From: Alkalihalobacillus sp. LMS39
GTDB taxonomy: Bacteria; Bacillota; Bacilli; Bacillales; Bacillaceae_F
Length of the DNA: 64,000 nt
NCBI RefSeq assembly: GCF_022812285.1
Contig: NZ_CP093300.1
Coordinates: 3,162,001-3,226,000, forward strand
Direction of reading: 5' to 3'
In this document: positions 1 through 64,000 of the stretch, piece after piece
How positions within the stretch are numbered: the stretch's first letter is position 1
How the letters are laid out: each line of letters begins with the position of its first letter
Translations under genes and position numbers: made by a program
Notes under the pieces: generated by a model
What the model was told of the DNA's origin: nothing
The model's database searches: none
What the model saw: the letters and a program-made list of their open reading frames with translations, nothing else

Positions 1-64
1 GACGGATAACTTAGTAACAACTACTACAAAATAGAAGAATTTTTTAAACTAAAAGGAGCATTGT

Positions 65-862
65 ATGATGGATATGCATTTAAAAAATAAAACAGCTTTA
101 GTCACTGGATCAACAAGAGGAATCGGTAAAGCAATTGCCATTGAACTTGCAAAAGAAGGGGTTAATGTACTAATTAATGGACGAAATTACGAAGAGGTAG
201 AACGAACCGTAAAAGAAATTAAATTAGAGTTCCCTGATACCTTACCTCAAAATGCTACAGCCGATATTGTAGACATTAAACAAAGGGAAGCATTATTTAA
301 GAAGCATCCCCAAATTGATATTTTAGTTAATAATGTGGGGATTTATGAAATTATGAAATATGAGGACATTGACGATGAAGTATGGGACAAGTATATCTGT
401 ACAAATGTTCTTGCCGGAAATGGACTATCCAAATTTTACTTACCTAAAATGTTAAAAAATAATTTTGGCCGAATTGTATTTATCGCTAGTGAAGAAGCAG
501 TTATGCCATCGGGGCAAATGCCTCAGTATTGTATGACAAAATCAATGCTATTATCATTGTCAAAAAGCCTATCTAAATTAACAGTAGGAAAAGAAGTTAC
601 GGTCAATACGATCATGCCGGGACCATCACTCTCCGAAAATGTGCATCAAATTATTGATGGGATGTACCCTAATGAAGATATGACTTTCTCAGAAAAAGAG
701 AAAAAATTTATGACTACAAATCTACCTCAGTCTGAAATCCAACGATTTATCAAGCCAACTGAGATAGGTAGATTAACTACCTTTATATGTAGCCCTTATG
801 CATCCGCTTTTAAGGGTTCTCCGATCCGTATGGATGGAGGCATGGTACCGACTATCTTTTAG
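65..862 (+). CDS. SDR-family NAD(P)-dependent oxidoreductase
   Basis: A 265-residue classical short-chain dehydrogenase/reductase. The N-terminal Rossmann motif TGSTRGIG (about residues 15-22) binds NAD(P), NNVG (about 89-92) follows, and the catalytic Ser plus YxxxK are present as Y-C-M-T-K near residue 158. It ends with the usual C-terminal DGG turn. The substrate cannot be told from sequence. The start is supported by an AAAGGAG box six bases upstream; the second ATG directly after is an alternative. It is transcribed alone and is followed by a strong hairpin at 925-962. A degenerate copy of an internal piece of this gene lies at about 2393-2480, beyond cwlJ-gerQ. Confidence 0.9.
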   Translation: MMDMHLKNKTALVTGSTRGIGKAIAIELAKEGVNVLINGRNYEEVERTVKEIKLEFPDTLPQNATADIVDIKQREALFKKHPQIDILVNNVGIYEIMKYEDIDDEVWDKYICTNVLAGNGLSKFYLPKMLKNNFGRIVFIASEEAVMPSGQMPQYCMTKSMLLSLSKSLSKLTVGKEVTVNTIMPGPSLSENVHQIIDGMYPNEDMTFSEKEKKFMTTNLPQSEIQRFIKPTEIGRLTTFICSPYASAFKGSPIRMDGGMVPTIF

Positions 863-924
863 CACTTTCCCTCATACTCATCTCTCAGGATGAGTCAGAA
901 TTCTTTTAGTAAATAAATCTTAGG

Positions 925-962
925 TAAGTGTTCAACAATCTAGTTAGATTGTTGAACACTTA
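925..962 (+). terminator. Perfect 17-bp hairpin downstream of the SDR gene
   Basis: Arms 925-941 and 946-962 are perfectly complementary around a four-base loop. The T-run after the stem is short, so it may act as a terminator or an mRNA-stabilising hairpin. Confidence 0.7.
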
Positions 963-1256
963 TTTCCGAGAATCCTTTGCAGTAGCATCTACAAAACTAA
1001 TTTCCATTGATTCAATGCTAACCAATCTCATAAAATCTAACCATATTCCATAGAAATAAAGCTGGTGCCAAGTTTGGTGCCCATTTCTAAAAATTTGTTG
1101 ATACTACGTAAGATTCTACATCACATAAACCTTATTACATAGCACGTTACAGCACTTGAAGATACAAGAAAATACATACCACCAAGAACTTCAAAACCTC
1201 TCGGGATGCGCGTGCGTCTCCGGTGGGTTCGATTAAGAAAAAATATAAACAATCCT
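963..1256. other. Intergenic stretch with a tRNA T-arm-like fragment
   Basis: No ORF with a ribosome binding site is visible. Near 1067-1085 the sequence has two close copies of TGGTGCC. At about 1199-1235 it has a GC-rich segment ending GGTGGGTTCGATT, which looks like the 5' half of a tRNA or tmRNA T-arm and loop; the matching 3' half is missing. This could be the scar of an integrated element or chance. It is not a functional RNA. Confidence 0.3.
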
Positions 1257-1299
1257 AACAGCTTATATAATCGACAGTGATTATATAAGCTGTTTTTTA
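1257..1299 (+). terminator. Rho-independent terminator-like hairpin
   Basis: The 16-bp arms 1257-1272 and 1279-1294 surround a six-base loop and are followed by a T-run. No intact gene directly precedes it, so it probably belonged to whatever once occupied the region before 1257. Confidence 0.75.
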
Positions 1300-1396
1300 T
1301 TCAAATATATGTGTTTTCAAAGATTGGGCGGATAGGCAAGCTACCAAAACAAGCTTTAAGAAATAAGTTACTGTATAAGCTTAAGGGAGTGAGAAA

Positions 1397-1873
1397 ATGG
1401 GTAGGCGAATAAAACATACTGCCAATGACGTGGATGCATTAGCAAGGCTTATGCTCGCAGAGGCTATTGGTGAAGGTGCCGAAGGAATGGAGATGGTAGG
1501 AACAGTCGTGGCTAATCGAGTCGAGGCAGATTGTGAACCTGACTTCAGAAATTTACGTAATATCCGCCATGCTATTTATCATGAGATACCAGGAACAGGA
1601 ATCCCCCACTTCGAACCTGTTTTAAATGGATCTTTATATACACAACGTCCTACAGAAGAGGACCTCCAGATGGCCCGGGATTTGTTGAATGGCCATAGGA
1701 ATCCGCGAGCTCGAATGAATTTGTGGTTTTTTAATCCGAGTCCAGGGCAAGCATTCCGTGACCCTTGTACCCCAACGATGCCAAGATCGCCCATGACTCA
1801 GTTTGATTTTGCCCACAAAAATCATTGCTTCTATATTGCTGTACCGGACTATTGCCTAGAATTTTATAGATGA
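1397..1873 (+). CDS. cwlJ: Cell wall hydrolase CwlJ (spore cortex lytic enzyme)
   Basis: A 158-residue member of the CwlJ/SleB hydrolase family, which degrades spore cortex peptidoglycan during germination. The signature RLMLAEAIGEG near residue 17 carries the family's catalytic glutamate. The remainder (VGTVVANRV, FFNPSP, CFYIAVPDYC) is typical of CwlJ. There is no signal peptide, as expected for CwlJ, which is put into the coat from the mother cell. GGGAGTG lies just upstream of the ATG. gerQ follows 25 bases later, the arrangement known from Bacillus, where GerQ is needed for CwlJ to localise. Expression is expected in the mother cell under sigma-E; I could not fix the promoter. Confidence 0.93.
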   Translation: MGRRIKHTANDVDALARLMLAEAIGEGAEGMEMVGTVVANRVEADCEPDFRNLRNIRHAIYHEIPGTGIPHFEPVLNGSLYTQRPTEEDLQMARDLLNGHRNPRARMNLWFFNPSPGQAFRDPCTPTMPRSPMTQFDFAHKNHCFYIAVPDYCLEFYR

Positions 1874-1898
1874 TTAATAAAAAGGAGATGATTTTATC

Positions 1899-2363
1899 AT
1901 GACTTGTGGAAACTCTAGTTATAATCCAATGAACTATTCCCCTAGTTTTTATCCAGCTACTATGATGGAAACACCTGCCACCCAACAACCAACTGGCTTC
2001 CCGATGAATATGCATTCTGGACCCGCATATTCTGTGCCAGTAGTTCCGATGGGGACTGGACAGCAACTACCGACAGGCAGGGTGGAAGAATCATTTATCG
2101 AAAATATCCTGCGCTTTAACAAAGGTAAGGTTGGGACTTTCTACTTTACTTACCAAGGAAACAACAGATGGAATGCAATGGTTTATCAAGGGCGTGTTGA
2201 AACGGCTGGTCGTGACCATATCATCATCAGTGATCCAGCCAGTGGTAAACGCTACTTACTGATGATGGCAAATCTTGATTGGGTAGAATTTGACGAACGA
2301 ATTAATTATCCTCACACGGAAATTAGTCCGGCTGTCCAGGCATCATTGGAAACATCGGAGTAA
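1899..2363 (+). CDS. gerQ: Spore coat protein GerQ
   Basis: A 154-residue GerQ homologue, the inner-coat protein that holds CwlJ in the spore and becomes cross-linked by transglutaminase in Bacillus subtilis. The first 60 or so residues are low-complexity and rich in Asn, Pro, Tyr and Met. The conserved C-terminal domain (about 65-145) contains SFIENILRFNKGK and the DPASGKRYLL-type stretch. AAAAAGGAGATG precedes the start. It forms an operon with cwlJ, which supports both calls. No T-rich terminator lies directly after the stop; the nearest candidate hairpin is at 2558-2584. Confidence 0.93.
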   Translation: MTCGNSSYNPMNYSPSFYPATMMETPATQQPTGFPMNMHSGPAYSVPVVPMGTGQQLPTGRVEESFIENILRFNKGKVGTFYFTYQGNNRWNAMVYQGRVETAGRDHIIISDPASGKRYLLMMANLDWVEFDERINYPHTEISPAVQASLETSE

Positions 2364-2392
2364 TATTGTATTCCCAATAAGTAAGTTTTAAT

Positions 2393-2480
2393 AAAATGCT
2401 ATAGCCGATATTGTAAATCAGCAAAGGGAAGCATTATTTAAAAATATTTCAGTAAAAAATATAGTGATTTATGAACTCTA
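2393..2480 (+). pseudogene. Decayed internal fragment of the upstream SDR gene
   Basis: The stretch 2393-2443 is nearly identical to 249-302 inside the SDR gene at 65-862, sharing for example GCCGATATTGTA and AAAGGGAAGCATTATTTAA with a three-base gap between. GATTTATGAA at 2466-2475 matches 340-349. Between these anchors the copy has deletions and no open frame. It looks like the leftover of a duplication that now flanks cwlJ-gerQ. Confidence 0.8.
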
Positions 2481-2557
2481 TTTCTAACACCTTTTCTTTT
2501 CCAAAACTATTGAGCTGAGTAAGAATACTTTCAACATCTTCATTACAGAGAATAAAA

Positions 2558-2584
2558 AAATCGGTGCCGAATGGGTACCGATTT
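2558..2584 (+). terminator. Hairpin after the SDR remnant
   Basis: AAATCGGT (2558-2565) pairs with ACCGATTT (2577-2584) and a T-containing stretch follows. It may end read-through from gerQ or be a relic of the duplicated SDR unit. Confidence 0.5.
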
Positions 2585-2702
2585 CTTTATTCATCGAGCG
2601 GAACTATCCTGCAACGGTGGAAAGATTCTTCCATAACCTGTACACAAACAGGGTTAAGCCAATAATTCAGAATGAAGACATCATAAAAAAATTTGACCCT
2701 CT

Positions 2703-3011
2703 TTATTCGTCCTCTAAAATAACTTCACCTTTTTCAATTTTTCTAAGGATTCTTTCCCAATCTTCTTTTGGAAACATTGTTTCATCTGACAATTTAACTG
2801 ATATTAACTCATAATAACCTCCTTCTGCCTCGATTGGCTCTTCACTTGATACGTCTAATGTTGTAACAACATTTTCTTCTTCACCGATTGATGACGTAAA
2901 TTGTTGAGCGAATATAACTCCTCCCACTCCCAGACTTCCGAGCACCAATACAGCAACAAAGGATACGGCCATAGCAGACTTACTCATTTTTTTCACCTTT
3001 AACATCTTCAT
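2703..3011 (-). CDS. Small exported or membrane-anchored protein of unknown function
   Basis: About 100 residues. A short basic N-terminus (LKVKKMSKS) is followed by one hydrophobic segment (about residues 12-36, ending in an AQQ site), so it is a signal peptide or signal anchor. The outside part is strongly acidic (many Glu/Asp) and has no Cys and no motif I recognise. AAAAAGGAG at 3016-3024 serves closely spaced ATGs at 3011 and 3005; TTG at 3014 is also possible. A disrupted small ORF sits directly upstream and may have been co-transcribed. I do not recognise the family. Confidence 0.55.
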   Translation of the reverse strand: MKMLKVKKMSKSAMAVSFVAVLVLGSLGVGGVIFAQQFTSSIGEEENVVTTLDVSSEEPIEAEGGYYELISVKLSDETMFPKEDWERILRKIEKGEVILEDE

Positions 3012-3022
3012 CAATCTCCTTT

Positions 3023-3195
3023 TTACATTGATTTGGTTTGTAGAGAAAAGGCCCCCAGAAGATAAGAACTCAATTGATTATTAGCCCGTTCCATCATATT
3101 TAAAATCGTATCGCCATACTTCTTTCTCTCATTATAAGACATTTCCATTTTAACATCTTCATCACAAGAAAGTTCTCCAAATATAGTTCCAACAT
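3023..3195 (-). pseudogene. Possible frameshifted small gene upstream of the exported protein
   Basis: An ATG at 3195-3193 has a good GAGGGGG box, but its frame stops after about 31 codons. In the next frame the region is open from 3196 to a stop at 3023 and reads like protein (KMEMSYNERKKYGDTILNMM, then NNQLSSYLL) without a well-placed start. One frameshift near the beginning would join the two. The product is unknown. Alternatively it is a real 41-residue ORF from the ATG at 3148. Confidence 0.3.
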
Positions 3196-3463
3196 CCTAA
3201 ATCCCCCTCAAAAGCTGAGTTGTTTGACTCAACTAAATTTTATCACTATAATATAAAGCTGTTGCATTCGGGTAAAAAGATATTTCAAATTAAATAATAG
3301 TTTAGAATGGTAGGTGAAATTATCCTAGACGACGATTATAGGCGTATACGTTTTAGAAAGAGAGCAAGTGGCACTTCTGTTCCGTAGCCTATTCCTCCAG
3401 ACATCAAGAAACACAATAAAAAAGGGAAATAACGAACTCGTTTCGTTATATAGGAGGAAAAGA

Positions 3464-5032
3464 ATGAAAACAATAAAGAATATGAAAACGGATTGGACAA
3501 CATTTGCTGTTAGTGGAGGATTTTTATTTCTCTTTGTCATTTTATCGCTAATTAACATTGAAATGGTTGAAGGCTGGGTAACAAACTCCTTCAACTGGTC
3601 AGTCACATTTTTCGGTGCTTATTGGCAATTATTATTACTTGGGAATTTTGTCATTGGCATTATATTAGCTTTTTCAAAGTATGGAAATGTGAAATTAGGA
3701 AAAATGGAGAAACCTGAGAATGGTTATTTCCGTTGGATTTCCATGATTCTCTGTACACTACTAGCTAGTGGTGGTGTGTTTTGGGCTGCATCAGAGCCAA
3801 TCTATCATTTTGTTACAACGCCACCGTTGTTTGCGAATGATGGGATGACATCACAAGAAGCGATTATACCGGCTTTATCGCAAAGCTTTGTTCATTGGGG
3901 CTTCCTAGCCTGGGCGTGTTTAGGTACGTTAACATCGATTGTCCTCATGTATGCACATTATCATAAAGGCTATCCACTTAAACCACGTGCAATTTTATAT
4001 CCTATCCTCGGGGAAAAAGTTTTTAATAAAAGCATTATTGGTTCCACTGCCGATATCGTTTCCATTATTGCAGTTGCTGCGGGCACAATGGGTCCTATCG
4101 GATTTTTAGGTCTGCAAATTGGATACGGTCTTCATTTTTTATTCGATATTCCCAATACGTTAGCGACGAATATTTTCGTTATCGGAGCCCTCATCCTTAT
4201 TGCTGCTATCTCTGTAGCAAGTGGGGTTGATAAAGGTATCCAATTCTTAAGTCGTTTAAATGTAATTTTTGTTGTTGCTTTAACAGCAATCATCCTCATC
4301 ATTGGACCAACAATGTTTTTAATAGACTCTTTTATTAGCGCTCAAGTTTTTCAGTTCCATCATTTTTTAGAAATGAATTTATATCGCGCTGATCAAGCTT
4401 GGCTTGGATATTGGACGATATTTTTCTGGGGTTGGTTCCTCGGGTATGCACCAATGATGGCGATTTTTATTAGTAAAATTTCGCGTGGTCGCACGATTAG
4501 AGAGCTTATCGTAGCCGTATCCATCATTGCTCCGTTAGTTAGTAATTTCTGGTTTACAGTTGTTGGGGGTACAGGATTATCTCTTGAACTCATCAATCCA
4601 GGTTCCATCTCAACGGCATTAGCTGACGGTGGAATGCCTGCATCTGTCATGGCCATTATGGACCTACTACCAATGGGATTGTGGCTGGCGATTGGGTTCT
4701 TACTTGTTAGTATTGTGTTTGTATCGACGACTGTTGATTCCATTTCCTATACAGTAGCCGTTACGTTACAGGGGACGGATCATCCGCAAAAATGGATGAG
4801 AGTCTTTTGGGCGATTCTATTCGGTATATTATCCATCGTCCTTCTAACGATTGGTGAAGGTAGCATACAAGCATTACAAAACTTTATAGTAGTTACGGCA
4901 GTCCCTGTTTCTATTTTGTTGCTTCCACCACTTTGGAGTGCACCAAAAATCGCAAAGCAAATGGCGAAAGAACAACTGATTATACCTTCTGAGGAATCTA
5001 GAAAAGAAGTGAAGATAAAAATAGTAAAGTAA
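3464..5032 (+). CDS. BCCT-family betaine/carnitine/choline transporter
   Basis: A 522-residue, 12-TM sodium- or proton-coupled transporter of the BCCT family, usually taking up compatible solutes such as glycine betaine or choline. Supporting motifs are the TM4-region VFWAASEPIYHF (about residue 108), MGPIGFLGLQIGYGL (about 211), and the family signature WGWFLGYAPMMAIFISKISRG (about 325-345). The reading frame is open from 3368, but the start chosen at 3464 has GGAGGAAA seven bases upstream and gives the family's normal N-terminus (MKTIKNMKTDWTTF). It is transcribed alone and ends at a strong terminator. The exact substrate is not determined. High osmolarity is the usual trigger for the family. 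Confidence 0.9.
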   Translation: MKTIKNMKTDWTTFAVSGGFLFLFVILSLINIEMVEGWVTNSFNWSVTFFGAYWQLLLLGNFVIGIILAFSKYGNVKLGKMEKPENGYFRWISMILCTLLASGGVFWAASEPIYHFVTTPPLFANDGMTSQEAIIPALSQSFVHWGFLAWACLGTLTSIVLMYAHYHKGYPLKPRAILYPILGEKVFNKSIIGSTADIVSIIAVAAGTMGPIGFLGLQIGYGLHFLFDIPNTLATNIFVIGALILIAAISVASGVDKGIQFLSRLNVIFVVALTAIILIIGPTMFLIDSFISAQVFQFHHFLEMNLYRADQAWLGYWTIFFWGWFLGYAPMMAIFISKISRGRTIRELIVAVSIIAPLVSNFWFTVVGGTGLSLELINPGSISTALADGGMPASVMAIMDLLPMGLWLAIGFLLVSIVFVSTTVDSISYTVAVTLQGTDHPQKWMRVFWAILFGILSIVLLTIGEGSIQALQNFIVVTAVPVSILLLPPLWSAPKIAKQMAKEQLIIPSEESRKEVKIKIVK

Positions 5033-5063
5033 TTCATTTTTTCAACAAAAATAGATTTTATTT

Positions 5064-5100
5064 AAAAAACTACACTCAGAATAGTTGGGTGTAGTTTTTT
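5064..5100 (+). terminator. Rho-independent terminator of the BCCT gene
   Basis: The 12-base arms 5064-5075 and 5089-5100 are perfectly complementary and the right arm ends in six T residues. Confidence 0.85.
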
Positions 5101-5203
5101 ACATGTTGTGTTAAAATCAGTTGTTGATAATTTACTTATAAAGAATTCAATAAAACATAGTAAATGATGTGAAGTGAAATTTTAATAGGTGTGAGGGAAA
5201 AAA

Positions 5204-5848
5204 ATGAAAGACTTCTTGAATGGAATACGAAAACCGGTATATATATCCTTATTAAATAAGTTTTTATATTCGACTTTACTTTTTGTCACTGGAATTATAT
5301 TAGGCGTCATTTCCAAAGTGCTTGATGAAACTTCCACAAGTGTATTACCATATATCCTTGGAGTGATGGACTTAAGTAATTTCTTATCTCGTATTGGAGT
5401 TTGGATCTTCTTAGCGGTTCTAATATCTGTGTATAGTAAATCTCCTATAAGGTCTTCCCTAAATGTTTTGTTGTTTTTTATAGGCATGGTTGGTAGCTAT
5501 TACCTTTATACAGTGATGATAGCTGGGTTTTTCCCTAAATCATATATGATGATTTGGATTATCATGACTGCTATTTCACCATTTTTAGCTTTTGTATGTT
5601 GGTACGCAAAAGGAACCGGACTAATTCCTATTCTCATTTCATCAGTAATAATAATGGTCATATCGAGACAGGCTTTCATAGTGGGATTTTGGTATTTTGA
5701 TATTAGGAATATATTAGAATTTTCACTCTGGATAGCCACTATATTTGTTTTATTCAATTCTCTTCAACAAATAATCAAAGTGCTATCAATAGGAATAATT
5801 CTTTTTTTGTTAACCTCTCAAATCTATTCTTTTTGGGGAATGTTATAG
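5204..5848 (+). CDS. Multi-pass membrane protein of unknown function
   Basis: A 214-residue protein that is almost entirely hydrophobic, with about six or seven predicted membrane segments (roughly residues 22-40, 67-85, 89-108, 114-132, 139-157, 168-186, 190-210). Short basic loops such as SKSPIRSS lie between them. No catalytic or transport motif is recognised. Small membrane proteins of this shape are common and poorly characterised in Bacillaceae. GTGAGGGAAAA precedes the ATG. It is monocistronic and is bounded by the BCCT terminator on one side and its own strong terminator on the other. Confidence 0.65.
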   Translation: MKDFLNGIRKPVYISLLNKFLYSTLLFVTGIILGVISKVLDETSTSVLPYILGVMDLSNFLSRIGVWIFLAVLISVYSKSPIRSSLNVLLFFIGMVGSYYLYTVMIAGFFPKSYMMIWIIMTAISPFLAFVCWYAKGTGLIPILISSVIIMVISRQAFIVGFWYFDIRNILEFSLWIATIFVLFNSLQQIIKVLSIGIILFLLTSQIYSFWGML

Positions 5849-5853
5849 GTTTT

Positions 5854-5890
5854 AATGCAAGACGAGTACTACGTGTACTCGTCTTGCATT
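5854..5890 (+). terminator. 16-bp perfect terminator hairpin
   Basis: Arms 5854-5869 and 5875-5890 pair perfectly around a five-base loop just after the stop of the membrane protein gene. The stem is followed by GATTTTGG. Confidence 0.8.
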
Positions 5891-5995
5891 GATTTTGGTT
5901 TTTCTTCGATTACTAGTCCATAAAAACAACTATATTTCATAGTTAACTTACTTCCATATTCTACCTTCACTTCTCTTTAATGACACCCTATTCTT

Positions 5996-6784
5996 CTACT
6001 TACTTTTCGGGCTTATCAAACTGCTGACCAACTGTAGCATAACTTTTTTTGGAACAATACGATTGATTTGTGAAACAAGATAATTCAGACGACCTGCAAC
6101 GACATAAGAGCGACGAGTCCCAAGTGACTGAAGGGCAACATCTACGACATGCCTTGGATTAGCTTTTTTTCCAACTACTGCATCATTAGTCCCGACAGTA
6201 TCAAAGAAGGCTGTTTCTGTTGATCCTGGACACAAAGTTAAGAATTGAACGCCGCGTTTCCGATTTTCTTCCCATAAAGCCTGTGTAAACGAGAGTACGA
6301 AAGCTTTTGTTGCACCATAAACGGCCATATATGGATTCGGTTGAAAGGCTGCCGTTGAAGCTACATTAATGACTGCACCGTTACGATTCTGAAGCATCTC
6401 AGGCAAAAATAAATGAGTTAGCTCTACAAGAGACATCACATTAAGCATAATTTGATTATGATTTTTTTCAAACGACTGTTTCTCAAAAAGTCCATGTGTC
6501 GCGAAGCCAGCATTATTTACTAGTATATCAATCTTACGGCCACGTTTGACACACTCCTGAAAAAGCTTTGTCGAAACCCCTGCCTGTGACAGATCAGCTA
6601 CAATTACCTCCGTCTGAACTTGATATTTTTCTTCAAGATACCGAGCAAGCTCATTAAGTTTCGTTTCTGAGCGAGCTGTTAGAACTAAGTGAATCCCTTT
6701 AGCTGCCAGTTCGTGAGCAAATACTTTACCAATCCCTGAAGAAGCTCCTGTTACTAAAGCCCATTTTCCATTATCCAGTTTCAT
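5996..6784 (-). CDS. SDR-family oxidoreductase (DltE-like)
   Basis: A 262-residue short-chain dehydrogenase with TGASSGIG cofactor motif (about residues 12-19), NNAG (about 90), a catalytic Ser in NVASTAAF and YGATK (about 155-159). It fits the DltE/YqjQ-like subgroup with a longer C-terminal tail (VVAGRLNYLVSQINRIVPK). The substrate is unknown. The open frame begins at 6811, but GGGAGG sits nine bases before the ATG at 6784, which gives the standard N-terminus MKLDNGKWALVTG. It is divergent from a TetR gene, and a 39-bp palindrome overlaps its promoter region, so repression by that TetR protein is very likely. Confidence 0.88.
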   Translation of the reverse strand: MKLDNGKWALVTGASSGIGKVFAHELAAKGIHLVLTARSETKLNELARYLEEKYQVQTEVIVADLSQAGVSTKLFQECVKRGRKIDILVNNAGFATHGLFEKQSFEKNHNQIMLNVMSLVELTHLFLPEMLQNRNGAVINVASTAAFQPNPYMAVYGATKAFVLSFTQALWEENRKRGVQFLTLCPGSTETAFFDTVGTNDAVVGKKANPRHVVDVALQSLGTRRSYVVAGRLNYLVSQINRIVPKKVMLQLVSSLISPKSK

Positions 6785-6801
6785 TCCATCAATCCTCCCT
6801 A

Positions 6802-6840
6802 ATGTAATCAAATAGAAACAGTGTTTCTGTTTGATTACAT
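6802..6840. promoter_or_regulatory. 39-bp near-perfect palindrome, TetR operator 1
   Basis: The sequence from 6802 to 6840 is a palindrome with one mismatched pair. The core AGAAACAGTGTTTCT (6814-6828) is repeated with variation at 6912-6926. It starts 18 bases upstream of the SDR start codon, so a protein bound here would block that gene. Confidence 0.8.
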
Positions 6841-6911
6841 TGTAACCTTATTTAAAGCTTCCGTCTACTTGTTTGACTAGCTCTAATGACATACACTATA
6901 GTACATAATGT

Positions 6912-6926
6912 AGAAACGCTGTTTCT
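6912..6926. promoter_or_regulatory. TetR operator 2
   Basis: AGAAACGCTGTTTCT is a perfect inverted repeat except for its centre. It matches the core of the 6814-6828 palindrome and lies 31 bases before the tetR start, suggesting autoregulation. Confidence 0.75.
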
Positions 6927-6956
6927 TTTTAATTCGAATGATTTGAGGGTGACACA

Positions 6957-7574
6957 ATGAACTTCAAAACCTATCAAGAAACAAAACTTGAGCATAATGA
7001 AAATTTAAAACAGACGATTGTAGAAGCTGCAGCTATACTCTTACAGGAACATGGACCTGAAGCTGTCACAATTCGTAAAGTTGCAGAAAAAATGGAATGT
7101 TCAACGAAGATTATTTATAATCTTTTCAACAAAAAGGATGGTTTGATTAAACTTCTATATCTAGAAGGCTGTAAACTTTTAGCAGAATCATTCCGTTCAA
7201 TAGACAAACAAGAAAATTTGCAAGAGTATCTTTGCAGTCTTTGTGAAGCCTACTGGGATTTCAGTTATAACTATCCAAGCTATTATCAATTGATGTTCGG
7301 AGGGGCTTTTAGTGAGTTTAAACTAGAAGAAGAAAGTATAGATGCTACCAATACTGCGTTACAGCAGTTCACCGAAGTTATTAAAGGAGCGATTGAAGCA
7401 GGAACAATCTCAGAGAAAGACCCGTTAGAAGTTGTCCGTGTGATTTGGGCATCGTTACACGGAGTTATTCACCTATATCTTGCCGGGCACATTGAAAGCT
7501 TAGAAACAGCAAAATCCTTATATGATAAATCAGTAGCAAATTTAATTCAAACTTATGTGTCAAGTTCTTCTTGA
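6957..7574 (+). CDS. TetR/AcrR-family transcriptional regulator
   Basis: A 205-residue repressor. The N-terminal helix-turn-helix covers about residues 18-65 (IVEAAAILLQEHGPEAVTIR, then KIIYNLFNKKDGLIKLL). The C-terminal half contains WDFSYNYPSYYQLMFGG, typical of the WHG-type ligand domain (TetR_C_33). It is divergent from the SDR gene at 5996-6784. Two copies of an AGAAACNNTGTTTCT palindrome lie in the shared intergenic region, so it most likely represses both genes and responds to a small hydrophobic ligand. GAGGGTG precedes the ATG. A terminator follows the stop. Confidence 0.88.
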   Translation: MNFKTYQETKLEHNENLKQTIVEAAAILLQEHGPEAVTIRKVAEKMECSTKIIYNLFNKKDGLIKLLYLEGCKLLAESFRSIDKQENLQEYLCSLCEAYWDFSYNYPSYYQLMFGGAFSEFKLEEESIDATNTALQQFTEVIKGAIEAGTISEKDPLEVVRVIWASLHGVIHLYLAGHIESLETAKSLYDKSVANLIQTYVSSSS

Positions 7575-7585
7575 TGATTATATGC

Positions 7586-7617
7586 AAAACAGCCATTCCT
7601 ATTGGAACGGCTGTTTT
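7586..7617 (+). terminator. Terminator after the TetR gene
   Basis: The stem AAAACAGCC...GGCTGTTTT, extended by GGAA/TTCC-type pairs, runs into a T-rich tail. The next 110 bases before the MFS gene show nothing notable. Confidence 0.85.
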
Positions 7618-7730
7618 TGTTTTTGCTAAGGTACATTCTAAACCTCAAAAAATCTTCATAAAATGACGCTCAGACTGGACATAATTCATTGTAAAACCTT
7701 TAAGCAACCACTTTATCATAAGTCATTTCC

Positions 7731-8954
7731 TTATGAAGCTTTTTCGTTCAGAGAGTCGTTCTCTTTAAATTGTCTTTGAGTTAGTAAAAATAACATAGCT
7801 CCAAATAACATTAATGCTGACATTACTAAAAATCCAATCCCTGGGTGATATAAGTCCATTAGAACTCCTATACTTGTAGCTACGATCGTCTGAAGCAAAA
7901 ATGAAACTGCCATCCAGACAGACATCGCTCTACCCATATAATGCTTAGGGATCGTTTCCATTAACTTCGTATTCATGACAATCCTAATGGACGAATTCGA
8001 TAAGCCGATAAAGAAACTTCCTGCATATAATACTAAAATGAACGTGTTAAACACTAACGAAACTAAAACAACAACAGCGATTATAAAATACAATAGGATT
8101 ACTTTGTTCATTCGAATTTTAGCAACCAACGGGGCTGCTAAAAATCCTGATAATAATCCTCCAACTCCATAAAACATATCAGACAATCCAAACACAATCG
8201 CATCTGCTTTTAAACTATCACTTACGTAACTTGGTAAAACAACATTAAAAATCATTGTAGCAACCAATGGAATGACTGGAACTACCCCGAAAAAGAACAG
8301 TTTTGGATTAGCAAACAGAAAGTTTATACCTTCCTTTACTGAACTTACAAATGGCTCTTTTTCATTATCAATAGGAATCGATTTGTAATGAACTTTAGAA
8401 AGAAAGAAACTACTAATCATGAAAACAGAAGCATTTAGTAATAAAATGATCTCAAATCCCCAATACTGATATAAAAAACCAGAAGCTCCTCCAGCTAAAA
8501 ACATCCCTACTTGTAAGCTAACTTCAACTAAAGAGTTCCCTTTTATCAGTTGTTTTTCAGTCAGCAATTCTTGGATTAGACTTCTTGATGCTGATATATA
8601 AATCGCCCACCCAATACCATTAATAGCTGAAAACATATACATATACATCACACTAAACCCGTTTAGAAAAATAAATGTTGTAATACCGACTATCGCAATA
8701 GCTCTTATCCAATAAGTCCATTGAATCACTGTTTTCCTTTGAAATCGATCAATAATACCACCCATTACAAGCGAGGCTAAAAATCCTGCTATTACATTAA
8801 TCGATAACATAAACCCAACAACACTCGCTGCACCTGTCTGTTCTAAAATAAACCAATTGGCACCAATCGTAGCCATCCCAACACCAAATCCGGAAATAAT
8901 ATCTGATAAAAAGAAATACTTAAAATGACGATGATGAAGTAATCTCATAATCAT
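7731..8954 (-). CDS. MFS transporter, probable drug or metabolite exporter
   Basis: A 407-residue, about 12-TM major facilitator protein. It begins MIMRLLHHRHFKYFFLSDI and carries the MFS loop 2-3 motif as GGIIDRFQRKTVIQW (about residue 65). This fits the MFS_3-type subgroup of exporters. The frame is open further upstream, but that part lies inside the preceding reductase gene. The ATG at 8954 overlaps the reductase stop codon as ATGA and has AGGAGGG just before it, so the two genes are translationally coupled. Pairing with an MdaB-type quinone reductase and a divergent LysR gene suggests a defence unit against a redox-active or aromatic compound. Confidence 0.87.
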   Translation of the reverse strand: MIMRLLHHRHFKYFFLSDIISGFGVGMATIGANWFILEQTGAASVVGFMLSINVIAGFLASLVMGGIIDRFQRKTVIQWTYWIRAIAIVGITTFIFLNGFSVMYMYMFSAINGIGWAIYISASRSLIQELLTEKQLIKGNSLVEVSLQVGMFLAGGASGFLYQYWGFEIILLLNASVFMISSFFLSKVHYKSIPIDNEKEPFVSSVKEGINFLFANPKLFFFGVVPVIPLVATMIFNVVLPSYVSDSLKADAIVFGLSDMFYGVGGLLSGFLAAPLVAKIRMNKVILLYFIIAVVVLVSLVFNTFILVLYAGSFFIGLSNSSIRIVMNTKLMETIPKHYMGRAMSVWMAVSFLLQTIVATSIGVLMDLYHPGIGFLVMSALMLFGAMLFLLTQRQFKENDSLNEKAS

Positions 8955-9520
8955 AAACCCTCCTGTTGCTGGGAGACGTGTTGTTGTAAATGCCTTTGCA
9001 TTTTTATCATATAGGGCTCTAGTTCTTGTAGCTTCATTGATGAATAGATTGAGAATGTTGGTAACTTGTTGAACCCACAATATTCAAATGTTTTATGCAC
9101 AGGAAATAAAACAGTTTCTTCACTTACCCCTTCGAGAAAACCACCCTCCGTATTATTAAACTCTGATTCACTTGCTCCCCATGTAACAGAAAGCATATAT
9201 TTCTTTTTGGTAAATTTTCCTCCTTGCCCAAATCCTTTTGACTTCCCAAAAAATACATCCGGAGTAAAAACATCATCAATATATTTTTTTAAAATACCTG
9301 GCAAGCTAAACCAATATATTGGTGTTTGAATGATGATGACGTCGGCCCATTTAAATTTTTCGATTTCTTCCCCCACTTGATAACCTTTAACTATATTTGT
9401 CCGTACGATTTCAAATTCATTTTTTGTACATTCTTCAATATACCTTGACATCGCCTCATTCAGTTGCCCTTTCGCTCTCTCATAGTAATCTTGCCCAGTA
9501 ATGATTAATAATTTCTTCAT
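8951..9520 (-). CDS. NAD(P)H-dependent oxidoreductase, MdaB-like (flavodoxin fold)
   Basis: A 189-residue protein of the flavodoxin-like fold 2 family (MdaB, modulator of drug activity B, quinone reductases). Visible features are the N-terminal strand KKLLIITGQDYYERAKG, the core DVIIIQTPIYWFSLPGILKKY (about 70-90) and the family segment YMLSVTWGASESEF (about 118). The family reduces quinones by two electrons using FAD and NADPH. AAGGAGGGATTAG gives a strong ribosome binding site. It is the first gene of a two-gene operon with the MFS exporter and is divergent from lysR. Confidence 0.88.
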   Translation of the reverse strand: MKKLLIITGQDYYERAKGQLNEAMSRYIEECTKNEFEIVRTNIVKGYQVGEEIEKFKWADVIIIQTPIYWFSLPGILKKYIDDVFTPDVFFGKSKGFGQGGKFTKKKYMLSVTWGASESEFNNTEGGFLEGVSEETVLFPVHKTFEYCGFNKLPTFSIYSSMKLQELEPYMIKMQRHLQQHVSQQQEGL

Positions 9521-9538
9521 CTAATCCCTCCTTGAATA

Positions 9539-9616
9539 ATCAGTAAATTAAGGTTACACTATCCTTTAAAATCGTTACAGATGATTATTTCGATAGTAAT
9601 AATCGTTTTTACTGAT
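9539..9616. promoter_or_regulatory. Divergent promoter region with LysR-type dyads
   Basis: ATCAGTAAA (9539-9547) and TTTACTGAT (9608-9616) form a widely spaced inverted repeat. Between them ATTATT-N8-AATAAT (about 9583-9602) gives a dyad of the T-N11-A kind. This is the expected place for the LysR protein to control both directions. Confidence 0.45.
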
Positions 9617-9630
9617 AGAAGGAGGTTAAA

Positions 9631-10527
9631 ATGGACATTAAACATCTCAAAACCTTTCTCGTAGCATGTGATACATTAAATTTCACAAAAACAGCGGAGA
9701 AGCTTCAATATGCTCAATCCAGTGTCACTGCTCAAATAAAAAATTTAGAAAACGAACTAAACCTTCAGCTTTTTGAGCGACTAGGAAAAAAACTAATTCT
9801 CACTCATTCTGGAGAGCGGTTGAGGCAATATGCTATAAAGCTCGTTCGTTTAGAAGAAGAAGCTAGAAACGCTATGGTAGGTGACCAAAATGGTGGGACA
9901 CTTATTATTGGTGCACAAGAAAGCCAATGTACATATCGTCTTCCAAACTTACTTCGGTGTTTTAAACTGAAATATCCCTCCATTCAACTTATTTTCAAAG
10001 CAGCTCATTCAGATGAAATGGCTACCAAAAGTTTAATCGAGGGGGAAATTGATTTGGCTTTTATAATGGATACAAAAAAAATAAATCCTTATGTTCAATC
10101 AACACCTTTAATCCATGAAAGGCTACTCTTAATCAGTTCACCTAATCATGAGTTTGTTGGTAAAAAAAACGTAATCCCTGAAGACCTAGAAACGGAAACC
10201 ATCTTATATACAGAATACGGTTGCTCATACCGAAAAATATTTGAAGAAATTCTTAACTCGTATAAGGTCAATCCAAAAACCACGCTTGAATTTCTTAGTG
10301 TAGAGGCGATAAAAAAATGCGTAATGGCAAATTTAGGAATAGCCATCTTACCAGAAATGGTGGTTGAACAAGATTTAAAAGAAGGGACATTGTCGGAAGT
10401 GAATTTTGATGTTAAAATGCCCGTTCTTACAACACAGATGGCATTACATAAAAACAAATGGATAAACTCTCCGTTAGCAGATTTTATTTCCATGACAAAA
10501 ACATATTTTAATAAGAAAAACGCGTAG
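9631..10527 (+). CDS. LysR-family transcriptional regulator
   Basis: A 298-residue LysR-type regulator. Residues 1-60 form the winged helix-turn-helix (MDIKHLKTFLVACDTLNFTK, then NLENELNLQLFERLGKKLIL). Residues 90-290 form the periplasmic-binding-like effector domain. GAAGGAGG precedes the ATG. It is divergent from the mdaB-MFS operon and so probably controls it. The last residues (K-K-N-A) and the TAG stop come from the start of a dispersed intergenic repeat: other copies read CGCGGAGCG where this one reads CGCGTAGCG. The natural C-terminus may therefore have been lost or altered. Confidence 0.9.
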   Translation: MDIKHLKTFLVACDTLNFTKTAEKLQYAQSSVTAQIKNLENELNLQLFERLGKKLILTHSGERLRQYAIKLVRLEEEARNAMVGDQNGGTLIIGAQESQCTYRLPNLLRCFKLKYPSIQLIFKAAHSDEMATKSLIEGEIDLAFIMDTKKINPYVQSTPLIHERLLLISSPNHEFVGKKNVIPEDLETETILYTEYGCSYRKIFEEILNSYKVNPKTTLEFLSVEAIKKCVMANLGIAILPEMVVEQDLKEGTLSEVNFDVKMPVLTTQMALHKNKWINSPLADFISMTKTYFNKKNA

Positions 10528-10679
10528 CGTCTTTTCATTTCAAGTGAAGTGCGGAGCCCTGCCCGCTTTTGAAAGTGAACCCCAAGTGTTCTTCTTGGGG
10601 TGAAACGCGCAGGTGCGCCGCCTTCGCTCTTCTTGAATAAGCTTTCAAAGCTTCACTGCTACACCAAAATTTTTATGCT
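10513..10679 (+). repeat. Dispersed repeat family A, copy 1
   Basis: About 165 bp that recur at 54493-54634 and 58541-58713, with a partial copy at 58714-58756. Shared landmarks in order are AAGAAAAACGCG, AAGTGCGGAGCCCTGCCCGC, the hairpin CCCCAAG-loop-CTTGGGG, AACGCGCAGGTGCG, GAATAAGCTTTCAA and ACCAAAATTTTTATGC. All copies have the same orientation in the window and lie downstream of genes. No ORF is conserved. Confidence 0.85.
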
Positions 10680-10691
10680 CCCTCTTTAAAA

Positions 10692-10737
10692 TAAAGAGGG
10701 TGTCCTAAAAGTCTACCTTTTTGGACACCCTCTCTTT
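10692..10737. terminator. Bidirectional terminator between lysR and the arabinofuranosidase gene
   Basis: AGAGGGTGTCC (10695-10705) pairs with GGACACCCTCT (10723-10733). A T-run follows on the plus strand, and A/T-rich sequence on the other, so it can end both convergent genes. Confidence 0.8.
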
Positions 10738-10772
10738 TGTTTCCACCTCAATTACCAATCAAAAACTACAAA

Positions 10773-13700
10773 TCAAATCTTTTTATTTACTACAATCACA
10801 TTAACCGAATTCGCCGCCAGTGTAATTGTAGCACTATTATCATTCAATTCGATTTCCTTCTCAACCGGCACTACCTGTTCCGCGTTCTTTTTATTTACAT
10901 TGGGGACATGAACAAGAGATTCATCCCCTGTGACTACGATCATTTTTGCTTGTTTTACAACTTTAACATCCTTCAAGGAAAGCTTTACCGTTTTTTCAAA
11001 AGGATCAGCATTGACAAGTTTTGCATAAATAGCGTCGTCATCACTTGTAACAGAGTTAAATATGTCACTGTTATACGCTTCCAATTTATAATCTAAAACT
11101 TTACTCGAGAATTCTCCATCTGTGTAGGAACAAATTAGTCGGTCACCAGCATCTCCACCATAATGAACAGAAATCGTATAAGGCGTTCCCTCAATTACTT
11201 CTTCCAAACAACTTGAACGCAGATTACCTGCAGCTGTACTTGATGAATAATCACCTAACATATAACCTTGAACTCCGTCTTTATACACTTTCACACCTGT
11301 TGCGGTACCGTTGTATCCGACAGCGTACTCGATAACATCCTTTTTCTCAGCTGAAATATCAGTTAAGCCAACACCAATGTAGAAACCATCATCCCCTGAT
11401 ACTTTTGTTGCCGTTACTTCGACTTTATAATTACTCCAAGCCGGATTTAGTAGATATAACCCATTCAATCCTCCATTTTGAGCTTCAAGAACTAACCCTT
11501 TTTCAGCATCAAGCTTGTAGCCTTTTGAACCAGGGATCACTTGCCATTCTGGATGCAGTTCTTTCGTGAAATCCTGGTTGAATAAAAGCTTGCCGGTTAT
11601 ATTGTCAATAACCTTTACATCTTTGACATGGAGCTCTCCATTTCCAGCTGCAATTTCAATGCCTCCACGTGGTTTTAAATTGGTAAGTTCACCCTTGCGG
11701 TAAGTTGAAAAAGAAGTTCCTAACACTTTTCTTCCAATATACCTCGCAAAAAGCTGCTGGACATAATAGTTCGGTGTAAACCATACTGTTTCATCATCAA
11801 ACCAAATCAAATCAGGTGTCCACCGATATGTTCCATCCGTTAATACTTTATTAAATAATGGGGCATATGCTGTTAACCTGACAACATCAGCATTTTTTTC
11901 AAAGCCCGTCATGATTGCCGCTTCTGCAATCGCCCCTGCTAATGTATTTTTATCTGTCGATGCATACTCCCCAACGAACACCTTAGATGTTTCCCTTTCA
12001 TCCAAACTTCCATCAGCTTGATAAGCACGATAGTAATAGTTATATCGATCCGCATTGTTTAATAAATACTCATTTGAGCGATAATAATGTTCATCGGCAA
12101 TCGTATCCATATAATTCGGTTGCTTTTCATACCATGAGACCGTTTCTTTAGTTACCGTCTTCCCATCTGTGAAGTTCACCGTCGCCGTTCCTGTCAAATT
12201 CCCACTTAAGAACTTCCAGCCTTCTTGATACGCATCGTCATCAGCTTGGGCCCCTACCGTTGAAATAATGTGCAATTCATAACCAGGATAGTTCTTTTCC
12301 ATATATGCATCGATTTTTGCTTTAAAGTACTCAAAGTTAGCAAAAAATTCAGTTCCCCAGTTTTCATTTCCCATGCCAAGATAATGTAATGGGAACGGTG
12401 CTTCATGTCCCATTTCTTTGCGTAATCGAGCCCATTCATTCAGTTCAACATCTGTGCTTATCGCAAAATCAATTAAATCTGTAAAACTTTTCACATAATA
12501 ATCTCGAAGTTCTCCACCTGCAGGATGGACATAATCTGATCGTGCCTGACAAAGAACGCCACAAGCCATGACTGGTAACGGTGTCGCATTTAGATCTTCA
12601 GCTAATTGGAAATATTCCATATAGCCAAGCCCCATCGTCATCATGTAACCCCATACATTAAAGTTTTCTTTTCGGAGCTCAATTGCACCGACAGAATCTT
12701 TCCACTCATAGACATTATCCCATATATAAGAGCCTTCTGAAATACAACCTCCTGGAAAACGAAGGAATGTCGGATGTAAATCAACTAATGCTTTGACTAA
12801 ATCTTTTCTTAGACGATAATTAGGATTTCCTTTATAGTTGGCGTGCGCTGTGTTTGATTCTTCTTCTTCATTAGCACCCCAAACATCTTGCGGGAATAAA
12901 GAAACCATATCAATAGAAATATCACCATCAAATGTTAAAGCTAGCTGACCAAGTGCTGTTTCCGTCCCTGTTAAAACAATCTTTTTGTCAATTCCGTACT
13001 TTTTCCACGTGCCTCCACCTTCAATATTAACCATGATCGCATCACTTATGGCACTACCTTCCTCATTTTGAAGCTGTACGTGAATGCGACTAGCATGTTC
13101 TGCTTTTGCCCAAATTGTAAAGTCATAGGCATCTCTTTTTGTAATCGACATCGCACAGTGGTGATTAGAATCGGTATATCCTTTGTTAATTATTGTACTA
13201 CCCGCTTGGACTGTAATATAGTGAGAATTCACATCTTTATCCGTTATGCCAAAATGCTCGTTTAATCCGCCTGAGTTGTGGACGGTTACATTATCAACGT
13301 CCCCAAACCATGCATGAAGTGGCTCATGATTTCTCCCTGTAGAACATCCACACTCCCCAGATTGATGGGAATAAGTATCAAAAGCGAACGATTCAAACGA
13401 GCGATTTTGTACAAGCTCTGCATAAATCCCACCGTCTGCCGCATTGTTAATGTCTTCATAAAAAAGTCCGTAAAACGTGTCACTAACATCTACAAGTTCT
13501 TTTTTTCCATCAATCGTTAACGTATGTGATGGAAGACCTTTCGGTAGAACAGTAACAGAAAACTGCTTTTCGGCAACATCTTCCCCTTTACGAAGTTTTG
13601 CCGATAACGTCACGGCTTTTGGTGATTGGACCTCGCCTATTTTTCCATCATTCGATAATGAAGATTGGTCACTCGATTCCCATGAAACCGTAACCTTGCC

Positions 13701-14531
13701 CCCCATTAGAGACATAGGTAATGAAACATCTTTTGTCACGACGGTTAATGGAAACGATAAATATTTATCTTTTGCAAGCGCTGTAATTTCTTTATCTGTT
13801 AAAGACTCACACATCACTTCAATGATTTCATCTTCGGTTAGCCCAACACCATACACTCGAAAGTCCGTCAACGAACCGTTGAAATCAGGGTCAACTTCAT
13901 GCTGTGACCGCCCAATATAATTATTACAATAGACTTCTGGTTCAGAGAAGGTATCAAACCACTGACGAAGTCTTTTATACGTACCGCTTGATGTTTGACT
14001 AATTGATCCATCGGCAATGACTTCCCCATTCACATAAATAATCGGGCCGGCACTACTTAACGTACCACCCTTTGTTCCTGTAACCGACATCGCGACATGA
14101 ATCCATTCACCTGAAGAATACGTCCTTCCCGCATCAGCCACAATGTCTGATTCTGAAAAACAAACCCCTCTTACATTACGTGATAAAAATAAATACGGAC
14201 CTGTTGCACCCTTACCAAAATCAAAAATTCTCTCCCATACGTTCGTCCCTTTTTTAAAGTAGACCCAAGTACTAACAGTAAGACCGGTATAATCACTGAT
14301 ACAGTTAAGTAAATGTTCTGGTAGTTTCATATATGAGCTGCCGTTTTTTCCACCGGCAAATGAAAGGGCCGTTCTCCCTCCGACCGTTTCTATCGTTGGC
14401 TTACTTGTTCCCTCAGCCGTTGCATCATTCCCCCTGCCTGAGGAATCCTTTCCAATTTCATTCTGGTCGTCGAAATGATAATGAGCAATAATCTGGTTTT
14501 GAAATGAACTTGTTCGTTTATTCTGTGCCAT
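10773..14531 (-). CDS. GH51-type alpha-L-arabinofuranosidase with N-terminal LamG domain
   Basis: A 1252-residue multidomain enzyme that should remove arabinose side chains from arabinoxylan or arabinan oligosaccharides. Domains in order: LamG/concanavalin-like (about 15-235), a bacterial Ig-like segment (about 240-335), and the GH51 catalytic region. The catalytic region has YGLFYEDINNAADGGIYAEL near 350, FLRFPGGC near 590, acid/base Glu in GMGNENWG near 722, and nucleophile Glu in VFVGEYAS near 854. A second jelly-roll insertion lies at about 960-1130, and the GH51 C-terminal beta domain ends the protein. No signal peptide is visible (MAQNKRTSSFQNQ), so it appears cytoplasmic despite the binding-type domains. 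GGAGAG precedes the ATG. The next gene is a secreted esterase. Confidence 0.88.
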   Translation of the reverse strand: MAQNKRTSSFQNQIIAHYHFDDQNEIGKDSSGRGNDATAEGTSKPTIETVGGRTALSFAGGKNGSSYMKLPEHLLNCISDYTGLTVSTWVYFKKGTNVWERIFDFGKGATGPYLFLSRNVRGVCFSESDIVADAGRTYSSGEWIHVAMSVTGTKGGTLSSAGPIIYVNGEVIADGSISQTSSGTYKRLRQWFDTFSEPEVYCNNYIGRSQHEVDPDFNGSLTDFRVYGVGLTEDEIIEVMCESLTDKEITALAKDKYLSFPLTVVTKDVSLPMSLMGGKVTVSWESSDQSSLSNDGKIGEVQSPKAVTLSAKLRKGEDVAEKQFSVTVLPKGLPSHTLTIDGKKELVDVSDTFYGLFYEDINNAADGGIYAELVQNRSFESFAFDTYSHQSGECGCSTGRNHEPLHAWFGDVDNVTVHNSGGLNEHFGITDKDVNSHYITVQAGSTIINKGYTDSNHHCAMSITKRDAYDFTIWAKAEHASRIHVQLQNEEGSAISDAIMVNIEGGGTWKKYGIDKKIVLTGTETALGQLALTFDGDISIDMVSLFPQDVWGANEEEESNTAHANYKGNPNYRLRKDLVKALVDLHPTFLRFPGGCISEGSYIWDNVYEWKDSVGAIELRKENFNVWGYMMTMGLGYMEYFQLAEDLNATPLPVMACGVLCQARSDYVHPAGGELRDYYVKSFTDLIDFAISTDVELNEWARLRKEMGHEAPFPLHYLGMGNENWGTEFFANFEYFKAKIDAYMEKNYPGYELHIISTVGAQADDDAYQEGWKFLSGNLTGTATVNFTDGKTVTKETVSWYEKQPNYMDTIADEHYYRSNEYLLNNADRYNYYYRAYQADGSLDERETSKVFVGEYASTDKNTLAGAIAEAAIMTGFEKNADVVRLTAYAPLFNKVLTDGTYRWTPDLIWFDDETVWFTPNYYVQQLFARYIGRKVLGTSFSTYRKGELTNLKPRGGIEIAAGNGELHVKDVKVIDNITGKLLFNQDFTKELHPEWQVIPGSKGYKLDAEKGLVLEAQNGGLNGLYLLNPAWSNYKVEVTATKVSGDDGFYIGVGLTDISAEKKDVIEYAVGYNGTATGVKVYKDGVQGYMLGDYSSSTAAGNLRSSCLEEVIEGTPYTISVHYGGDAGDRLICSYTDGEFSSKVLDYKLEAYNSDIFNSVTSDDDAIYAKLVNADPFEKTVKLSLKDVKVVKQAKMIVVTGDESLVHVPNVNKKNAEQVVPVEKEIELNDNSATITLAANSVNVIVVNKKI

Positions 14532-14557
14532 GAATACTCTCCTTTTTCGATATTAAT

Positions 14558-14575
14558 ATTAACAATAATGTTAAT
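14558..14575. promoter_or_regulatory. Palindrome upstream of the arabinofuranosidase gene
   Basis: ATTAACA-N4-TGTTAAT has two 7-bp arms and lies about 26 bases before the start codon, just upstream of the ribosome binding site. It is a candidate repressor operator; it does not match the AraR consensus I know. Confidence 0.45.
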
Positions 14576-14789
14576 TAGATAATAATAACACTAATATATT
14601 TTCTACCCCATTATAATAGCTAAAGATGAATTTTCCCACTATAATCTTGAAGTTTTTCTATCATAGTTACCGTTTTGTAATCAAACGGGCTTATTTAAAG
14701 CATGATCCAAGCTAGTCTAATAGGTAGAGTATCTTGGAAAGTAACTGCTTTTTTGTAATACTACTTGGACTTAGAGGTCACTAGCTGAG
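14576..14789. other. Promoter-bearing intergenic region of the arabinofuranosidase gene
   Basis: AT-rich and without an ORF. It should contain the minus-strand promoter for the GH51 gene. I could not pick a convincing -35/-10 pair. Confidence 0.35.
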
Positions 14790-14838
14790 TAAAACAGAGA
14801 AAGACGACCACCAAACGTGGTCGTCTTTCTCTGTTTTA
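14790..14838. terminator. 22-bp perfect terminator hairpin
   Basis: Arms 14790-14811 and 14817-14838 are perfectly complementary around a five-base loop, and both outer ends are A/T-rich. It lies downstream of the esterase gene on the minus strand. Confidence 0.85.
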
Positions 14839-14891
14839 TCATTAAGCTATCGTTGTATAAAGGTAGAGTGGGGATTGAACTCACTATCAAC

Positions 14892-15881
14892 TCATCGCGC
14901 ACGATTGAGGGCCTTATTAATGAAGCGTTCCACGTTCTCCCATGTTGGTGCAGGTTGAGCTCCAATTCTCTCTTGACCCCCTCGGTTTGTATGGAACACC
15001 GTATATTCGCTCGCCCCCATAATTTGGTTGTGATTATGTCCAGCACTAGGGACGGAAGTAAATGATACCTCATTACCAGCTGCTGCTAAGGCCTCGTAGA
15101 GTAAGACACTCTGTCCATGTGGAACAATTACATCACTGTAGCCATGGAAAATATGCATCGCTGGCATATTGTCATCGATGTAGTAAATAGGGTTTGTTTT
15201 TCTAGTGAGCTCTGGATGATTTTGGATAGGGAAACCCATTAATATTGAACCAGGTGCATTAGGGGCATAATGGTCTATAATCGTATATTCTTGTTCGTTC
15301 ATGACAAGTAAATCAACTGGCGGGAAGAATGGAACAGCTGCTTGAACTGCACTAGAAGTTTGTACGTCTGTTTCTCCTTCTAACTGCCAAATGTTACTAG
15401 TAGTCGCTGCAATTGCAGCTGCCCAACCGCCTGATGAGTTACCTAGTATAGCAATTCGATTTGGATCAATATTATACTCATCGGCATTTTCCCGAAGCCA
15501 ACGAATGGCTGCACGGATGTCGTGGAGCTGACCAGGGAACTTTACTTGTGTATTTGAGCGGATACTTACTACAGCAACGACATACCCTTTTTCAGTGAAA
15601 TGAGGAGCGATTTGGGCAGCACCTTCCTTACCTGCATCACTCATCCATGCAGAACCCGAGGTCCAAATAATGAGAGGTAATTTTTTATTTCCTCGCCTTT
15701 CGGGAATATAGAGATCTAGTAAGTTACCTTGGGTATGTTGAGGAACAGGGTCAGTGTATGGAATATTTTTTATTTCTTCAACACCACGTACCGGTGAGGC
15801 ATGAGTTGGTGTTCCTAGAGCCAACAAAAGAACAAACGTCATAGAAATGGATACGATAAACTTTAAAGTCTTATTCACCAT
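14892..15881 (-). CDS. Secreted alpha/beta-hydrolase, probable carbohydrate esterase
   Basis: A 329-residue alpha/beta-hydrolase with a clear signal peptide (MVNKTLKFIVSISMTFVLLL, cleavage after THA, about residue 28). The nucleophile elbow is GNSSGGW (Ser about 150), and a catalytic His lies in SAGHNHNQ near 285, with an Asp in HGYSDVIVP near 248. The layout fits the BD-FAE-type esterase group, whose members cleave acyl groups such as feruloyl or acetyl from xylan. A lipase of the same fold is the main alternative. AAAGGTGG precedes the start. It lies upstream of the arabinofuranosidase gene on the same strand, although two hairpins separate them. Confidence 0.75.
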   Translation of the reverse strand: MVNKTLKFIVSISMTFVLLLALGTPTHASPVRGVEEIKNIPYTDPVPQHTQGNLLDLYIPERRGNKKLPLIIWTSGSAWMSDAGKEGAAQIAPHFTEKGYVVAVVSIRSNTQVKFPGQLHDIRAAIRWLRENADEYNIDPNRIAILGNSSGGWAAAIAATTSNIWQLEGETDVQTSSAVQAAVPFFPPVDLLVMNEQEYTIIDHYAPNAPGSILMGFPIQNHPELTRKTNPIYYIDDNMPAMHIFHGYSDVIVPHGQSVLLYEALAAAGNEVSFTSVPSAGHNHNQIMGASEYTVFHTNRGGQERIGAQPAPTWENVERFINKALNRAR

Positions 15882-15987
15882 ATGTCTTCCACCTTTTTAT
15901 AAAATATTTGACTAACAAATACTACATTCTATATAAGTTTAAGTAGAAAAACGCATCTCCATTGCTTTCAAAATAACTTTCACTTAG

Positions 15988-16206
15988 TTTAATAGAACTG
16001 TTAGCAACTACCACCCCCATTTATTATTATTTCCTTCCCTCTTTAATACGTATTTTGTTGTATGCAACACCTCCAATCATGGTAACAAAGGCCACGTGTA
16101 TTGGAACACATTTAATGTAAGCGCTTTAATTTCGCCAGATGGAAAAGTTACTGATAGTAGTGTTGGAGATTCCGAAGTTAATGTCGACCACATGTTAATA
16201 AATTGA
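15988..16206 (+). pseudogene. C-terminal remnant of an unidentified, probably secreted protein
   Basis: The frame is open from 15988 to the TGA at 16204 but has no start codon or ribosome binding site. From about 16072 it reads like real protein: NHGNKGHVYWNTFNVSALIS followed by PDGKVTDSSVGDSEVNVDHM. A terminator-like hairpin follows at once. The parent family is not recognised. The GTAAGCGCTTTA at about 16118 resembles a cre site but falls inside the reading frame. Confidence 0.45.
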
Positions 16207-16240
16207 TTTTGGGCAAGCTTTTTAGCGAACCCAAAATCAA
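16203..16240 (+). terminator. Terminator of the remnant
   Basis: TTGATTTTGGG (16203-16213) pairs with CCCAAAATCAA (16230-16240), and the remnant's stop codon lies in the left arm. From 16241 to the ligase gene nothing else is visible. Confidence 0.6.
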
Positions 16241-16333
16241 CCATAGCCTTAACAGAGTGATTTACTCGTTAATAGTATTCATTATCTTTAGTAATACAAA
16301 AGGGGATATAACAAACGGTAGGACTATCTATTA

Positions 16334-17908
16334 TTAGCGTAGTATTGCTTTTAATTTCTCTCTAACGTGAGTTTCCAGTGCCATTTTCTTTATCTTGCCA
16401 CTAGCAGTCATTGGTAAGTCCTCTAAGAAAATAAAATGATCAGGAATTTTATAGTTGGCTATTTTGCCTTTGACATAGTCTCTCATTGATTGTTCATCTT
16501 CTTGTTGGTTCGGTTTCAGTTTTACTGCAGCACACGTAACCTCTCCTAAGACCGTATCCGGCAAGCCAATAACGGCTACCTCGAGGACACTTGGGTGTTT
16601 ATAAAAGATTTCTTCAATTTCTCTAGGATAAATATTATAGCCACCACGGATAATCATTTCTTTTTTACGGCCTACAATCCGAATATAGCCGCTCTCATCA
16701 ATCGTCGCTAAATCACCTGTATAAAACCATCCTTCATGATCCATCACTTCGTTTGTTTTTTCTTGTAATTGAAAGTACCCTTTCATTACGCCAAAGCTTT
16801 TAATGGCTAATTCACCAACTTCATTGACAGCAAGCTCGTTTCGGTTGGAATCTACTATTTTTGCCATCGCACCAGGCATTACTTTTCCAACGGTTTCAGA
16901 ACGTAGTAGATCATCATCCTCAAAACTAGTAAATGTAACCCCAGCTGATGATTCTGTTAATCCATACGAAACAACAACATCACAGCCCATTTCTGTCCGA
17001 ATTTTCTTGACAATTTCAACAGGACAAGGTGCAGCTGCAATGATTCCTGTACGCAAAGATGATAAGTCGGTATACTTAAACTCGCTATGATTTAGTTCAA
17101 GAATAAACATCGTTGGAACACCATGATGAACAGAAATCTTCTCTTGTTCAATTAGTTTTAACGCTTTATCCGCCTTAAACTGTTCCATAAAAACAATTTT
17201 TCCAGCGGTCGAGATTGCCGATAAAATTCCAGGTACCATCCCAAATACATGAAAAGCCGGCACCGCAACTAAAAACACATCATCACTTGTGCAATTCATA
17301 AACTCTGCTGATACTTTCGAAGTATGAACAACATTTTTGTGCGTTAACATGGCTCCTTTAGGCCTTCCTGTCGTTCCTGATGTATACAAGATGGAAAATA
17401 CATCTTCTACCGGATCAATTGCAATTGCTGGAGCTGGGCGTTTATCACCTAAATCCAATAGTTCAGCATAGGAAGTATGACCTTCCTTTTGAAAGCGGAC
17501 CGTCACGATATGTTCCAGCGCTCCCCCATTACCAGATGCTTTCAAGTATTGGAGCAATGTATCAAGATGTCCAGTTTCCTCTGCAATGAAGGCTACTTTT
17601 GCTCGACAATCTTCAAGAATATAGTCTAGTTCTTCCTTACGATATCGTGTATTACACGGAACTAAAATTGCACCAAGTCTAGCTAAGCCGAAATAAATCG
17701 TCACAAACTCATTCCAGTTTGGTAAGGAAGCAACGACTCGATCTCCTTTTTTTATGCCTAGCTGTGCTAGACCGGAAGCGAGTTGCTGTACATCCTCAAA
17801 AAGTTCTCTGTATGTTAGACGAGAAAGTCCATCATACATGGCTTCTTTATCAGGATAATGAAGATATGCTTCTTCTAAAACCTCAGGTAACGATTGTTTG
17901 TAATTCAA
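16334..17908 (-). CDS. Acyl/aryl-CoA ligase (class I adenylate-forming enzyme)
   Basis: A 524-residue AMP-binding enzyme that activates a carboxylic acid to its CoA thioester via an acyl-adenylate. The motifs are complete: P-loop YTSGTTGRPKGAML (about 175-188), YGLTESSAG (about 312), the GWFYTGDLATIDESGYIRI hinge region (about 390-410) and the C-terminal Lys in PMTASGKIKKMAL. The start is TTG at 17908, with GGAAGGAG eight bases before it; no in-frame ATG fits. It is the last gene of a three-gene unit after a HAD-ECH fusion and a thiolase. Its context next to a gentisate operon suggests an aryl-alkanoic or hydroxycinnamic acid substrate, but a fatty acid cannot be excluded. Confidence 0.88.
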   Translation of the reverse strand: MNYKQSLPEVLEEAYLHYPDKEAMYDGLSRLTYRELFEDVQQLASGLAQLGIKKGDRVVASLPNWNEFVTIYFGLARLGAILVPCNTRYRKEELDYILEDCRAKVAFIAEETGHLDTLLQYLKASGNGGALEHIVTVRFQKEGHTSYAELLDLGDKRPAPAIAIDPVEDVFSILYTSGTTGRPKGAMLTHKNVVHTSKVSAEFMNCTSDDVFLVAVPAFHVFGMVPGILSAISTAGKIVFMEQFKADKALKLIEQEKISVHHGVPTMFILELNHSEFKYTDLSSLRTGIIAAAPCPVEIVKKIRTEMGCDVVVSYGLTESSAGVTFTSFEDDDLLRSETVGKVMPGAMAKIVDSNRNELAVNEVGELAIKSFGVMKGYFQLQEKTNEVMDHEGWFYTGDLATIDESGYIRIVGRKKEMIIRGGYNIYPREIEEIFYKHPSVLEVAVIGLPDTVLGEVTCAAVKLKPNQQEDEQSMRDYVKGKIANYKIPDHFIFLEDLPMTASGKIKKMALETHVREKLKAILR

Positions 17909-17948
17909 TGAACATTCTCCTTCCTAGTCAAGATAGCAACTTTAGAAT

Positions 17949-19148
17949 TTAACCGACCTTGACAAGAATGGCGGCACCATTATCTCCAGCCGCACAGCCT
18001 GTCGCCAGTGCATAGCCTCCACCTTTTTCAACGGTTTCTTCAATCGCTTCAATTAGTAATCTTCCTACTGTTGGAGCTTGTGGATGTCCAAATACTAGGG
18101 ACGTCCCATAGTTATTAAAATGCATTGGATCAATTCCAAGCTCTTTTGCAAAAAACATATCATTGACGATAAACGGACTATGATTTTTGATCGTTGTCAC
18201 ATCATGAATCGATATCCCTGCTCGCTCAAGTGCCATATTCACCGCTGGTACTGGAGCCACTGGCATTGTCGCTTTTTCTGCTCTAGCGTATCCATAAGAA
18301 ATAATTTGAATAGATATGCTATCATTCGTGCTAAGACGTCTCGCATTCTCTTCTGTTGTGACGATCATCCCGACATTTCCGTCCGCTGGATGCGTCTGCC
18401 CACCAAACGAGACAATCCCATTTTCTGCTGTCGGTGTTAAGCGACTTAAGGCGTCTCTTGACGTTTCTGTCACGCCTTCGTCTGTCTCAATAACTCTCAT
18501 TTCTCGTTTTGAGACAGCCACTTCGACCGGTTGCATGTAACGTTTTTGGAAGGTACGATCATTTCTTAAAGCCTCTCCATATTGCTCATATCTACGCAAA
18601 ATGAGTTCATCCGCTTGTTCCTTCGTAAAGCCATGATCTTTAGCCACTCGTTCAGCTGTCATTAACATCCCAATCCCTGTGGATGGATCTTGCGCCATGT
18701 TATCTAAGTTCCAGTTTTCAGAAATGACTTGGCCACCCGGTCCTTTCGGGTTCGGCCAAATCGTATGTGGTCCATTCGAGCAGCGGTCTGTTAGTAAGCA
18801 ATAAGCCGTTTTAATATTGCCAACCTCAACCGCTGATGCTGCATGAAAGACCGAAGTCGTCGACGTCGCGCAAGCATGCATTAGCGTGTGCCCAGGCAGA
18901 TCAGGAGCGCCCATCATCGTTGCTACCCATGATGAACCATAAAAGACACTTTTTTGGCCAACGGTAACACCTAAATAAACATAGTCGAGTTCCTCATTTG
19001 GGTTAAGGCGCTTTGTTTCAAACCATTTTTTACTACTTTTCGCACCTAGCTCTAATGAATTTTCATTTTGCAAGCTGCCTTGCCATTTCACAAAAGGAGT
19101 TGAATAATAACCTCCATATGGTATAAAAGCTTTATTAAACATGCTCAT
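17949..19148 (-). CDS. Thiolase-family acyltransferase (probable 3-ketoacyl-CoA thiolase)
   Basis: A 399-residue thiolase-fold protein expected to split a 3-ketoacyl-CoA with CoA. The nucleophilic Cys is in LMHACATSTTS (Cys about 93). The C-terminal half has NNYGTSLVFGHPQAP (His of the GHP motif) and GCAAGDNGAA in place of the usual C-x-G-x-G motif. The divergence from FadA/AtoB suggests a specialised substrate. The frame opens at a GTG at 19157, but AAGGAAG spacing favours the ATG at 19148. It sits 19 bases after the HAD-ECH gene and 40 before the CoA ligase gene, so the three are an operon for side-chain beta-oxidation. Confidence 0.82.
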   Translation of the reverse strand: MSMFNKAFIPYGGYYSTPFVKWQGSLQNENSLELGAKSSKKWFETKRLNPNEELDYVYLGVTVGQKSVFYGSSWVATMMGAPDLPGHTLMHACATSTTSVFHAASAVEVGNIKTAYCLLTDRCSNGPHTIWPNPKGPGGQVISENWNLDNMAQDPSTGIGMLMTAERVAKDHGFTKEQADELILRRYEQYGEALRNDRTFQKRYMQPVEVAVSKREMRVIETDEGVTETSRDALSRLTPTAENGIVSFGGQTHPADGNVGMIVTTEENARRLSTNDSISIQIISYGYARAEKATMPVAPVPAVNMALERAGISIHDVTTIKNHSPFIVNDMFFAKELGIDPMHFNNYGTSLVFGHPQAPTVGRLLIEAIEETVEKGGGYALATGCAAGDNGAAILVKVG

Positions 19149-19167
19149 ACATTTCACTTCCTTCTAT

Positions 19168-21216
19168 TTAGACTTCTGCCTTTTTAAAGACTGGACGCTC
19201 TCCGTTCATTGAGGCCTTTAACCCGATATGCGCCTCCTCTGTTTCAAAGGTTTTGACTAAATAGCTTAATTCAAGTTCAATTCCCTCATCAATCGTCATT
19301 TCTGTTTGCTGATCAATGAGATCATTAATTGTCTTCATTGCAGTTTGTGCTTTAAAGCCAAGTATTTTCATTACTTTATCTGCAAACGCTTCACTTACTT
19401 GATGTGGTCGCTCACCGTTAATCATACGCTCGACATTTTCATCAGAGAATCCATCGACCATTTCGTTATACGTTGTTGGAATTTCTCTTGTTGCATATTT
19501 TTCTCGTTTCCCTTGCGCAAGCACCATTTCAATCGTTGTTTCGAGGTTCTCCATCTCGGTTAATGCAGTGACAATTCCTAAGTCTTTCGCTGCCGCTGCA
19601 GTCAACGGTTTCCCTGTTAACACAAAATATTTCGATAATTCCTTACCGACATGCTTATTCAATCGCAGCATACCGCCAAGGCCGGGATAAATCCCTAGCC
19701 CACTTTCCGGAAAAGCGAGAGAACCTTGAGCGGTTGCTACAATCGCTTGGCAAGATAGGGCAAGTTCACTTCCTCCCCCAAGGGACAGTCCGTCTAAGAC
19801 AGCAATCGTCATTTTATCTGACGTTTCCATTCTTCTAAACAATTGATGCCCTTTGCGCGTGAACTCCACATTTTTCTCTATTTGATTGCTTTCGATACAA
19901 TCAATAAAAAACTTAATATCCGCCCCTGCCACAAATGCTTTACCAGCTCCTTGAATCGCAATTCCTTTCACATCAGGGTTCTCTTCTGCCTCGTTAAAGG
20001 CCTTTTCTAATTGTTCAACAACTACTGGATTTAAGGCGTTCATCGCTTCCGGACGATTGATTGTAATATAGGCAATGCCATTTTTCGTTTCCATGTCAAT
20101 GTAGTTAAAGGCAAAGGATTGATCCTTCAGAGCATGCTCCTGTAAGATCGTCGGCACATGGAAACTAGAACGTTTCGAATTAAGCTGAGTGACCATCTCA
20201 AGTGCTTCTTTTACACCGACTTTATTGATTAATTCAAACGGACCAAACTTCCATTTTAGGCCAATCTTAGCCCCACGGTCTGTATCCTCAATACTAGCGA
20301 CACCTTCATCCACTTGCGCACCAGCGACACCGAAAACCGTCGCATAAAGGTGGCGATTAATGGCTTCAAATTTGCTTTCATCTATATCCCCACGAAGGTC
20401 CCAATCCTCTTTCATCTCTGTTTGTTTTTGAAGTAGCTCACTAGGAGCATAGAACTCACTAATTTCTTTTGCTAGGTACGTACACGAATGCTCAGCAATT
20501 GGTATTCCTGTCACATTCATTAATTCAAATGGCCCCATACCAATGTCAAACCCTTGTTTTGCCGCCGCATCAATCGTTGCGATATTCGCGACACCGTCCT
20601 GCAACAAATGAACCGATTCATTTAAAAATGGAACAAAATATCGATTGACCGCAAACCCTGGAGAGTCTTTTACGACAATGCACGTTTTATTATGAAGCTT
20701 GCCAATTAATAGAGTTGTTTCAATCGTTTCTTGACTTGTTTCTTGATGCGGAATAATTTCTACGAGTCTATTTTTGGCAGGATGATAGAAATAATGCATT
20801 CCAATTACTCGATCTGGGCGCTTTGTAAATGTCGCTAGTTCTTTTACAAACAAGCTTGATGTGTTCGTTGCAAATATGGTTTTCTCGTCACATATACTAT
20901 CAAGCTTTTGGAACACAGCACCCTTTACTTGCACATCTTCAAACACTGCTTCTACAACAAGATCGGCATCCTTTAACGCTTCATAGGAAGAAGTACCATG
21001 AAGTCGATTTAAAATCGCTTTCACTTGGTCTTCACTAAAAATCCCTCGCTCAACTCCTTCAGCAAGTGTCTTTCTAATACTTCCAATCCCTCGCTCGACC
21101 TGTTGATCTGTGACATCAACTAAGGTAACATCGAGCCCTTCTTGAGCCATTTTTTGAGCAATTCCCGATCCCATATTTCCCGCACCTATAATTCCAACTT
21201 TAAAAGATTTAGACAT
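19168..21216 (-). CDS. Fused 3-hydroxyacyl-CoA dehydrogenase / enoyl-CoA hydratase
   Basis: A 682-residue bifunctional beta-oxidation enzyme in the order dehydrogenase then hydratase, the reverse of Escherichia coli FadB and like Bacillus FadN. The NAD motif GIIGAGNMGSGIA lies at about 8-20, the catalytic His in GMHYFYHPAKN at about 140, and a second dehydrogenase C-domain follows at about 300-385. The hydratase domain (about 400-590) has GAGKAFVAGADIKFF, SLGGGSELAL (oxyanion hole) and PESGLGIYPGLGG. The frame is open from 21300, but the ATG at 21216 has AAGGAAG and gives the normal N-terminus. It is the first gene of the thiolase/ligase operon. Confidence 0.92.
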   Translation of the reverse strand: MSKSFKVGIIGAGNMGSGIAQKMAQEGLDVTLVDVTDQQVERGIGSIRKTLAEGVERGIFSEDQVKAILNRLHGTSSYEALKDADLVVEAVFEDVQVKGAVFQKLDSICDEKTIFATNTSSLFVKELATFTKRPDRVIGMHYFYHPAKNRLVEIIPHQETSQETIETTLLIGKLHNKTCIVVKDSPGFAVNRYFVPFLNESVHLLQDGVANIATIDAAAKQGFDIGMGPFELMNVTGIPIAEHSCTYLAKEISEFYAPSELLQKQTEMKEDWDLRGDIDESKFEAINRHLYATVFGVAGAQVDEGVASIEDTDRGAKIGLKWKFGPFELINKVGVKEALEMVTQLNSKRSSFHVPTILQEHALKDQSFAFNYIDMETKNGIAYITINRPEAMNALNPVVVEQLEKAFNEAEENPDVKGIAIQGAGKAFVAGADIKFFIDCIESNQIEKNVEFTRKGHQLFRRMETSDKMTIAVLDGLSLGGGSELALSCQAIVATAQGSLAFPESGLGIYPGLGGMLRLNKHVGKELSKYFVLTGKPLTAAAAKDLGIVTALTEMENLETTIEMVLAQGKREKYATREIPTTYNEMVDGFSDENVERMINGERPHQVSEAFADKVMKILGFKAQTAMKTINDLIDQQTEMTIDEGIELELSYLVKTFETEEAHIGLKASMNGERPVFKKAEV

Positions 21217-21317
21217 TGTTTTCGCTTCCTTTCCTTCATGGAGTGAAATCCACCATATCAATTCATCTTCCTTTGAATCTAATAATGTAAGCCTTCTCAA
21301 AGTAAAAGGAGTATGAG

Positions 21318-21331
21318 ATGTAGACCTACAT
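21318..21331. promoter_or_regulatory. Short palindrome upstream of the beta-oxidation operon
   Basis: ATGTAG-N2-CTACAT is a 14-bp inverted repeat about 100 bases before the HAD-ECH start. It is a possible operator. Confidence 0.35.
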
Positions 21332-21370
21332 TTATTTTAAAAGGCGTCACTCGCAAAAGGTACATTTACT

Positions 21371-21412
21371 GTATAGGAAAGTCTGTTCTATTTTTCTTTA
21401 TAGTATAGGAAA
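21371..21412 (-). promoter_or_regulatory. Paired 10-bp direct repeats, candidate activator sites
   Basis: GTATAGGAAA occurs at 21371-21380 and again at 21403-21412, 32 bases apart (three helical turns). They lie upstream of the beta-oxidation operon and just after the PucR-type regulator gene. Such spacing fits cooperative regulator binding on one face of the DNA. Confidence 0.45.
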
Positions 21413-21467
21413 TGAAACAGGTTGTCCTGAAAGATCAATAAACAGACCTAATAGACAACCCACTCCA

Positions 21468-23675
21468 TTAACTATTAATTTTATTTGTATAATATAAATC
21501 ATATAGTTTATATGCCATCATTAAATCAAAGCGGTCTTCTGAAGAATCAAGATTCACATGAAGAAGGTTTTGAATTTTTTCTAGTCTATAAAGTAATGAG
21601 CTTCTATGAATAAACAGCTCTTCTGACGTATCTTTAATACTGCCATTATGGGATAAATACACTCTTAATGTTCGGAATAAATCCATGCTTTTCCCTTCGG
21701 AATATTGTAATAACTCTTGAAGCTGCTTATCAATAAAAAGTCTAGCAATGCTTGAGTCTTTTATATTATGCAAGACCGTATACGAACCTAACTCATCAAA
21801 AACCGCAAACCCAATATCTTTAAAACGGTGATAGACAACATTAAGTGCTTGAACAGCTTGCTGGTATCCTAAATAATAATCACTTAGCTTATTTGTTGTC
21901 CCCCCAATCCCTATTAATATTTGACTTGAATCACCTTGGACCTTTAGCCACTTTGTTATTTCTTCATATAATTTTTGCCAATATACTTTTGGGTTTGTCC
22001 CTTCTCGGACAGCCGGCACAATTAATATATTTTCATCACCTTTATTAGCAATAATCATATCTTGGTCGTAAATCAATAGCCTCGTTTTTATTTGGTCCCA
22101 GAGCGTTGATTTTTTAGCTTGCTTTTCAAGTATATTGTTAGTTTGTTCATCTCTATCACTAAGATTAATCGATAGTACCGTCACTCGATGCTCGTTAAAT
22201 AAATTCCAGTTAAACAAATTGGCATATTGAATGATACTTTCTTCATTATCGATAGTCTCCACAAGTAACTTATTAATAAAACTGTCTTTCACGTGCTCTT
22301 TAGTATCTAGAACGAGTTTTTGTTTAATAAACTGGATGGAGGATATATTTCGGGCCAAATCAATGCTTAATTGATAGAAATCATCCATTGCTTCATCAGT
22401 AATATCAATAGCTAAGTACCCTAGTAACTCTCCACCACCATTCACAGGCCATACCCCGACTTTTCTATCTTCATCAACGGAAAAAAAGAGTTCTCGATGC
22501 CTCTTTTGAAAAACCTCGATAGTGGCTAAATCAATAAATGATTGCAATTCCTCTTTATTAAATGCAAATAATTGATAAGAAATCGGTCTCATAAAACGAT
22601 CAAATAAGATCACTGACTTTGAGAAAAGTTCACTTAACGTTGCTGTAATTCCATCGAAACTATCATTTTCTACCGTTTCTTTTACTAATGCCTGTTGATA
22701 ATCCAATAAATTATGTAATCGGTGCTTATGGTCTTTTTCATTTTTATATAAACGAGCATTTTCAATCATCGTTGCTACATGGCTTGATAATAACTCTAAA
22801 ATTTCGCAATCTTCTTTTGTGAAAAATCCGTTTTCTTTGTTTTCTACATGTAAAACCCCAATCGTTTTTAAATCGATTACTAAGGGGATTGTAATCTGTT
22901 GTCCTCCTGGTGTTTCTAAAAAAGGAAAATAATCTTTTAAAACATAATTTCCTTCAACTTCAATTTTCATTATTTGCCCTGCTTTTCCAAATATGGACGG
23001 TTGTAAAACAAAGCAATTTTCTTGCTCATCATACAAGTAGATACATGCAAATTGCGATCCTGTCCCTCTTCCAGCACCTTCTACTACCTTTTCTATCACT
23101 TGATCGAGAGAAGTGGCTATTGATAGATTATTACTTACCCATTCCATTCCAATAATTTTTTGTTTTTGCACTTCTTTTCTTTTCGCTAGTGAAATCGCTA
23201 TCGCTACATCTTTTCCAAATTCAACAAAAACTTCGTCCATTTCTTCTAAAAGAGGGACAAAATTTAGAAAACCAATGATGCAAAAACCATAATTATCGTT
23301 ATCATCTCTTATTGGAACAGTAAACCATGTTGAGATTTTTTTATCTATTAATAACCTGGTAAACTTACACTTCGTTTCTTCATCTACTTTATAAAATGCC
23401 AAACTGTGGTCTAATAAAGTCGGAGAACACTCTCTAACTTTCATTGGAAAATGATTCGTTATAAACGTACACTCGCCACTCCACACTTTGGAAGAAAACT
23501 GATATTCTTCCTCACGTATAATTCCTACAAAATCACACTTTAACTCTGAGCGAAAAGAATCAATTAAATATTGCAATGTTTCCTCTTCTGTATCAAATTT
23601 CACAAGTTGTCGAGCTGTTATTCTCAAATGATTTTCGAGTCTTTGTAGCAGCTTTTCGCGTTTTGTTAACTTCAT
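21468..23675 (-). CDS. GAF-domain transcriptional regulator with PucR-type HTH
   Basis: A 735-residue regulator. Two GAF-like sensor domains (about 15-170 and 185-320) are followed by a linker, a CdaR/PucR-type middle region (about 480-630) and a C-terminal helix-turn-helix of the PucR (HTH_30) type at about 660-725: HNGSIKDTSEELFIHRSSLL, then YRLEKIQNLL. Proteins of this layout sense small molecules and activate catabolic operons. GGGGAG lies before the GTG-ATG; the ATG at 23675 is chosen. Its place between the gentisate operon and the beta-oxidation operon, all on the same strand, makes it the likely regulator of one or both. Confidence 0.85.
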   Translation of the reverse strand: MKLTKREKLLQRLENHLRITARQLVKFDTEEETLQYLIDSFRSELKCDFVGIIREEEYQFSSKVWSGECTFITNHFPMKVRECSPTLLDHSLAFYKVDEETKCKFTRLLIDKKISTWFTVPIRDDNDNYGFCIIGFLNFVPLLEEMDEVFVEFGKDVAIAISLAKRKEVQKQKIIGMEWVSNNLSIATSLDQVIEKVVEGAGRGTGSQFACIYLYDEQENCFVLQPSIFGKAGQIMKIEVEGNYVLKDYFPFLETPGGQQITIPLVIDLKTIGVLHVENKENGFFTKEDCEILELLSSHVATMIENARLYKNEKDHKHRLHNLLDYQQALVKETVENDSFDGITATLSELFSKSVILFDRFMRPISYQLFAFNKEELQSFIDLATIEVFQKRHRELFFSVDEDRKVGVWPVNGGGELLGYLAIDITDEAMDDFYQLSIDLARNISSIQFIKQKLVLDTKEHVKDSFINKLLVETIDNEESIIQYANLFNWNLFNEHRVTVLSINLSDRDEQTNNILEKQAKKSTLWDQIKTRLLIYDQDMIIANKGDENILIVPAVREGTNPKVYWQKLYEEITKWLKVQGDSSQILIGIGGTTNKLSDYYLGYQQAVQALNVVYHRFKDIGFAVFDELGSYTVLHNIKDSSIARLFIDKQLQELLQYSEGKSMDLFRTLRVYLSHNGSIKDTSEELFIHRSSLLYRLEKIQNLLHVNLDSSEDRFDLMMAYKLYDLYYTNKINS

Positions 23676-23961
23676 CACCGCTCCCCTTTCTCTCGTTCAT
23701 ACTAGAGATTTGAGTTTCCTATTAACCTTAAAATTAACAATTTATTTAAAATAATCAGAATAATTATTACAACAATATTGACTTCCCACTTTTGAAACAA
23801 CATTAATAAGTGTGATTACAAGAATATAACATTATTATAATTTATACACTTGGATAATGAAACATTTAGTATAGAGGATATTCTATAGCTTTTCCTTATC
23901 TATGTTTATAAGAATGATAGAGACGAATCAAGTTATTAGCAATCTTTAGAAAGAACAGACA
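23676..23961. other. AT-rich promoter region of the regulator gene
   Basis: No ORF is visible. It should hold the minus-strand promoter for the GAF/PucR gene, as the gentisate operon terminator lies just beyond. I could not assign a clear -35/-10 pair. Confidence 0.3.
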
Positions 23962-24005
23962 GAGGATGTACGAAAAGACCAGTTATGACCTTTTTGTACA
24001 TCCTC
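23962..24005. terminator. Terminator of the gentisate operon
   Basis: GAGGATGTAC (23962-23971) pairs with GTACATCCTC (23996-24005), and the stem extends inward with an A-run/T-run. It lies 22 bases past the stop of the last gentisate-operon gene. Confidence 0.75.
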
Positions 24006-24026
24006 ATAATAAAAAAGTTGTCGTTC

Positions 24027-24614
24027 TTATATCACATAAAATTGGTTGTCATACAAGCCGAGTGGCAAATGACCTTGCTCCAGTACTTCAATTAGTGCTA
24101 AGAAAGGGTTCTTTTCCCAACCAGGCAGGTCCGCTAGCAATTCCCAAGCTACCGCTAGACCGGTAATATACATAGCTGCTCCTGTAAACATACTAATGGC
24201 GCTGCGGCTAACCGATTCTAATTGATTAAAACTACCATCATAAGCATCATGAAATACTTGTTCTGGGATGACATCATTTGCAAACGACAACAGCTCAGAT
24301 CGATTTGTTTCTTCAAGCTTTTGAGCAATCCTTATTGGAATCTGCTGCAACTCTTCCCATAACGGACTTGCCTCTAGTCGCATCGATTCTAAAAATGAAG
24401 ACAGTTGCTCTTTTGTTAAAGTGACTACTTGAGGGCACTCCGCATCTAGAGCATGTATAAACGCTTGAACAGAACTTTCTACAGGCGCTTGGTTTGTTTG
24501 ATCACCAAGCGCACTATAAAAGGTAATCTTTGAAATCCGCTCCACTAAGGCTGCGACATTTTTTCCATTCGTGCCATAGATTTCTGTATTTACATTCTTC
24601 AACGTCATCGCCAT
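24027..24614 (-). CDS. Unknown protein, last gene of the gentisate operon
   Basis: A 195-residue protein without recognised motifs. It is mostly helical in appearance, soluble, and acidic. The only hydrophobic stretch (about 140-165, SMFTGAAMYITGLAVAWELL) is too broken for a confident membrane segment. GGAGAGG precedes the ATG, and it starts 32 bases after gentisate dioxygenase, before the terminator, so it is clearly part of the operon. A role in the same pathway, for example a structural partner or transporter accessory, is only an inference from position. Confidence 0.6.
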   Translation of the reverse strand: MAMTLKNVNTEIYGTNGKNVAALVERISKITFYSALGDQTNQAPVESSVQAFIHALDAECPQVVTLTKEQLSSFLESMRLEASPLWEELQQIPIRIAQKLEETNRSELLSFANDVIPEQVFHDAYDGSFNQLESVSRSAISMFTGAAMYITGLAVAWELLADLPGWEKNPFLALIEVLEQGHLPLGLYDNQFYVI

Positions 24615-24646
24615 CTATAACCTCTCCTTCTTCCATACCCTAATGG

Positions 24647-25768
24647 TTACCTCACCAGTTTAGGAGAAAATTCACTCGTTATTTCTTGGTATCCCTTATT
24701 TTTTTCGTACGCTTCTTCTCTTTGTAAATTAAGTTTCTCCATGATTGGAAGGTCATTTGAGCAGAAAAGAATGGCATCCTCCACCGATGTGTTGACGTGC
24801 TCATGCCAAGCCCAGTTCGGGATCACAAAGTAATCTCCCTTCGACCAATAGTACTGAACTCCATTAATCACACTGTAGCCTTCCCCAGCATAGACATGGT
24901 AAATCGCTGAATTTGTATGGCGATGTGCTTTTGAATGGAACCCAGCCGGAAGCTTTTGAATCCACGCACCCATCGTCGGATTCGCTGTAGCCCCGTTCGA
25001 AGGATTAAGATATTCTACCGCGATACCATCATATGGATCTGGTTCAAAATCACTTAACCCATTCAGGGCAGCTTCTGTTTGTGCCCACTTATAAGAGCCG
25101 ACCGGAGCGATTTGCGGCGTTCGATCGGAAATTGGTCGAACGTGTCCCCCCATGTACCGTCTAGAGCTATAATTATTCGGCAACGAAGGCTTCTCTAATC
25201 CATCTGGGTGGCCTTCAAAAAAGGTTCCCGCAGCTGAATAAATGATTGGAATATCTAAAATATCCATCCAAATCATCGGCTTATCTCCTTCATGACCATG
25301 ACCATGCCAAAGCCCACCTGGAGTGATTAAATAGTCGCCTTCTTCCATATAAATTTTTTGCCCATCGACAATGGAATACGCTCCACTACCATTGGTGATA
25401 AAACGCATCGCATTTTGTGTATGACGATGTGACGGCGCTTCCTCCCCTGGTAAGATTAGCTGTACCGCTGCATACAACGTATTTGTTGTCGAAGCCCAAC
25501 CCCAAGGCTGCCTGCTTTGAAAACCGGGATTTTGAAAATAAATGGCTCTTCGTTCTCCCCCACGTTCAGGAGTGAAAATTTGAGTCGCTTCTTGCAACTT
25601 CTTCTCGAGCACTTCCCACTTCCATAAGTATGGAACGGCTTCTGGTTTTGGTTGTTTATGCATTAAATCAGGGATTGCATTCCATAATGGACCTAAATGA
25701 TATTGCTCAATCTCTCTATTAAAATCTTGAACTTCCTTACTTTGAAAAAACGAATTTGCTTCAGCCAT
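24647..25768 (-). CDS. Gentisate 1,2-dioxygenase
   Basis: A 373-residue bicupin that opens the ring of gentisate (2,5-dihydroxybenzoate) to maleylpyruvate using Fe(II) and O2. The N-terminal cupin shows HRHTQNAMRFI and GGLWHGHGHEGD (about residues 110-160). The C-terminal cupin shows HRHTNSAIYHVYAGEG and NWAWHEHVN (about 285-340). The first cupin normally holds the iron. The length fits the family. GGGAGG sits nine bases before the ATG at 25768; an ATG three codons earlier is too close. It is the fifth gene of the operon and follows the isomerase. Confidence 0.92.
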   Translation of the reverse strand: MAEANSFFQSKEVQDFNREIEQYHLGPLWNAIPDLMHKQPKPEAVPYLWKWEVLEKKLQEATQIFTPERGGERRAIYFQNPGFQSRQPWGWASTTNTLYAAVQLILPGEEAPSHRHTQNAMRFITNGSGAYSIVDGQKIYMEEGDYLITPGGLWHGHGHEGDKPMIWMDILDIPIIYSAAGTFFEGHPDGLEKPSLPNNYSSRRYMGGHVRPISDRTPQIAPVGSYKWAQTEAALNGLSDFEPDPYDGIAVEYLNPSNGATANPTMGAWIQKLPAGFHSKAHRHTNSAIYHVYAGEGYSVINGVQYYWSKGDYFVIPNWAWHEHVNTSVEDAILFCSNDLPIMEKLNLQREEAYEKNKGYQEITSEFSPKLVR

Positions 25769-25798
25769 ACAAAACATCCTCCCTTTGGATTATTCGTC

Positions 25799-26278
25799 TT
25801 ATAACTTGCTTAAATTACGATCGATTTGTTTGCCGTGATTTGCTAAATGCTCCGTAATAAAATGCTCTACTAGAAAGGTCATCGGCTTTGTGCCAAATTT
25901 CGGATTACGATGTGGTGCCTCTAGCTCTAAATCTTGATCATTCAACTTACCAAGCTGTGCGTTTGCATAGACTTGTGCCTTTTTAATCCCCTCAATGACA
26001 TCGCTTACATTTCTGGCTGGTGCTTGCGCTACCGCTGCCAGTCTCGCCTCATCTTGAAGACCTCTTCCCCAAGCCGTTCCACCAGCATCCACGACACGGG
26101 TTAGTTCATCGACCCAATATGGAATGATTTCTTCCACATGACAAATAATTTCCATGATCGACCATTCTTCTTCCGATGGCTTTACCCGGATCGTGTCTTC
26201 GGATAATCGTTCTACCTTTTGAACAATACCATCGATCGCTTCATTCATCTGATTCTGATATGTTTTCAGTAGACTCAT
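25799..26278 (-). CDS. DinB-family protein, probable maleylpyruvate isomerase
   Basis: A 159-residue DinB-fold four-helix protein. The fold's metal-binding histidines are seen in IICHVEE (about 47), and HFITEHLANHG (about 138-150). DinB-fold proteins include the mycothiol-dependent maleylpyruvate isomerase of Corynebacterium. In a bacillus, which makes bacillithiol instead, this protein would convert maleylpyruvate to fumarylpyruvate with bacillithiol. That role is inferred from its place between the hydrolase and the dioxygenase. Its ATG directly abuts the TAA of the hydrolase gene, so the two are translationally coupled. Confidence 0.8.
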   Translation of the reverse strand: MSLLKTYQNQMNEAIDGIVQKVERLSEDTIRVKPSEEEWSIMEIICHVEEIIPYWVDELTRVVDAGGTAWGRGLQDEARLAAVAQAPARNVSDVIEGIKKAQVYANAQLGKLNDQDLELEAPHRNPKFGTKPMTFLVEHFITEHLANHGKQIDRNLSKL

Positions 26279-27232
26279 TTACCTTCCCACCTTTACCGCA
26301 TTAGTTACGGACTTCACTTTATTTTCTAAGACACCGATCTTGTCAATTTCGATTTGAACAACATCGTCATCTTGTAAAAACACTTGTGGGTCGCGGGCTA
26401 CGCCTACCCCACCAGGTGTCCCCGTGCAAATCACGTCTCCTGGCTCTAGTGTCATAATGCTTGATAAAAACTCTACTAAATAATTGACATCAAATACGAG
26501 ATTCGCCGTATTGGAACGCTGTCTTTCTTCCCCATTTACTTTAAGCACCACCTCTAGCTCATGTGGGTTAGGAATCTCATCTTTTGTGACGAGCCACGGA
26601 CCCATCGGTGCACTTCCATCTAGCGTTTTCCCTTGAAGCCATTGCAGCGTACGTCGTTGTAAATCACGAGCAGTAACATCATTCACAATCGTATAGCCAG
26701 CTACATAATCTAGCGCCTCTTCCTTTGAGACATTTTTAGCTTTCTTGCTAATAACAAAAGTAAATTCGGCTTCATAATCTAATTGTTCCGTCAGCGGTGA
26801 ATTCGGAATATCATCTTCCGGACCGATAATCGCATTATTGAACTTCGCAAAAATCACCGGATATGGTGGAAGCTCGCGTTTCATTTCTAAAATATGTTCA
26901 CGGTAGTTATGTCCGACACAAATAATCTTATTTGGCTTAAGAACCGGTGCTTCGATTCGGACATCGTCTTTCGATAAGACAATTTTCGGATTCGTCGCTT
27001 CCTCTGCTTGAGCGTACTCGATCGCTTTATAAGCTTCTTCTAAACTCTTGTCCCCACCCTCAAGAAATTCAATCGTGTTAGCAGGAACCAATGCTTCTGC
27101 GACTTTTTCTGCTCTCGCCTGCCCTTGCGCTTCTAGCATCGCGACATAAGCACGGTTAAGGTCAATCACTTGATTGCCTACGATGGCTGCAGCTCGAATA
27201 CTTTCTCCTACACGGTAATTTACTAGTTTCAT
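26279..27232 (-). CDS. Fumarylacetoacetate-hydrolase-family protein, probable fumarylpyruvate hydrolase
   Basis: A 317-residue FAH-family enzyme. The family core is visible as ICVGHNYREHILEM (about 105-118), the metal-ligand acidic residues in DYEAEFTFVISKKA (about 150), and DGSAPMGPWLVTKDE (about 203). The C-terminal GDVICTGTPGGVG is also characteristic. In a gentisate operon it should split fumarylpyruvate (or maleylpyruvate) into fumarate (or maleate) and pyruvate. AGGAGGTAAAAA precedes the ATG. It lies 31 bases downstream of the thioesterase gene. Confidence 0.9.
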   Translation of the reverse strand: MKLVNYRVGESIRAAAIVGNQVIDLNRAYVAMLEAQGQARAEKVAEALVPANTIEFLEGGDKSLEEAYKAIEYAQAEEATNPKIVLSKDDVRIEAPVLKPNKIICVGHNYREHILEMKRELPPYPVIFAKFNNAIIGPEDDIPNSPLTEQLDYEAEFTFVISKKAKNVSKEEALDYVAGYTIVNDVTARDLQRRTLQWLQGKTLDGSAPMGPWLVTKDEIPNPHELEVVLKVNGEERQRSNTANLVFDVNYLVEFLSSIMTLEPGDVICTGTPGGVGVARDPQVFLQDDDVVQIEIDKIGVLENKVKSVTNAVKVGR

Positions 27233-27263
27233 TTTTTTACCTCCTAATAATCTATTTGGTCTA

Positions 27264-27686
27264 TCACTTAACTGTTCGTTTAAGTGTGTTAACGGCCTCC
27301 AAAAGTTCTTTTGGGATCGCTATTGCTTTTGGACGCTCCCCACTAAGGTCACACCAGGCACGAATCTCATAACCTGTGGCTACTTCCTTCTTCTCTTTCA
27401 AAAAGGTATGTTCAATCGTAAATACCTTCTCTTTCAGTTCAACTATCATCGAATTTACTGTAACAATGTCATCAAATAAGAGCGGTGCCCTAAATTGACA
27501 TTTAGCCTCGACTATCGGCATTCCTACTTTTCCGACCATGATCAGCTGTGCTGTGGAAAAACCGATCGTCGTCAGAAAATGATGCGTTGCTTCGTCCATC
27601 CACCGATAATAGTTTGGATAAAATACAATCCCAGCTCCATCCGTATCACCAAACTTTACATGAACCTGGTAATAAATCGTACTCAT
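27264..27686 (-). CDS. Hotdog-fold acyl-CoA thioesterase (4-hydroxybenzoyl-CoA thioesterase type)
   Basis: A 140-residue single-hotdog thioesterase. The active-site motif FGDTDGAGIVFYPNYYRWMD (about 12-31) matches the 4HBT/YbgC group, with the catalytic Asp before the AGIVFYP segment. It hydrolyses an aromatic or acyl-CoA. A thioesterase in a gentisate operon implies that the hydroxylated intermediate carries CoA, so gentisyl-CoA is the most attractive substrate; salicylyl-CoA or 3-hydroxybenzoyl-CoA are alternatives. AGGTACAGT lies upstream and the gene starts 23 bases after the monooxygenase gene. Confidence 0.85.
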   Translation of the reverse strand: MSTIYYQVHVKFGDTDGAGIVFYPNYYRWMDEATHHFLTTIGFSTAQLIMVGKVGMPIVEAKCQFRAPLLFDDIVTVNSMIVELKEKVFTIEHTFLKEKKEVATGYEIRAWCDLSGERPKAIAIPKELLEAVNTLKRTVK

Positions 27687-27709
27687 ACTGTACCTCCCAA
27701 AGATGCTTC

Positions 27710-28939
27710 TTAATATTTTGTCGTTAGTTCAGGCGGACCTGACTTTGGTCCATATGGGCCTTCATCTAACCATCGTCCCAATCTTGGTACAATTGGTGTT
27801 AGAGACGCTGCTAATTCACGTTTCATGTTCATGTATGCCGAACTTCCTTGAAGATGATTTAACGCTGTTGTCGAACCGTTTCTGTTCCATTCCGCTGCAA
27901 TTTTGCGTTCATTCGCCGCCGCACGAATCGCTTCATTCGCTCCTTCTAGACTGTCTGCGTTTAGTGCTTTTGCAATCCCATTGACGGCAATAATTGCATC
28001 TGGCACACCAGAGTTTAAGCCACGCGCCCCAAAAGGTGCAAAAAGATGAGCAGCTTCCCCAGCAAGAAGAACTTTGCGTTTTTCATCAGTGAACGAGCTG
28101 GCTACAACTTGGTGGAAACGATAGGTCGATACCCACGTAATTCGCTCTGCGTATTTCGCATCCATGACGTTTGGCAGCCATTTTTTCACGCCTTCGATTT
28201 CCGTAAAGTCCTCTGGATTATCGTCCTCTAACAGCTGGAGGTCGACGCGCCATCCCCCTTTAAAAGGAACAAGCATCACATTTCGTCCACCCATCGCTTG
28301 ATGCTGATAATAGAAAACACGTTCAAGTGGTAGTGGATTTTCTTCATCCTCTTTCACATCTACGACAAGAAATGTATCTCTTGTCCTTGGGCCCTCTAGC
28401 TTTAAATCTACCGACTCGCGGACAACGGAACGCGCCCCGTCAGCACCAATTACATAGCTTGTTTCCCACGTATCGCCAGCCTCTGTTGTAATGACAGCCC
28501 CTTCGTCACTTGTTTGCACATCTTTTACCGGAGTACCCCAAATAAATTCCACTCCCGCCTTTAAGCACGCCTCATACATATGGCGCTCAATTTCATCTTG
28601 ATGCAAACTAGTAAAAGGAGGTAGCTTTGTCGGATGGTTCATATCTGTTACTCCGTAGTTTCGAACGTACACCTCTGTACCACGGAACAAGGTACGTTTG
28701 ATTGGCCATGAAACACCATTTCGAGAAAGGGTAAAGCCGAGTCCTGGGCTAATTTCCTCTAAATGAGTTAATGTCGCCTTATGAAGATAGATCGCTCTGC
28801 TACCTGGACGTGGTCGATCTTTTGGATCGGCTTCCATCACAGTTGCTTGGATTCCTTTACTTGATAATGCAAGCGCAGCTGTTAAACCGACGGGGCCTGC
28901 TCCTACTACTATGACTTTTCGTTTTTCACGTCTACTCAT
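27710..28939 (-). CDS. FAD-dependent aromatic monooxygenase
   Basis: A 409-residue group A flavoprotein hydroxylase. The FAD motif VVGAGPVGLTAALALSSKG (about 11-29), the DG motif YVIGADGARSVVRES (about 153-167) and the GD-like motif LLAGEAAHLFAPFGARGLNSG (about 285-305, with Glu instead of Asp) are present. It should put a hydroxyl on a phenolic ring with NAD(P)H and O2, giving gentisate or its CoA ester; 3-hydroxybenzoate 6-hydroxylase and salicylyl-CoA 5-hydroxylase are the closest known roles. The frame opens at 28957, but GGAGG eight bases before the ATG at 28939 fixes the start. It is the first gene of the operon. Confidence 0.88.
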   Translation of the reverse strand: MSRREKRKVIVVGAGPVGLTAALALSSKGIQATVMEADPKDRPRPGSRAIYLHKATLTHLEEISPGLGFTLSRNGVSWPIKRTLFRGTEVYVRNYGVTDMNHPTKLPPFTSLHQDEIERHMYEACLKAGVEFIWGTPVKDVQTSDEGAVITTEAGDTWETSYVIGADGARSVVRESVDLKLEGPRTRDTFLVVDVKEDEENPLPLERVFYYQHQAMGGRNVMLVPFKGGWRVDLQLLEDDNPEDFTEIEGVKKWLPNVMDAKYAERITWVSTYRFHQVVASSFTDEKRKVLLAGEAAHLFAPFGARGLNSGVPDAIIAVNGIAKALNADSLEGANEAIRAAANERKIAAEWNRNGSTTALNHLQGSSAYMNMKRELAASLTPIVPRLGRWLDEGPYGPKSGPPELTTKY

Positions 28940-28985
28940 CCGCTTTTCCTCCAACATGTTTAATTTTTCTTATTCTTTTGACTTT

Positions 28986-29014
28986 ATTATAGTGTTGGAT
29001 CCCGAACATCCACA
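28986..29014 (-). promoter_or_regulatory. Promoter of the gentisate operon with an operator in its spacer
   Basis: On the minus strand TATAAT (28991-28986) is preceded by TGTGGA (29014-29009) with a 17-base spacer. The -35 box is poor, which fits a regulated promoter. The imperfect palindrome TGTTGGATCCCGAACA (28993-29008) fills the spacer exactly, and TGTGGAACACA (29031-29041) lies just upstream. Both are candidate IclR sites. Confidence 0.55.
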
Positions 29015-29204
29015 GGCTAGTTTTCCTCTATGTGGAACACAGAAAATTATTTTTTTAAAACGATGAAAATTCTTTAGTAATCTACTTTTTGAAACATAAA
29101 AAGGCTGCTTGCTTATTCTGTTAAGCATCTGCTTTAGAGCGGTAGCGCAACGTATTATGGTATAGTTAGAATAGGATGATTTGATTAAATGTGAGGGGAA
29201 AAAG

Positions 29205-29936
29205 ATGTATTCTACATTAGAAAATTCGTTACGTTTACTGAAATGCTTCACTTCAGAAGAACCTGAAATCTCACTAACGAATCTTGCAAAGAAATTAAAT
29301 CTCGGTGTAAGTACAACACACCGACTATTAAAAACTCTTGAAAGCGAAGGGTTTGTCCTCCAAAATACGACGAACCAAACGTACAGTCTTGGTGTGTCTG
29401 TATTAGCATTAACGAACACCGTCACCTCGCAAATGAAAATTATCAAAGATGCCAATCCGGTCTTAAAAGACTTAACAACTAGTACAGGTGAAAGTTCGCA
29501 CCTCGGCATTATCGAAGGAACGAGTGTGATTTATTTGCAAAAGATAGAATGTTACTTACCATTAAAAATAGATTCTCATCTTGGAAAAAGAACTCCGATT
29601 CACTGTACAAGCATCGGTCAAGTTCTACTGGCATACCAACAAAAACCATTGGAAGCGGCCCTAAAAAAATACACAAAACAGACAATAACAGACCCAACAC
29701 GTTTCCAGGAGAAATTAGCCCAAATTAGACGACAAGGCTATGCGATCAGTAATCAAGAATGGGATGAAGAGATTTGGTCCGTTGCTGCACCAGTGTACAA
29801 CGCCAAAAAAGAAGTTATTGCTGCCATTGACATTAGCGGTCCTGTAAAACGAGTAACGACCTCCCAACAAGACACCATAAAAAAAGTCATACAGGCAGCT
29901 CAAGCGTTATCTGACAAGATTAAATTACGGAGTTGA
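29205..29936 (+). CDS. IclR-family transcriptional regulator (first of two)
   Basis: A 243-residue IclR-type regulator. The N-terminal winged HTH covers about 5-65 (SLTNLAKKLNLGVSTTHRLL, then KTLESEGFVLQ). The C-terminal effector domain (about 80-240) contains GKRTPIHCTSIGQVLLAY and SNQEWDEEIWSVAAPVYN, the usual IclR sites. The frame is open from 29181, but GAGGGG before the ATG at 29205 fixes the start. It is divergent from the gentisate operon, so control of that operon is likely. IclR proteins commonly regulate protocatechuate and gentisate pathways. Confidence 0.9.
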   Translation: MYSTLENSLRLLKCFTSEEPEISLTNLAKKLNLGVSTTHRLLKTLESEGFVLQNTTNQTYSLGVSVLALTNTVTSQMKIIKDANPVLKDLTTSTGESSHLGIIEGTSVIYLQKIECYLPLKIDSHLGKRTPIHCTSIGQVLLAYQQKPLEAALKKYTKQTITDPTRFQEKLAQIRRQGYAISNQEWDEEIWSVAAPVYNAKKEVIAAIDISGPVKRVTTSQQDTIKKVIQAAQALSDKIKLRS

Positions 29937-29946
29937 AGTAGGTGAT

Positions 29947-30738
29947 ATGATGACAAAGGGCAAGGAAGGACAACTTCTTTCTTCAGTGAAACATGCGATG
30001 CAAATTTTGCGATTATTTAAACTAAATCAGAACGAGCTAGGCGTAACCGAAATTGCAAATAAACTTGATTTACCAAAAGGGACAGCACACCGTTTAATAA
30101 AAACACTGACACGAGAGAATTTTCTAACAAAAAACCCGCGAACGAACCGATACCGTCTCGGTTTATCCCTTCTTACGCTAGGCGGGGTTATTTCCGTCCA
30201 TACAGAAATCTATCAAGAAGCATTGCCCTTGTTGCAATCATTAGTTCATACACTAAAAGAAACCGCACATATATGCCTCTTGGAAAAAACAGAGGTCGTT
30301 TATTTACTGAGGGTTGAGAATCAAGCAACAGTTCCGCTTGTGACAAGAATAGGTCGAAGAAATCCGGTCCACTGTACAAGTGAGGGGTTAGTTATCCTCG
30401 CCTATCAACATGAAGATCGCATCAATCAACTATTAACCACTCCACTTTATCCTTATACATTAAAAACAATCACGGACCCGGACAAATTGAAGTTAGAGTT
30501 GGAGAAAATAAGAGAACGGGGTTATTCGTTAACCGTCGACCATTTTTACGAAGGCTTCGTCAGCATTGCAGTGCCAATTAGAGATTACACCGAAGAAGTC
30601 GTTTCTTCCCTTGCCGTTATCGGTCCGACATCACGAATAACAGAAAGCGACTACCCAATCTTTATTGAGCAGATAAAAAAAGTAGCGGAGCAAATCTCAG
30701 AATTGCTTGGATACTATAAGGAAGATACTAGCTTCTAA
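29947..30738 (+). CDS. IclR-family transcriptional regulator (second of two)
   Basis: A 263-residue IclR-type regulator, paralogous to the gene just upstream. The HTH is ELGVTEIANKLDLPKGTAHR (about 30-50). The effector domain has GRRNPVHCTSEGLVILAY and DHFYEGFVSIAVPIRD. It begins ten bases after the preceding stop with AGGTGAT as ribosome binding site, so the two are co-translated. One may sense the aromatic substrate and the other a downstream intermediate, or they may form a heteromer. A terminator follows. TRAP transporter genes converge from the other side. Confidence 0.9.
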   Translation: MMTKGKEGQLLSSVKHAMQILRLFKLNQNELGVTEIANKLDLPKGTAHRLIKTLTRENFLTKNPRTNRYRLGLSLLTLGGVISVHTEIYQEALPLLQSLVHTLKETAHICLLEKTEVVYLLRVENQATVPLVTRIGRRNPVHCTSEGLVILAYQHEDRINQLLTTPLYPYTLKTITDPDKLKLELEKIRERGYSLTVDHFYEGFVSIAVPIRDYTEEVVSSLAVIGPTSRITESDYPIFIEQIKKVAEQISELLGYYKEDTSF

Positions 30739-30766
30739 GCTTCTTTAGGCTACATCCACTCCCTAC

Positions 30767-30806
30767 CATCGCTTGTTTTTTTCCAAAAAAAGAAAAACAA
30801 GCGATG
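30767..30806. terminator. Bidirectional terminator between the iclR pair and the TRAP operon
   Basis: CATCGCTTGTTTTT (30767-30780) pairs with AAAAACAAGCGATG (30793-30806), giving T-runs in both directions. Confidence 0.8.
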
Positions 30807-30824
30807 CCTGTTTCTCCATGATAA

Positions 30825-31199
30825 TTAACCCTTTCGCATTTTCACTTCCTCCATTACATGGTTACGACGCTCTACTACCTGGGATACAACCAAAATCAGT
30901 AGAAACAGGAGCATAAACAAGACAGAGAGTTGATACATCGGCATAGATCCAAACGAAGATGCGATTAGCCCTAAAAAGATAGATCCACAGACAACACCCA
31001 AAACCAATGAGTTAAAAAACATTCCATTGGCAAGGCATCGTTCTTCTATTGAAACCTTGTTCATCATCCATGCTTGAATCGACCGCTGAAGAATACCATG
31101 CCCACTACCATAAACAACCGCAGACAAAATAACGGAAGAAAGGCTTGTAAACTTGACGAGCGTAAATTCTTTTATCCATAGTTTATCATTTTTACTCAA
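30825..31199 (-). pseudogene. C-terminal fragment of an MFS transporter
   Basis: 124 codons with three hydrophobic segments, matching only the last quarter to third of a major facilitator protein (HGILQRSIQAWMMNKVS, then LANGMFFNSLVLGVVCGSIF and LGLIASSFG). It lacks the other nine or so membrane segments. The only start is a TTG at 31199 without a good ribosome binding site, seven bases after the TRAP large-subunit gene. It is best read as a broken transporter gene at the end of the TRAP operon, although a translated fragment cannot be excluded. Confidence 0.6.
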
Positions 31200-31206
31200 A
31201 CTGCTA

Positions 31207-32514
31207 TTACCCTAGGAGGTTTGGTAAAAATGTCGCAATCTCTGGAACTACCATTAAGAGGGCGATGACAAGGATAATAATAAATAAAAACGGCCAAATC
31301 CCTCTGAAAATCTGCTCAACGGTTACATCCTTAACTACACCTTTAATAATAAACACGTTCACTCCTACTGGTGGTGTAATAACTCCCATCGCAGCGACAA
31401 GAACCATGATTACCCCAAACCAAATTGGATCATATCCTAATGTATTTACGACGACTGGATAAAATATCGGAATAGACAACAGGATTAATGCTAAAGCGTC
31501 CATAAAAAAACCTAATATTAAATAAATGAGCAAAATCAACGCCATGATGACAAATGATGGAAGTATCAAACTTTCAATCCAAGTCCCAAGTTCAAACGGG
31601 ATCCTACTAAGTGTAATGAGTCGTCCAAATACGATTGCCGAACCAATAAGCAACATAATCATCGCTGTTGTTCTAAGAGTATCAAATAAAGATTTCTTAA
31701 GACCGTCCCAACTCAATTTCCTAGTTAAAACCGTGAGTAATAATACCCCACCAGCTCCAATCGCACCTGCTTCAGTTGGTGTAAACCATCCGGCAAATAA
31801 GCCCCCCATTGATAGTGCGAAAATAACAATAACCTCCCAAAGACCTCCTTTAAGAGAATTAAATCTTTCCTTCCATGTGGATTTTTCACCCCGAGGAGCG
31901 AGATGAGGGTTTCTCAATGTCCAAATATAAATCATGACCATAAATAATAACATCAAAATAATTCCTGGAATAATCCCAGCTAAAAATAATTGACCAATCG
32001 ATTGTTCGGCCGCGATCCCATAAATGATGAAAAGCGTACTCGGAGGTATTAAAACCCCTAAAATGCCACCTGCAGCTACACTAGCAGTTGAAAGCGAATC
32101 ATTATACTGATGCTTTCTCATTTCAGGTACAGCAATTGAACCAATCGTTGCTGCCGTCGCAGTGTTTGAACCCGAGATTGCACCAAAAAGCCCGGCTGCA
32201 CCTTGAGCAGCTATTGCTAATCCACCAGGCAAATGCCCTACTGTCTTATAAGCAAAATCAAACAACTTAGCCCCAATCCCAGCATACAAAGCGAGAAAAC
32301 CCATCCAAACAAACATAGGAATTGCACTTAAAGTATAGGTTGAAAAACCAGAATATATTTCTGTCGAAGCTACTCTAAATGCCACAGTCGTTGAATTTAA
32401 TATACTTATCCCGATAATACCAGTGATTAACATCGCATACGATACTGGCATACGTAACGCAATAAAAATAAAAAAGATTAGAATACAAATAAGACCTATC
32501 GTAATCGGTGTCAT
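31207..32514 (-). CDS. TRAP transporter large permease (DctM type)
   Basis: A 435-residue membrane protein with about 12 TM segments, the ion-coupled channel subunit of a tripartite TRAP importer. Typical stretches include AAQGAAGLFGAISGSNTATAA (about 103), GILGVLIPPSTLFIIYGI (about 150) and VITPPVGVNVFIIKGV near 385. Its ATG directly follows the TAG of the small-permease gene, with GAAGGTG inside that gene as ribosome binding site. It works with the DctQ and DctP proteins encoded upstream. The substrate is probably an organic acid; the neighbouring pathway suggests an aromatic acid. Confidence 0.92.
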   Translation of the reverse strand: MTPITIGLICILIFFIFIALRMPVSYAMLITGIIGISILNSTTVAFRVASTEIYSGFSTYTLSAIPMFVWMGFLALYAGIGAKLFDFAYKTVGHLPGGLAIAAQGAAGLFGAISGSNTATAATIGSIAVPEMRKHQYNDSLSTASVAAGGILGVLIPPSTLFIIYGIAAEQSIGQLFLAGIIPGIILMLLFMVMIYIWTLRNPHLAPRGEKSTWKERFNSLKGGLWEVIVIFALSMGGLFAGWFTPTEAGAIGAGGVLLLTVLTRKLSWDGLKKSLFDTLRTTAMIMLLIGSAIVFGRLITLSRIPFELGTWIESLILPSFVIMALILLIYLILGFFMDALALILLSIPIFYPVVVNTLGYDPIWFGVIMVLVAAMGVITPPVGVNVFIIKGVVKDVTVEQIFRGIWPFLFIIILVIALLMVVPEIATFLPNLLG

Positions 32515-33006
32515 CTATTGTTCACCTTCTTTTGTAAATAAGGATAGTACCTTGCCAAAAACTACTAAAGCTAACATCCCAAAACCAATCGCAAGAACTA
32601 AAGCAAATGGATAATGTGGCCATCTAATCGTCGACGAAACTTCTCCAGATAAACGCAAAGAATTGGCGTATAGCACCATATTATAAGTAACAAAAAATAA
32701 AAAAAGTGCAGAAACAGTCCCAATCACAACATCAATTACTTTCTGTACAGGCTTAGGAAGCTTTTCCATAAATACACTAATCGATATATGCCCATCTCCT
32801 ACAGCACAGTAGGCAATGGATAGGGTAATGACCACAGTAGTGAAAAATAGCACTAAATCTAATGTACCTGGGACAGGAAAATTAAATAATCTTCTAGAGA
32901 TGACATTAACTATAATCAACATTGCAGTAAAAAAGAGAACGACTGCTGCAATGTTTTCCAAGCCTTTACTCGCTTTTTTAACGATGCTATTATATCCTTT
33001 GATCAA
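32515..33006 (-). CDS. TRAP transporter small permease (DctQ type)
   Basis: A 163-residue protein with four membrane segments (about 18-40, 50-70, 88-108, 130-152). ISRRLFNFPVPGTLDLVLFF and the AVGDGHISISVFMEKLP loop are typical of the family. It supports the large permease and docks the binding protein. The start is TTG at 33006 with AAAGGGGTGG seven bases upstream; no ATG is in place. It is the middle gene of dctP-dctQ-dctM. Confidence 0.9.
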   Translation of the reverse strand: MIKGYNSIVKKASKGLENIAAVVLFFTAMLIIVNVISRRLFNFPVPGTLDLVLFFTTVVITLSIAYCAVGDGHISISVFMEKLPKPVQKVIDVVIGTVSALFLFFVTYNMVLYANSLRLSGEVSSTIRWPHYPFALVLAIGFGMLALVVFGKVLSLFTKEGEQ

Positions 33007-33083
33007 TTTTTAACCACCCCTTTTTTGAAAAAGGCATCGCACCATCAACATAAGCAATAATGCGATGCATTAACAATATTGTC

Positions 33084-34205
33084 TTAATTACCAAATTCCT
33101 GATTATATTTTTCTGTTAACTCTACAATTTTGTCCATAATTTCTTGCCCGTTATGTCCCGCACTATTTAACTTCTCCACATGTCGGTCTACCAATGGTTC
33201 TACAGCTTCTTGCCAACGCTGTGCTTCTTCTTCAGACAAGTATATTTCTTCCACTCCATGCTCATCAATCGCATACTGAAGACCACCATCAACAAGACTT
33301 GTAAACAATTCGACTGCTTCCTCAAAGGTTTGCTCATTTACTTCTTGAATAGCTTCCTGAATATGAGGTGGGAAGGAATTCCATACATCTTTATTCATGG
33401 TCACGTAATGAACCGTATTATAGATTAAGCTAGAATGAGTAACATAGTTTGTTACTTCCGCCAAATTAAATCCTTTAAGAGTATCGGCAGGTAATAAACT
33501 ACCATCTACTACTCCTCTTGACATCGCTTCATAAGCCTCACTAACAGGCATTGCCACAGGTGTTGCACCTAACATTTCTAACGTTTCAACATTTGTTCCA
33601 CTTGCTCGAATTTGCATACCTCTTAAATCTTCTAAGCTTTTCACTGGAGTTGTTGTCATCAATACCCCAGGTGATATACCGTAAATAAACATCAATTCTG
33701 TGTCTTGTAATTCTTCTGGGTTCAGCGCTTCTACAAGGTCACGTGCAACATAACTTGAAACTGCAACATTTTGATACTCAACGCCCCCCAAATACATAGA
33801 GTTTAAGATTGGCAATCTTCCTGCATTATTTCCTGAAACATCATGCCCAATGTCTGCAATTCCTGATTGAACACCATCATAAATATCACCACCAGCTAAC
33901 AAGGAACCTGCTGGATAAAGCTCAACAGTAACCAAACCTTCTGTAGCTTCATTTATCGCATCTGCCCAACCCGTGAACAAATTTGCATGAGCTGGATGAG
34001 GAGCTGGAAAAAAATCAGCAAAACTTAATGTGACTGGATCCATTGTTTCAAGCACTTCGTTATCAACAGATTCAGCATCAACTTTTTCATTGTCAACGGT
34101 CGAGGAATTCGTATTTTCGCTAGTTTGTTCACCACAGCCCACCATTAATAAAGCGCTTGCAATAAAGAATAAGATTACATTAAAATACTTCTTCTTCAAT
34201 TTCAT
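33084..34205 (-). CDS. TRAP transporter substrate-binding lipoprotein (DctP type)
   Basis: A 373-residue binding protein with a lipoprotein signal (lipobox ALLMVGC, Cys about 24) and an Asn/Ser/Asp-rich linker, then the DctP fold (about 57-370). The family Arg that binds the substrate carboxylate lies in LRGMQIRASGTNVE (about 189-202). GGGAGGTAATAAAA precedes the ATG. It opens the TRAP operon. Upstream a cre-like site lies at 34328-34341. The binding protein fixes substrate specificity, and with no close relative visible here the aromatic-acid assignment rests on the neighbourhood. Confidence 0.92.
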   Translation of the reverse strand: MKLKKKYFNVILFFIASALLMVGCGEQTSENTNSSTVDNEKVDAESVDNEVLETMDPVTLSFADFFPAPHPAHANLFTGWADAINEATEGLVTVELYPAGSLLAGGDIYDGVQSGIADIGHDVSGNNAGRLPILNSMYLGGVEYQNVAVSSYVARDLVEALNPEELQDTELMFIYGISPGVLMTTTPVKSLEDLRGMQIRASGTNVETLEMLGATPVAMPVSEAYEAMSRGVVDGSLLPADTLKGFNLAEVTNYVTHSSLIYNTVHYVTMNKDVWNSFPPHIQEAIQEVNEQTFEEAVELFTSLVDGGLQYAIDEHGVEEIYLSEEEAQRWQEAVEPLVDRHVEKLNSAGHNGQEIMDKIVELTEKYNQEFGN

Positions 34206-34766
34206 TTTTATTACCTCCCTTTATTGAGTTTGTCTACTCCTAAACTTCTTTTTTGCTAATTATTCACTCGCCGCAAAATAAATTGTATTTTTTATACCCC
34301 CCTATTAGTAGTAAACTTCCCGTAAAATGTAAGCGTTATCAAAATCATCAGACTTTCTGACCTATTAATAATTACTCAATTTATTATACTAATTTCTATT
34401 CTTATTATAGTAATATTTCAAATGTAACATCACATACACCGTGTACGAAAATAGGTAAGTTCCTTCATTCATGGTGTACGGTTATACTTGCACCACTTGT
34501 TATTTCATGCACAACGAGTCACTTAAAATTGGTTGAATACTAGAATTCTTGTTAAGTTTGTTTAATAACAATACAAGAAATATCCGATAGGGTAAAGATG
34601 GTGAAAAAAAATGAAAAAGGCGTAAACCGAGGATAGAAAGTCAATTGCTCACATGGTTTTTATGTATTCTAAGTAAGGCTTGTCCAAATGTAAGAGAGGG
34701 ACAATGGAATATTTTAATAAATAACTATAAAATAATGCTCCTTACAATTTGTTAAATTAACATTAA
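34206..34766. other. Long upstream region of the TRAP operon
   Basis: Apart from the cre-like site it is AT-rich without an ORF bearing a ribosome binding site. ACCGTGTACG (about 34439) and GGTGTACGGT (about 34471) are related motifs about 30 bases apart and may be regulator sites. Confidence 0.3.
34328..34341 (-). promoter_or_regulatory. cre-like site (CcpA) upstream of the TRAP operon
   Basis: TGTAAGCGTTATCA fits the Gram-positive cre consensus TGWAANCGNTNWCA. It lies about 125 bases before the dctP start, so carbon catabolite repression of uptake is likely. Confidence 0.6.
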
Positions 34767-34803
34767 AAAGTCTCCCCTGAACAAGTTTTTCAAGAGAGAC
34801 TTT
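34767..34803. terminator. Hairpin AAAGTCTC/GAGACTTT
   Basis: Arms 34767-34774 and 34796-34803 enclose a T-containing loop. It may end transcription from the glycosyltransferase operon on the minus strand. Confidence 0.5.
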
Positions 34804-34805
34804 AA

Positions 34806-34946
34806 ATGGATTTATTAGATTATGAGAATAACGATTTGTTCTACTATCAAATTAACAACCAATATGATTTTCACGAACCACTTTTATCATTTAATCGCTC
34901 ATTGAATAATGCGGATAACCAAAACCATATATCCAAACTCTAATTA
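34806..34946 (+). CDS. Doubtful 46-codon ORF
   Basis: MDLLDYENNDLFYYQINNQY opens a 46-residue frame with a composition rich in Asn, Asp and Tyr that looks protein-like. The ribosome binding site is weak and the ATG sits right after a hairpin, so it is more likely a remnant than a gene. Its stop overlaps the end of the convergent glycosyltransferase gene. Confidence 0.2.
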
Positions 34947-35729
34947 AGATTCCAATTCTAAAATCCACTGACTCATTTCCTCTAGTTTCTCCTCTTTAAT
35001 AGGGTGGATCCAATAATAAAAAGGCTGTTCTCTTGCTTTCCTTACTTCGTCTTTTGTAATGTTTCCAAGATGGCGGACAAATTCTAGACTTTGCTCGAAA
35101 TTCCAAGGGTAACCTCGTATCTTCGCTCCTTCGGTCATAGCTAAAGTAGGAAAAAACATTTCCTCTAACGCAAAAACCTCTGTCGAGGATAGCAAAGCTT
35201 CTAATCTATTTCTATTCACGCCCTCAAGCATCCGCTTAACGATTCCTGGTTTGTATATTTGTCCAGGGTTAAAAAAACGCGCGAAATAATCCGTTTTAAA
35301 AAAAGGTTGCCAACGCTGCCATTCTCTCCACATTGTAATACTCGGTCCAAAATCTGGATAATCAAAGGGGGTATTATGAATAAGAAAATGTGGTCCCATA
35401 CAATCGTATCCACTCATCATTTTATCAAGGAATGATTCAAAACCATGCTTGATAAACAATACATCATGGTCAAGGTTAACGAAATAGTCATATGTCACTC
35501 CTGTTTCTTCCACCCATTTCATAACGTCAATCATAAAAGGAACAAGATTTCCATATTTGAGTGGCCGACTGTATGGACATATATTTATATTTAACGAATT
35601 CCCGAATCGTTTATCGGTACCTCCATTATAAAGAACAACTTTACTTTCCGGATTAAAATATTGAATATTTTCAATTTGTCGTTTAAGAATTTCCTCGTTT
35701 TTGTGGGCTAGTATAGCAAAATAAATCAA
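34944..35729 (-). CDS. Glycosyltransferase-like protein of the spore glycoprotein locus
   Basis: 261 residues with a GT-A-like start (IYFAILAHKNEEILKRQIEN) and a DxD-type motif in YDYFVNLDHDVLFIKHGFES (about 80-100), the usual nucleotide-sugar/metal site. I do not recognise a named family beyond this. The start is TTG at 35729 with GGAGGGG five bases before; no ATG fits. It is the last of three genes (fusion glycosyltransferase, methyltransferase, this) that follow the collagen-like gene on the same strand. A role in adding sugars to that protein is inferred. Confidence 0.65.
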   Translation of the reverse strand: MIYFAILAHKNEEILKRQIENIQYFNPESKVVLYNGGTDKRFGNSLNINICPYSRPLKYGNLVPFMIDVMKWVEETGVTYDYFVNLDHDVLFIKHGFESFLDKMMSGYDCMGPHFLIHNTPFDYPDFGPSITMWREWQRWQPFFKTDYFARFFNPGQIYKPGIVKRMLEGVNRNRLEALLSSTEVFALEEMFFPTLAMTEGAKIRGYPWNFEQSLEFVRHLGNITKDEVRKAREQPFYYWIHPIKEEKLEEMSQWILELES

Positions 35730-35752
35730 TGAGTCCCCTCCCTATTGGAAAT

Positions 35753-36436
35753 CTATCCATCCTGTTGTGAAGTTTTGGCATCGTAAAGAGCTAAAAATTG
35801 TCTTGGATGAACTAGTGAGAGTTGGGAGACATTTGTATTTTCATATTCTTTTTTTAGTACCGGGTTTGAATCGATATACTCTTTTTTTGCAAACAACAAT
35901 AAATTTTGAGCATACCACCACTCTACATTGTTTTTATTCCAAATTCTTTTTCTAATACAATCAATGACTTCAAAGCCATTTTTCAAAAAGTATCTTGCCC
36001 AAAATTCAGGCCACTGTTCATTTAAATGACAATACCCTCCCTGGCGAGGAATGGCAGCAGAAAACAGAATAACGGGAGCTAGCTTAGATAAATTATCAAT
36101 AAATAACCTCGCATGTTCAATAGGGAGATGTTCAGCAACTTCCAACGATATTGCTAAATCGAATTGTTTATTGATTTCAATTGGATTTTTGAGGTCAGAA
36201 ACGACAAAGCTGTCGCGAGGTATCTTTAATAATTTTTCATCAATGTTGGCGTCTACTCCTAAGATATCGTCCACACCCCATTCTTTGAAAACAGATAACC
36301 AACTCCCGATTCCACAGCCTACATCAATCACAGAATTGGGTTGAATTAATTCTAAAACATAAGGCACAACTTCTTTAGCCGACCTTACTGCTCCCTCATG
36401 CTGAAAAAGATAAAACTCATCACTATAGGGCTCCAT
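35753..36436 (-). CDS. Class I SAM-dependent methyltransferase
   Basis: A 227-residue methyltransferase with motif I VIDVGCGIGSWL (about 37-48), acidic loop DILGVDANID (about 56-65) and LAISLEVAEHLP (about 90-101). The group commonly methylates sugars or small metabolites in polysaccharide clusters. GGAGGATTTAT precedes the ATG. It lies 43 bases downstream of the fusion glycosyltransferase. O-methylated sugars occur on Bacillus exosporium glycoproteins, which fits this place. The exact acceptor is unknown. Confidence 0.82.
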   Translation of the reverse strand: MEPYSDEFYLFQHEGAVRSAKEVVPYVLELIQPNSVIDVGCGIGSWLSVFKEWGVDDILGVDANIDEKLLKIPRDSFVVSDLKNPIEINKQFDLAISLEVAEHLPIEHARLFIDNLSKLAPVILFSAAIPRQGGYCHLNEQWPEFWARYFLKNGFEVIDCIRKRIWNKNNVEWWYAQNLLLFAKKEYIDSNPVLKKEYENTNVSQLSLVHPRQFLALYDAKTSQQDG

Positions 36437-36479
36437 ATAAATCCTCCTCTACATAGTAGTAGTTTGTCATGATAGTTTT

Positions 36480-39400
36480 TTAGAAAGAGTTTGTATATGT
36501 TTTCTCGATTATTTCTTTCATTGAAAATACAGGTTGGAAATCTTTATCAACACCTTTTGGAAACAATACCCCTAATCCATATGAGTGATAAAATTCCAAA
36601 TACGGATATTGACTTTTCAATTCATCCCACAGTATATGAACCCCAAAATTATCTCGTTTGACTGCTATATCATGAAAAAGCATAACACCATTTTCAGCTA
36701 ATGTAGGTAACCACGTTTCAAAATCATGTGAAACCGCCTCATAAGTGTGGTAACCATCTATATGAAGCAAGTCAATCGTCTGATCGTCAAAGTGATTTCG
36801 TGCGTCATCAAACGTACTACGGATTAAAGAAGCATGACCTGAGTAATATTGGTTGATGATTTGGTTAACATTACTATAAACCTCATTCCCATAATAACCA
36901 GCATGCGGGTCTCCTTCCCATGTATCAACTGCGTAACACTTTGTCGGCGAATTTTCGTCTTTCACCGCTTGAAGAAAACTAAAGAAGGAAATTCCCCATT
37001 GGGTTCCTAGTTCAACGATAACTGCTGGTTTCATAAACTTGACTAAATCATAAGCAAACCGTCGATGCCCCATCCATGCTGACCCATGATTCACAAAAGA
37101 AAATTCTTTTTCATAAGAAAAATTTGGAGAATGAAATACCCATTTTTGTTTTTCTTGTTCGCTCTCTATCCAGCTATGATAATGTCTATGAAATGTCTTT
37201 CTCTCCTTTTCATATTCATTAGAGATGTGTCGTAAACCACAGTCATGCATAACCCATGGTCTTACTTGTTTAGGTATGCCTACTTCAAACCCGGCTTTTT
37301 GAAATTCAATCGATTGAGAGAGATCGTAAAAATGCCACCCAGTCACAACATCATCTCTCCAAGGAAGGTCATATTGTGTAATCATGATCAGACCATCAAT
37401 CGCATGAACTGTTTCATAGTCTGCTTTGATGTCATTATATGAATAACGTTCCATTTGTCCGGTATGACTTTCAAAAATTTTTCCGTACTTCTCTACACTA
37501 TCCCACCATATACAACTATGTGGAATGCTTTTTGCACCAACAGTTCCAATCATTCCTAGGATGGGATTTTTTTCGAACAAGGAAAGGATATCAAATAGGA
37601 AGTTTTTGTTCATAATAAATACATCTTCATGAATATACACTTTATATTTTGCATTACTATTATTCATCATGGCCTGATATCCTGAAGTAATCGACTCAGC
37701 ATTTTCTACCATTCTATATTCAATTTCATATCCTTCTGGAATCGCTAAAGAGCGGATATAACTTAATGACTCTTGATACTTCAATGGATCTTTAACACAG
37801 GAGATAAAACATATTTTTTTCTCATTTTTTTCCGTATTATGTTGAGTAGGAAGAACTTCTGGTTGTTCTTTTAATAAATCTTCATAAAATTGCTTGTTAG
37901 ACATAATATTTTCATCATTCGGATTATACGTCAGAGCAATTTCATTGTGCTGATATGCTGTCTCGTAGTCTCCTATGTTGTAATAGCAAATACCTAGTTG
38001 AAGATGGGGTAACCAAGTCCAGCATGCTTCATTAATAAACCCCCAGTTATCTTTTGGTTTTTCTAACTGAGTCGCTAATTTATACCATAAAATTGCAGTC
38101 GTGAAATGATTATTACGGAGAAATTGATAGCCAATTCTACAACAAAATTCTGCTCTAGGTGTATCATACTCAAATGATTTGAACGCAAATTCTCTTTCTT
38201 TTTCTTCGTCTCCTAGAAAATAATAAATATCTGCTAATTTCCCACAAGCAGATATATTGTCTTCAACCCATCCTTTTTTAGAATTTAAAAATTGCAAATA
38301 ATAGTCAATGGCTTTTTCAAATTGTTTATGGTCAAATAATTCATTTGCATAATAATATAAATCCCTTGGCGAAAATTCTTCTCCCTTGGCTATCCGATTT
38401 TCATAGATTTTTAAATTCCGAGTTGAATCATGGTGAGTGCCTTTATGAATGATAATTACATCACTGTTTATAATATGACCGCTAACTTCAAGGAATTCAT
38501 GAACAGCTCCATACCATCGGAAGTTCTTTGTTCTTTTCACAAGCCTATTCCGTCTATAGCTAAGAGTTGGAGTTCCTGACTCATTACAACCCAAATGATA
38601 CAACATTGTCACTGAATCGACAGAAGAAGGAACCGTTCGCTTTAATTCTAACAGTCTCTTTTGGTCTTCTTCTAAAAGGACATCATCGGCATCTAACCAA
38701 AGAATATAGTCTTTGGAAGCCTTACTGAATGAATAATTACGCGCTGCTGAAAAATCGTCAATCCACTCGAAATCATAAACAAAGTCTGTGTATCGCCTTA
38801 CAATTTCTTTCGTTCGATCAGTAGAACCCGTATCAACGATAATGATTTCGTCGACGATATCTTTTACACAATCTAAACACCGAGAAATCGTATCCTCTTC
38901 ATTTTTTACGATCATACATAAGCTGATAGAAATCATCTTTTCTTCTTCTAAAAGGAGCGAATAAATATCCTCTCCCCACTTTTTATGTGCTTTCTCTCGA
39001 TTTTCATTCAGTAATTGATTGAAATCCACTCCAGAAATTTGATTAAATGTGGCATGACCTTCATGGTGCACATAAGAATCTAAAACAACCATAAGTTCAT
39101 AACCTTTTTTTCTAGCACGAAGGCATAAATCATCGTCTTCAAAATTTCCAAGTCCAAAGCGTTCATCGAATAACCCAATTTCATCAAGAACTTGCTTTTT
39201 TACTAATAAACAAAACCCTGTTAACCTAGGGTAAGCAAATGACAACCCTTCATTCATTAAACAATATTTTTTTGCGAATTCTTCTAATTCGTTCATTTCT
39301 TGATATGTAACCGTAATTTGTTGCGGATACCCACAATAATTACTAACTGGTCCGACCATCCCTATCTTTTCATCACTGTAAAGGACTCGAATCATATTTT

Positions 39401-39686
39401 TTAACCAATTTTCAGTTACGACTGTATCGTTGTTTAAAAAAAGAATATTGTCACCGCTCGCAACTTCTACCCCTTGATTGCATCCTTTAGGAAAACCAAG
39501 GTTTTCTTGATTCACGATTGTTCTCACATCATCTTGAGTGTATAGATATTGTACTGTACCATCGGTTGATGCATTATCAACGACAATGATTTCATATCGC
39601 TCAGGTGTAAACTCTCGTATACTTTCCAGACATCGTTTTGTTAACTTCAATTGGTTGTGAGTAAGGATTACAATACTCGTTTTCAT
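36480..39686 (-). CDS. Four-domain glycosyltransferase/methyltransferase fusion
   Basis: A 1068-residue modular enzyme. Domain 1 (about 1-240) is a GT2 transferase (TSIVILTHNQLKLTKRCLES, VVDNASTDG, FLNNDT). Domain 2 (about 250-440) is a second GT2 (SISLCMIVKNEEDTISRCLD, DTGSTDRT, WLDADDVLL), followed by TPR-like repeats to about 615. Domain 3 (about 624-870) looks like a third transferase (KKICFISCVKDPLKYQESLS, VYIHEDVFI). Domain 4 (about 880-1060) is a SAM methyltransferase (VIVELGTQWGISFFSFLQAV, DLLHIDGYHTYEAVSHDFE). Together it could build and methylate a short glycan. It is the first gene after the collagen-like gene on the same strand, so that protein is the likely acceptor. Confidence 0.88.
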   Translation of the reverse strand: MKTSIVILTHNQLKLTKRCLESIREFTPERYEIIVVDNASTDGTVQYLYTQDDVRTIVNQENLGFPKGCNQGVEVASGDNILFLNNDTVVTENWLKNMIRVLYSDEKIGMVGPVSNYCGYPQQITVTYQEMNELEEFAKKYCLMNEGLSFAYPRLTGFCLLVKKQVLDEIGLFDERFGLGNFEDDDLCLRARKKGYELMVVLDSYVHHEGHATFNQISGVDFNQLLNENREKAHKKWGEDIYSLLLEEEKMISISLCMIVKNEEDTISRCLDCVKDIVDEIIIVDTGSTDRTKEIVRRYTDFVYDFEWIDDFSAARNYSFSKASKDYILWLDADDVLLEEDQKRLLELKRTVPSSVDSVTMLYHLGCNESGTPTLSYRRNRLVKRTKNFRWYGAVHEFLEVSGHIINSDVIIIHKGTHHDSTRNLKIYENRIAKGEEFSPRDLYYYANELFDHKQFEKAIDYYLQFLNSKKGWVEDNISACGKLADIYYFLGDEEKEREFAFKSFEYDTPRAEFCCRIGYQFLRNNHFTTAILWYKLATQLEKPKDNWGFINEACWTWLPHLQLGICYYNIGDYETAYQHNEIALTYNPNDENIMSNKQFYEDLLKEQPEVLPTQHNTEKNEKKICFISCVKDPLKYQESLSYIRSLAIPEGYEIEYRMVENAESITSGYQAMMNNSNAKYKVYIHEDVFIMNKNFLFDILSLFEKNPILGMIGTVGAKSIPHSCIWWDSVEKYGKIFESHTGQMERYSYNDIKADYETVHAIDGLIMITQYDLPWRDDVVTGWHFYDLSQSIEFQKAGFEVGIPKQVRPWVMHDCGLRHISNEYEKERKTFHRHYHSWIESEQEKQKWVFHSPNFSYEKEFSFVNHGSAWMGHRRFAYDLVKFMKPAVIVELGTQWGISFFSFLQAVKDENSPTKCYAVDTWEGDPHAGYYGNEVYSNVNQIINQYYSGHASLIRSTFDDARNHFDDQTIDLLHIDGYHTYEAVSHDFETWLPTLAENGVMLFHDIAVKRDNFGVHILWDELKSQYPYLEFYHSYGLGVLFPKGVDKDFQPVFSMKEIIEKTYTNSF

Positions 39687-39782
39687 AAAAAACTCCTTTC
39701 AACTATACAATCAATGACAATTGGTTATTTTGAAATTGCATGAACGCTCAAGACATGTCGATTGAGCAATTTCTATTTTTAT

Positions 39783-39821
39783 AAAACCCAATCTCCTATA
39801 TGCAGTAGGAGATTGGGTTTT
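39783..39821. terminator. Terminator of the collagen-like gene
   Basis: AAAACCCAATCTCCT (39783-39797) pairs perfectly with AGGAGATTGGGTTTT (39807-39821). It separates the collagen-like gene from the glycosyltransferase operon. Confidence 0.85.
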
Positions 39822-39869
39822 AATCCTTTTCATTAAAATATGACGAATTCCATTACTTTTATGACTATA

Positions 39870-43146
<3,277 letters not shown>

Positions 43147-44211
43147 ATGAAAAAACTACTGATCACATTTTCACTTATCCTTTTTGTTACAGGCTGCGCT
43201 GAATCTGAACAACAGCCAATGGAAGAAACACAAGAAGAATTAGAATTCAACAAAGAGCCAATTGTCATAGCAGACAACCTTGATATTCCTTGGTCTATTG
43301 AAAAAGCAGGGGAAACATTTTATATAACAGAAAGACAGGGACAGATTATTAAAGTAGAGGAAGGGAAGACCGAACGGCAAGCCGTTCACCTTGAACAAGA
43401 GCTTTCTTCTATGCCAGAAGCAGGTTTATTAGGATTTGTCCTACACCCCAACTTTCCTGACACTAACCTCGCCTATGCATACTATACATATGAAAAAAGT
43501 GCTGAACCTTATAATCGGATTATTACGCTTCGCTATGAAAATGACCAATGGAGCGAGGAAGATGTTCTTCTCGATAACATCCCGAGTGGAACCTATCATC
43601 ATGGAGGACGATTAAAAATTGGCCCAGACGGGTATCTTTATGCTACAACGGGTGATGCATCCGTTCCCGAGATTGCACAAGACATTGACTCATTAGGAGG
43701 GAAAATTATTAGAATGGAATTAGATGGATCAATTCCTGAGGATAGCCCTTTTGCCAATTCTTATATTTATAGTTTCGGTCATCGAAATCCCCAAGGGTTA
43801 ACGTGGGCAACAGACGGGACCTTTTATGCCAGTGAACATGGAAGTAGCGCCAATGACGAAATCAATAAAATTGAACCCGGACTCAATTACGGTTGGCCTA
43901 TTATCCAAGGGGAGGAAGAAAGAGAAGGTATGGTTAGCCCGTTATTCACATCGGGTAACGATTCAACATGGGCACCATCCGGTATGGGTTACTACAATAA
44001 TCGTCTTTATGTTGCTGCATTACGAGGCAACGCCATTATTGAATTTAATCTTGAAACAGGTGAGTTTCAAGAAATCGTGAACGGTCTAGGAAGAATACGG
44101 GATATAAAGATAGAGGATGATACATTATATTTCATTTCCAACAACACAGATGGTAGAGGGACTCCAGAAGAAGATGATGATAAGCTTTATCAATTTTCTT
44201 TACAAGAATAA
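43147..44211 (+). CDS. PQQ-dependent sugar dehydrogenase-like lipoprotein (GSDH family)
   Basis: A 354-residue beta-propeller protein related to soluble glucose/sorbosone dehydrogenase (YliI/Asd type). A lipoprotein signal (lipobox LFVTGC, Cys about 17) places it on the outer face of the membrane. Characteristic segments are DIPWSIEKAG (about 44), YHHGGRLKIGPDGYLYATTG (about 150) and SFGHRNPQGLTW (about 205), with SEHGSSANDEINKIEPGLNY near 233 that contains the cofactor/calcium region. Whether it uses PQQ in this organism is not known. AGGAGGAAGGTA gives a strong ribosome binding site. It is monocistronic. Confidence 0.88.
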   Translation: MKKLLITFSLILFVTGCAESEQQPMEETQEELEFNKEPIVIADNLDIPWSIEKAGETFYITERQGQIIKVEEGKTERQAVHLEQELSSMPEAGLLGFVLHPNFPDTNLAYAYYTYEKSAEPYNRIITLRYENDQWSEEDVLLDNIPSGTYHHGGRLKIGPDGYLYATTGDASVPEIAQDIDSLGGKIIRMELDGSIPEDSPFANSYIYSFGHRNPQGLTWATDGTFYASEHGSSANDEINKIEPGLNYGWPIIQGEEEREGMVSPLFTSGNDSTWAPSGMGYYNNRLYVAALRGNAIIEFNLETGEFQEIVNGLGRIRDIKIEDDTLYFISNNTDGRGTPEEDDDKLYQFSLQE

Positions 44212-44233
44212 ATTTTACACTTGCAACGTAAAT

Positions 44234-44255
44234 CAGTCCGAATGTCTTCGGACTG
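44234..44255. terminator. Hairpin between convergent genes
   Basis: CAGTCCGAA (44234-44242) pairs with TTCGGACTG (44247-44255) around a four-base loop. The T-run is weak on both sides. Confidence 0.55.
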
Positions 44256-44262
44256 TGCTTCC

Positions 44263-44832
44263 CTAATAATTAGGCGTGTATTTATTGCTTCCGGGAAGCT
44301 TTTTTATTTTATTCCATGTATTAATAGCTTCTTTACGACTTTTTCCTTTGTTTTTCGGATCGGCAAAAAAATCTCGAATGAATTGGTTGTATTCAAATTG
44401 TGGTCCAATGTTTTTCTTATATGTAGGTTCTTTTTTTCGTTTTTCCTCCTCATGCCATGTCTCTACAACATCACGATATGTTTTTCCAACATTATTTTTA
44501 AAATAGGTTTGAATATAGGTAGAGAAATGGAATTTTGGGATTACAGTTTTAAAAAATGCTCTCACTTTTTGACTACAGCGATGATTTTCTGTAATGACTG
44601 TGTCAAGGCTTAACTCACCTTCATGCTCTGGCTTTTTGTTAATTTTCGTCTTTCTTGTTGCTTTTTTAATTTCACTCGTCCTTAGAAAGACTTCAACTCT
44701 ATCAGAGATTTCCATTTTAGATCCAGACGCACTAATTCCATGTTCTCGACAAAATGTTTGCAATTCTTCTTTTAACCAATAATAATCTTTAAAATTATCT
44801 ACGTTCATATCCCTCGATAAATTAGGTCGCAA
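44263..44832 (-). CDS. SAP-domain protein with a DUF6434-like C-terminus
   Basis: 189 basic residues. An N-terminal SAP motif (about 17-50, YYWLKEELQTFCREHGISAS) that usually binds DNA is followed by a Lys-rich linker and a C-terminal domain (about 80-185, SQKVRAFFKTVIPKFHFSTY ... KKNIGPQFEYNQFIRDFFAD). The C-terminal part fits small bacterial proteins annotated as DUF6434/SAP. The function is unknown; a DNA-binding role is likely. The start chosen is TTG at 44832 with GGAGGTG upstream; the ATG at 44808 lacks proper spacing but begins exactly at the domain. Confidence 0.7.
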   Translation of the reverse strand: MRPNLSRDMNVDNFKDYYWLKEELQTFCREHGISASGSKMEISDRVEVFLRTSEIKKATRKTKINKKPEHEGELSLDTVITENHRCSQKVRAFFKTVIPKFHFSTYIQTYFKNNVGKTYRDVVETWHEEEKRKKEPTYKKNIGPQFEYNQFIRDFFADPKNKGKSRKEAINTWNKIKKLPGSNKYTPNY

Positions 44833-44898
44833 TCACAACACCTCCACAACCATATTAGAACACACGTTCCTATCGAGTCAAGATTATACTTCAAAGTT

Positions 44899-44982
44899 TC
44901 AATAATTTTCGTTTCTGTTTATGTTTCGATATTGGCGAGGTGTCATCCCTTCCACTTTTTTTAAAGCGACAATGAAATTAGC
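44899..44982 (-). pseudogene. 3' remnant of an AraC-family regulator gene
   Basis: 27 codons ending in a stop read ANFIVALKKVEGMTPRQYRN and a few more residues, matching the end of the AraC/XylS HTH domain (the F-K-K-x-x-G-x-T-P-x-Q-Y-R signature). Nothing upstream continues the frame, so only the tail is left. Confidence 0.7.
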
Positions 44983-44984
44983 AT

Positions 44985-45420
44985 GATGTTACGAACGATT
45001 TAAACATATTCTTTAAAGTGGTGCTGGAATTTTTTCCAAAAGAAGAACATGAAGCAGCTGGGCTTGTTCTTTTTCAAAATCATGTTCAATATCGGGTTGA
45101 ATATACTGTTAAACATAGGAACAAAGTAGGTTTCCGTTATAGGAAGAACAAAAGGAGTTGAACATGCGTTAGCGGAACACATTCTCCCAAATTCAAAAAC
45201 TAACGATAAAATATTTATAAAAATGGAGGCAAGAGGTATCCAGCTTCTATATTGCCAGCAATGGCTCCCGCTTTATGAAAAAGCCGATGGTACCATCTTA
45301 AGTATGGAAAAAGCCGGGGGATTTTCTGGTGCTTATATCCGACTTTTCACTATCAGCAATGGCAAGGAAAGTGTCAATTACGCTATTTTTGATTACTTTG
45401 AGTATTTGCCTTTGAATTGA
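44985..45420 (+). pseudogene. 3' remnant of a GH43-type beta-xylosidase gene
   Basis: The first part reads FKVVLEFFPKEEHEAAGLVL and FQNHVQYRVEY until a stop at 45159-45161. A shift by one frame near 45150 restores VEHALAEHILPNSK and then EKADGTILSMEKAGGFSGAY to the TGA at 45418-45420. Both parts match the concanavalin-like C-terminal domain of GH43 beta-xylosidases. There is no start and no catalytic domain. It abuts the AraC remnant head to head. Confidence 0.75.
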
Positions 45421-45626
45421 AGCGGAGTATCAGCTTGAACTGTTCATATGGAGGAAAGCTATCGACTTAATAAAAAAACACCTTGTGTATGTTGCAGCAA
45501 CGTACAATTTCCTCATGGCCTTACATTAATTTAGCTTTTTATTTTCTATTGGACACTGTTCATTGTTTTTGCTCTTGTTTTGTCTAATAGAGCACTTCTA
45601 GTGAACACTTCTCTTTCTTTTTCACC
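45421..45626. other. Non-coding stretch before the hairpin array
   Basis: No ORF is visible. The last part (about 45570-45620) looks like a degenerate unit of the tandem array that follows (GTTTTGTC, then GAACACTTCTCTTTC). Confidence 0.4.
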
Positions 45627-45967
45627 GAGTTTTGTCCTTCATCTCTCTTATGAAAGACACTTCTCTCTCTTTTCCCTCGAGTTTTGTCCTTCATCTCTCT
45701 TATGAAGGACACTTCTCCCTCTTTTCCCTCGAGTTTTGTCCTTCATCACTCTTATGAAGGACACTTCTCTCTCTTTTCCACCGAGTTTTGTCCTTCATCG
45801 CTCTTATGAAGGACACTTCTCTCTTTTCCCTCGAGTTTTGTCCTTCATCGCTCTTATGAAGGACACTTCCCTCTTTTTTTCCCTCGAGTTTTGTCCTTCA
45901 TCTCCCTTATGAAGGACACTTCTCCCTCTTTTCCACTGAGTTTTGTCCTTCATCACTCTTTATAAAC
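45627..45967. repeat. Tandem array of about 52-bp hairpin units
   Basis: Units begin with GAGTTTTG at 45627, 45679, 45731, 45783, 45833, 45886 and 45938 (the last truncated). Each contains TGTCCTTCAT-N7-ATGAAGGACA, a 10-bp stem; the first unit has one mismatch. The units differ in the loop and in the pyrimidine-rich spacer (CTTCTCTCTCTTTTCC type). There is no ORF. Confidence 0.92.
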
Positions 45968-46016
45968 TTTTCGCATATCTTACATCCTATCTCACCTCTA
46001 TCCACTCCGCAACAGC

Positions 46017-46047
46017 AAAAGAGCCCAACCCATTACGAATTGAGCTC
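46017..46047 (-). terminator. Terminator of the sugar ABC transporter operon
   Basis: On the minus strand GAGCTCAA pairs with TTGGGCTC (one non-Watson-Crick position) and TTTT follows, 22 bases past the permease stop. Confidence 0.6.
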
Positions 46048-46068
46048 CTTCAAATTCTACTACCCCTC

Positions 46069-47235
46069 CTATTTTGATTTGTTTCGGTTATAAATATCAA
46101 ACCCAACTGCCCCAAGCAGAACTAATCCTTTTATCGCTTGTTGCCAATCAATACTCACGCCGATGAGAGACATTCCGTTATTCATAATCCCCATAACAAG
46201 GGCTCCAACGACTGCTCCCGGAATCGTTCCGACACCACCAGCCATGGATGCACCACCGATAAAGGCTGCGGCGATCGCATCTAATTCAAACATCGTTCCT
46301 GCTCTTGGTGTAGCTGCGTTTAAGCGCGCGGCATAAATTAAACCAGCCATCGCGGATAAAAAGCCCATGTTTACAAACACCCAAAATGTAACTCGCTTCG
46401 TTTTCACTCCTGATAGCTCTGCCGCTTTTTGATTCCCACCTGTTGCATAAATATGGCGACCCATGACCGTTTTGTTCATCACAAACGTAAAGACAACAAT
46501 GAGAACAAATAAAATCACGAGAATATTAGGAATTCCGCGGTAGGAAGCAAGGACAAATGTGAAGATATTTATGACAGCTACCATTCCGACTAGTTTGGCA
46601 ATGAAAAAGCTATATGGTAAAATCGTAAATCCATGTTTTGTTTGAGCACGTCGCTCTTTCATTTCACTAAAGATGACGAAAACAGACAGAACAATCCCGA
46701 TTAACAGCGTCAATACGTGGTAAGAGCTGATGCCGAGAAACGATAAATCGGGAATAAATCCAGAACTAATTAAACGGAATTCTGGAGGATATGGCGATTT
46801 CGATTGTCCTCCTAACACAACCATTGTTAACCCTCGAAATAAAAGCATTCCGGCTAACGTCACAATAAAAGATGGCATCTTACAATACGCGATAAAAAAT
46901 CCATTCCACGCGCCAATAATAGCTCCTAATGCTAAACATAAAATAACGGATATCCATGTTGGCAATTGCATATCTATCATTAAAATCGCTGCAATCGCAC
47001 CAATGAATGCACAAACAGACCCGACCGATAAATCAATATGACCGGCAATAATGACCATAACCATCCCAATCGCTAACACTAGAATATAACTGTTTTGCAA
47101 AATAATATTCGTTACATTTAACGGCCTTAGCAAAATACCGTCAGATAAAATACTAAAGAGAAGGACGATAAACATTAGTGCTACAATCATTCCATACGAA
47201 CGCATATTAGTTTTTAATAGTTCAGTTAGTTTCAT
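46069..47235 (-). CDS. Monosaccharide ABC transporter permease (XylH/GguB type)
   Basis: A 388-residue permease with about ten membrane segments. The family signature is [20 protein letters not shown] (about 62-81). [20 protein letters not shown] near 265 is the loop that meets the ATPase. The C-terminal half has [20 protein letters not shown]. It belongs to the CUT2-type permeases for xylose, arabinose or galactose (XylH, GguB, MmsB). Its start overlaps the ATPase gene by 14 bases, so the two are translationally coupled. It is the last gene of the transporter operon. Confidence 0.92.
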
Positions 47236-48769
47236 GGCGATTCCCTCCTGTTCGCGTCATATACTTCATTAATAATTCTTGATTTGCTTCTTCTCTTGAA
47301 ACTTCACCAGTGATTCGCCCTTCGCTTAACGCGTAAATTCGATCACATAGCCCAAGCAATTCTGGAAGTTCCGAGGAAATCACAAGAACCGCCTTTCCTT
47401 CTGCAGCTAAAGCTTGGATGACATTGTAAATCTCATATTTCGCCCCGACATCAATTCCTCTTGTCGGTTCATCTAAAATTAATAGATTCGGGCGAGACAT
47501 AATCCATTTACTTAACACAACCTTTTGTTGATTCCCACCGCTTAAGTTTCCTGTTTTCTGAAGAATACTAGGTGTCCGAATATTCATTTTCCGACGAAAT
47601 TCTTCGGCTTTGTTTGCTTCTTCATGTTTGTTAATGATGCCATGCTTCGCTATTTTTTCTAAGCTTGTTAATGAAATGTTTCGTTTTATATCATCAATTA
47701 AAATTAAGCCATATGTTTTTCTATCTTCTGTAACATAAGCTAACCCTTCATCAATCGCATCACGAATCGAATTCAACTTTATTTCTTTCCCATTCATAAA
47801 CAATTGACCGTTGATGTTTTTCCCGTAAGATTTTCCAAAAATACTCATCGCTAACTCTGTTCTTCCAGCACCCATTAATCCGGCGATTCCTACAATTTCC
47901 CCTTTTTTCAAGTAAAGATTTACATCTTGTAATAGTTTTCTATCCGCATGTAAAGGGTCATCGACATTCCAATTTTTCACTTCAAAAATCGTTTCACCGA
48001 TCTTTGGATCCCTTGGTGGGAAACGGTTTTCTAAATCTCTTCCGACCATTCCTTTTATAATTCGATCTTCTGTCACTTCACCGTTTGTTAACGACAAGCT
48101 TTCGATTGATTTACCGTCTCGTAAAATAGTGAGATTATCCGCGACAAAAGCCACTTCATTCAATTTATGAGAAATAATAATCGACGTCATTCCTTGTTTT
48201 TTAAACTCTAATAATAACTTTAATAAGTTTTCACTATCTTCTTCATTTAACGCCGCAGTTGGTTCATCAAGAATTAATAGTTTCACTTTTTTTGAGAGTG
48301 CCTTTGCAATTTCAACTAATTGTTGTTTACCTACACCAATATCCATCGCTAATGTACGGGGTTCCACCGTTAACCCTACTTTTTCTAGTAGTTTCGTTGA
48401 TTCTGTGATCGTACTGTTCCAATTGATAATGCCTTTTACCGCTCGTTCATTACCAAGAAAAATGTTTTCGGCAATTGATAGTTCAGGAATTAACGCTAAC
48501 TCTTGATGGATTATAACAATCCCCTTTTTTTCACTATCGTTAATGTCTTTAAATTCGCATACGTTTCCTTCAAAAAGTATATCTCCCTCATAGGAGCCAT
48601 AAGGATAAACACCACTTAGGACTTTCATCAAGGTTGATTTTCCGGCGCCATTTTCACCTACTAAAGCATGAATCTCCCCTTGATGCACTTTAAAATTGAC
48701 ATGGTCAAGTGCTTTTACACCTGGAAATTCTTTCGTTATATTTTTCATTTCTAATAAAATCGAATCCAT
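47222..48769 (-). CDS. Monosaccharide ABC transporter ATPase (XylG/GguA type)
   Basis: A 515-residue protein with two fused ABC domains. Domain 1 has Walker [13 protein letters not shown] (about 38-49) and Walker [12 protein letters not shown] (about 163). Domain 2 has a degenerate Walker A ([13 protein letters not shown], about 296) but a full signature [14 protein letters not shown] and [11 protein letters not shown] (about 404-432). This is normal for sugar ATPases of the CUT2 class. It energises uptake with the permease encoded downstream and the binding protein upstream. Confidence 0.93.
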
Positions 48770-48853
48770 CTAAATTCACCTACTCCCTAGGATGTAAAGA
48801 ACGATTTAGTGATACTACCACTAAATCGTCTTCTCCTTTTTTTTTCGCATCTA

Positions 48854-49918
48854 TTATTCTTCGAAATCACTTTCATCATAATAGCCACTACCGACCAGTA
48901 CTTCTTTATAGTTTGTTATATCCACAGAAGTAGGAGCTAATAAATACGAAGGCACAACTTTTACACCGTTATCATATGTTTCGGTATCATTGACTTCAGC
49001 TTCCTCACCTTTAAGAATCGAGTCAACCATATCTACCGCTTTAGCTGCTAACTCTCTCGTATCTTTAAAAATCGTTTGTGTTTGCTCACCAGCAATAATC
49101 GAAACAATAGATGGACGCTCCGCATCTTGACCAGTCACGACTGGCATAGGTAAGTCGGCTGCTCCATATCCAACCCCTTTTAAAGATGAAATAATACCAA
49201 TACTAATTCCGTCATAAGGGGACAATACGGCGTCTACTGATTTATCTGTGTAATACCCACTTAATAAATTATCCATTCTTTCCTGAGCTGCTGAACCATC
49301 CCATCTTAGTGTTGCAATTTGTTGGAAGTCAGTTTGCCCACTTTGAACAACGAGCTGTCCGTTATCGATATATGGTTGTAGAACTGACATCGACCCATCA
49401 AAAAAGAAATAGGCGTTATTATCATCTGGAGAACCAGCGAACAATTCAATATTAAAAGGCCCGTTTCCTTCTGCTAAACCTAATGACTTTTCAATATATT
49501 CCCCTTTTAAAACACCAACTTGAAAGTTATCAAATGTAGCATAATAACTCACATGTTCAGACCCACGAATTAAACGGTCGTAAGCGATTACAGGAATGTC
49601 CATGGAAGCTGCCAAGTCAAGCACTTCCGTTAATGCTTCTCCATCAATCGCTGCAATAACAAGTGCGTCGACACCTCTCGTAATCATGTTTTCGATTTGG
49701 TCAATTTGGTTTTCAATGACATCTTCGGCATATTGAAGATTTGTTTCATATCCAAGCTCTTCAAATTGCTCTACCATGTTATTCCCATCTGCTATCCATC
49801 TTTCAGAAGATTGTGTCGGCATTGAAATCCCGATAGTACCCGATTCACTAGAATCACCACACGCAGCAAGAATAACTGCCAATGCCATCGTGACAAAAAG
49901 AATAAATGCTTTTTTCAA
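48854..49918 (-). CDS. Sugar-binding lipoprotein (ChvE/XylF type)
   Basis: A 354-residue periplasmic-binding-fold protein with lipobox ILAAC (Cys about 20). It starts [20 protein letters not shown] (about 28-47) and has the conserved [13 protein letters not shown] (about 112). This is typical of ChvE and XylF, which bind xylose, arabinose, galactose or glucose. It delivers sugar to the permease and ATPase encoded downstream. A clear cre site lies about 53 bases upstream. The preceding sensor/regulator genes probably control it. Confidence 0.92.
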
Positions 49919-49965
49919 ATGAAAAACCCCCTATTGTTTATTTGTTATTTCGCTTTTCATTGTAT

Positions 49966-49979
49966 TTGAAAGCGCTTTA
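49966..49979 (-). promoter_or_regulatory. cre site (CcpA) upstream of the sugar ABC operon
   Basis: TGAAAGCGCTTTAA is an almost perfect palindrome fitting the cre consensus except for its last base pair. It lies about 50 bases before the binding-protein start, a position that blocks transcription when CcpA binds. Confidence 0.75.
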
Positions 49980-50077
49980 ATAATCTTTGCAATTTTTTAA
50001 TGTTTTTTATAAAATTTCAACTTTCTTTCCTAACTTGTAATTGAATGGAATACAAAATGGAGCAAACTTTTTCGTTT

Positions 50078-50243
50078 CGGACATTTATTCCGTTATATTT
50101 TGGAAAATAAGCGGAATCGATATCGCAACGGACATCGATTCCGCTACTCCCCCTTTTTCAGTCTCATTTTCATTGCAAATCGAAAAATAGCGGAACACGT
50201 GTCCGAACAAATTAGAAAACATGGACAATTTGCAATAATAACG
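50078..50243. repeat. Hairpin-rich repeat family B
   Basis: Variants of CGGA-N-ACATNTGTCCG/TCCGTTAT recur: CGGACATTTATTCCGTTAT (50078-50096), the inverted pair AGCGGAATCGAT/ATCGATTCCGCT (50110-50121 and 50134-50145), CGGAACACGTGTCCG (about 50191-50205) and CGGAACATATGTCCG (about 50242-50256). ATTGCAAAT/ATTTGCAAT (50172-50180, 50228-50236) encloses one of them. Related pieces lie at 42853-42930. Confidence 0.65.
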
Positions 50244-50283
50244 GAACATATGTCCGACCGTTACCAATGTACCCCCCAAATCA

Positions 50284-50312
50284 AAAAAACTACACCCCTT
50301 TTGGATGTAGTT
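50284..50312 (-). terminator. Terminator of the sensor operon
   Basis: On the minus strand AACTACA-loop-TGTAGTT runs into seven T residues, just after the response-regulator stop at 50319. Confidence 0.75.
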
Positions 50313-50318
50313 GAACAT

Positions 50319-51527
50319 TTATACTTTTTTAAATGCACTGCCCTGCCGATATTGCTTTGGTGAGACTCCCATCACCTTTTTAAAAGCCGTGCTAAAATAA
50401 TGCTGTGTTTCATACCCTACTTGTACTGATACTTCATGAATCGTCATATTTGTTGTGTTTAATAGTTCTACTGCTTTTTTTATTCTTAGTTTCGTGAGCA
50501 ATCGGATAAACGAAATCCCTAATTCTTGTTTAATCATTCGACTTAAATAAACTGAGGATACACGAAGAGAATCGGCAACAGACTCTAAACTAAGATTTGA
50601 ATCAGAATAATGTTCACTTATATATTGTTTTGCACGCCTCACAATATAGGAAACTTCCACTTTTGAACAAACGAACTCTTTACAGCGCTTATAAGCTGTG
50701 ATCATACTGTTGTCTTCACTCAAATTTTCAAAATGTTGATTCGTTACAATTTTTACATTGATTTGAATCATAGATTCAATGTTTAGAAGTATTTGTTCTG
50801 CTACTTCTTCCCACAATACAGTAACAATTAAATCTTGTTCTTGCCGGAATACAACATGTGTATATTCGAAAAGCTGTTTTCGGATTATGTTTTCAGCTGC
50901 ATATAAAGTTTCTTCTCTTTCCTTTTCCGTAAGTAAAGAATTATTCTTTTCCATATCTGCCCAGCGAATAATGCCTAATTGTTTTGGAAGTCGCTTTGGC
51001 AAGTGTAAAAACTCAAGCTGAGCCAGGATATTTTCATGCGTCATCCTTCCTTTAATCCAATCCATGAAAAAATGCTCTCTGAACAGTGGAATGTTCTTTT
51101 CAATGTGTTTGGATGCAAGGTCCATTTGCTTTTTTTTGTTTTGTTCCTTTTCTAGCTGGAGGGACACTTTTTCTAATACTTCCGTTAGTTGGTCCGGTTC
51201 AACCGGTTTCATAATATAATCGGTAACATTTAAACGGAGAGCTTCTTGAGCATAACGAAACTCGTCATGGCCGGTGATGATAACAATTTTACAGTTCGGT
51301 AATTGCTTTCGAATCGCTTTAATTAACGTTAACCCATTCATAATCGGCATGTTTAAGTCAGCTAGAAGAATATCAATTTCATAATGCATGGCGAGTTCAA
51401 GGGCTTCCTCTCCATCTTCTGCCTCGTCCACTACGTTTAAATGAATAGATTCCCAATCAACGACTTCTCTAATCCCTTCCCGAATAATCATTTCATCATC
51501 AGCAATTAACACTTTCCACTGTTCCAT
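50319..51527 (-). CDS. YesN-type response regulator (receiver plus AraC HTH)
   Basis: A 402-residue response regulator. The receiver domain (about 4-122) shows the phospho-Asp in IDILLADLNMPIMNG (about 55) and Lys in YIMKPVEP (about 105). A linker of about 170 residues leads to the AraC-type double HTH (about 300-400: ESVADSLRVSSVYLSRMIKQ and VGYETQHYFSTAFKKVMGVS, then P-K-Q-Y-R). AGGTGATCTAAT precedes the ATG. It starts six bases after the kinase gene. Its target is most likely the ABC transporter operon directly downstream. Confidence 0.92.
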   Translation of the reverse strand: MEQWKVLIADDEMIIREGIREVVDWESIHLNVVDEAEDGEEALELAMHYEIDILLADLNMPIMNGLTLIKAIRKQLPNCKIVIITGHDEFRYAQEALRLNVTDYIMKPVEPDQLTEVLEKVSLQLEKEQNKKKQMDLASKHIEKNIPLFREHFFMDWIKGRMTHENILAQLEFLHLPKRLPKQLGIIRWADMEKNNSLLTEKEREETLYAAENIIRKQLFEYTHVVFRQEQDLIVTVLWEEVAEQILLNIESMIQINVKIVTNQHFENLSEDNSMITAYKRCKEFVCSKVEVSYIVRRAKQYISEHYSDSNLSLESVADSLRVSSVYLSRMIKQELGISFIRLLTKLRIKKAVELLNTTNMTIHEVSVQVGYETQHYFSTAFKKVMGVSPKQYRQGSAFKKV

Positions 51528-51533
51528 ATTAGA

Positions 51534-53348
51534 TCACCTCACGATCTTTTTATTATCAAGTAATATTGGATGAACGATAGACACCGTTGTTCCTTTATTT
51601 TCTTCACTTTCTATACTCACACCGTACTCCTCGCCAAACGTTAACTTTAACCTTGCATGGACGTTTGCGAGTCCATATCCGGTTGTATCTTCGTCATCTC
51701 CTTTTAATGGAGGAGTTGTTACAAAAGAAGCTAAACTATAACGTAATTGCTGAAGTGTTTCATGGTTCATTCCTTTTCCGTTATCACGAATCGTAATAAA
51801 GAGGATTTCTTCCTTCTCAGTCAATTCGATTGAAATGAACCCTTCTGTCCGTCTTTCTTTAATTCCATGATAAATGGCATTTTCAACAACCGGTTGTAAC
51901 ACCATTTTTAAAATAGACACTTGTTCGATTTTTGGTGAGACTGTAATTTCGTAGTTTAGTTTCTTTTGATATCGCACCGATTGAATTTTCAAGTAACTCT
52001 TGATATGTTCAACTTCCTCCCTTACTGGAATAATAGTCTTGCCTTTACTTAATCCTATTTTGAATAGTTTTGATAAAGAACCTACCATTTCAGCGACGTC
52101 CGGTGCATTTTTTTTCCTTGCCATCCACTGAATCGTATCGAGTGTGTTATAAAGAAAATGCGGTTTTATATTTGCTTGTAAAGTTCTGAACTCAGCTTCT
52201 CGTTTTTTCCGTTCTTGCTGCTCGGTTAGTTTAATCAGTTTATCGATTTGATGAAGCATGCTATTGAAGCTTCTCCCAAGCTTACCTACTTCATCTTTTC
52301 TAACTCCTTTATATCGAATCGATAAATCACCAGATTCTGCTTTCTCCATTGCCATCATTAATTCATGGATTGGTTTAGAAATCGAATGGGATAAAAAATA
52401 AGAGGCCGTAATTCCAAATAAACATACAAAAAATAAAAAACTGACGACAAAAAACTGAATTTGTTGAACTTCTGGTATCGTATCATTTGAGGGGAAGACC
52501 CCAACCATTGTCCAGTTCGTAAATGTCGATGTGCGATAAATAAATTGCAAAGATTCTCCATTCACTTTTTTTGAAAATGTCCCATTATTGGACTGTAATG
52601 CTTCGATTAATGAAATATTTTGAAGAATGGAGTGAGTAGGAGAATAGATTTTTTCACCATTTCGATCAAGGACCATTAAATATCCGGTTTTACCTAAACG
52701 TACATCTTTTATTGTTTCTGCAATGACGCGAAGCTTTAAGTCAATTAGAATAACACCTTTGACTTCCTGAGAAATCGGATCGATAATGGCTCGAACAACA
52801 GATACAATTTCATCTTCCCTATAATTCACATGGGAGGCAATTTTTCTTCCTTTTGTTCGACCTAACACTTTGGCAATGCCTTGATTTTCGACCGCTTCAC
52901 GGTACCATGATTCAGATTTAAGGGAAAACGTAGTTCTAGAATACAATTCATTACTAAAATACTGTTCTTCCTCATTTACAATTAAAATTCCCGCAATTTC
53001 TGGGTGAAGAGTTGTAAAGCTTTGTAAGAACTTTGTAAGCTCATACTGTTCATCTGAACTCATCGTTTCTACTTGTATGTTCCCTGAAAAAAATTCATCT
53101 ACAGTTGGATTGAATGAAATAAAATACGTCATATTTTGTACATTTTCAATATGGGCTTCTACAGCGTCATTTACTTTTTCAATCAATTGAACTGTATTAT
53201 CATGAACTTGCTGTTCAATGATTCTATCCACTGTCCACCCTACTAAAATAGCGAGCAAAATGGCAGGGACAATCCCAATTAGCAAAAAGGTCATAATTAG
53301 TTTGTTTTTAATCGATAAGTTACTAAACTTAATCTCTTTTACATTCAT
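51534..53348 (-). CDS. YesM/LytS-type sensor histidine kinase
   Basis: A 604-residue membrane kinase. The first TM is at about 15-40, an extracellular Cache-like domain covers about 45-295, the second TM is at about 298-320 (FFVVSFLFFVCLFGITASYF), and HAMP is at about 322-375. The His_kinase domain has the phospho-His in LQANIKPHFLYNTLDTIQWM (about 388-407), and the ATPase motif is VVENAIYHGI with DNGKGM. It pairs with the YesN-type regulator and, by analogy with XylFII-LytS, probably takes its signal from the membrane-anchored sugar-binding protein encoded just upstream. Confidence 0.92.
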   Translation of the reverse strand: MNVKEIKFSNLSIKNKLIMTFLLIGIVPAILLAILVGWTVDRIIEQQVHDNTVQLIEKVNDAVEAHIENVQNMTYFISFNPTVDEFFSGNIQVETMSSDEQYELTKFLQSFTTLHPEIAGILIVNEEEQYFSNELYSRTTFSLKSESWYREAVENQGIAKVLGRTKGRKIASHVNYREDEIVSVVRAIIDPISQEVKGVILIDLKLRVIAETIKDVRLGKTGYLMVLDRNGEKIYSPTHSILQNISLIEALQSNNGTFSKKVNGESLQFIYRTSTFTNWTMVGVFPSNDTIPEVQQIQFFVVSFLFFVCLFGITASYFLSHSISKPIHELMMAMEKAESGDLSIRYKGVRKDEVGKLGRSFNSMLHQIDKLIKLTEQQERKKREAEFRTLQANIKPHFLYNTLDTIQWMARKKNAPDVAEMVGSLSKLFKIGLSKGKTIIPVREEVEHIKSYLKIQSVRYQKKLNYEITVSPKIEQVSILKMVLQPVVENAIYHGIKERRTEGFISIELTEKEEILFITIRDNGKGMNHETLQQLRYSLASFVTTPPLKGDDEDTTGYGLANVHARLKLTFGEEYGVSIESEENKGTTVSIVHPILLDNKKIVR

Positions 53349-53359
53349 TACGGCACCAC

Positions 53360-54367
53360 CTATTGTGCAAAATAACTCTCCACATTTTCTTTTGTTACAA
53401 TGGTAATACCTGTATCAAGATATAATGGTAAGGGAGCAAGTTCTCTCGATTTTAAAACTTGAGGTTCTGTCAATTCATGATGAAGGTGAAACAAAAAATG
53501 AAGCGACCAATACCCCATATTCCAAGTTCCTTGAGCTAATGTTGCCGATATCACTCCATCCTCTACCATGTCAAGAGTCCCTTTATCCGTATCAAAGCTA
53601 ATAATTTGAATGTCTCCTATTTTTTGCTCGACTTTTATTGCTTCACCAACACCGACGCCACCGTTTGCTTCTGTCGCAAACACACCCTTTAATTGTGGAT
53701 ACTCTTTTATTAATTCTAATGTCATTTGCCTTGACACAAGCCTGTCCCCTTTTCCATCGCGAATCGAAGCAACATGAATACTCGGATATTCTGCTCCTAG
53801 CGTTTCAATAAATCCATTTGTTCTTTCTTGGTGGTTTAGTTGATTCTCATTCGTAATGATGGCAACCTCGCCACTTCCATCCAATAACCCTGCCAATTCA
53901 TGTGCCGCTGTGGCACCCGCATTATAATTATTTGTTCCTAAAAAAGAATAGGCTTTACTCTCAGGTGCTCCTGAATCAAACAAAACAACAGGGATTCCAG
54001 CTTGGATGGCCTTATTAATCGTTTCTGTTAGTTCATAAGGATCAATGGCGGACAGTGCAATACCTGCTGGTTTTTTCGCGATGACTTGTTCTAATATCGT
54101 AATTTGTTCTTCAATATCGTACTGTGCCGCTCCCCGATATTCGACACTTACATTTAGTGCTTTTGCTGCATCCTCAAAGCCCTTTAAACTACTTTTCCAA
54201 TAATCCATGCCAGACTGAAAAGTAACCATTACATAGGTTTCATCCATTTCTCCTCGTAACCCTTGTGCTTCCCATGAGGCTGTAGTCGTTTCCCTAACAT
54301 GGTCAACATACACATAAACTAAATACGCCCCTAATAAAATCGCATAAACGATAAAGAGCTTTTTCAT
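53360..54367 (-). CDS. Membrane-anchored sugar-binding sensor protein (XylFII-like)
   Basis: A 335-residue ribose/xylose-binding fold protein. Residues 4-22 (LFIVYAILLGAYLVYVYVD) form an uncleaved membrane anchor with neither lipobox nor signal-peptidase site. The binding domain follows with YVMVTFQSGMDYWKSSLKGF (about 45-64), VVLFDSGAP (about 127) and GVFATEANGGVGVGEAI (about 227). It starts an operon with the kinase (11 bases later) and regulator, not with the transporter, so it is most likely the extracellular sugar receptor that modulates the kinase. Confidence 0.85.
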   Translation of the reverse strand: MKKLFIVYAILLGAYLVYVYVDHVRETTTASWEAQGLRGEMDETYVMVTFQSGMDYWKSSLKGFEDAAKALNVSVEYRGAAQYDIEEQITILEQVIAKKPAGIALSAIDPYELTETINKAIQAGIPVVLFDSGAPESKAYSFLGTNNYNAGATAAHELAGLLDGSGEVAIITNENQLNHQERTNGFIETLGAEYPSIHVASIRDGKGDRLVSRQMTLELIKEYPQLKGVFATEANGGVGVGEAIKVEQKIGDIQIISFDTDKGTLDMVEDGVISATLAQGTWNMGYWSLHFLFHLHHELTEPQVLKSRELAPLPLYLDTGITIVTKENVESYFAQ

Positions 54368-54492
54368 TTATGTAACCCCTTTCAATTTATAATTAAATAA
54401 ATACCATTGAAGAACGTTGTCAGAAAAGTCAAACAGAACTATTCTTCCTTATCATACCATTTTCACTCCATTAATCTGCTATTAATTTAGAT
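54368..54492. other. Promoter region of the sensor operon
   Basis: AT-rich, no ORF. It must hold the minus-strand promoter of the sensor operon. Confidence 0.3.
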
Positions 54493-54634
54493 CATAAAGA
54501 AAAACGCGGAGCGTCTTTTCTTTCAAGCGAAGTGCGGAGCCCTGCCCGCTTTTAACAGTGAACCCCAAGTGCTCTTCTTGAATAAGCTTTCAAAGCTTCG
54601 CTGCTAGACCAAAAATTTTTATGCTTTCTTATCT
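54493..54634 (+). repeat. Dispersed repeat family A, copy 2 (internal deletion)
   Basis: This has the same landmarks as the copies at 10513 and 58541, but the part between two GCTCTTCTT 9-mers is missing, which removes the right half of the CCCCAAG hairpin and the AACGCGCAGGTGCG block. That is the footprint of recombination between short direct repeats. Confidence 0.85.
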
Positions 54635-54641
54635 TTCAAAA

Positions 54642-54679
54642 AAAAACTCAGGCTATAGTTGTGACTAACCTGAGTTTTT
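54642..54679. terminator. Terminator of the small Cys-containing gene
   Basis: AAAAACTCAGG (54642-54652) pairs with CCTGAGTTTTT (54669-54679), with A/T tails on both sides. Confidence 0.8.
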
Positions 54680-54684
54680 GTCTT

Positions 54685-54849
54685 TTATTTTTTTACGATT
54701 TTCTTTCCGCAGTTACAACCCTTCGCAACCGTTCTTGTTGAACTACTACTATAGCTATGAACCGCTGATGTAGATTTTTTTGTTTTATTAACAGTGGGTC
54801 TTGTTTTATATACTGGTGAAGCCGTTCCTATGAACTTTTTTTGTCTCAT
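54685..54849 (-). CDS. Small basic protein with a C-terminal Cys-x-Cys motif
   Basis: 54 residues: MRQKKFIGTASPVYKTRP at the start, a Ser/Thr/Lys-rich middle (HSYSSSSTRT) and VAKGCNCGKKIVKK at the end. AAAGGTGG lies seven bases before the ATG, and its own terminator follows, so it is a good gene despite its size. I do not recognise the family. The basic, Ser/Tyr-rich composition and the C-x-C motif, next to spore-surface genes, suggest a small coat or exosporium protein. Confidence 0.65.
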   Translation of the reverse strand: MRQKKFIGTASPVYKTRPTVNKTKKSTSAVHSYSSSSTRTVAKGCNCGKKIVKK

Positions 54850-54967
54850 GCGCAATCCACCTTTATTATTAAAGTTACTATCAATTTATGATGTCCTTTA
54901 ATACAAGGTGTACAAATTAGACGGTTTTGCAAAATAATAGGCTGAAAAATAGGTAATAGACTAGATT

Positions 54968-55882
54968 CTATTCTTTATCGTTCTCTTTTCTAGGTCGCTC
55001 TCCTTTTCTTTCTGTTAAAAAAATAGAATAATCGTCTAGTTGAGCATGTTTACTGATAGGCGCCTCTCCTTTTTTTGCTACTTCCTTTACATTTCTTAAA
55101 AACCATGCATCTGGTTCTGTATCCTCGACATGCTCATTATATTTAAGCTGTTCTTCTTTTTCCTTTAGTTGTGCTCTAACACGAGTAAGTTCATTCTTTT
55201 GTAATTCAAATTCCACCTTTTGCTCCGCGATGTCTTCCTGTAACTTTGTAATAAGTTCAGAAAGGTTTTTACTTTCTTGCTTCTTTTGTTCAAGAATGTC
55301 GTTCACTTCTTCCATTTCTTCACTCATATTGGTGACTTGTTGGAGAAAGTTCATGTTTTTTAGTTTCTCCTCACGAAGCTTCTCTTCATATTTCACTATT
55401 GTTTCGTTTAGCTTTTCTTTTTCTTCTGTTACTTCACTCACCGATTGAATTTGCTGTTGCAACTCTTTGTTTGCTTCTTTTTCGTCATTTAATCGTTTCT
55501 TATATTCGTCTATTGTTTCGACTAACTTTACTTTTTCCTCTGTTATATCCTTCACGGCTTGGTTTTGTTTTTCCCATTCATTGGTTACACGTTCAAGTTG
55601 CTCTGTTAATTCCGCTATATGGTTTTTACCTTCTATTTGTTGTTGATTTACATTTTCAAGCGTTTCGATTACTTCATTTAGCCTCCTTTCCTTTTCTGTT
55701 ACCTCTGTCCGGAGTTTGTCGTTTTCGTCTTTCACACTTTTTAATTGCTGATAATGGTAGTTATTTTCATATTCTTCTACTTTCGCTTTATAAAGGGCTA
55801 ATTCAGATTGCACGTAAATCAACTTTTGTTTAAGTAAAACTGGGTCATTCATGCTTTTCCGTTGGTTTTCATCTTTATTCAT
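54968..55882 (-). CDS. Long coiled-coil protein of unknown function
   Basis: 304 residues, mostly charged heptads forming one long coiled coil (about 15-250; for example EKLNETIVKYEEKLREEKLK and LITKLQEDIAEQKVEFELQK). A short conserved-looking tail follows (about 255-304, WFLRNVKEVAKKGEAPISKH). There is no signal peptide. The frame is open from 55918; GGAGGGG before the ATG at 55882 fixes the start. It is divergent from the coat protein gene at 56082. Several short coiled-coil N-termini occur in this cluster (also 56847-57509), which hints at a shared assembly. The function is unknown. Confidence 0.6.
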   Translation of the reverse strand: MNKDENQRKSMNDPVLLKQKLIYVQSELALYKAKVEEYENNYHYQQLKSVKDENDKLRTEVTEKERRLNEVIETLENVNQQQIEGKNHIAELTEQLERVTNEWEKQNQAVKDITEEKVKLVETIDEYKKRLNDEKEANKELQQQIQSVSEVTEEKEKLNETIVKYEEKLREEKLKNMNFLQQVTNMSEEMEEVNDILEQKKQESKNLSELITKLQEDIAEQKVEFELQKNELTRVRAQLKEKEEQLKYNEHVEDTEPDAWFLRNVKEVAKKGEAPISKHAQLDDYSIFLTERKGERPRKENDKE

Positions 55883-55985
55883 CCTTACCCCTCCACTCAA
55901 TCCATTTTCTATAAACATATGATGTCAATTCTTGGCTTATTTCTATATATATGCCTATTAGTAAAAAATTGAAAGTAAAACTTGC

Positions 55986-56012
55986 ACACTTACCCCTGAT
56001 ATTCATAGGATA
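55986..56012 (+). promoter_or_regulatory. Sigma-K promoter of the coat protein gene
   Basis: AC (55986-55987), a 16-base spacer, then CATAGGATA (56004-56012) match the sigma-K consensus AC-N16-CATANNNTA. It lies about 70 bases before the start codon. Late mother-cell expression follows from this. Confidence 0.65.
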
Positions 56013-56081
56013 CATTAGTTCATTACCCGATGTAATTGAACACACAAATTTTTAGGGTAAAAATTCTAAGGAGGAAACAAA

Positions 56082-56768
56082 ATGAGCCATAATAAGCATA
56101 AGGTTTGTATTCGCGTTCCCAAAGTATACGACTGGGTAACACGTCAAATCGATTTACCATTAATGAGTTTTAACGGTGATGAGTTAGACAATATTTTTGA
56201 GTGTGTCGTTAACGGATTTACACCACCAGACAATTTATGTGAGTTGTTAGAGCAATATCCTGGGTATACCGTTCATTGTGAACTAATTGAAAACTCTATC
56301 CTGTGTCAAGAAATTCGTCAGCATAACGGAAGACAATCTGTAAATGTAACACTTCCTTCAGGCGAAACAGTAACACTTGAAAAAGTGAAAGTACTTGTTA
56401 AAGGGTTAGTTCAAGTTGTTATCCGTGACGTAAATGAACAAATCATTTGTCGCACAGAGCCAATCCAATTTGCAACTGCTCAAACATTTTTCTTATGTGC
56501 ACCAGAAGGAACGGAAGTCGTTTGCCATGTAACATACTTCCAATGTGATGCAGATGTCATTTGTGATAATAACTTCCAACAACTTGACGTATCGATTTTA
56601 ATTTGTCTTGATGTACAAATGGAAGCATTAGTTAAACTAGAAGTTGACGCTGCGATTTGCAAGCCTAGACAAGAATTACCCGTAGAAGATGTATTATGTC
56701 CTGTTGATATTTTCCCACCACAATGCCCAGAGGTTTTTCCAGGACCTGTAAAGCGTAAACTTACGTAA
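56082..56768 (+). CDS. Cys-rich spore coat protein (BMQ_0737-like)
   Basis: 228 residues with at least 15 cysteines spread along the chain (KVCIRVPKVYDWVTRQIDLP at the start; C-E-L-I, CHVTYFQCDADVICD, ILICLD, DAAICKPRQ, DVLCPVD). The N-terminus and the Cys pattern fit the morphogenetic coat protein family named after Bacillus megaterium BMQ_0737. Such proteins cross-link into the outer coat or exosporium base layer. AAGGAGG precedes the ATG, and a sigma-K promoter lies upstream. A terminator follows. The family call is from memory of the N-terminal motif. Confidence 0.75.
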   Translation: MSHNKHKVCIRVPKVYDWVTRQIDLPLMSFNGDELDNIFECVVNGFTPPDNLCELLEQYPGYTVHCELIENSILCQEIRQHNGRQSVNVTLPSGETVTLEKVKVLVKGLVQVVIRDVNEQIICRTEPIQFATAQTFFLCAPEGTEVVCHVTYFQCDADVICDNNFQQLDVSILICLDVQMEALVKLEVDAAICKPRQELPVEDVLCPVDIFPPQCPEVFPGPVKRKLT

Positions 56769-56786
56769 ATCATTAGATTTAGTTGA

Positions 56787-56811
56787 GGGAGAGAGCCCAC
56801 TCTCCCTTTTC
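56787..56811 (+). terminator. Terminator of the coat protein gene
   Basis: GGGAGAG (56787-56793) pairs with CTCTCCC (56800-56806), followed by TTTT. Confidence 0.8.
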
Positions 56812-56846
56812 TTATTTACCTTTTACAATCGAGGAGGGAAAGCTTT

Positions 56847-57509
56847 ATGCAACCTAAAAAGCAACCATCTGCATCACAAGATTCGATTATTCAATTAAAA
56901 CAAAAAATCATCCATTATCGCTCAGAAGTGTCACGGTATAAGCAACAACTTGAAGATTATGAAAAAAGATTACAAGCAAGCGAAGCGAAAGAGCAAACAC
57001 AAGTTCACATTGAAGAAAAAACAGAGGAACCACGAATCGATTGTCAAGCCTACTTCAGCTATTCAACCATTCTGTCTAATTCTAAAGATGAAGATACGAT
57101 GATCCTTGGAAACTTTATTATAGAAAACACGGGAAACCAACCGTTAACGACACCGATTATTTGTTTGCAAACTCTTCCAGCCGACGCATGTGTTCTAAGC
57201 GGAAAAATAAAATATCATACTCGTGCTACTGATCAAGATGAAGGGATTATTCTTGATGAAACAGCAACAGAAGAATGGACATATGTTCATCCAAATTGGC
57301 AAGAGAAAATGAAAGCAAGCAGCGAGCATTGGTTACGCCCCATACATCAAACCGTCATAGAGCCTGGAGAACAATTATTCTTCTCTAATTTTTCACTACT
57401 ACTTACACCTATCAAAGATAACCACTCTATTATTATGAAAGGGTTTGTGTATTCACAAGAGATACAAAAAGGACGATCTGCATTAAATCAAATCGTACTA
57501 AACTATTAA
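56847..57509 (+). CDS. Unknown protein with N-terminal coiled coil, spore cluster
   Basis: 220 residues. Residues 14-60 form a coiled coil (SIIQLKQKIIHYRSEVSRYK, then QQLEDYEKRLQASEAK). The rest (about 70-220) looks like one beta-rich domain (MILGNFIIENTGNQPLTTPI, then VIEPGEQLFFSNFSLLLTPI), of the kind seen in spore-surface or adhesion proteins. GAGGAGGGAAAG precedes the ATG. The gene lies 26 bases upstream of the CgeB-like gene, so the two are an operon. I do not recognise the family; it could be an acceptor or helper for the glycosyltransferase. Confidence 0.6.
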   Translation: MQPKKQPSASQDSIIQLKQKIIHYRSEVSRYKQQLEDYEKRLQASEAKEQTQVHIEEKTEEPRIDCQAYFSYSTILSNSKDEDTMILGNFIIENTGNQPLTTPIICLQTLPADACVLSGKIKYHTRATDQDEGIILDETATEEWTYVHPNWQEKMKASSEHWLRPIHQTVIEPGEQLFFSNFSLLLTPIKDNHSIIMKGFVYSQEIQKGRSALNQIVLNY

Positions 57510-57535
57510 CGTTCTTTTAACAAGAGGTAAAACTG

Positions 57536-58507
57536 ATGAAAATCTTATATATATCATCCGGCTACGGGAAAATTTATACGTATTTTGATCAATGGATTAT
57601 AAAACAATTAAAGAAAAAGACAACTGGTCAAGTTCGCAGTATTCACCCTACAAAAGAACTCTCTTATTTCAAAACAATCTGTCGTTCATTTCAGCCTGAC
57701 CTTGTCATCACTTTAGTAGGAGATAAACTTCCTAACGATGTACTAGATTGGCTAAAAAGAAAAGACATTCCATTAGTACTTTGGCTAACCGAAGATCCTT
57801 ATTATATTGACCATACCGTTTCTTATATCTCCTACTATGATTTTGTTTTTACAATTGATATATCAGCAGTTCAGTTTTATCAAAAGCAAGGTTTTGACCA
57901 TGTCTACCATTTACCTTTAGGAACTGATCCCGAAACGTTCTTACCGAAACCTACTATTAATAGATATGCAAGCGATCTTTGTTTAATTGGATACCCCTAT
58001 GATAATAGAGTTTCTCTTATTAAGAAACTAATAAATGAAACCCGTTACCGCATCATCGTATCGAGTCATTGGAAAAACTACTTGACTGAGTCCAAACAAT
58101 TGAAAATCATAAAAGGATGGTTATCTCCTCAAAAAGTGAGCTATTATTATTCTAATGCAAAAATATGTTTAAATACTCACCGTTCCTATCAAGAAGCGAT
58201 GAATAAAAATCGCTTTGGTGTTGTAAATCATAGTATTAACAATCGGACATTTGATATTGCTGCTTGTGCTGCATTTCAACTAATAGAAGAAAAAGAAGAT
58301 ATATCTACACATTTTGCACTTCACAACGAAATCGTCTCTTTTCATTCAGAAGACGACGCAGTTGAAAAAATCCATTATTATATGAATGAAGAAAAGGAAA
58401 GAAAAGAAATCGGAGAAAACGCTCATAAACGGGTGCTACAATCCCATACCTTTTACCATCGAATAACAAAACTGCTCCAAACGGTCATGGAACAAATAGC
58501 AAAATAA
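57536..58507 (+). CDS. CgeB-family spore glycosyltransferase
   Basis: 323 residues of the CgeB / Glyco_trans_1_2 type. The N-terminal half has DLVITLVGDKLPNDVLDWLK and LVLWLTEDPYYIDH (about 80-94). The C-terminal half has the family signature HRSYQEAMNKNRFGVVNHSI with NNRTFDIAACAAFQLIEEKE (about 215-260), where CgeB proteins bind the nucleotide sugar. In Bacillus subtilis cgeB is a sigma-K-dependent gene needed for the outermost spore layer. It follows a coat-type gene pair on the same strand, and a family A repeat follows it. Confidence 0.85.
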   Translation: MKILYISSGYGKIYTYFDQWIIKQLKKKTTGQVRSIHPTKELSYFKTICRSFQPDLVITLVGDKLPNDVLDWLKRKDIPLVLWLTEDPYYIDHTVSYISYYDFVFTIDISAVQFYQKQGFDHVYHLPLGTDPETFLPKPTINRYASDLCLIGYPYDNRVSLIKKLINETRYRIIVSSHWKNYLTESKQLKIIKGWLSPQKVSYYYSNAKICLNTHRSYQEAMNKNRFGVVNHSINNRTFDIAACAAFQLIEEKEDISTHFALHNEIVSFHSEDDAVEKIHYYMNEEKERKEIGENAHKRVLQSHTFYHRITKLLQTVMEQIAK

Positions 58508-58540
58508 GATGTAACAATTCGTTTGTAGAAATCATATGGC

Positions 58541-58713
58541 AAGAAAAACGCGGAGCGTTTTTCTTTCAAGCGAAGTGCGGAGCCCTGCCCGCTTTTGACA
58601 GTGAACCCCAAGTGCTCTTCTTGGGGTGAAACGCGCAGGTGCGTAGCCTTCGCTCTTCTTGAATAAGCTTTCAATGCTTCGCTGCTAGACCAAAATTTTT
58701 TACTTTCTTATCT
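58541..58713 (+). repeat. Dispersed repeat family A, copy 3
   Basis: This is the full-length copy: AAGAAAAACGCGGAGCG at the left, the CCCCAAG/CTTGGGG hairpin, the AACGCGCAGGTGCG block and the ACCAAAATTTTTT end are all present. It starts 34 bases after the CgeB-like stop. Confidence 0.85.
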
Positions 58714-58756
58714 CATAAAGAAAAACGCGGAGCGTTTTTCTTTCAAGCGAAGTGTA
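58714..58756 (+). repeat. Dispersed repeat family A, truncated tandem copy 4
   Basis: CATAAAGAAAAACGCGGAGCG to TTTCAAGCGAAGTG is the first 40 or so bases of the family, directly joined to the end of copy 3. Confidence 0.8.
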
Positions 58757-58972
58757 TGATGAACAATCAACACATCCCATGTCTCATTTTTGCGGTCAGA
58801 GCAGCCGTTATTTGTGAACATGATACGGGTTTCCGTTTTTTTGCGGCCACAGGAGCGCTTATTCACGCAAAAGCCACTCTATTCCTAGCGATATATTATG
58901 ATTAACTGCCCCTGTGTCCTCCAACGTTCCAAAACGCTAGCAATGTTCACAGATAACGATTTTCATGGCCGC
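58757..58972. repeat. Intergenic structure with a long inverted pair
   Basis: GTTATTTGTGAACAT (58807-58821) and ATGTTCACAGATAAC (58943-58957) are inverted copies with one mismatch around 121 bases. Inside, TTTTGCGGTCAGAGCAGCCG and TTTTTTGCGGCCACAGGAGC are related direct copies. No ORF is present. Confidence 0.55.
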
Positions 58973-59779
58973 TTACTTACCATCTTCCTTTTCGAATCCA
59001 AATTGTCCTAATTGATGCTCATCATGATGAAAGTCTGATCCCCCGGTCATTAGCAAATCATATTCTTTGGCCATTGCTTTATAAACCTCACGATGTTCTT
59101 TCAAATGACTTCTATGCCACACTTCAATTCCATCAAAACCAAGTGTGATTAGTTCACGGACAAGCTCGTCATCTCCAATATAAACAGGATGGGCTAACAC
59201 AGATTTTCCACCAGCCTTTTGTATAAGCGCTATTCCCTCTTGCGGAGAGAGTATCATTTTTGCTATCGCACACGGTTTTCCATCCGCTAAATAGTCATCA
59301 AACACCGTTTGATAATCAGAAACATATCCTTTCTTTACAATTGCTTTTGCAATATGAGGTCGTGCAATGACTCCTCCTTGGCTAAATTGTTTGATATCAT
59401 CCAATGTAATTGTAAAACCTATTTCATTAAACTTTTCAATGATTCGATTCGCTCTCCCTTCTCTTTCTTGTCGCATCTGTCGTAATGTTTTTGTAAGCCC
59501 TGCTTCAGCTTTAATATTGTAGCCTAATATATCTACACTTTTCCCTTTATACTTCGTACTTAGTTCGATCGCAGGAATGATGTGAACGCCAAGTTTTCTT
59601 CCCGCTATTTCTGCTTCCTTAATTCCAGCCAATGTATCATGATCTGTAATTGCAATCGTTACTATCCCAGCTTTTTTTGCTTTTTTAACTATATCAGTCG
59701 GTGAATACTCGCCATCTGAGGCTGTTGTGTGAATGTGCAAGTCGAATGCTCCCGAATCAATTACTTTTTTTAAGTTCAA
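58973..59779 (-). CDS. PHP-domain metal-dependent phosphoesterase
   Basis: A 268-residue PHP protein. The metal-binding motifs are [20 protein letters not shown] (about 13-32), [10 protein letters not shown] (about 47), IPAIELS (about 71), VLAHPVYIG (about 195) and [16 protein letters not shown] (about 245). The size and pattern fit the YciV/RnaAM-type group, which removes phosphates from nucleotide 3',5'-bisphosphates or short RNA. The frame opens at 59794; GTGAGGAG seven bases before the TTG at 59779 favours that start. It follows the GT61 gene closely (25 bases), but a link to spore glycosylation is not apparent. Confidence 0.87.
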
Positions 59780-59804
59780 TGGAAAACTCCTCACTTTAGC
59801 TTTA

Positions 59805-60929
59805 TTATAGATAATGCTGTAAGTAAGCTTTTAGTTCCTCAATACGAATCATCCAGTCCGCCTCAATCGGTCGCTTGTTTTCAATTGTTTTCCCTAGAAA
59901 ATAACTAAGCTTGCCATTTGTTGTTGTATTGATTAGCACATCGCTTACTTTTAAAAATTTTTCGGTTGTGAGAATTAATTTTTTTGTTTGTTCTTTTTGA
60001 AATACACTGTTATATAAAGCAGATCCTGATGGCCCAGCAATGATTTTTGCATTTCTAAACAGCGTAATTTGTTGTTGAACATTTAACAGTTGTGGGTGAG
60101 TAATAATAAAACCATGCGAAGCAAAAACACGTTCAACTGCTTTCTCATTCAACAATCGTCTTCTTTTATATTGTAGTTTTGACCGAGAAACATAAATTCT
60201 TTCTGGACCATTCCCTTCATCATAATAATCTCCGAGCTTTTTCCATGTATGTGCAGCTAATGTTGACGTATAATTCCGTAACACAAAAGCTTGAACAGGA
60301 ATTAAGAGGCGTTCACATTGTACAGGTTTGTGTAAATATATAATTTGTTTCTGCTTAATACCTAATGCTTGTAACATATCCAACTGCCACCGATGTTTAT
60401 CAGTTGGATTCATGATAAAACGGTACTGTCTTATATCTAAAACTTGTGTAATCCATAACCTAGAAAGCAATTCAAGTAAAAAATGACCATAGGAATCTGA
60501 TAACTCACCACTTAAAAAAATCGTTTCCCCTGGGATTTTCTCCACATTTGTTCGTTTTTCTTTTGTTTCAAAACGATTGAATGTAGAATGATACATCAGT
60601 GCTTTATGTCGCGACATATAACGATAAAATCTAAAGCTATCAGGTAATAAAAATTGCTTACGGGCAACAATTGGTTGATGTTTCAAACATACTGCATGGT
60701 TTATGCTCGCAATATAAAATTCATTTGTCGTACAAACCTTTGGAAACTGTTTTTCCATGCCATGAACATCTGGTTGGATTAATGGCATTGTTTCTTGTTG
60801 TTGTACTAGATAAAGAGTATCCTTTTGTGAATGTCCTCTTTCATAAGCCGTAAAGTCTTGAACATCACAAAAACTTCGATAATTAATGAGCGATAAAAAG
60901 TCTGATTTGTGTTTTCCGATCAAATTCAC
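59805..60929 (-). CDS. GT61-family glycosyltransferase (DUF563)
   Basis: A 374-residue GT61-type transferase. The characteristic parts are [20 protein letters not shown] (about 133-152), [20 protein letters not shown] (about 243-262) and [16 protein letters not shown] (about 307-322). GT61 enzymes transfer pentoses, GlcNAc or similar to polysaccharide or protein. The start is uncertain: GTG at 60929 or TTG at 60923; both have only moderate ribosome binding sites (AGGTTAGAAGG). It is divergent from the GT2 gene at 61028 in the spore glycosylation cluster. Confidence 0.8.
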
Positions 60930-61027
60930 CTTCTAACCTAACTTTTGTCAAAGTACGTTATTCATCTATTCAAACCGATAAAGCCTGACATAAGATATAG
61001 TAGTTGTTTTAATAAGGTGGTGAAAAA

Positions 61028-61726
61028 ATGATAAAAGTGAGCTGTATTCTCACAAGTTATAACCGACCAAGAGGAGTGCAAGAAGCGATTAATAGTGTAA
61101 AAAAACAAACATATCCTCACTGGGAACTCATCATCGTCGATGACAATTCTAATGCAAAAACAAAACAAATGCTTCAACATCTAGTCGCTAGCGACGAACG
61201 CTTGAAGCTGATACAGTCCGGTGTTAAAGATGAAGACCGCTATAAAACGACTCGTTATGCAACTTGTATAAACCTAGCTATTCCTCATCTAACAGGAGAT
61301 GTTGTCACTTATTTAACAGATGATGATATTTATTATCCGAATCGTTTTAAACAAATGGTGAAAGTATTTCAAAAAAATCCGAACATCCATATTGTGTATG
61401 GAAAGCAAAAAGTAGTTCATATAAGAAATGGATTAAAAGTCCGAGAGTTTCTTCGTCCGTCAATTGGAGTGACTAAACATCCTATGGGCAAAGTCGACCA
61501 TAATTCCTTTATGCACCGACGAAGCTGTTTCAATACTATTGGTGGTTGGGATGACAATCCACAATATTGGAATCATGCCGATGCTGTTTTTTTTAGAAAA
61601 CTTGTTCAACACTGGGAGTTTCATCCGCTTCACATTGTCACAGATGAACATCGGATTCACCCTAAAGGAATCCAATCTAAAATGAGACAAAACAAAAAAC
61701 CATGGATGGAAAAAGATACCGAATAA
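61028..61726 (+). CDS. GT2-family glycosyltransferase
   Basis: A 232-residue GT-A fold transferase. VSCILTSYNRPRGVQEAINS (about 4-23), LIIVDDNSN (about 39) and the metal-binding YLTDDDIYYPNRF (about 97-109) are standard. WDDNPQYWNHADAVFF near 178 is shared with the convergent neighbour at 61733-63022, which also shares RYKTTRYAT (about 71). The two are clear paralogues. AAGGTGG precedes the ATG. The protein consists only of the transferase domain. Confidence 0.88.
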   Translation: MIKVSCILTSYNRPRGVQEAINSVKKQTYPHWELIIVDDNSNAKTKQMLQHLVASDERLKLIQSGVKDEDRYKTTRYATCINLAIPHLTGDVVTYLTDDDIYYPNRFKQMVKVFQKNPNIHIVYGKQKVVHIRNGLKVREFLRPSIGVTKHPMGKVDHNSFMHRRSCFNTIGGWDDNPQYWNHADAVFFRKLVQHWEFHPLHIVTDEHRIHPKGIQSKMRQNKKPWMEKDTE

Positions 61727-61732
61727 CATGTT

Positions 61733-63022
61733 TCACTTTTGAAAATATGTCCAACAAAATGGGTCACCTTCCGTAAAGATTTTCTTTTCTTTTTTCGATA
61801 ATCGAATGGCTTGTTGTTCCTTAAGGTTTAATTTCTTAACACTATTTTTCTCAATCGGATGAAGCTGATTTTGGTTGCTTAAATAATAGCTGGAAAAATC
61901 TTTAAACAATAATTGACTCGGGAGAATGGTATGTTCGGTAATTGAACTATTAATAGGAGGACCTAGCTCAAACCCTTCAAGAAACTCGTAAGTTAAAGGA
62001 ATGATATCTTTTTTTTGAAACTTAAATTTTTTAAAAGCTTTAAAGCCATCTATCAATCTTTTTTGATGATTTTCAATATAATAGATTGTAGTTGACTCTT
62101 TCGCTTTGACAAGACGACCATTTGGAAATAAAGAAGGGTTTGAAAAAACCGTTTCATCGATTTTTGGACCAAGCGAATATTTAAATAAAATCGGGTCAGG
62201 GATTTCAACAATATCCCGATTTCGATAGTTTAGTACCGTAAACCACTCTCGGTCAATTTCTCTTCTTCGATTCTCTTCAATTACATACACGTTAGATGAT
62301 TGCCCTTTTACTATTGTTCCTTCTGGCAAGTGCTCGGGAAGATTGGCATTTAAATTTTGAAAGGAATACGGAGTCTTATAACTAATATCCAAAATTTCAT
62401 CTATAGGATGAAACGAAGTAAATGTATTTACCCGACTCCAAAAAGCCGCATCTGCATTATGCCAATACTTAGGGTCATCGTCCCAAAAGCTACCAAACGT
62501 TTGAAACACTTGGTCGGCTATTTTTCTCGTATGCATAACAGAACAATGATCAACGATGTTGGCAGCCTCTTGTAATGTTCCTTTCGTCATCCGGGTTCGC
62601 TCTGTTAATACATCCAAATGTTTATCGACATGGATGACTTTTTGTCCTGAATAAACAGCCTCTATCGCTGAATTGTGATTAAAGGCTTGCATCATCAACT
62701 CTAATCGCTTAGGTACATACACCGTATCATCTGTTAAGTATGTTACGTATTCACCTTTTGTTTTTGGAATGGCTGTATTGATTAATGTCGCATAACGTGT
62801 TGTTTTGTAACGGTTTTTATTTTCAATTTGACTATTATAGTAATGGATTCGTTCATCATGTAAATAAGATTTGATTTTCGTTGTCGTTTCCTCATTTGAA
62901 GCATCATCCATAATAAACAATTCCCAATGTGTAAAAGTTTGTGCCAGTACACTCTCAATGGATTTTCCTACTGTGTTTGGTTTGTTGTAGCTTGTAAGAA
63001 TAATTGATACGACAGGCTTCAA
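61733..63022 (-). CDS. GT2 glycosyltransferase fused to three surface-type repeats
   Basis: 429 residues. Residues 1-225 are a GT2 domain (SIILTSYNKPNTVGKSIESV, FIMDDASNEE, YLTDDTVYVPKRLELM). Residues about 232-290, 299-358 and 367-415 are three copies of a repeat of about 60 residues: TIVKGQSSNVYVIEENRRRE, RLVKAKESTTIYYIENHQKR and LLFKDFSSYYLSNQNQ, each followed by an I/L-D-x-x-x-F-type step and a G-P-x-I end. This repeat resembles the VKG-x-x-x-VYxIENGKKRxI repeats known from bacterial surface proteins. It is convergent with its paralogue at 61028, six bases apart, and lies 21 bases after the GT4 gene. Confidence 0.82.
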   Translation of the reverse strand: MKPVVSIILTSYNKPNTVGKSIESVLAQTFTHWELFIMDDASNEETTTKIKSYLHDERIHYYNSQIENKNRYKTTRYATLINTAIPKTKGEYVTYLTDDTVYVPKRLELMMQAFNHNSAIEAVYSGQKVIHVDKHLDVLTERTRMTKGTLQEAANIVDHCSVMHTRKIADQVFQTFGSFWDDDPKYWHNADAAFWSRVNTFTSFHPIDEILDISYKTPYSFQNLNANLPEHLPEGTIVKGQSSNVYVIEENRRREIDREWFTVLNYRNRDIVEIPDPILFKYSLGPKIDETVFSNPSLFPNGRLVKAKESTTIYYIENHQKRLIDGFKAFKKFKFQKKDIIPLTYEFLEGFELGPPINSSITEHTILPSQLLFKDFSSYYLSNQNQLHPIEKNSVKKLNLKEQQAIRLSKKEKKIFTEGDPFCWTYFQK

Positions 63023-63043
63023 TTGCTCTCCTCCTTACTCGGT

Positions 63044-64000
63044 TTATGTGCGTAAATTATTCACTTTATTCATAAGCTCTTCCCGATTTGCATGTAACTG
63101 TAGCAATAACTGAAGCAACGCTTGACTATCCAATTGACCGACAACCCATCCTCCATTCAAATTCTGTACTCTTTCTACAGGTGCGCCTAAATTAAAGGTA
63201 ATCACAGGGTATCCAGAAAGAAGTGCTTCTGTTGTTGTATAAGAATATGTTTCTGGACAAATCGAAGAAATAACAACGATAGAAATTTCGTGTTGTGATA
63301 ATAAATACGACAATTGTTTCGGCTCATATTGACCAACAACATGGAAGTGACCCGCTTCATCACTATAAGGTGTAGGGTGTTTATCTGTCGTACCAATGAC
63401 TTTAATTGTCAATGGTAAACCTTGTTGTTTAATGGCTTCTTTAAGCTCATATAAAATTGTTAACCCTTTATTTTTTCCGATATGACCAATAAAAGCAATA
63501 TTCAATCGGTTCAATGCAAAATGTGGTTGGTATGTATACATAATATGCTCTGGGGTTTTTGGTGCAGAAACATGAATAGGAAGAGTCGGATAATATCGTT
63601 GAATAATTTCTTTCGTCGAGTGACTAGGTGCAATTACAGTATCTGCATGCTGGAGCAACTGAAAAAATTTATGTCTCCATTTGGCAATGCGAATCGAGGT
63701 GGCTTTCATATTAATTTGTGGCTCTGTAATAAGGTTCGTTTGAATACACGCTTGGCATTTCGCTATATTTGTTTCAGCAAAACAATATTTTTCTTCATAA
63801 TTAAGTAAGTTAAAGCTAGGGCAAACACAATAATAATCAGCAATAAAATAAGCATAAGGGATGTTACACCGAATAATATAATGAATAAGTTTAAATAGTG
63901 GAAATGTCACTAAATGATTAATATAAATATACGTTATGTTACACTGTTTTAACATTTTATGAAATGAACTCCAATTGAGTTCAGTTGTTTTTATTGCATA
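63044..64000 (-). CDS. GT4-type glycosyltransferase (cut by the window edge)
   Basis: At least 318 codons; the frame stays open through the right edge (…NWSSFHKMLKQCNITYIYIN), so the true start lies outside. The visible part has an acceptor-domain piece with a Cys cluster (YYCVCPSFN, YCFAETNIAKCQACIQ) often seen in transferases of this kind, then the donor domain: NIAFIGHIGKNKGLTILYEL (about 172 of the visible 303-residue frame), VVGQYEPKQLSYLL, and the ETYSYTTTEALLSGYPVITF end signature. It is upstream of the GT2-repeat fusion on the same strand, probably in one operon. Confidence 0.82.
   Translation of the reverse strand, partial: YAIKTTELNWSSFHKMLKQCNITYIYINHLVTFPLFKLIHYIIRCNIPYAYFIADYYCVCPSFNLLNYEEKYCFAETNIAKCQACIQTNLITEPQINMKATSIRIAKWRHKFFQLLQHADTVIAPSHSTKEIIQRYYPTLPIHVSAPKTPEHIMYTYQPHFALNRLNIAFIGHIGKNKGLTILYELKEAIKQQGLPLTIKVIGTTDKHPTPYSDEAGHFHVVGQYEPKQLSYLLSQHEISIVVISSICPETYSYTTTEALLSGYPVITFNLGAPVERVQNLNGGWVVGQLDSQALLQLLLQLHANREELMNKVNNLRT

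Follow-up and report, generated by a model that had tools for sequence, protein, structure and literature searches.

The window, a stretch of 64,000 nucleotides from Alkalihalobacillus sp. LMS39, contains a catabolic module which we consider reasonably probable to serve the degradation of a plant hydroxycinnamate, most likely p-coumarate, by a 4-hydroxybenzoyl-CoA NIH-shift route. Probably, the products of the gene set shorten a CoA-bound phenolic acid of plant origin, hydroxylate its ring with the coenzyme still attached, and then open this ring. The route is based on gene families, conserved clustering, active-site residues, and a predicted operator, from which we infer each reaction, the ring position, the thiol cofactor, and the transported compound.

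According to this model, the ligase would form the CoA ester of p-coumarate, and the fused hydratase-dehydrogenase together with the thiolase would cut the side chain by acetyl-CoA to leave 4-hydroxybenzoyl-CoA, whose thioester would be kept and passed straight to the FAD hydroxylase. This enzyme would attack C1 (para to the hydroxyl), and the acyl-CoA group would migrate to the neighbouring carbon (NIH shift), giving gentisyl-CoA. The hotdog thioesterase would then release gentisate, the bicupin would open its ring to maleylpyruvate, the DinB-fold protein would isomerise the latter, for which bacillithiol is the probable cofactor, and the FAH protein would yield fumarate and pyruvate. The TRAP system would act in uptake, while the IclR pair would control the hydroxylase operon and the PucR-type regulator probably the side-chain operon.

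Gene content of the two operons

All genes named in an earlier sequence-only reading of positions 16334-34205 turned out to be real and correctly placed, each being an intact ORF with profile support (Table 1). Profile searches also recovered its three regulators (one GAF-PucR-type and two IclR) and its TRAP uptake genes, with P, Q, and M all present; for DctP, 11 solved homologues were found at E<=1e-20. Some points need amendment: the families of both activities of its dehydrogenase/hydratase are present, but in a single fused protein (HADH-ECH), and the gene set proposed as a candidate complete pathway, although its named parts were confirmed, lacked a conserved orphan of 195 aa (unk195).

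Table 1. Features of the window, in order of position
Feature	Position	Strand	Profile match or remark
Alpha-L-arabinofuranosidase with LamG domain	10773..14531	-	PF22848, PF06964, PF13385; outside the range of the earlier reading
BD-FAE family hydrolase	14892..15881	-	PF20434, 187.4 bits; outside the range of the earlier reading
AMP-forming acyl/aroyl-CoA ligase (FadD-like), proposed hydroxycinnamate-CoA ligase	16334..17908	-	PF00501, 320.8 bits
Divergent thiolase (type A)	17949..19157	-	PF00108/PF02803
Fused 3-hydroxyacyl-CoA dehydrogenase/enoyl-CoA hydratase (HADH-ECH)	19168..21300	-	PF02737 + PF00378/PF16113
GAF + PucR-type HTH regulator	21468..23678	-	PF13556, PF13185
Long inverted repeat at which the hydroxylase operon may end	23962..24005	-	read by eye
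unk195	24027..24614	-	no known family
Gentisate 1,2-dioxygenase-type bicupin	24647..25777	-	PF07883 (Cupin_2) in two stretches
DinB/STL-fold protein, proposed bacillithiol-dependent maleylpyruvate isomerase	25799..26278	-	PF12867 (DinB_2), 38.2 bits
FAH-family hydrolase, proposed fumarylpyruvate hydrolase	26279..27232	-	PF01557 (FAA_hydrolase), 251 bits
4HBT-type hotdog thioesterase, proposed gentisyl-CoA thioesterase	27264..27686	-	PF13279 (4HBT_2), 67 bits
FAD-dependent hydroxylase, proposed hydroxybenzoyl-CoA hydroxylase	27710..28957	-	PF01494 (FAD_binding_3), 165 bits
IclR-operator-like motif, predicted	29021..29038	+	between hydroxylase and iclR1
IclR regulator 1 (iclR1)	29181..29936	+	PF01614/PF09339
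IclR regulator 2	29947..30738	+	PF01614/PF09339
MFS remnant, 124 aa	30825-31199		between TRAP and IclR genes
TRAP DctM	31207..32514	-	PF06808, 328.9 bits
TRAP DctQ	32515..33006	-	PF04290, 83.6 bits
TRAP DctP solute-binding protein	33084..34205	-	PF03480, 150.7 bits

The side-chain operon provides a whole set for CoA-dependent beta-oxidation, namely ligase, hydratase, dehydrogenase, and a thiolase with the catalytic Cys-His-Cys (Cys96, His358, and Cys388 upon alignment to solved thiolases, with NHSPF in the NEAF region). The true start of HADH-ECH is probably the ATG at 21216 (MSKSFKVGIIG), downstream of the listed TTG. The best solved-structure matches of the ligase were 8weu/8wev, named fatty-acyl-CoA synthase and feruloyl-CoA synthetase. 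No acyl-CoA dehydrogenase was matched within the window, which fits a side chain that is already unsaturated; those encoded elsewhere in the genome (best 53 %) make a saturated side chain possible as well.

Next to the ligase lie the arabinofuranosidase and feruloyl-esterase-type (BD-FAE) genes. The BD-FAE hydrolase has, as judged by eye, a signal-peptide-like N-terminus, and its solved relatives include an acetyl xylan esterase and a GH43-CE protein. Both genes were absent near 34 Bacilli loci, save one weak 105-aa esterase match (L030).

The hydroxylase had a single match at E<=0.001 in its own genome, and its nearest solved relative, by sequence as well as by fold, is PnpA (p-nitrophenol 4-monooxygenase), with an identity of 22-24 % that denotes likeness and no family membership. 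Since the bicupin stays below the curated NCBIfam cut-offs (TIGR02272, 300.8 versus 442.1 bits; NF049978, 322.2 versus 650), its dioxygenase name derives from family and context and means "gentisate-type" only. In the DinB protein (DinB_2 cut-off 24.8 bits), His47, 139, 144, and 148 are invariant in all 18 rows aligned, and BshC is encoded in the same genome; a mycothiol precedent for thiol-dependent maleylpyruvate isomerase appears in PMC5815605. The inverted repeat at the possible operon end was not listed by the terminator scan.

Conserved clustering and likely hydroxylation of a CoA ester

For comparison, 32 hydroxylase loci from other Bacilli were used, 31 of them distinct (L013 equals L028). 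Ligase, hydratase, dehydrogenase, and thiolase occurred together in 16 of the 32 loci, which are related to each other and hence do not equal 32 independent events, and in 0 of 20 stretches of 20 kb taken arbitrarily out of five genomes; the presence of this set beside the hydroxylase thus exceeds chance. A CoA ligase of either type was found in 29 loci (in L015 only a fragment), the PaaK-like type in 16, and a hotdog thioesterase in 24, and the proximity of ligase, hydroxylase, and thioesterase genes seen in the window recurs in relatives. L030 and L033 form co-directional runs, as does L017 from pucR through unk195. The window's ligase is 66 % (L016) and 69 % (L033) identical to ligases in the vicinity of the hydroxylase. 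Relatives of its thiolase (73-77 %) were confined, among the loci examined, to L018, L019, and L034, where the fusion also has relatives (66-70 %). In 12 loci, relatives of the PucR-type regulator (42-62 %) are found close to genes for beta-oxidation or for a ligase, and weaker ones (26-34 %) occur in L050, L054, and L055.

In Halobacillus (L034), a window-type fusion adjoins the hydroxylase and gentisate genes, and the IclR-operator-like motif precedes the ligase, the hydroxylase, the PaaK-like gene, and HADH-ECH/iclR1. The last of these and the window's own motif are among the four training sites. The joining of the beta-oxidation to the gentisate operon, as first read from the window, recurs across Bacilli, and relatives share the predicted operator. 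Given the clustering among the 32 loci and the shared Halobacillus motif, the hydroxylase likely acts on an aroyl-CoA ester; the earlier proposal of ring hydroxylation via hydroxybenzoyl-CoA and gentisyl-CoA is additionally supported by the precedents below. Most known FAD hydroxybenzoate hydroxylases act on free acids, and the thioesterase could then be an unrelated housekeeping or proofreading enzyme. However, the frequency of ligase (29/32) and hotdog thioesterase (24/32) genes at these loci, and the archaeal relatives, which too lie near thioesterase and CoA-ligase genes, make this highly improbable.

The two operons might instead have separate jobs, the ligase-thiolase-fusion operon degrading another acid and the hydroxylase receiving hydroxybenzoyl-CoA from another ligase in the genome. 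In line with this, ligase, thiolase, and fusion occur together in one genome (G125) without a hydroxylase match, PaaK-like ligases accompany half of the hydroxylase loci (16/32) with a 39 % relative elsewhere in the window's genome, and no site for the motif was found upstream of HADH-ECH in the window (the best candidate had 5 mismatches in 15 bases). Moreover, in Brevibacillus fluminis (L029/L030) and Anoxybacillus vitaminiphilus (L032/L033), the second hydroxylase locus carries a PaaK-like gene. Yet in both genomes one hydroxylase locus is paired with each front end, the PaaK-like ligase or the beta-oxidation set; loci such as L017, L025, and L047 have the set but lack a PaaK-like gene over the stretch covered, and in L034 and G211 the fused HADH-ECH type and the hydroxylase genes have the motif and IclR pair in common. 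We thus regard separate jobs as quite unlikely. A point against our joint reading is that the locus with the closest hydroxylase (L020, 84 %) has a hydratase alone in its vicinity and belongs to a genome in which the full fusion found no match.

The set had been called unusual in a bacillus. Indeed, the hydroxylase is sparse in Bacilli (7/299 and 11/398 genomes, own genome included), but it is spread over ten named genera, often with like neighbours, so that the set rather represents a variant of known chemistry. A keyword search of open-licence literature found no publication combining beta-oxidation and gentisyl-CoA in bacilli.

Ring position and related routes

The salicylyl-CoA 5-hydroxylase route of Streptomyces also hydroxylates the ring of a CoA ester and then leads to gentisate; by its description, it differs in having an ortho substrate and no side-chain shortening. 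Another system, phgABC, was reportedly described by Zhao et al. in 2018, with Brevibacillus laterosporus as host. PMC7862547 has phgABC converting 4-hydroxybenzoate to gentisate via CoA esters with an NIH shift, sharing with our model CoA ligation, hydroxylation with a 1,2-shift, and thioester hydrolysis; there, however, the CoA ester is made from the free acid, whereas in the window the beta-oxidation operon would supply it. BH1999 of Bacillus halodurans C-125 is, according to PMC516016, a gentisyl-CoA thioesterase with active-site Asp16/Asp31; the window's thioesterase carries both residues and is alike in its hotdog fold and its place inside a gentisate cluster. Hence, single parts were already known, as the earlier reading had stated.

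Relatives of the hydroxylase (46-51 %, among the 15 of 35 records listed) also exist in haloarchaea and Streptomyces, where one homologue is located among p-aminobenzoate-type genes. The haloarchaeal ones reside on plasmids, and two of three regions viewed have cupin, FAH, thioesterase, and CoA-ligase genes, while for the Haloarcula region ligase and thioesterase genes are listed without cupin or FAH; one region additionally has fused HADH/ECH, thiolase, and ligase. No match to DinB or unk195 was found in the haloarchaeal plasmid stretches examined. According to the literature, 4-hydroxybenzoate is turned into gentisate by Haloarcula sp. D1 and by some Bacillus. PMC4005966 names Haloarcula sp. 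D1 (4-hydroxybenzoate) and Haloferax sp. D1227 (3-phenylpropionate, cinnamate) as degraders likewise funnelling aromatic acids into gentisate, the latter being a related archaeal case with 3-phenylpropionate passing through the gentisate pathway. It is other haloarchaea that carry homologues of the hydroxylase, the cupin, the FAH protein, and the CoA ligase; they differ from the window in hydroxylase sequence (46-48 % identical among records listed) and in having acetate--CoA-ligase-type genes.

The limitation of the substrate to ortho or meta compounds in the sequence-only reading found no support and overlooked para; 4-hydroxybenzoyl-CoA with an acyl shift to gentisyl-CoA is the route described for phgABC. 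In that proposal, an ortho/meta-hydroxycinnamate or hydroxyphenylpropionate would pass via 2-/3-hydroxybenzoyl-CoA to gentisyl-CoA by para hydroxylation without shift. Identical genes would serve, ordinary para hydroxylation requires no migration, and acyl-CoA dehydrogenases near 7/32 relatives (one a weak 30 % match) fit saturated side chains; the PnpA likeness leaves the ring position unfixed, as para attack also fits 3-hydroxybenzoyl-CoA 6- and salicylyl-CoA 5-hydroxylation. Nevertheless, plant cell walls contain little 2- or 3-hydroxycinnamate, and the window's neighbours suggest arabinoxylan-bound phenolics. Furthermore, the CoA route described in PMC7862547 is para, and the nearness of the hydroxylase to PnpA, its haloarchaeal relatives, the 4-hydroxybenzoate conversion by Haloarcula sp. 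D1 and some Bacillus, and the p-aminobenzoate-type surroundings of the Streptomyces homologue speak for para too. We therefore disfavour an ortho/meta substrate as unlikely and favour p-coumarate in view of the phgABC route, the homologues in haloarchaea, whose members include 4-hydroxybenzoate degraders, and the arabinofuranosidase and feruloyl-esterase-type neighbours.

An orphan protein and implications

The product of unk195 has no Pfam/NCBIfam match at E<=0.001, and its structure model (pLDDT 89) found no match at E<=0.001 in a PDB fold search; 18 relatives were aligned, and its occurrence follows one branch of the hydroxylase. As a long shot, unk195 might be a dedicated hydroxylase partner which handles the unstable C1-hydroxylated dienone-CoA and steers the acyl-CoA 1,2-shift, such that p-coumarate carbon would reach gentisyl-CoA with the thioester never cleaved. 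If true, this would constitute a CoA-tethered NIH-shift pathway having its own new protein family.

The p-coumarate reading, if correct, would take bacilli the whole way from a major phenolic of the cell wall into central metabolism while bypassing protocatechuate, with NIH-shift hydroxylation supplied directly by beta-oxidation. For an unusual reaction in the breakdown of aromatics, it offers a testable substrate, a predicted operator, an isomerase that likely depends on bacillithiol, and an orphan protein family.

Gene layout and recurrence of the set in Bacilli

The genome consists of a single contig of 4.85 Mb, of which the window spans positions 3162001-3226000. Profile families and gene layout bear out the gene set that the sequence-only reading had listed, from the CoA ligase to the gentisate genes. 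From the hydroxylase to the orphan protein unk195 the genes are spaced by gaps of 0 to 32 bases, and a long inverted repeat follows unk195. Two IclR genes are divergent from the hydroxylase, with the TRAP genes beyond. Searching the whole genome with the hydroxylase returned a single match. A curated name for the dioxygenase was dropped, as its score lies below the NCBIfam cut-off, and the DinB protein had 0 matches to solved structures. Scans for promoters (52 found, 50.6 expected) and terminators (15 found, 12.0 expected), as well as a search for a 14-mer common to the window's own promoters, were unproductive.

Features of the gentisate cluster and its surroundings
Feature	Position	Strand	Remark
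Esterase and arabinofuranosidase	10773-15881		Directly downstream of ligase
Ligase	16334-17908	-	Gap of 40 bases after thiolase
Thiolase	17949-19157	-	Gap of 10 bases after HADH-ECH fusion
HADH-ECH fusion	19168-21300	-	
GAF-PucR regulator	21468-23678	-	Beyond inverted repeat
unk195 (195 aa)	24027-24614	-	Without known family
Bicupin dioxygenase	24647-25777	-	Profile families
DinB protein	25799-26278	-	Profile families
FAH hydrolase	26279-27232	-	Profile families
Hotdog thioesterase	27264-27686	-	Profile families
Hydroxylase	27710-28957	-	Profile families
IclR-operator-like site	29021		Before hydroxylase
MFS transporter remnant (124 aa)	30825-31199		Between TRAP and IclR genes
Collagen-like protein (910 aa)	39870-42602		GPTGVT repeat

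The collagen-like protein resembles exosporium proteins by eye, and its gene has 58-63% GC in 2-kb windows, compared to 33-45% in its surroundings. At the position where the FAD motif usually reads GDAAH, the hydroxylase carries GEAAH, which is invariant in all 18 aligned Bacilli rows; GEA and the His are also kept in the aligned haloarchaeal and Streptomyces relatives.

At E<=1e-60, a hydroxylase match was present in 7 of 299 order-level and 11 of 398 class-level genomes (own genome counted in both); four to six candidates were scored per genome in these samples, and absence is therefore no proof. A collection of named genomes added 15 loci from ten genera, namely Litchfieldia, Metabacillus, Peribacillus, Neobacillus, Bacillus, Domibacillus, Lysinibacillus, Brevibacillus, Anoxybacillus, and Halobacillus. 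Its distribution is sparse yet recurrent, so that the description of the set as unusual in a bacillus holds for its frequency, but not for its breadth.

We compared 32 hydroxylase loci of other Bacilli (9 to 21 kb each), leaving out the window itself and scoring genes within the fetched stretch, roughly 10 kb per side at most. Ligase, thiolase, 3-hydroxyacyl-CoA dehydrogenase (HADH), and enoyl-CoA hydratase (ECH) occurred together in 16 of them, dioxygenase in 27, FAH in 25, hotdog thioesterase in 24, unk195 in 22, DinB in 18, any IclR in 16, and a PucR-type regulator in 15. These loci are related by descent and the counts are not independent: 31 are distinct, as L013 and L028 are one place counted twice, and L029/L030 and L032/L033 are each pairs from a single genome. 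Furthermore, the hydroxylase is in pieces in L017 (by a stop) and L056, only 109 of its residues align in L074, and contig ends cut L032 and L033. The same search of 20 arbitrary 20-kb stretches from five genomes gave a ligase in two stretches and a thiolase in one, and no stretch had the full set. Runs such as pucR-HADH-ECH-thiolase-ligase-thioesterase-hydroxylase-unk195 in L017 and hydroxylase-unk195-pucR-HADH-ECH-thiolase-ligase-FAH-DinB-dioxygenase in L030 argue strongly that the parts of the set work together.

Several clusters (L013/L028, L020-L024, L027, L031, L047, and L048) contain a second dioxygenase-hydrolase pair, 41-48% identical to the bicupin and 34-45% to FAH, which suggests that another ring compound is also degraded or that one branch runs without the isomerase.

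Two front ends and probable CoA-ester hydroxylation

In the relatives, the hydroxylase is accompanied by a beta-oxidation set with a FadD-like ligase, by a PaaK-like ligase (16 of 32 loci, the matches in L015 and L016 being fragments of 110 and 88 residues), or by both. A CoA ligase of either type is the common element, present in 29 of the 32 loci; the exceptions are L020 and the already mentioned L056 and L074. Twelve loci (L017, L021-L025, L027, L030, L033, L047, L048, and L051) have the full beta-oxidation set and no PaaK-like gene within the stretch seen. In the genomes of L030 and L033, a PaaK-like gene lies at a second hydroxylase locus (L029 and L032, respectively), as would be expected if each front end feeds its own hydroxylase copy with a CoA ester. 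This pairing and the common ligase form the main argument, drawn from gene content, and support the central idea of the sequence-only reading that the hydroxylase acts on a CoA ester.

Among the 16 full sets, 15 have separate HADH and ECH genes and a conventional thiolase, and only the Halobacillus locus L034 shares the fused type of the window. The window-type thiolase, 26-30% like the conventional one, was found in that locus and in 3 of the 299 order genomes, own included (E<=1e-80, again with four to six candidates scored per genome); in the window it keeps Cys96, His358, and Cys388. The window-type set adjoins the hydroxylase in L034, while in genome G211 the hydroxylase is on a different contig, and in genome G125 the set is present with no hydroxylase match. 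With the ligases of L016 and L033, which belong to the separate-gene type, the window ligase shares 66-69% identity, and thus the window operon seems to be a mix of the two.

Regions beside IclR genes have a motif in common, often a GTTCC...GGAAC palindrome. Its best mismatch sum over seven regions, some from related genomes, was 17 versus 22 to 25 in ten shuffles that preserved base counts only. With a matrix trained on four sites and a line of 17 bits picked after the list was seen, 12 further sites were found in relatives (duplicate L028 excluded). The 400 kb of controls gave none, the highest scores there being 16.8 and 16.4 bits; with the line lowered to 11 bits, relatives and controls have nearly equal densities (84 in 708 kb versus 38 in 400 kb). 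Ten of the 12 precede a cluster gene, the others being L024 16807 and L034 5825. In L034, such sites precede the ligase, the hydroxylase, and the PaaK-like gene; in G211, they precede the ligase and the hydroxylase. In the window, the scan gave a site before the hydroxylase and none before HADH-ECH. Common IclR control is thus predicted from the motif for the relatives only, not for the window.

Ring position and substrate

The sequence-only reading had proposed an ortho or meta hydroxylated substrate. Hydroxylation of a 2-, 3-, or 4-hydroxy ester to gentisyl-CoA would in each case be para to the hydroxyl, so that the likeness of the hydroxylase to PnpA, its nearest solved relative by phmmer and Foldseek, does not discriminate. 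Excerpts of one paper describe phgABC as converting 4-hydroxybenzoate to gentisate via a CoA thioester that is hydroxylated with a 1,2-shift and then hydrolysed; its authors report that phgABC yielded no significant gentisate in the Pseudomonas that they had engineered (PMC7862547). The same conversion is mentioned for some Bacillus species and Haloarcula sp. D1 in a passage of PMC10815724. Furthermore, BH1999 of Bacillus halodurans is presented, in part of PMC516016, as a gentisyl-CoA thioesterase of a gentisate cluster with active-site Asp16 and Asp31, both of which are also found in the window thioesterase.

Plasmid relatives of the hydroxylase, among the 15 of 35 records listed, are 46-48% identical in haloarchaea and 51% in Streptomyces. 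Three haloarchaeal regions were viewed. In those of Halorussus and Halosolutus, the relative is accompanied by genes of the cupin, FAH, thioesterase, and CoA-ligase types. The Halosolutus plasmid (L099, 266-5617 and 9364-19283) additionally carries ligase, thiolase, and fused HADH/ECH, making it a haloarchaeal counterpart of the proposed combination. Haloarcula sp. GH36 has ligase and thioesterase genes within 15 kb of its relative, cupin and FAH not being among the genes listed there in incomplete gene tables. The Streptomyces goshikiensis relative has aminodeoxychorismate synthase, aminotransferase class IV, and AMP-binding genes as neighbours, and these suggest that its substrate derives from p-aminobenzoate. 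Taken together, the precedents and relatives lean towards para, and an ortho or meta substrate is no longer the best guess.

The Streptomyces plasmid cluster (L098, 2812-24857) holds two hydroxylase homologues (43% and 51%) and looks biosynthetic, with p-aminobenzoate-type genes and desaturases; a literature search on such a cluster was unproductive.

A para-hydroxylated substrate could be p-coumarate, which we consider plausible. In grass cell walls, arabinose carries esterified feruloyl and coumaroyl groups, and the esterase (BD-FAE family, signal-peptide-like start) and arabinofuranosidase (LamG) beside the ligase fit p-coumarate. The two enzymes may release the pathway's substrate; the pair is a single-genome observation, absent near the other hydroxylase loci. 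No acyl-CoA dehydrogenase matched within the window; such genes lie elsewhere in the genome (best 53%), and near the hydroxylase in 7 of 32 relatives, one match being weak.

An orphan family beside the hydroxylase

unk195 had no Pfam or NCBIfam match at E<=0.001. Searching it together with its relatives (18 aligned, 26-50% identity) against PHROGs and Pfam was unproductive, the best Pfam hit being LANC_like (E 0.00017, 2 of 19 members), for which the window member reaches 13 bits, well short of the 23.2-bit cut-off. The predicted structure is confident (pLDDT 89), and Foldseek found no fold match in the PDB at E<=0.001 (best E 0.05).

In the order sample, unk195 occurs in all seven hydroxylase genomes and in G298, there adjoining a hydroxylase remnant. 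Within the class sample, 3 of 11 hydroxylase genomes have a strong match (E<=1.2e-54), all of them with a hydroxylase at least 67% identical; seven genomes without a hydroxylase match gave matches that are weak and partial (E 1.1e-4 to 9.1e-4). Of the compared loci, L049-L056 lack it, as do L032 and L033, whose stretches stop within or shortly after the hydroxylase. unk195 is specific to one hydroxylase branch. A role essential to the chemistry is ruled out, as there was no match in L049-L056, whose hydroxylases are 55-62% identical, nor in the regions from haloarchaea and Streptomyces.

The gene set is a variant of known gentisyl-CoA routes. Its substrate is plausibly p-coumarate, and it includes an orphan family, unk195, which merits experiment.
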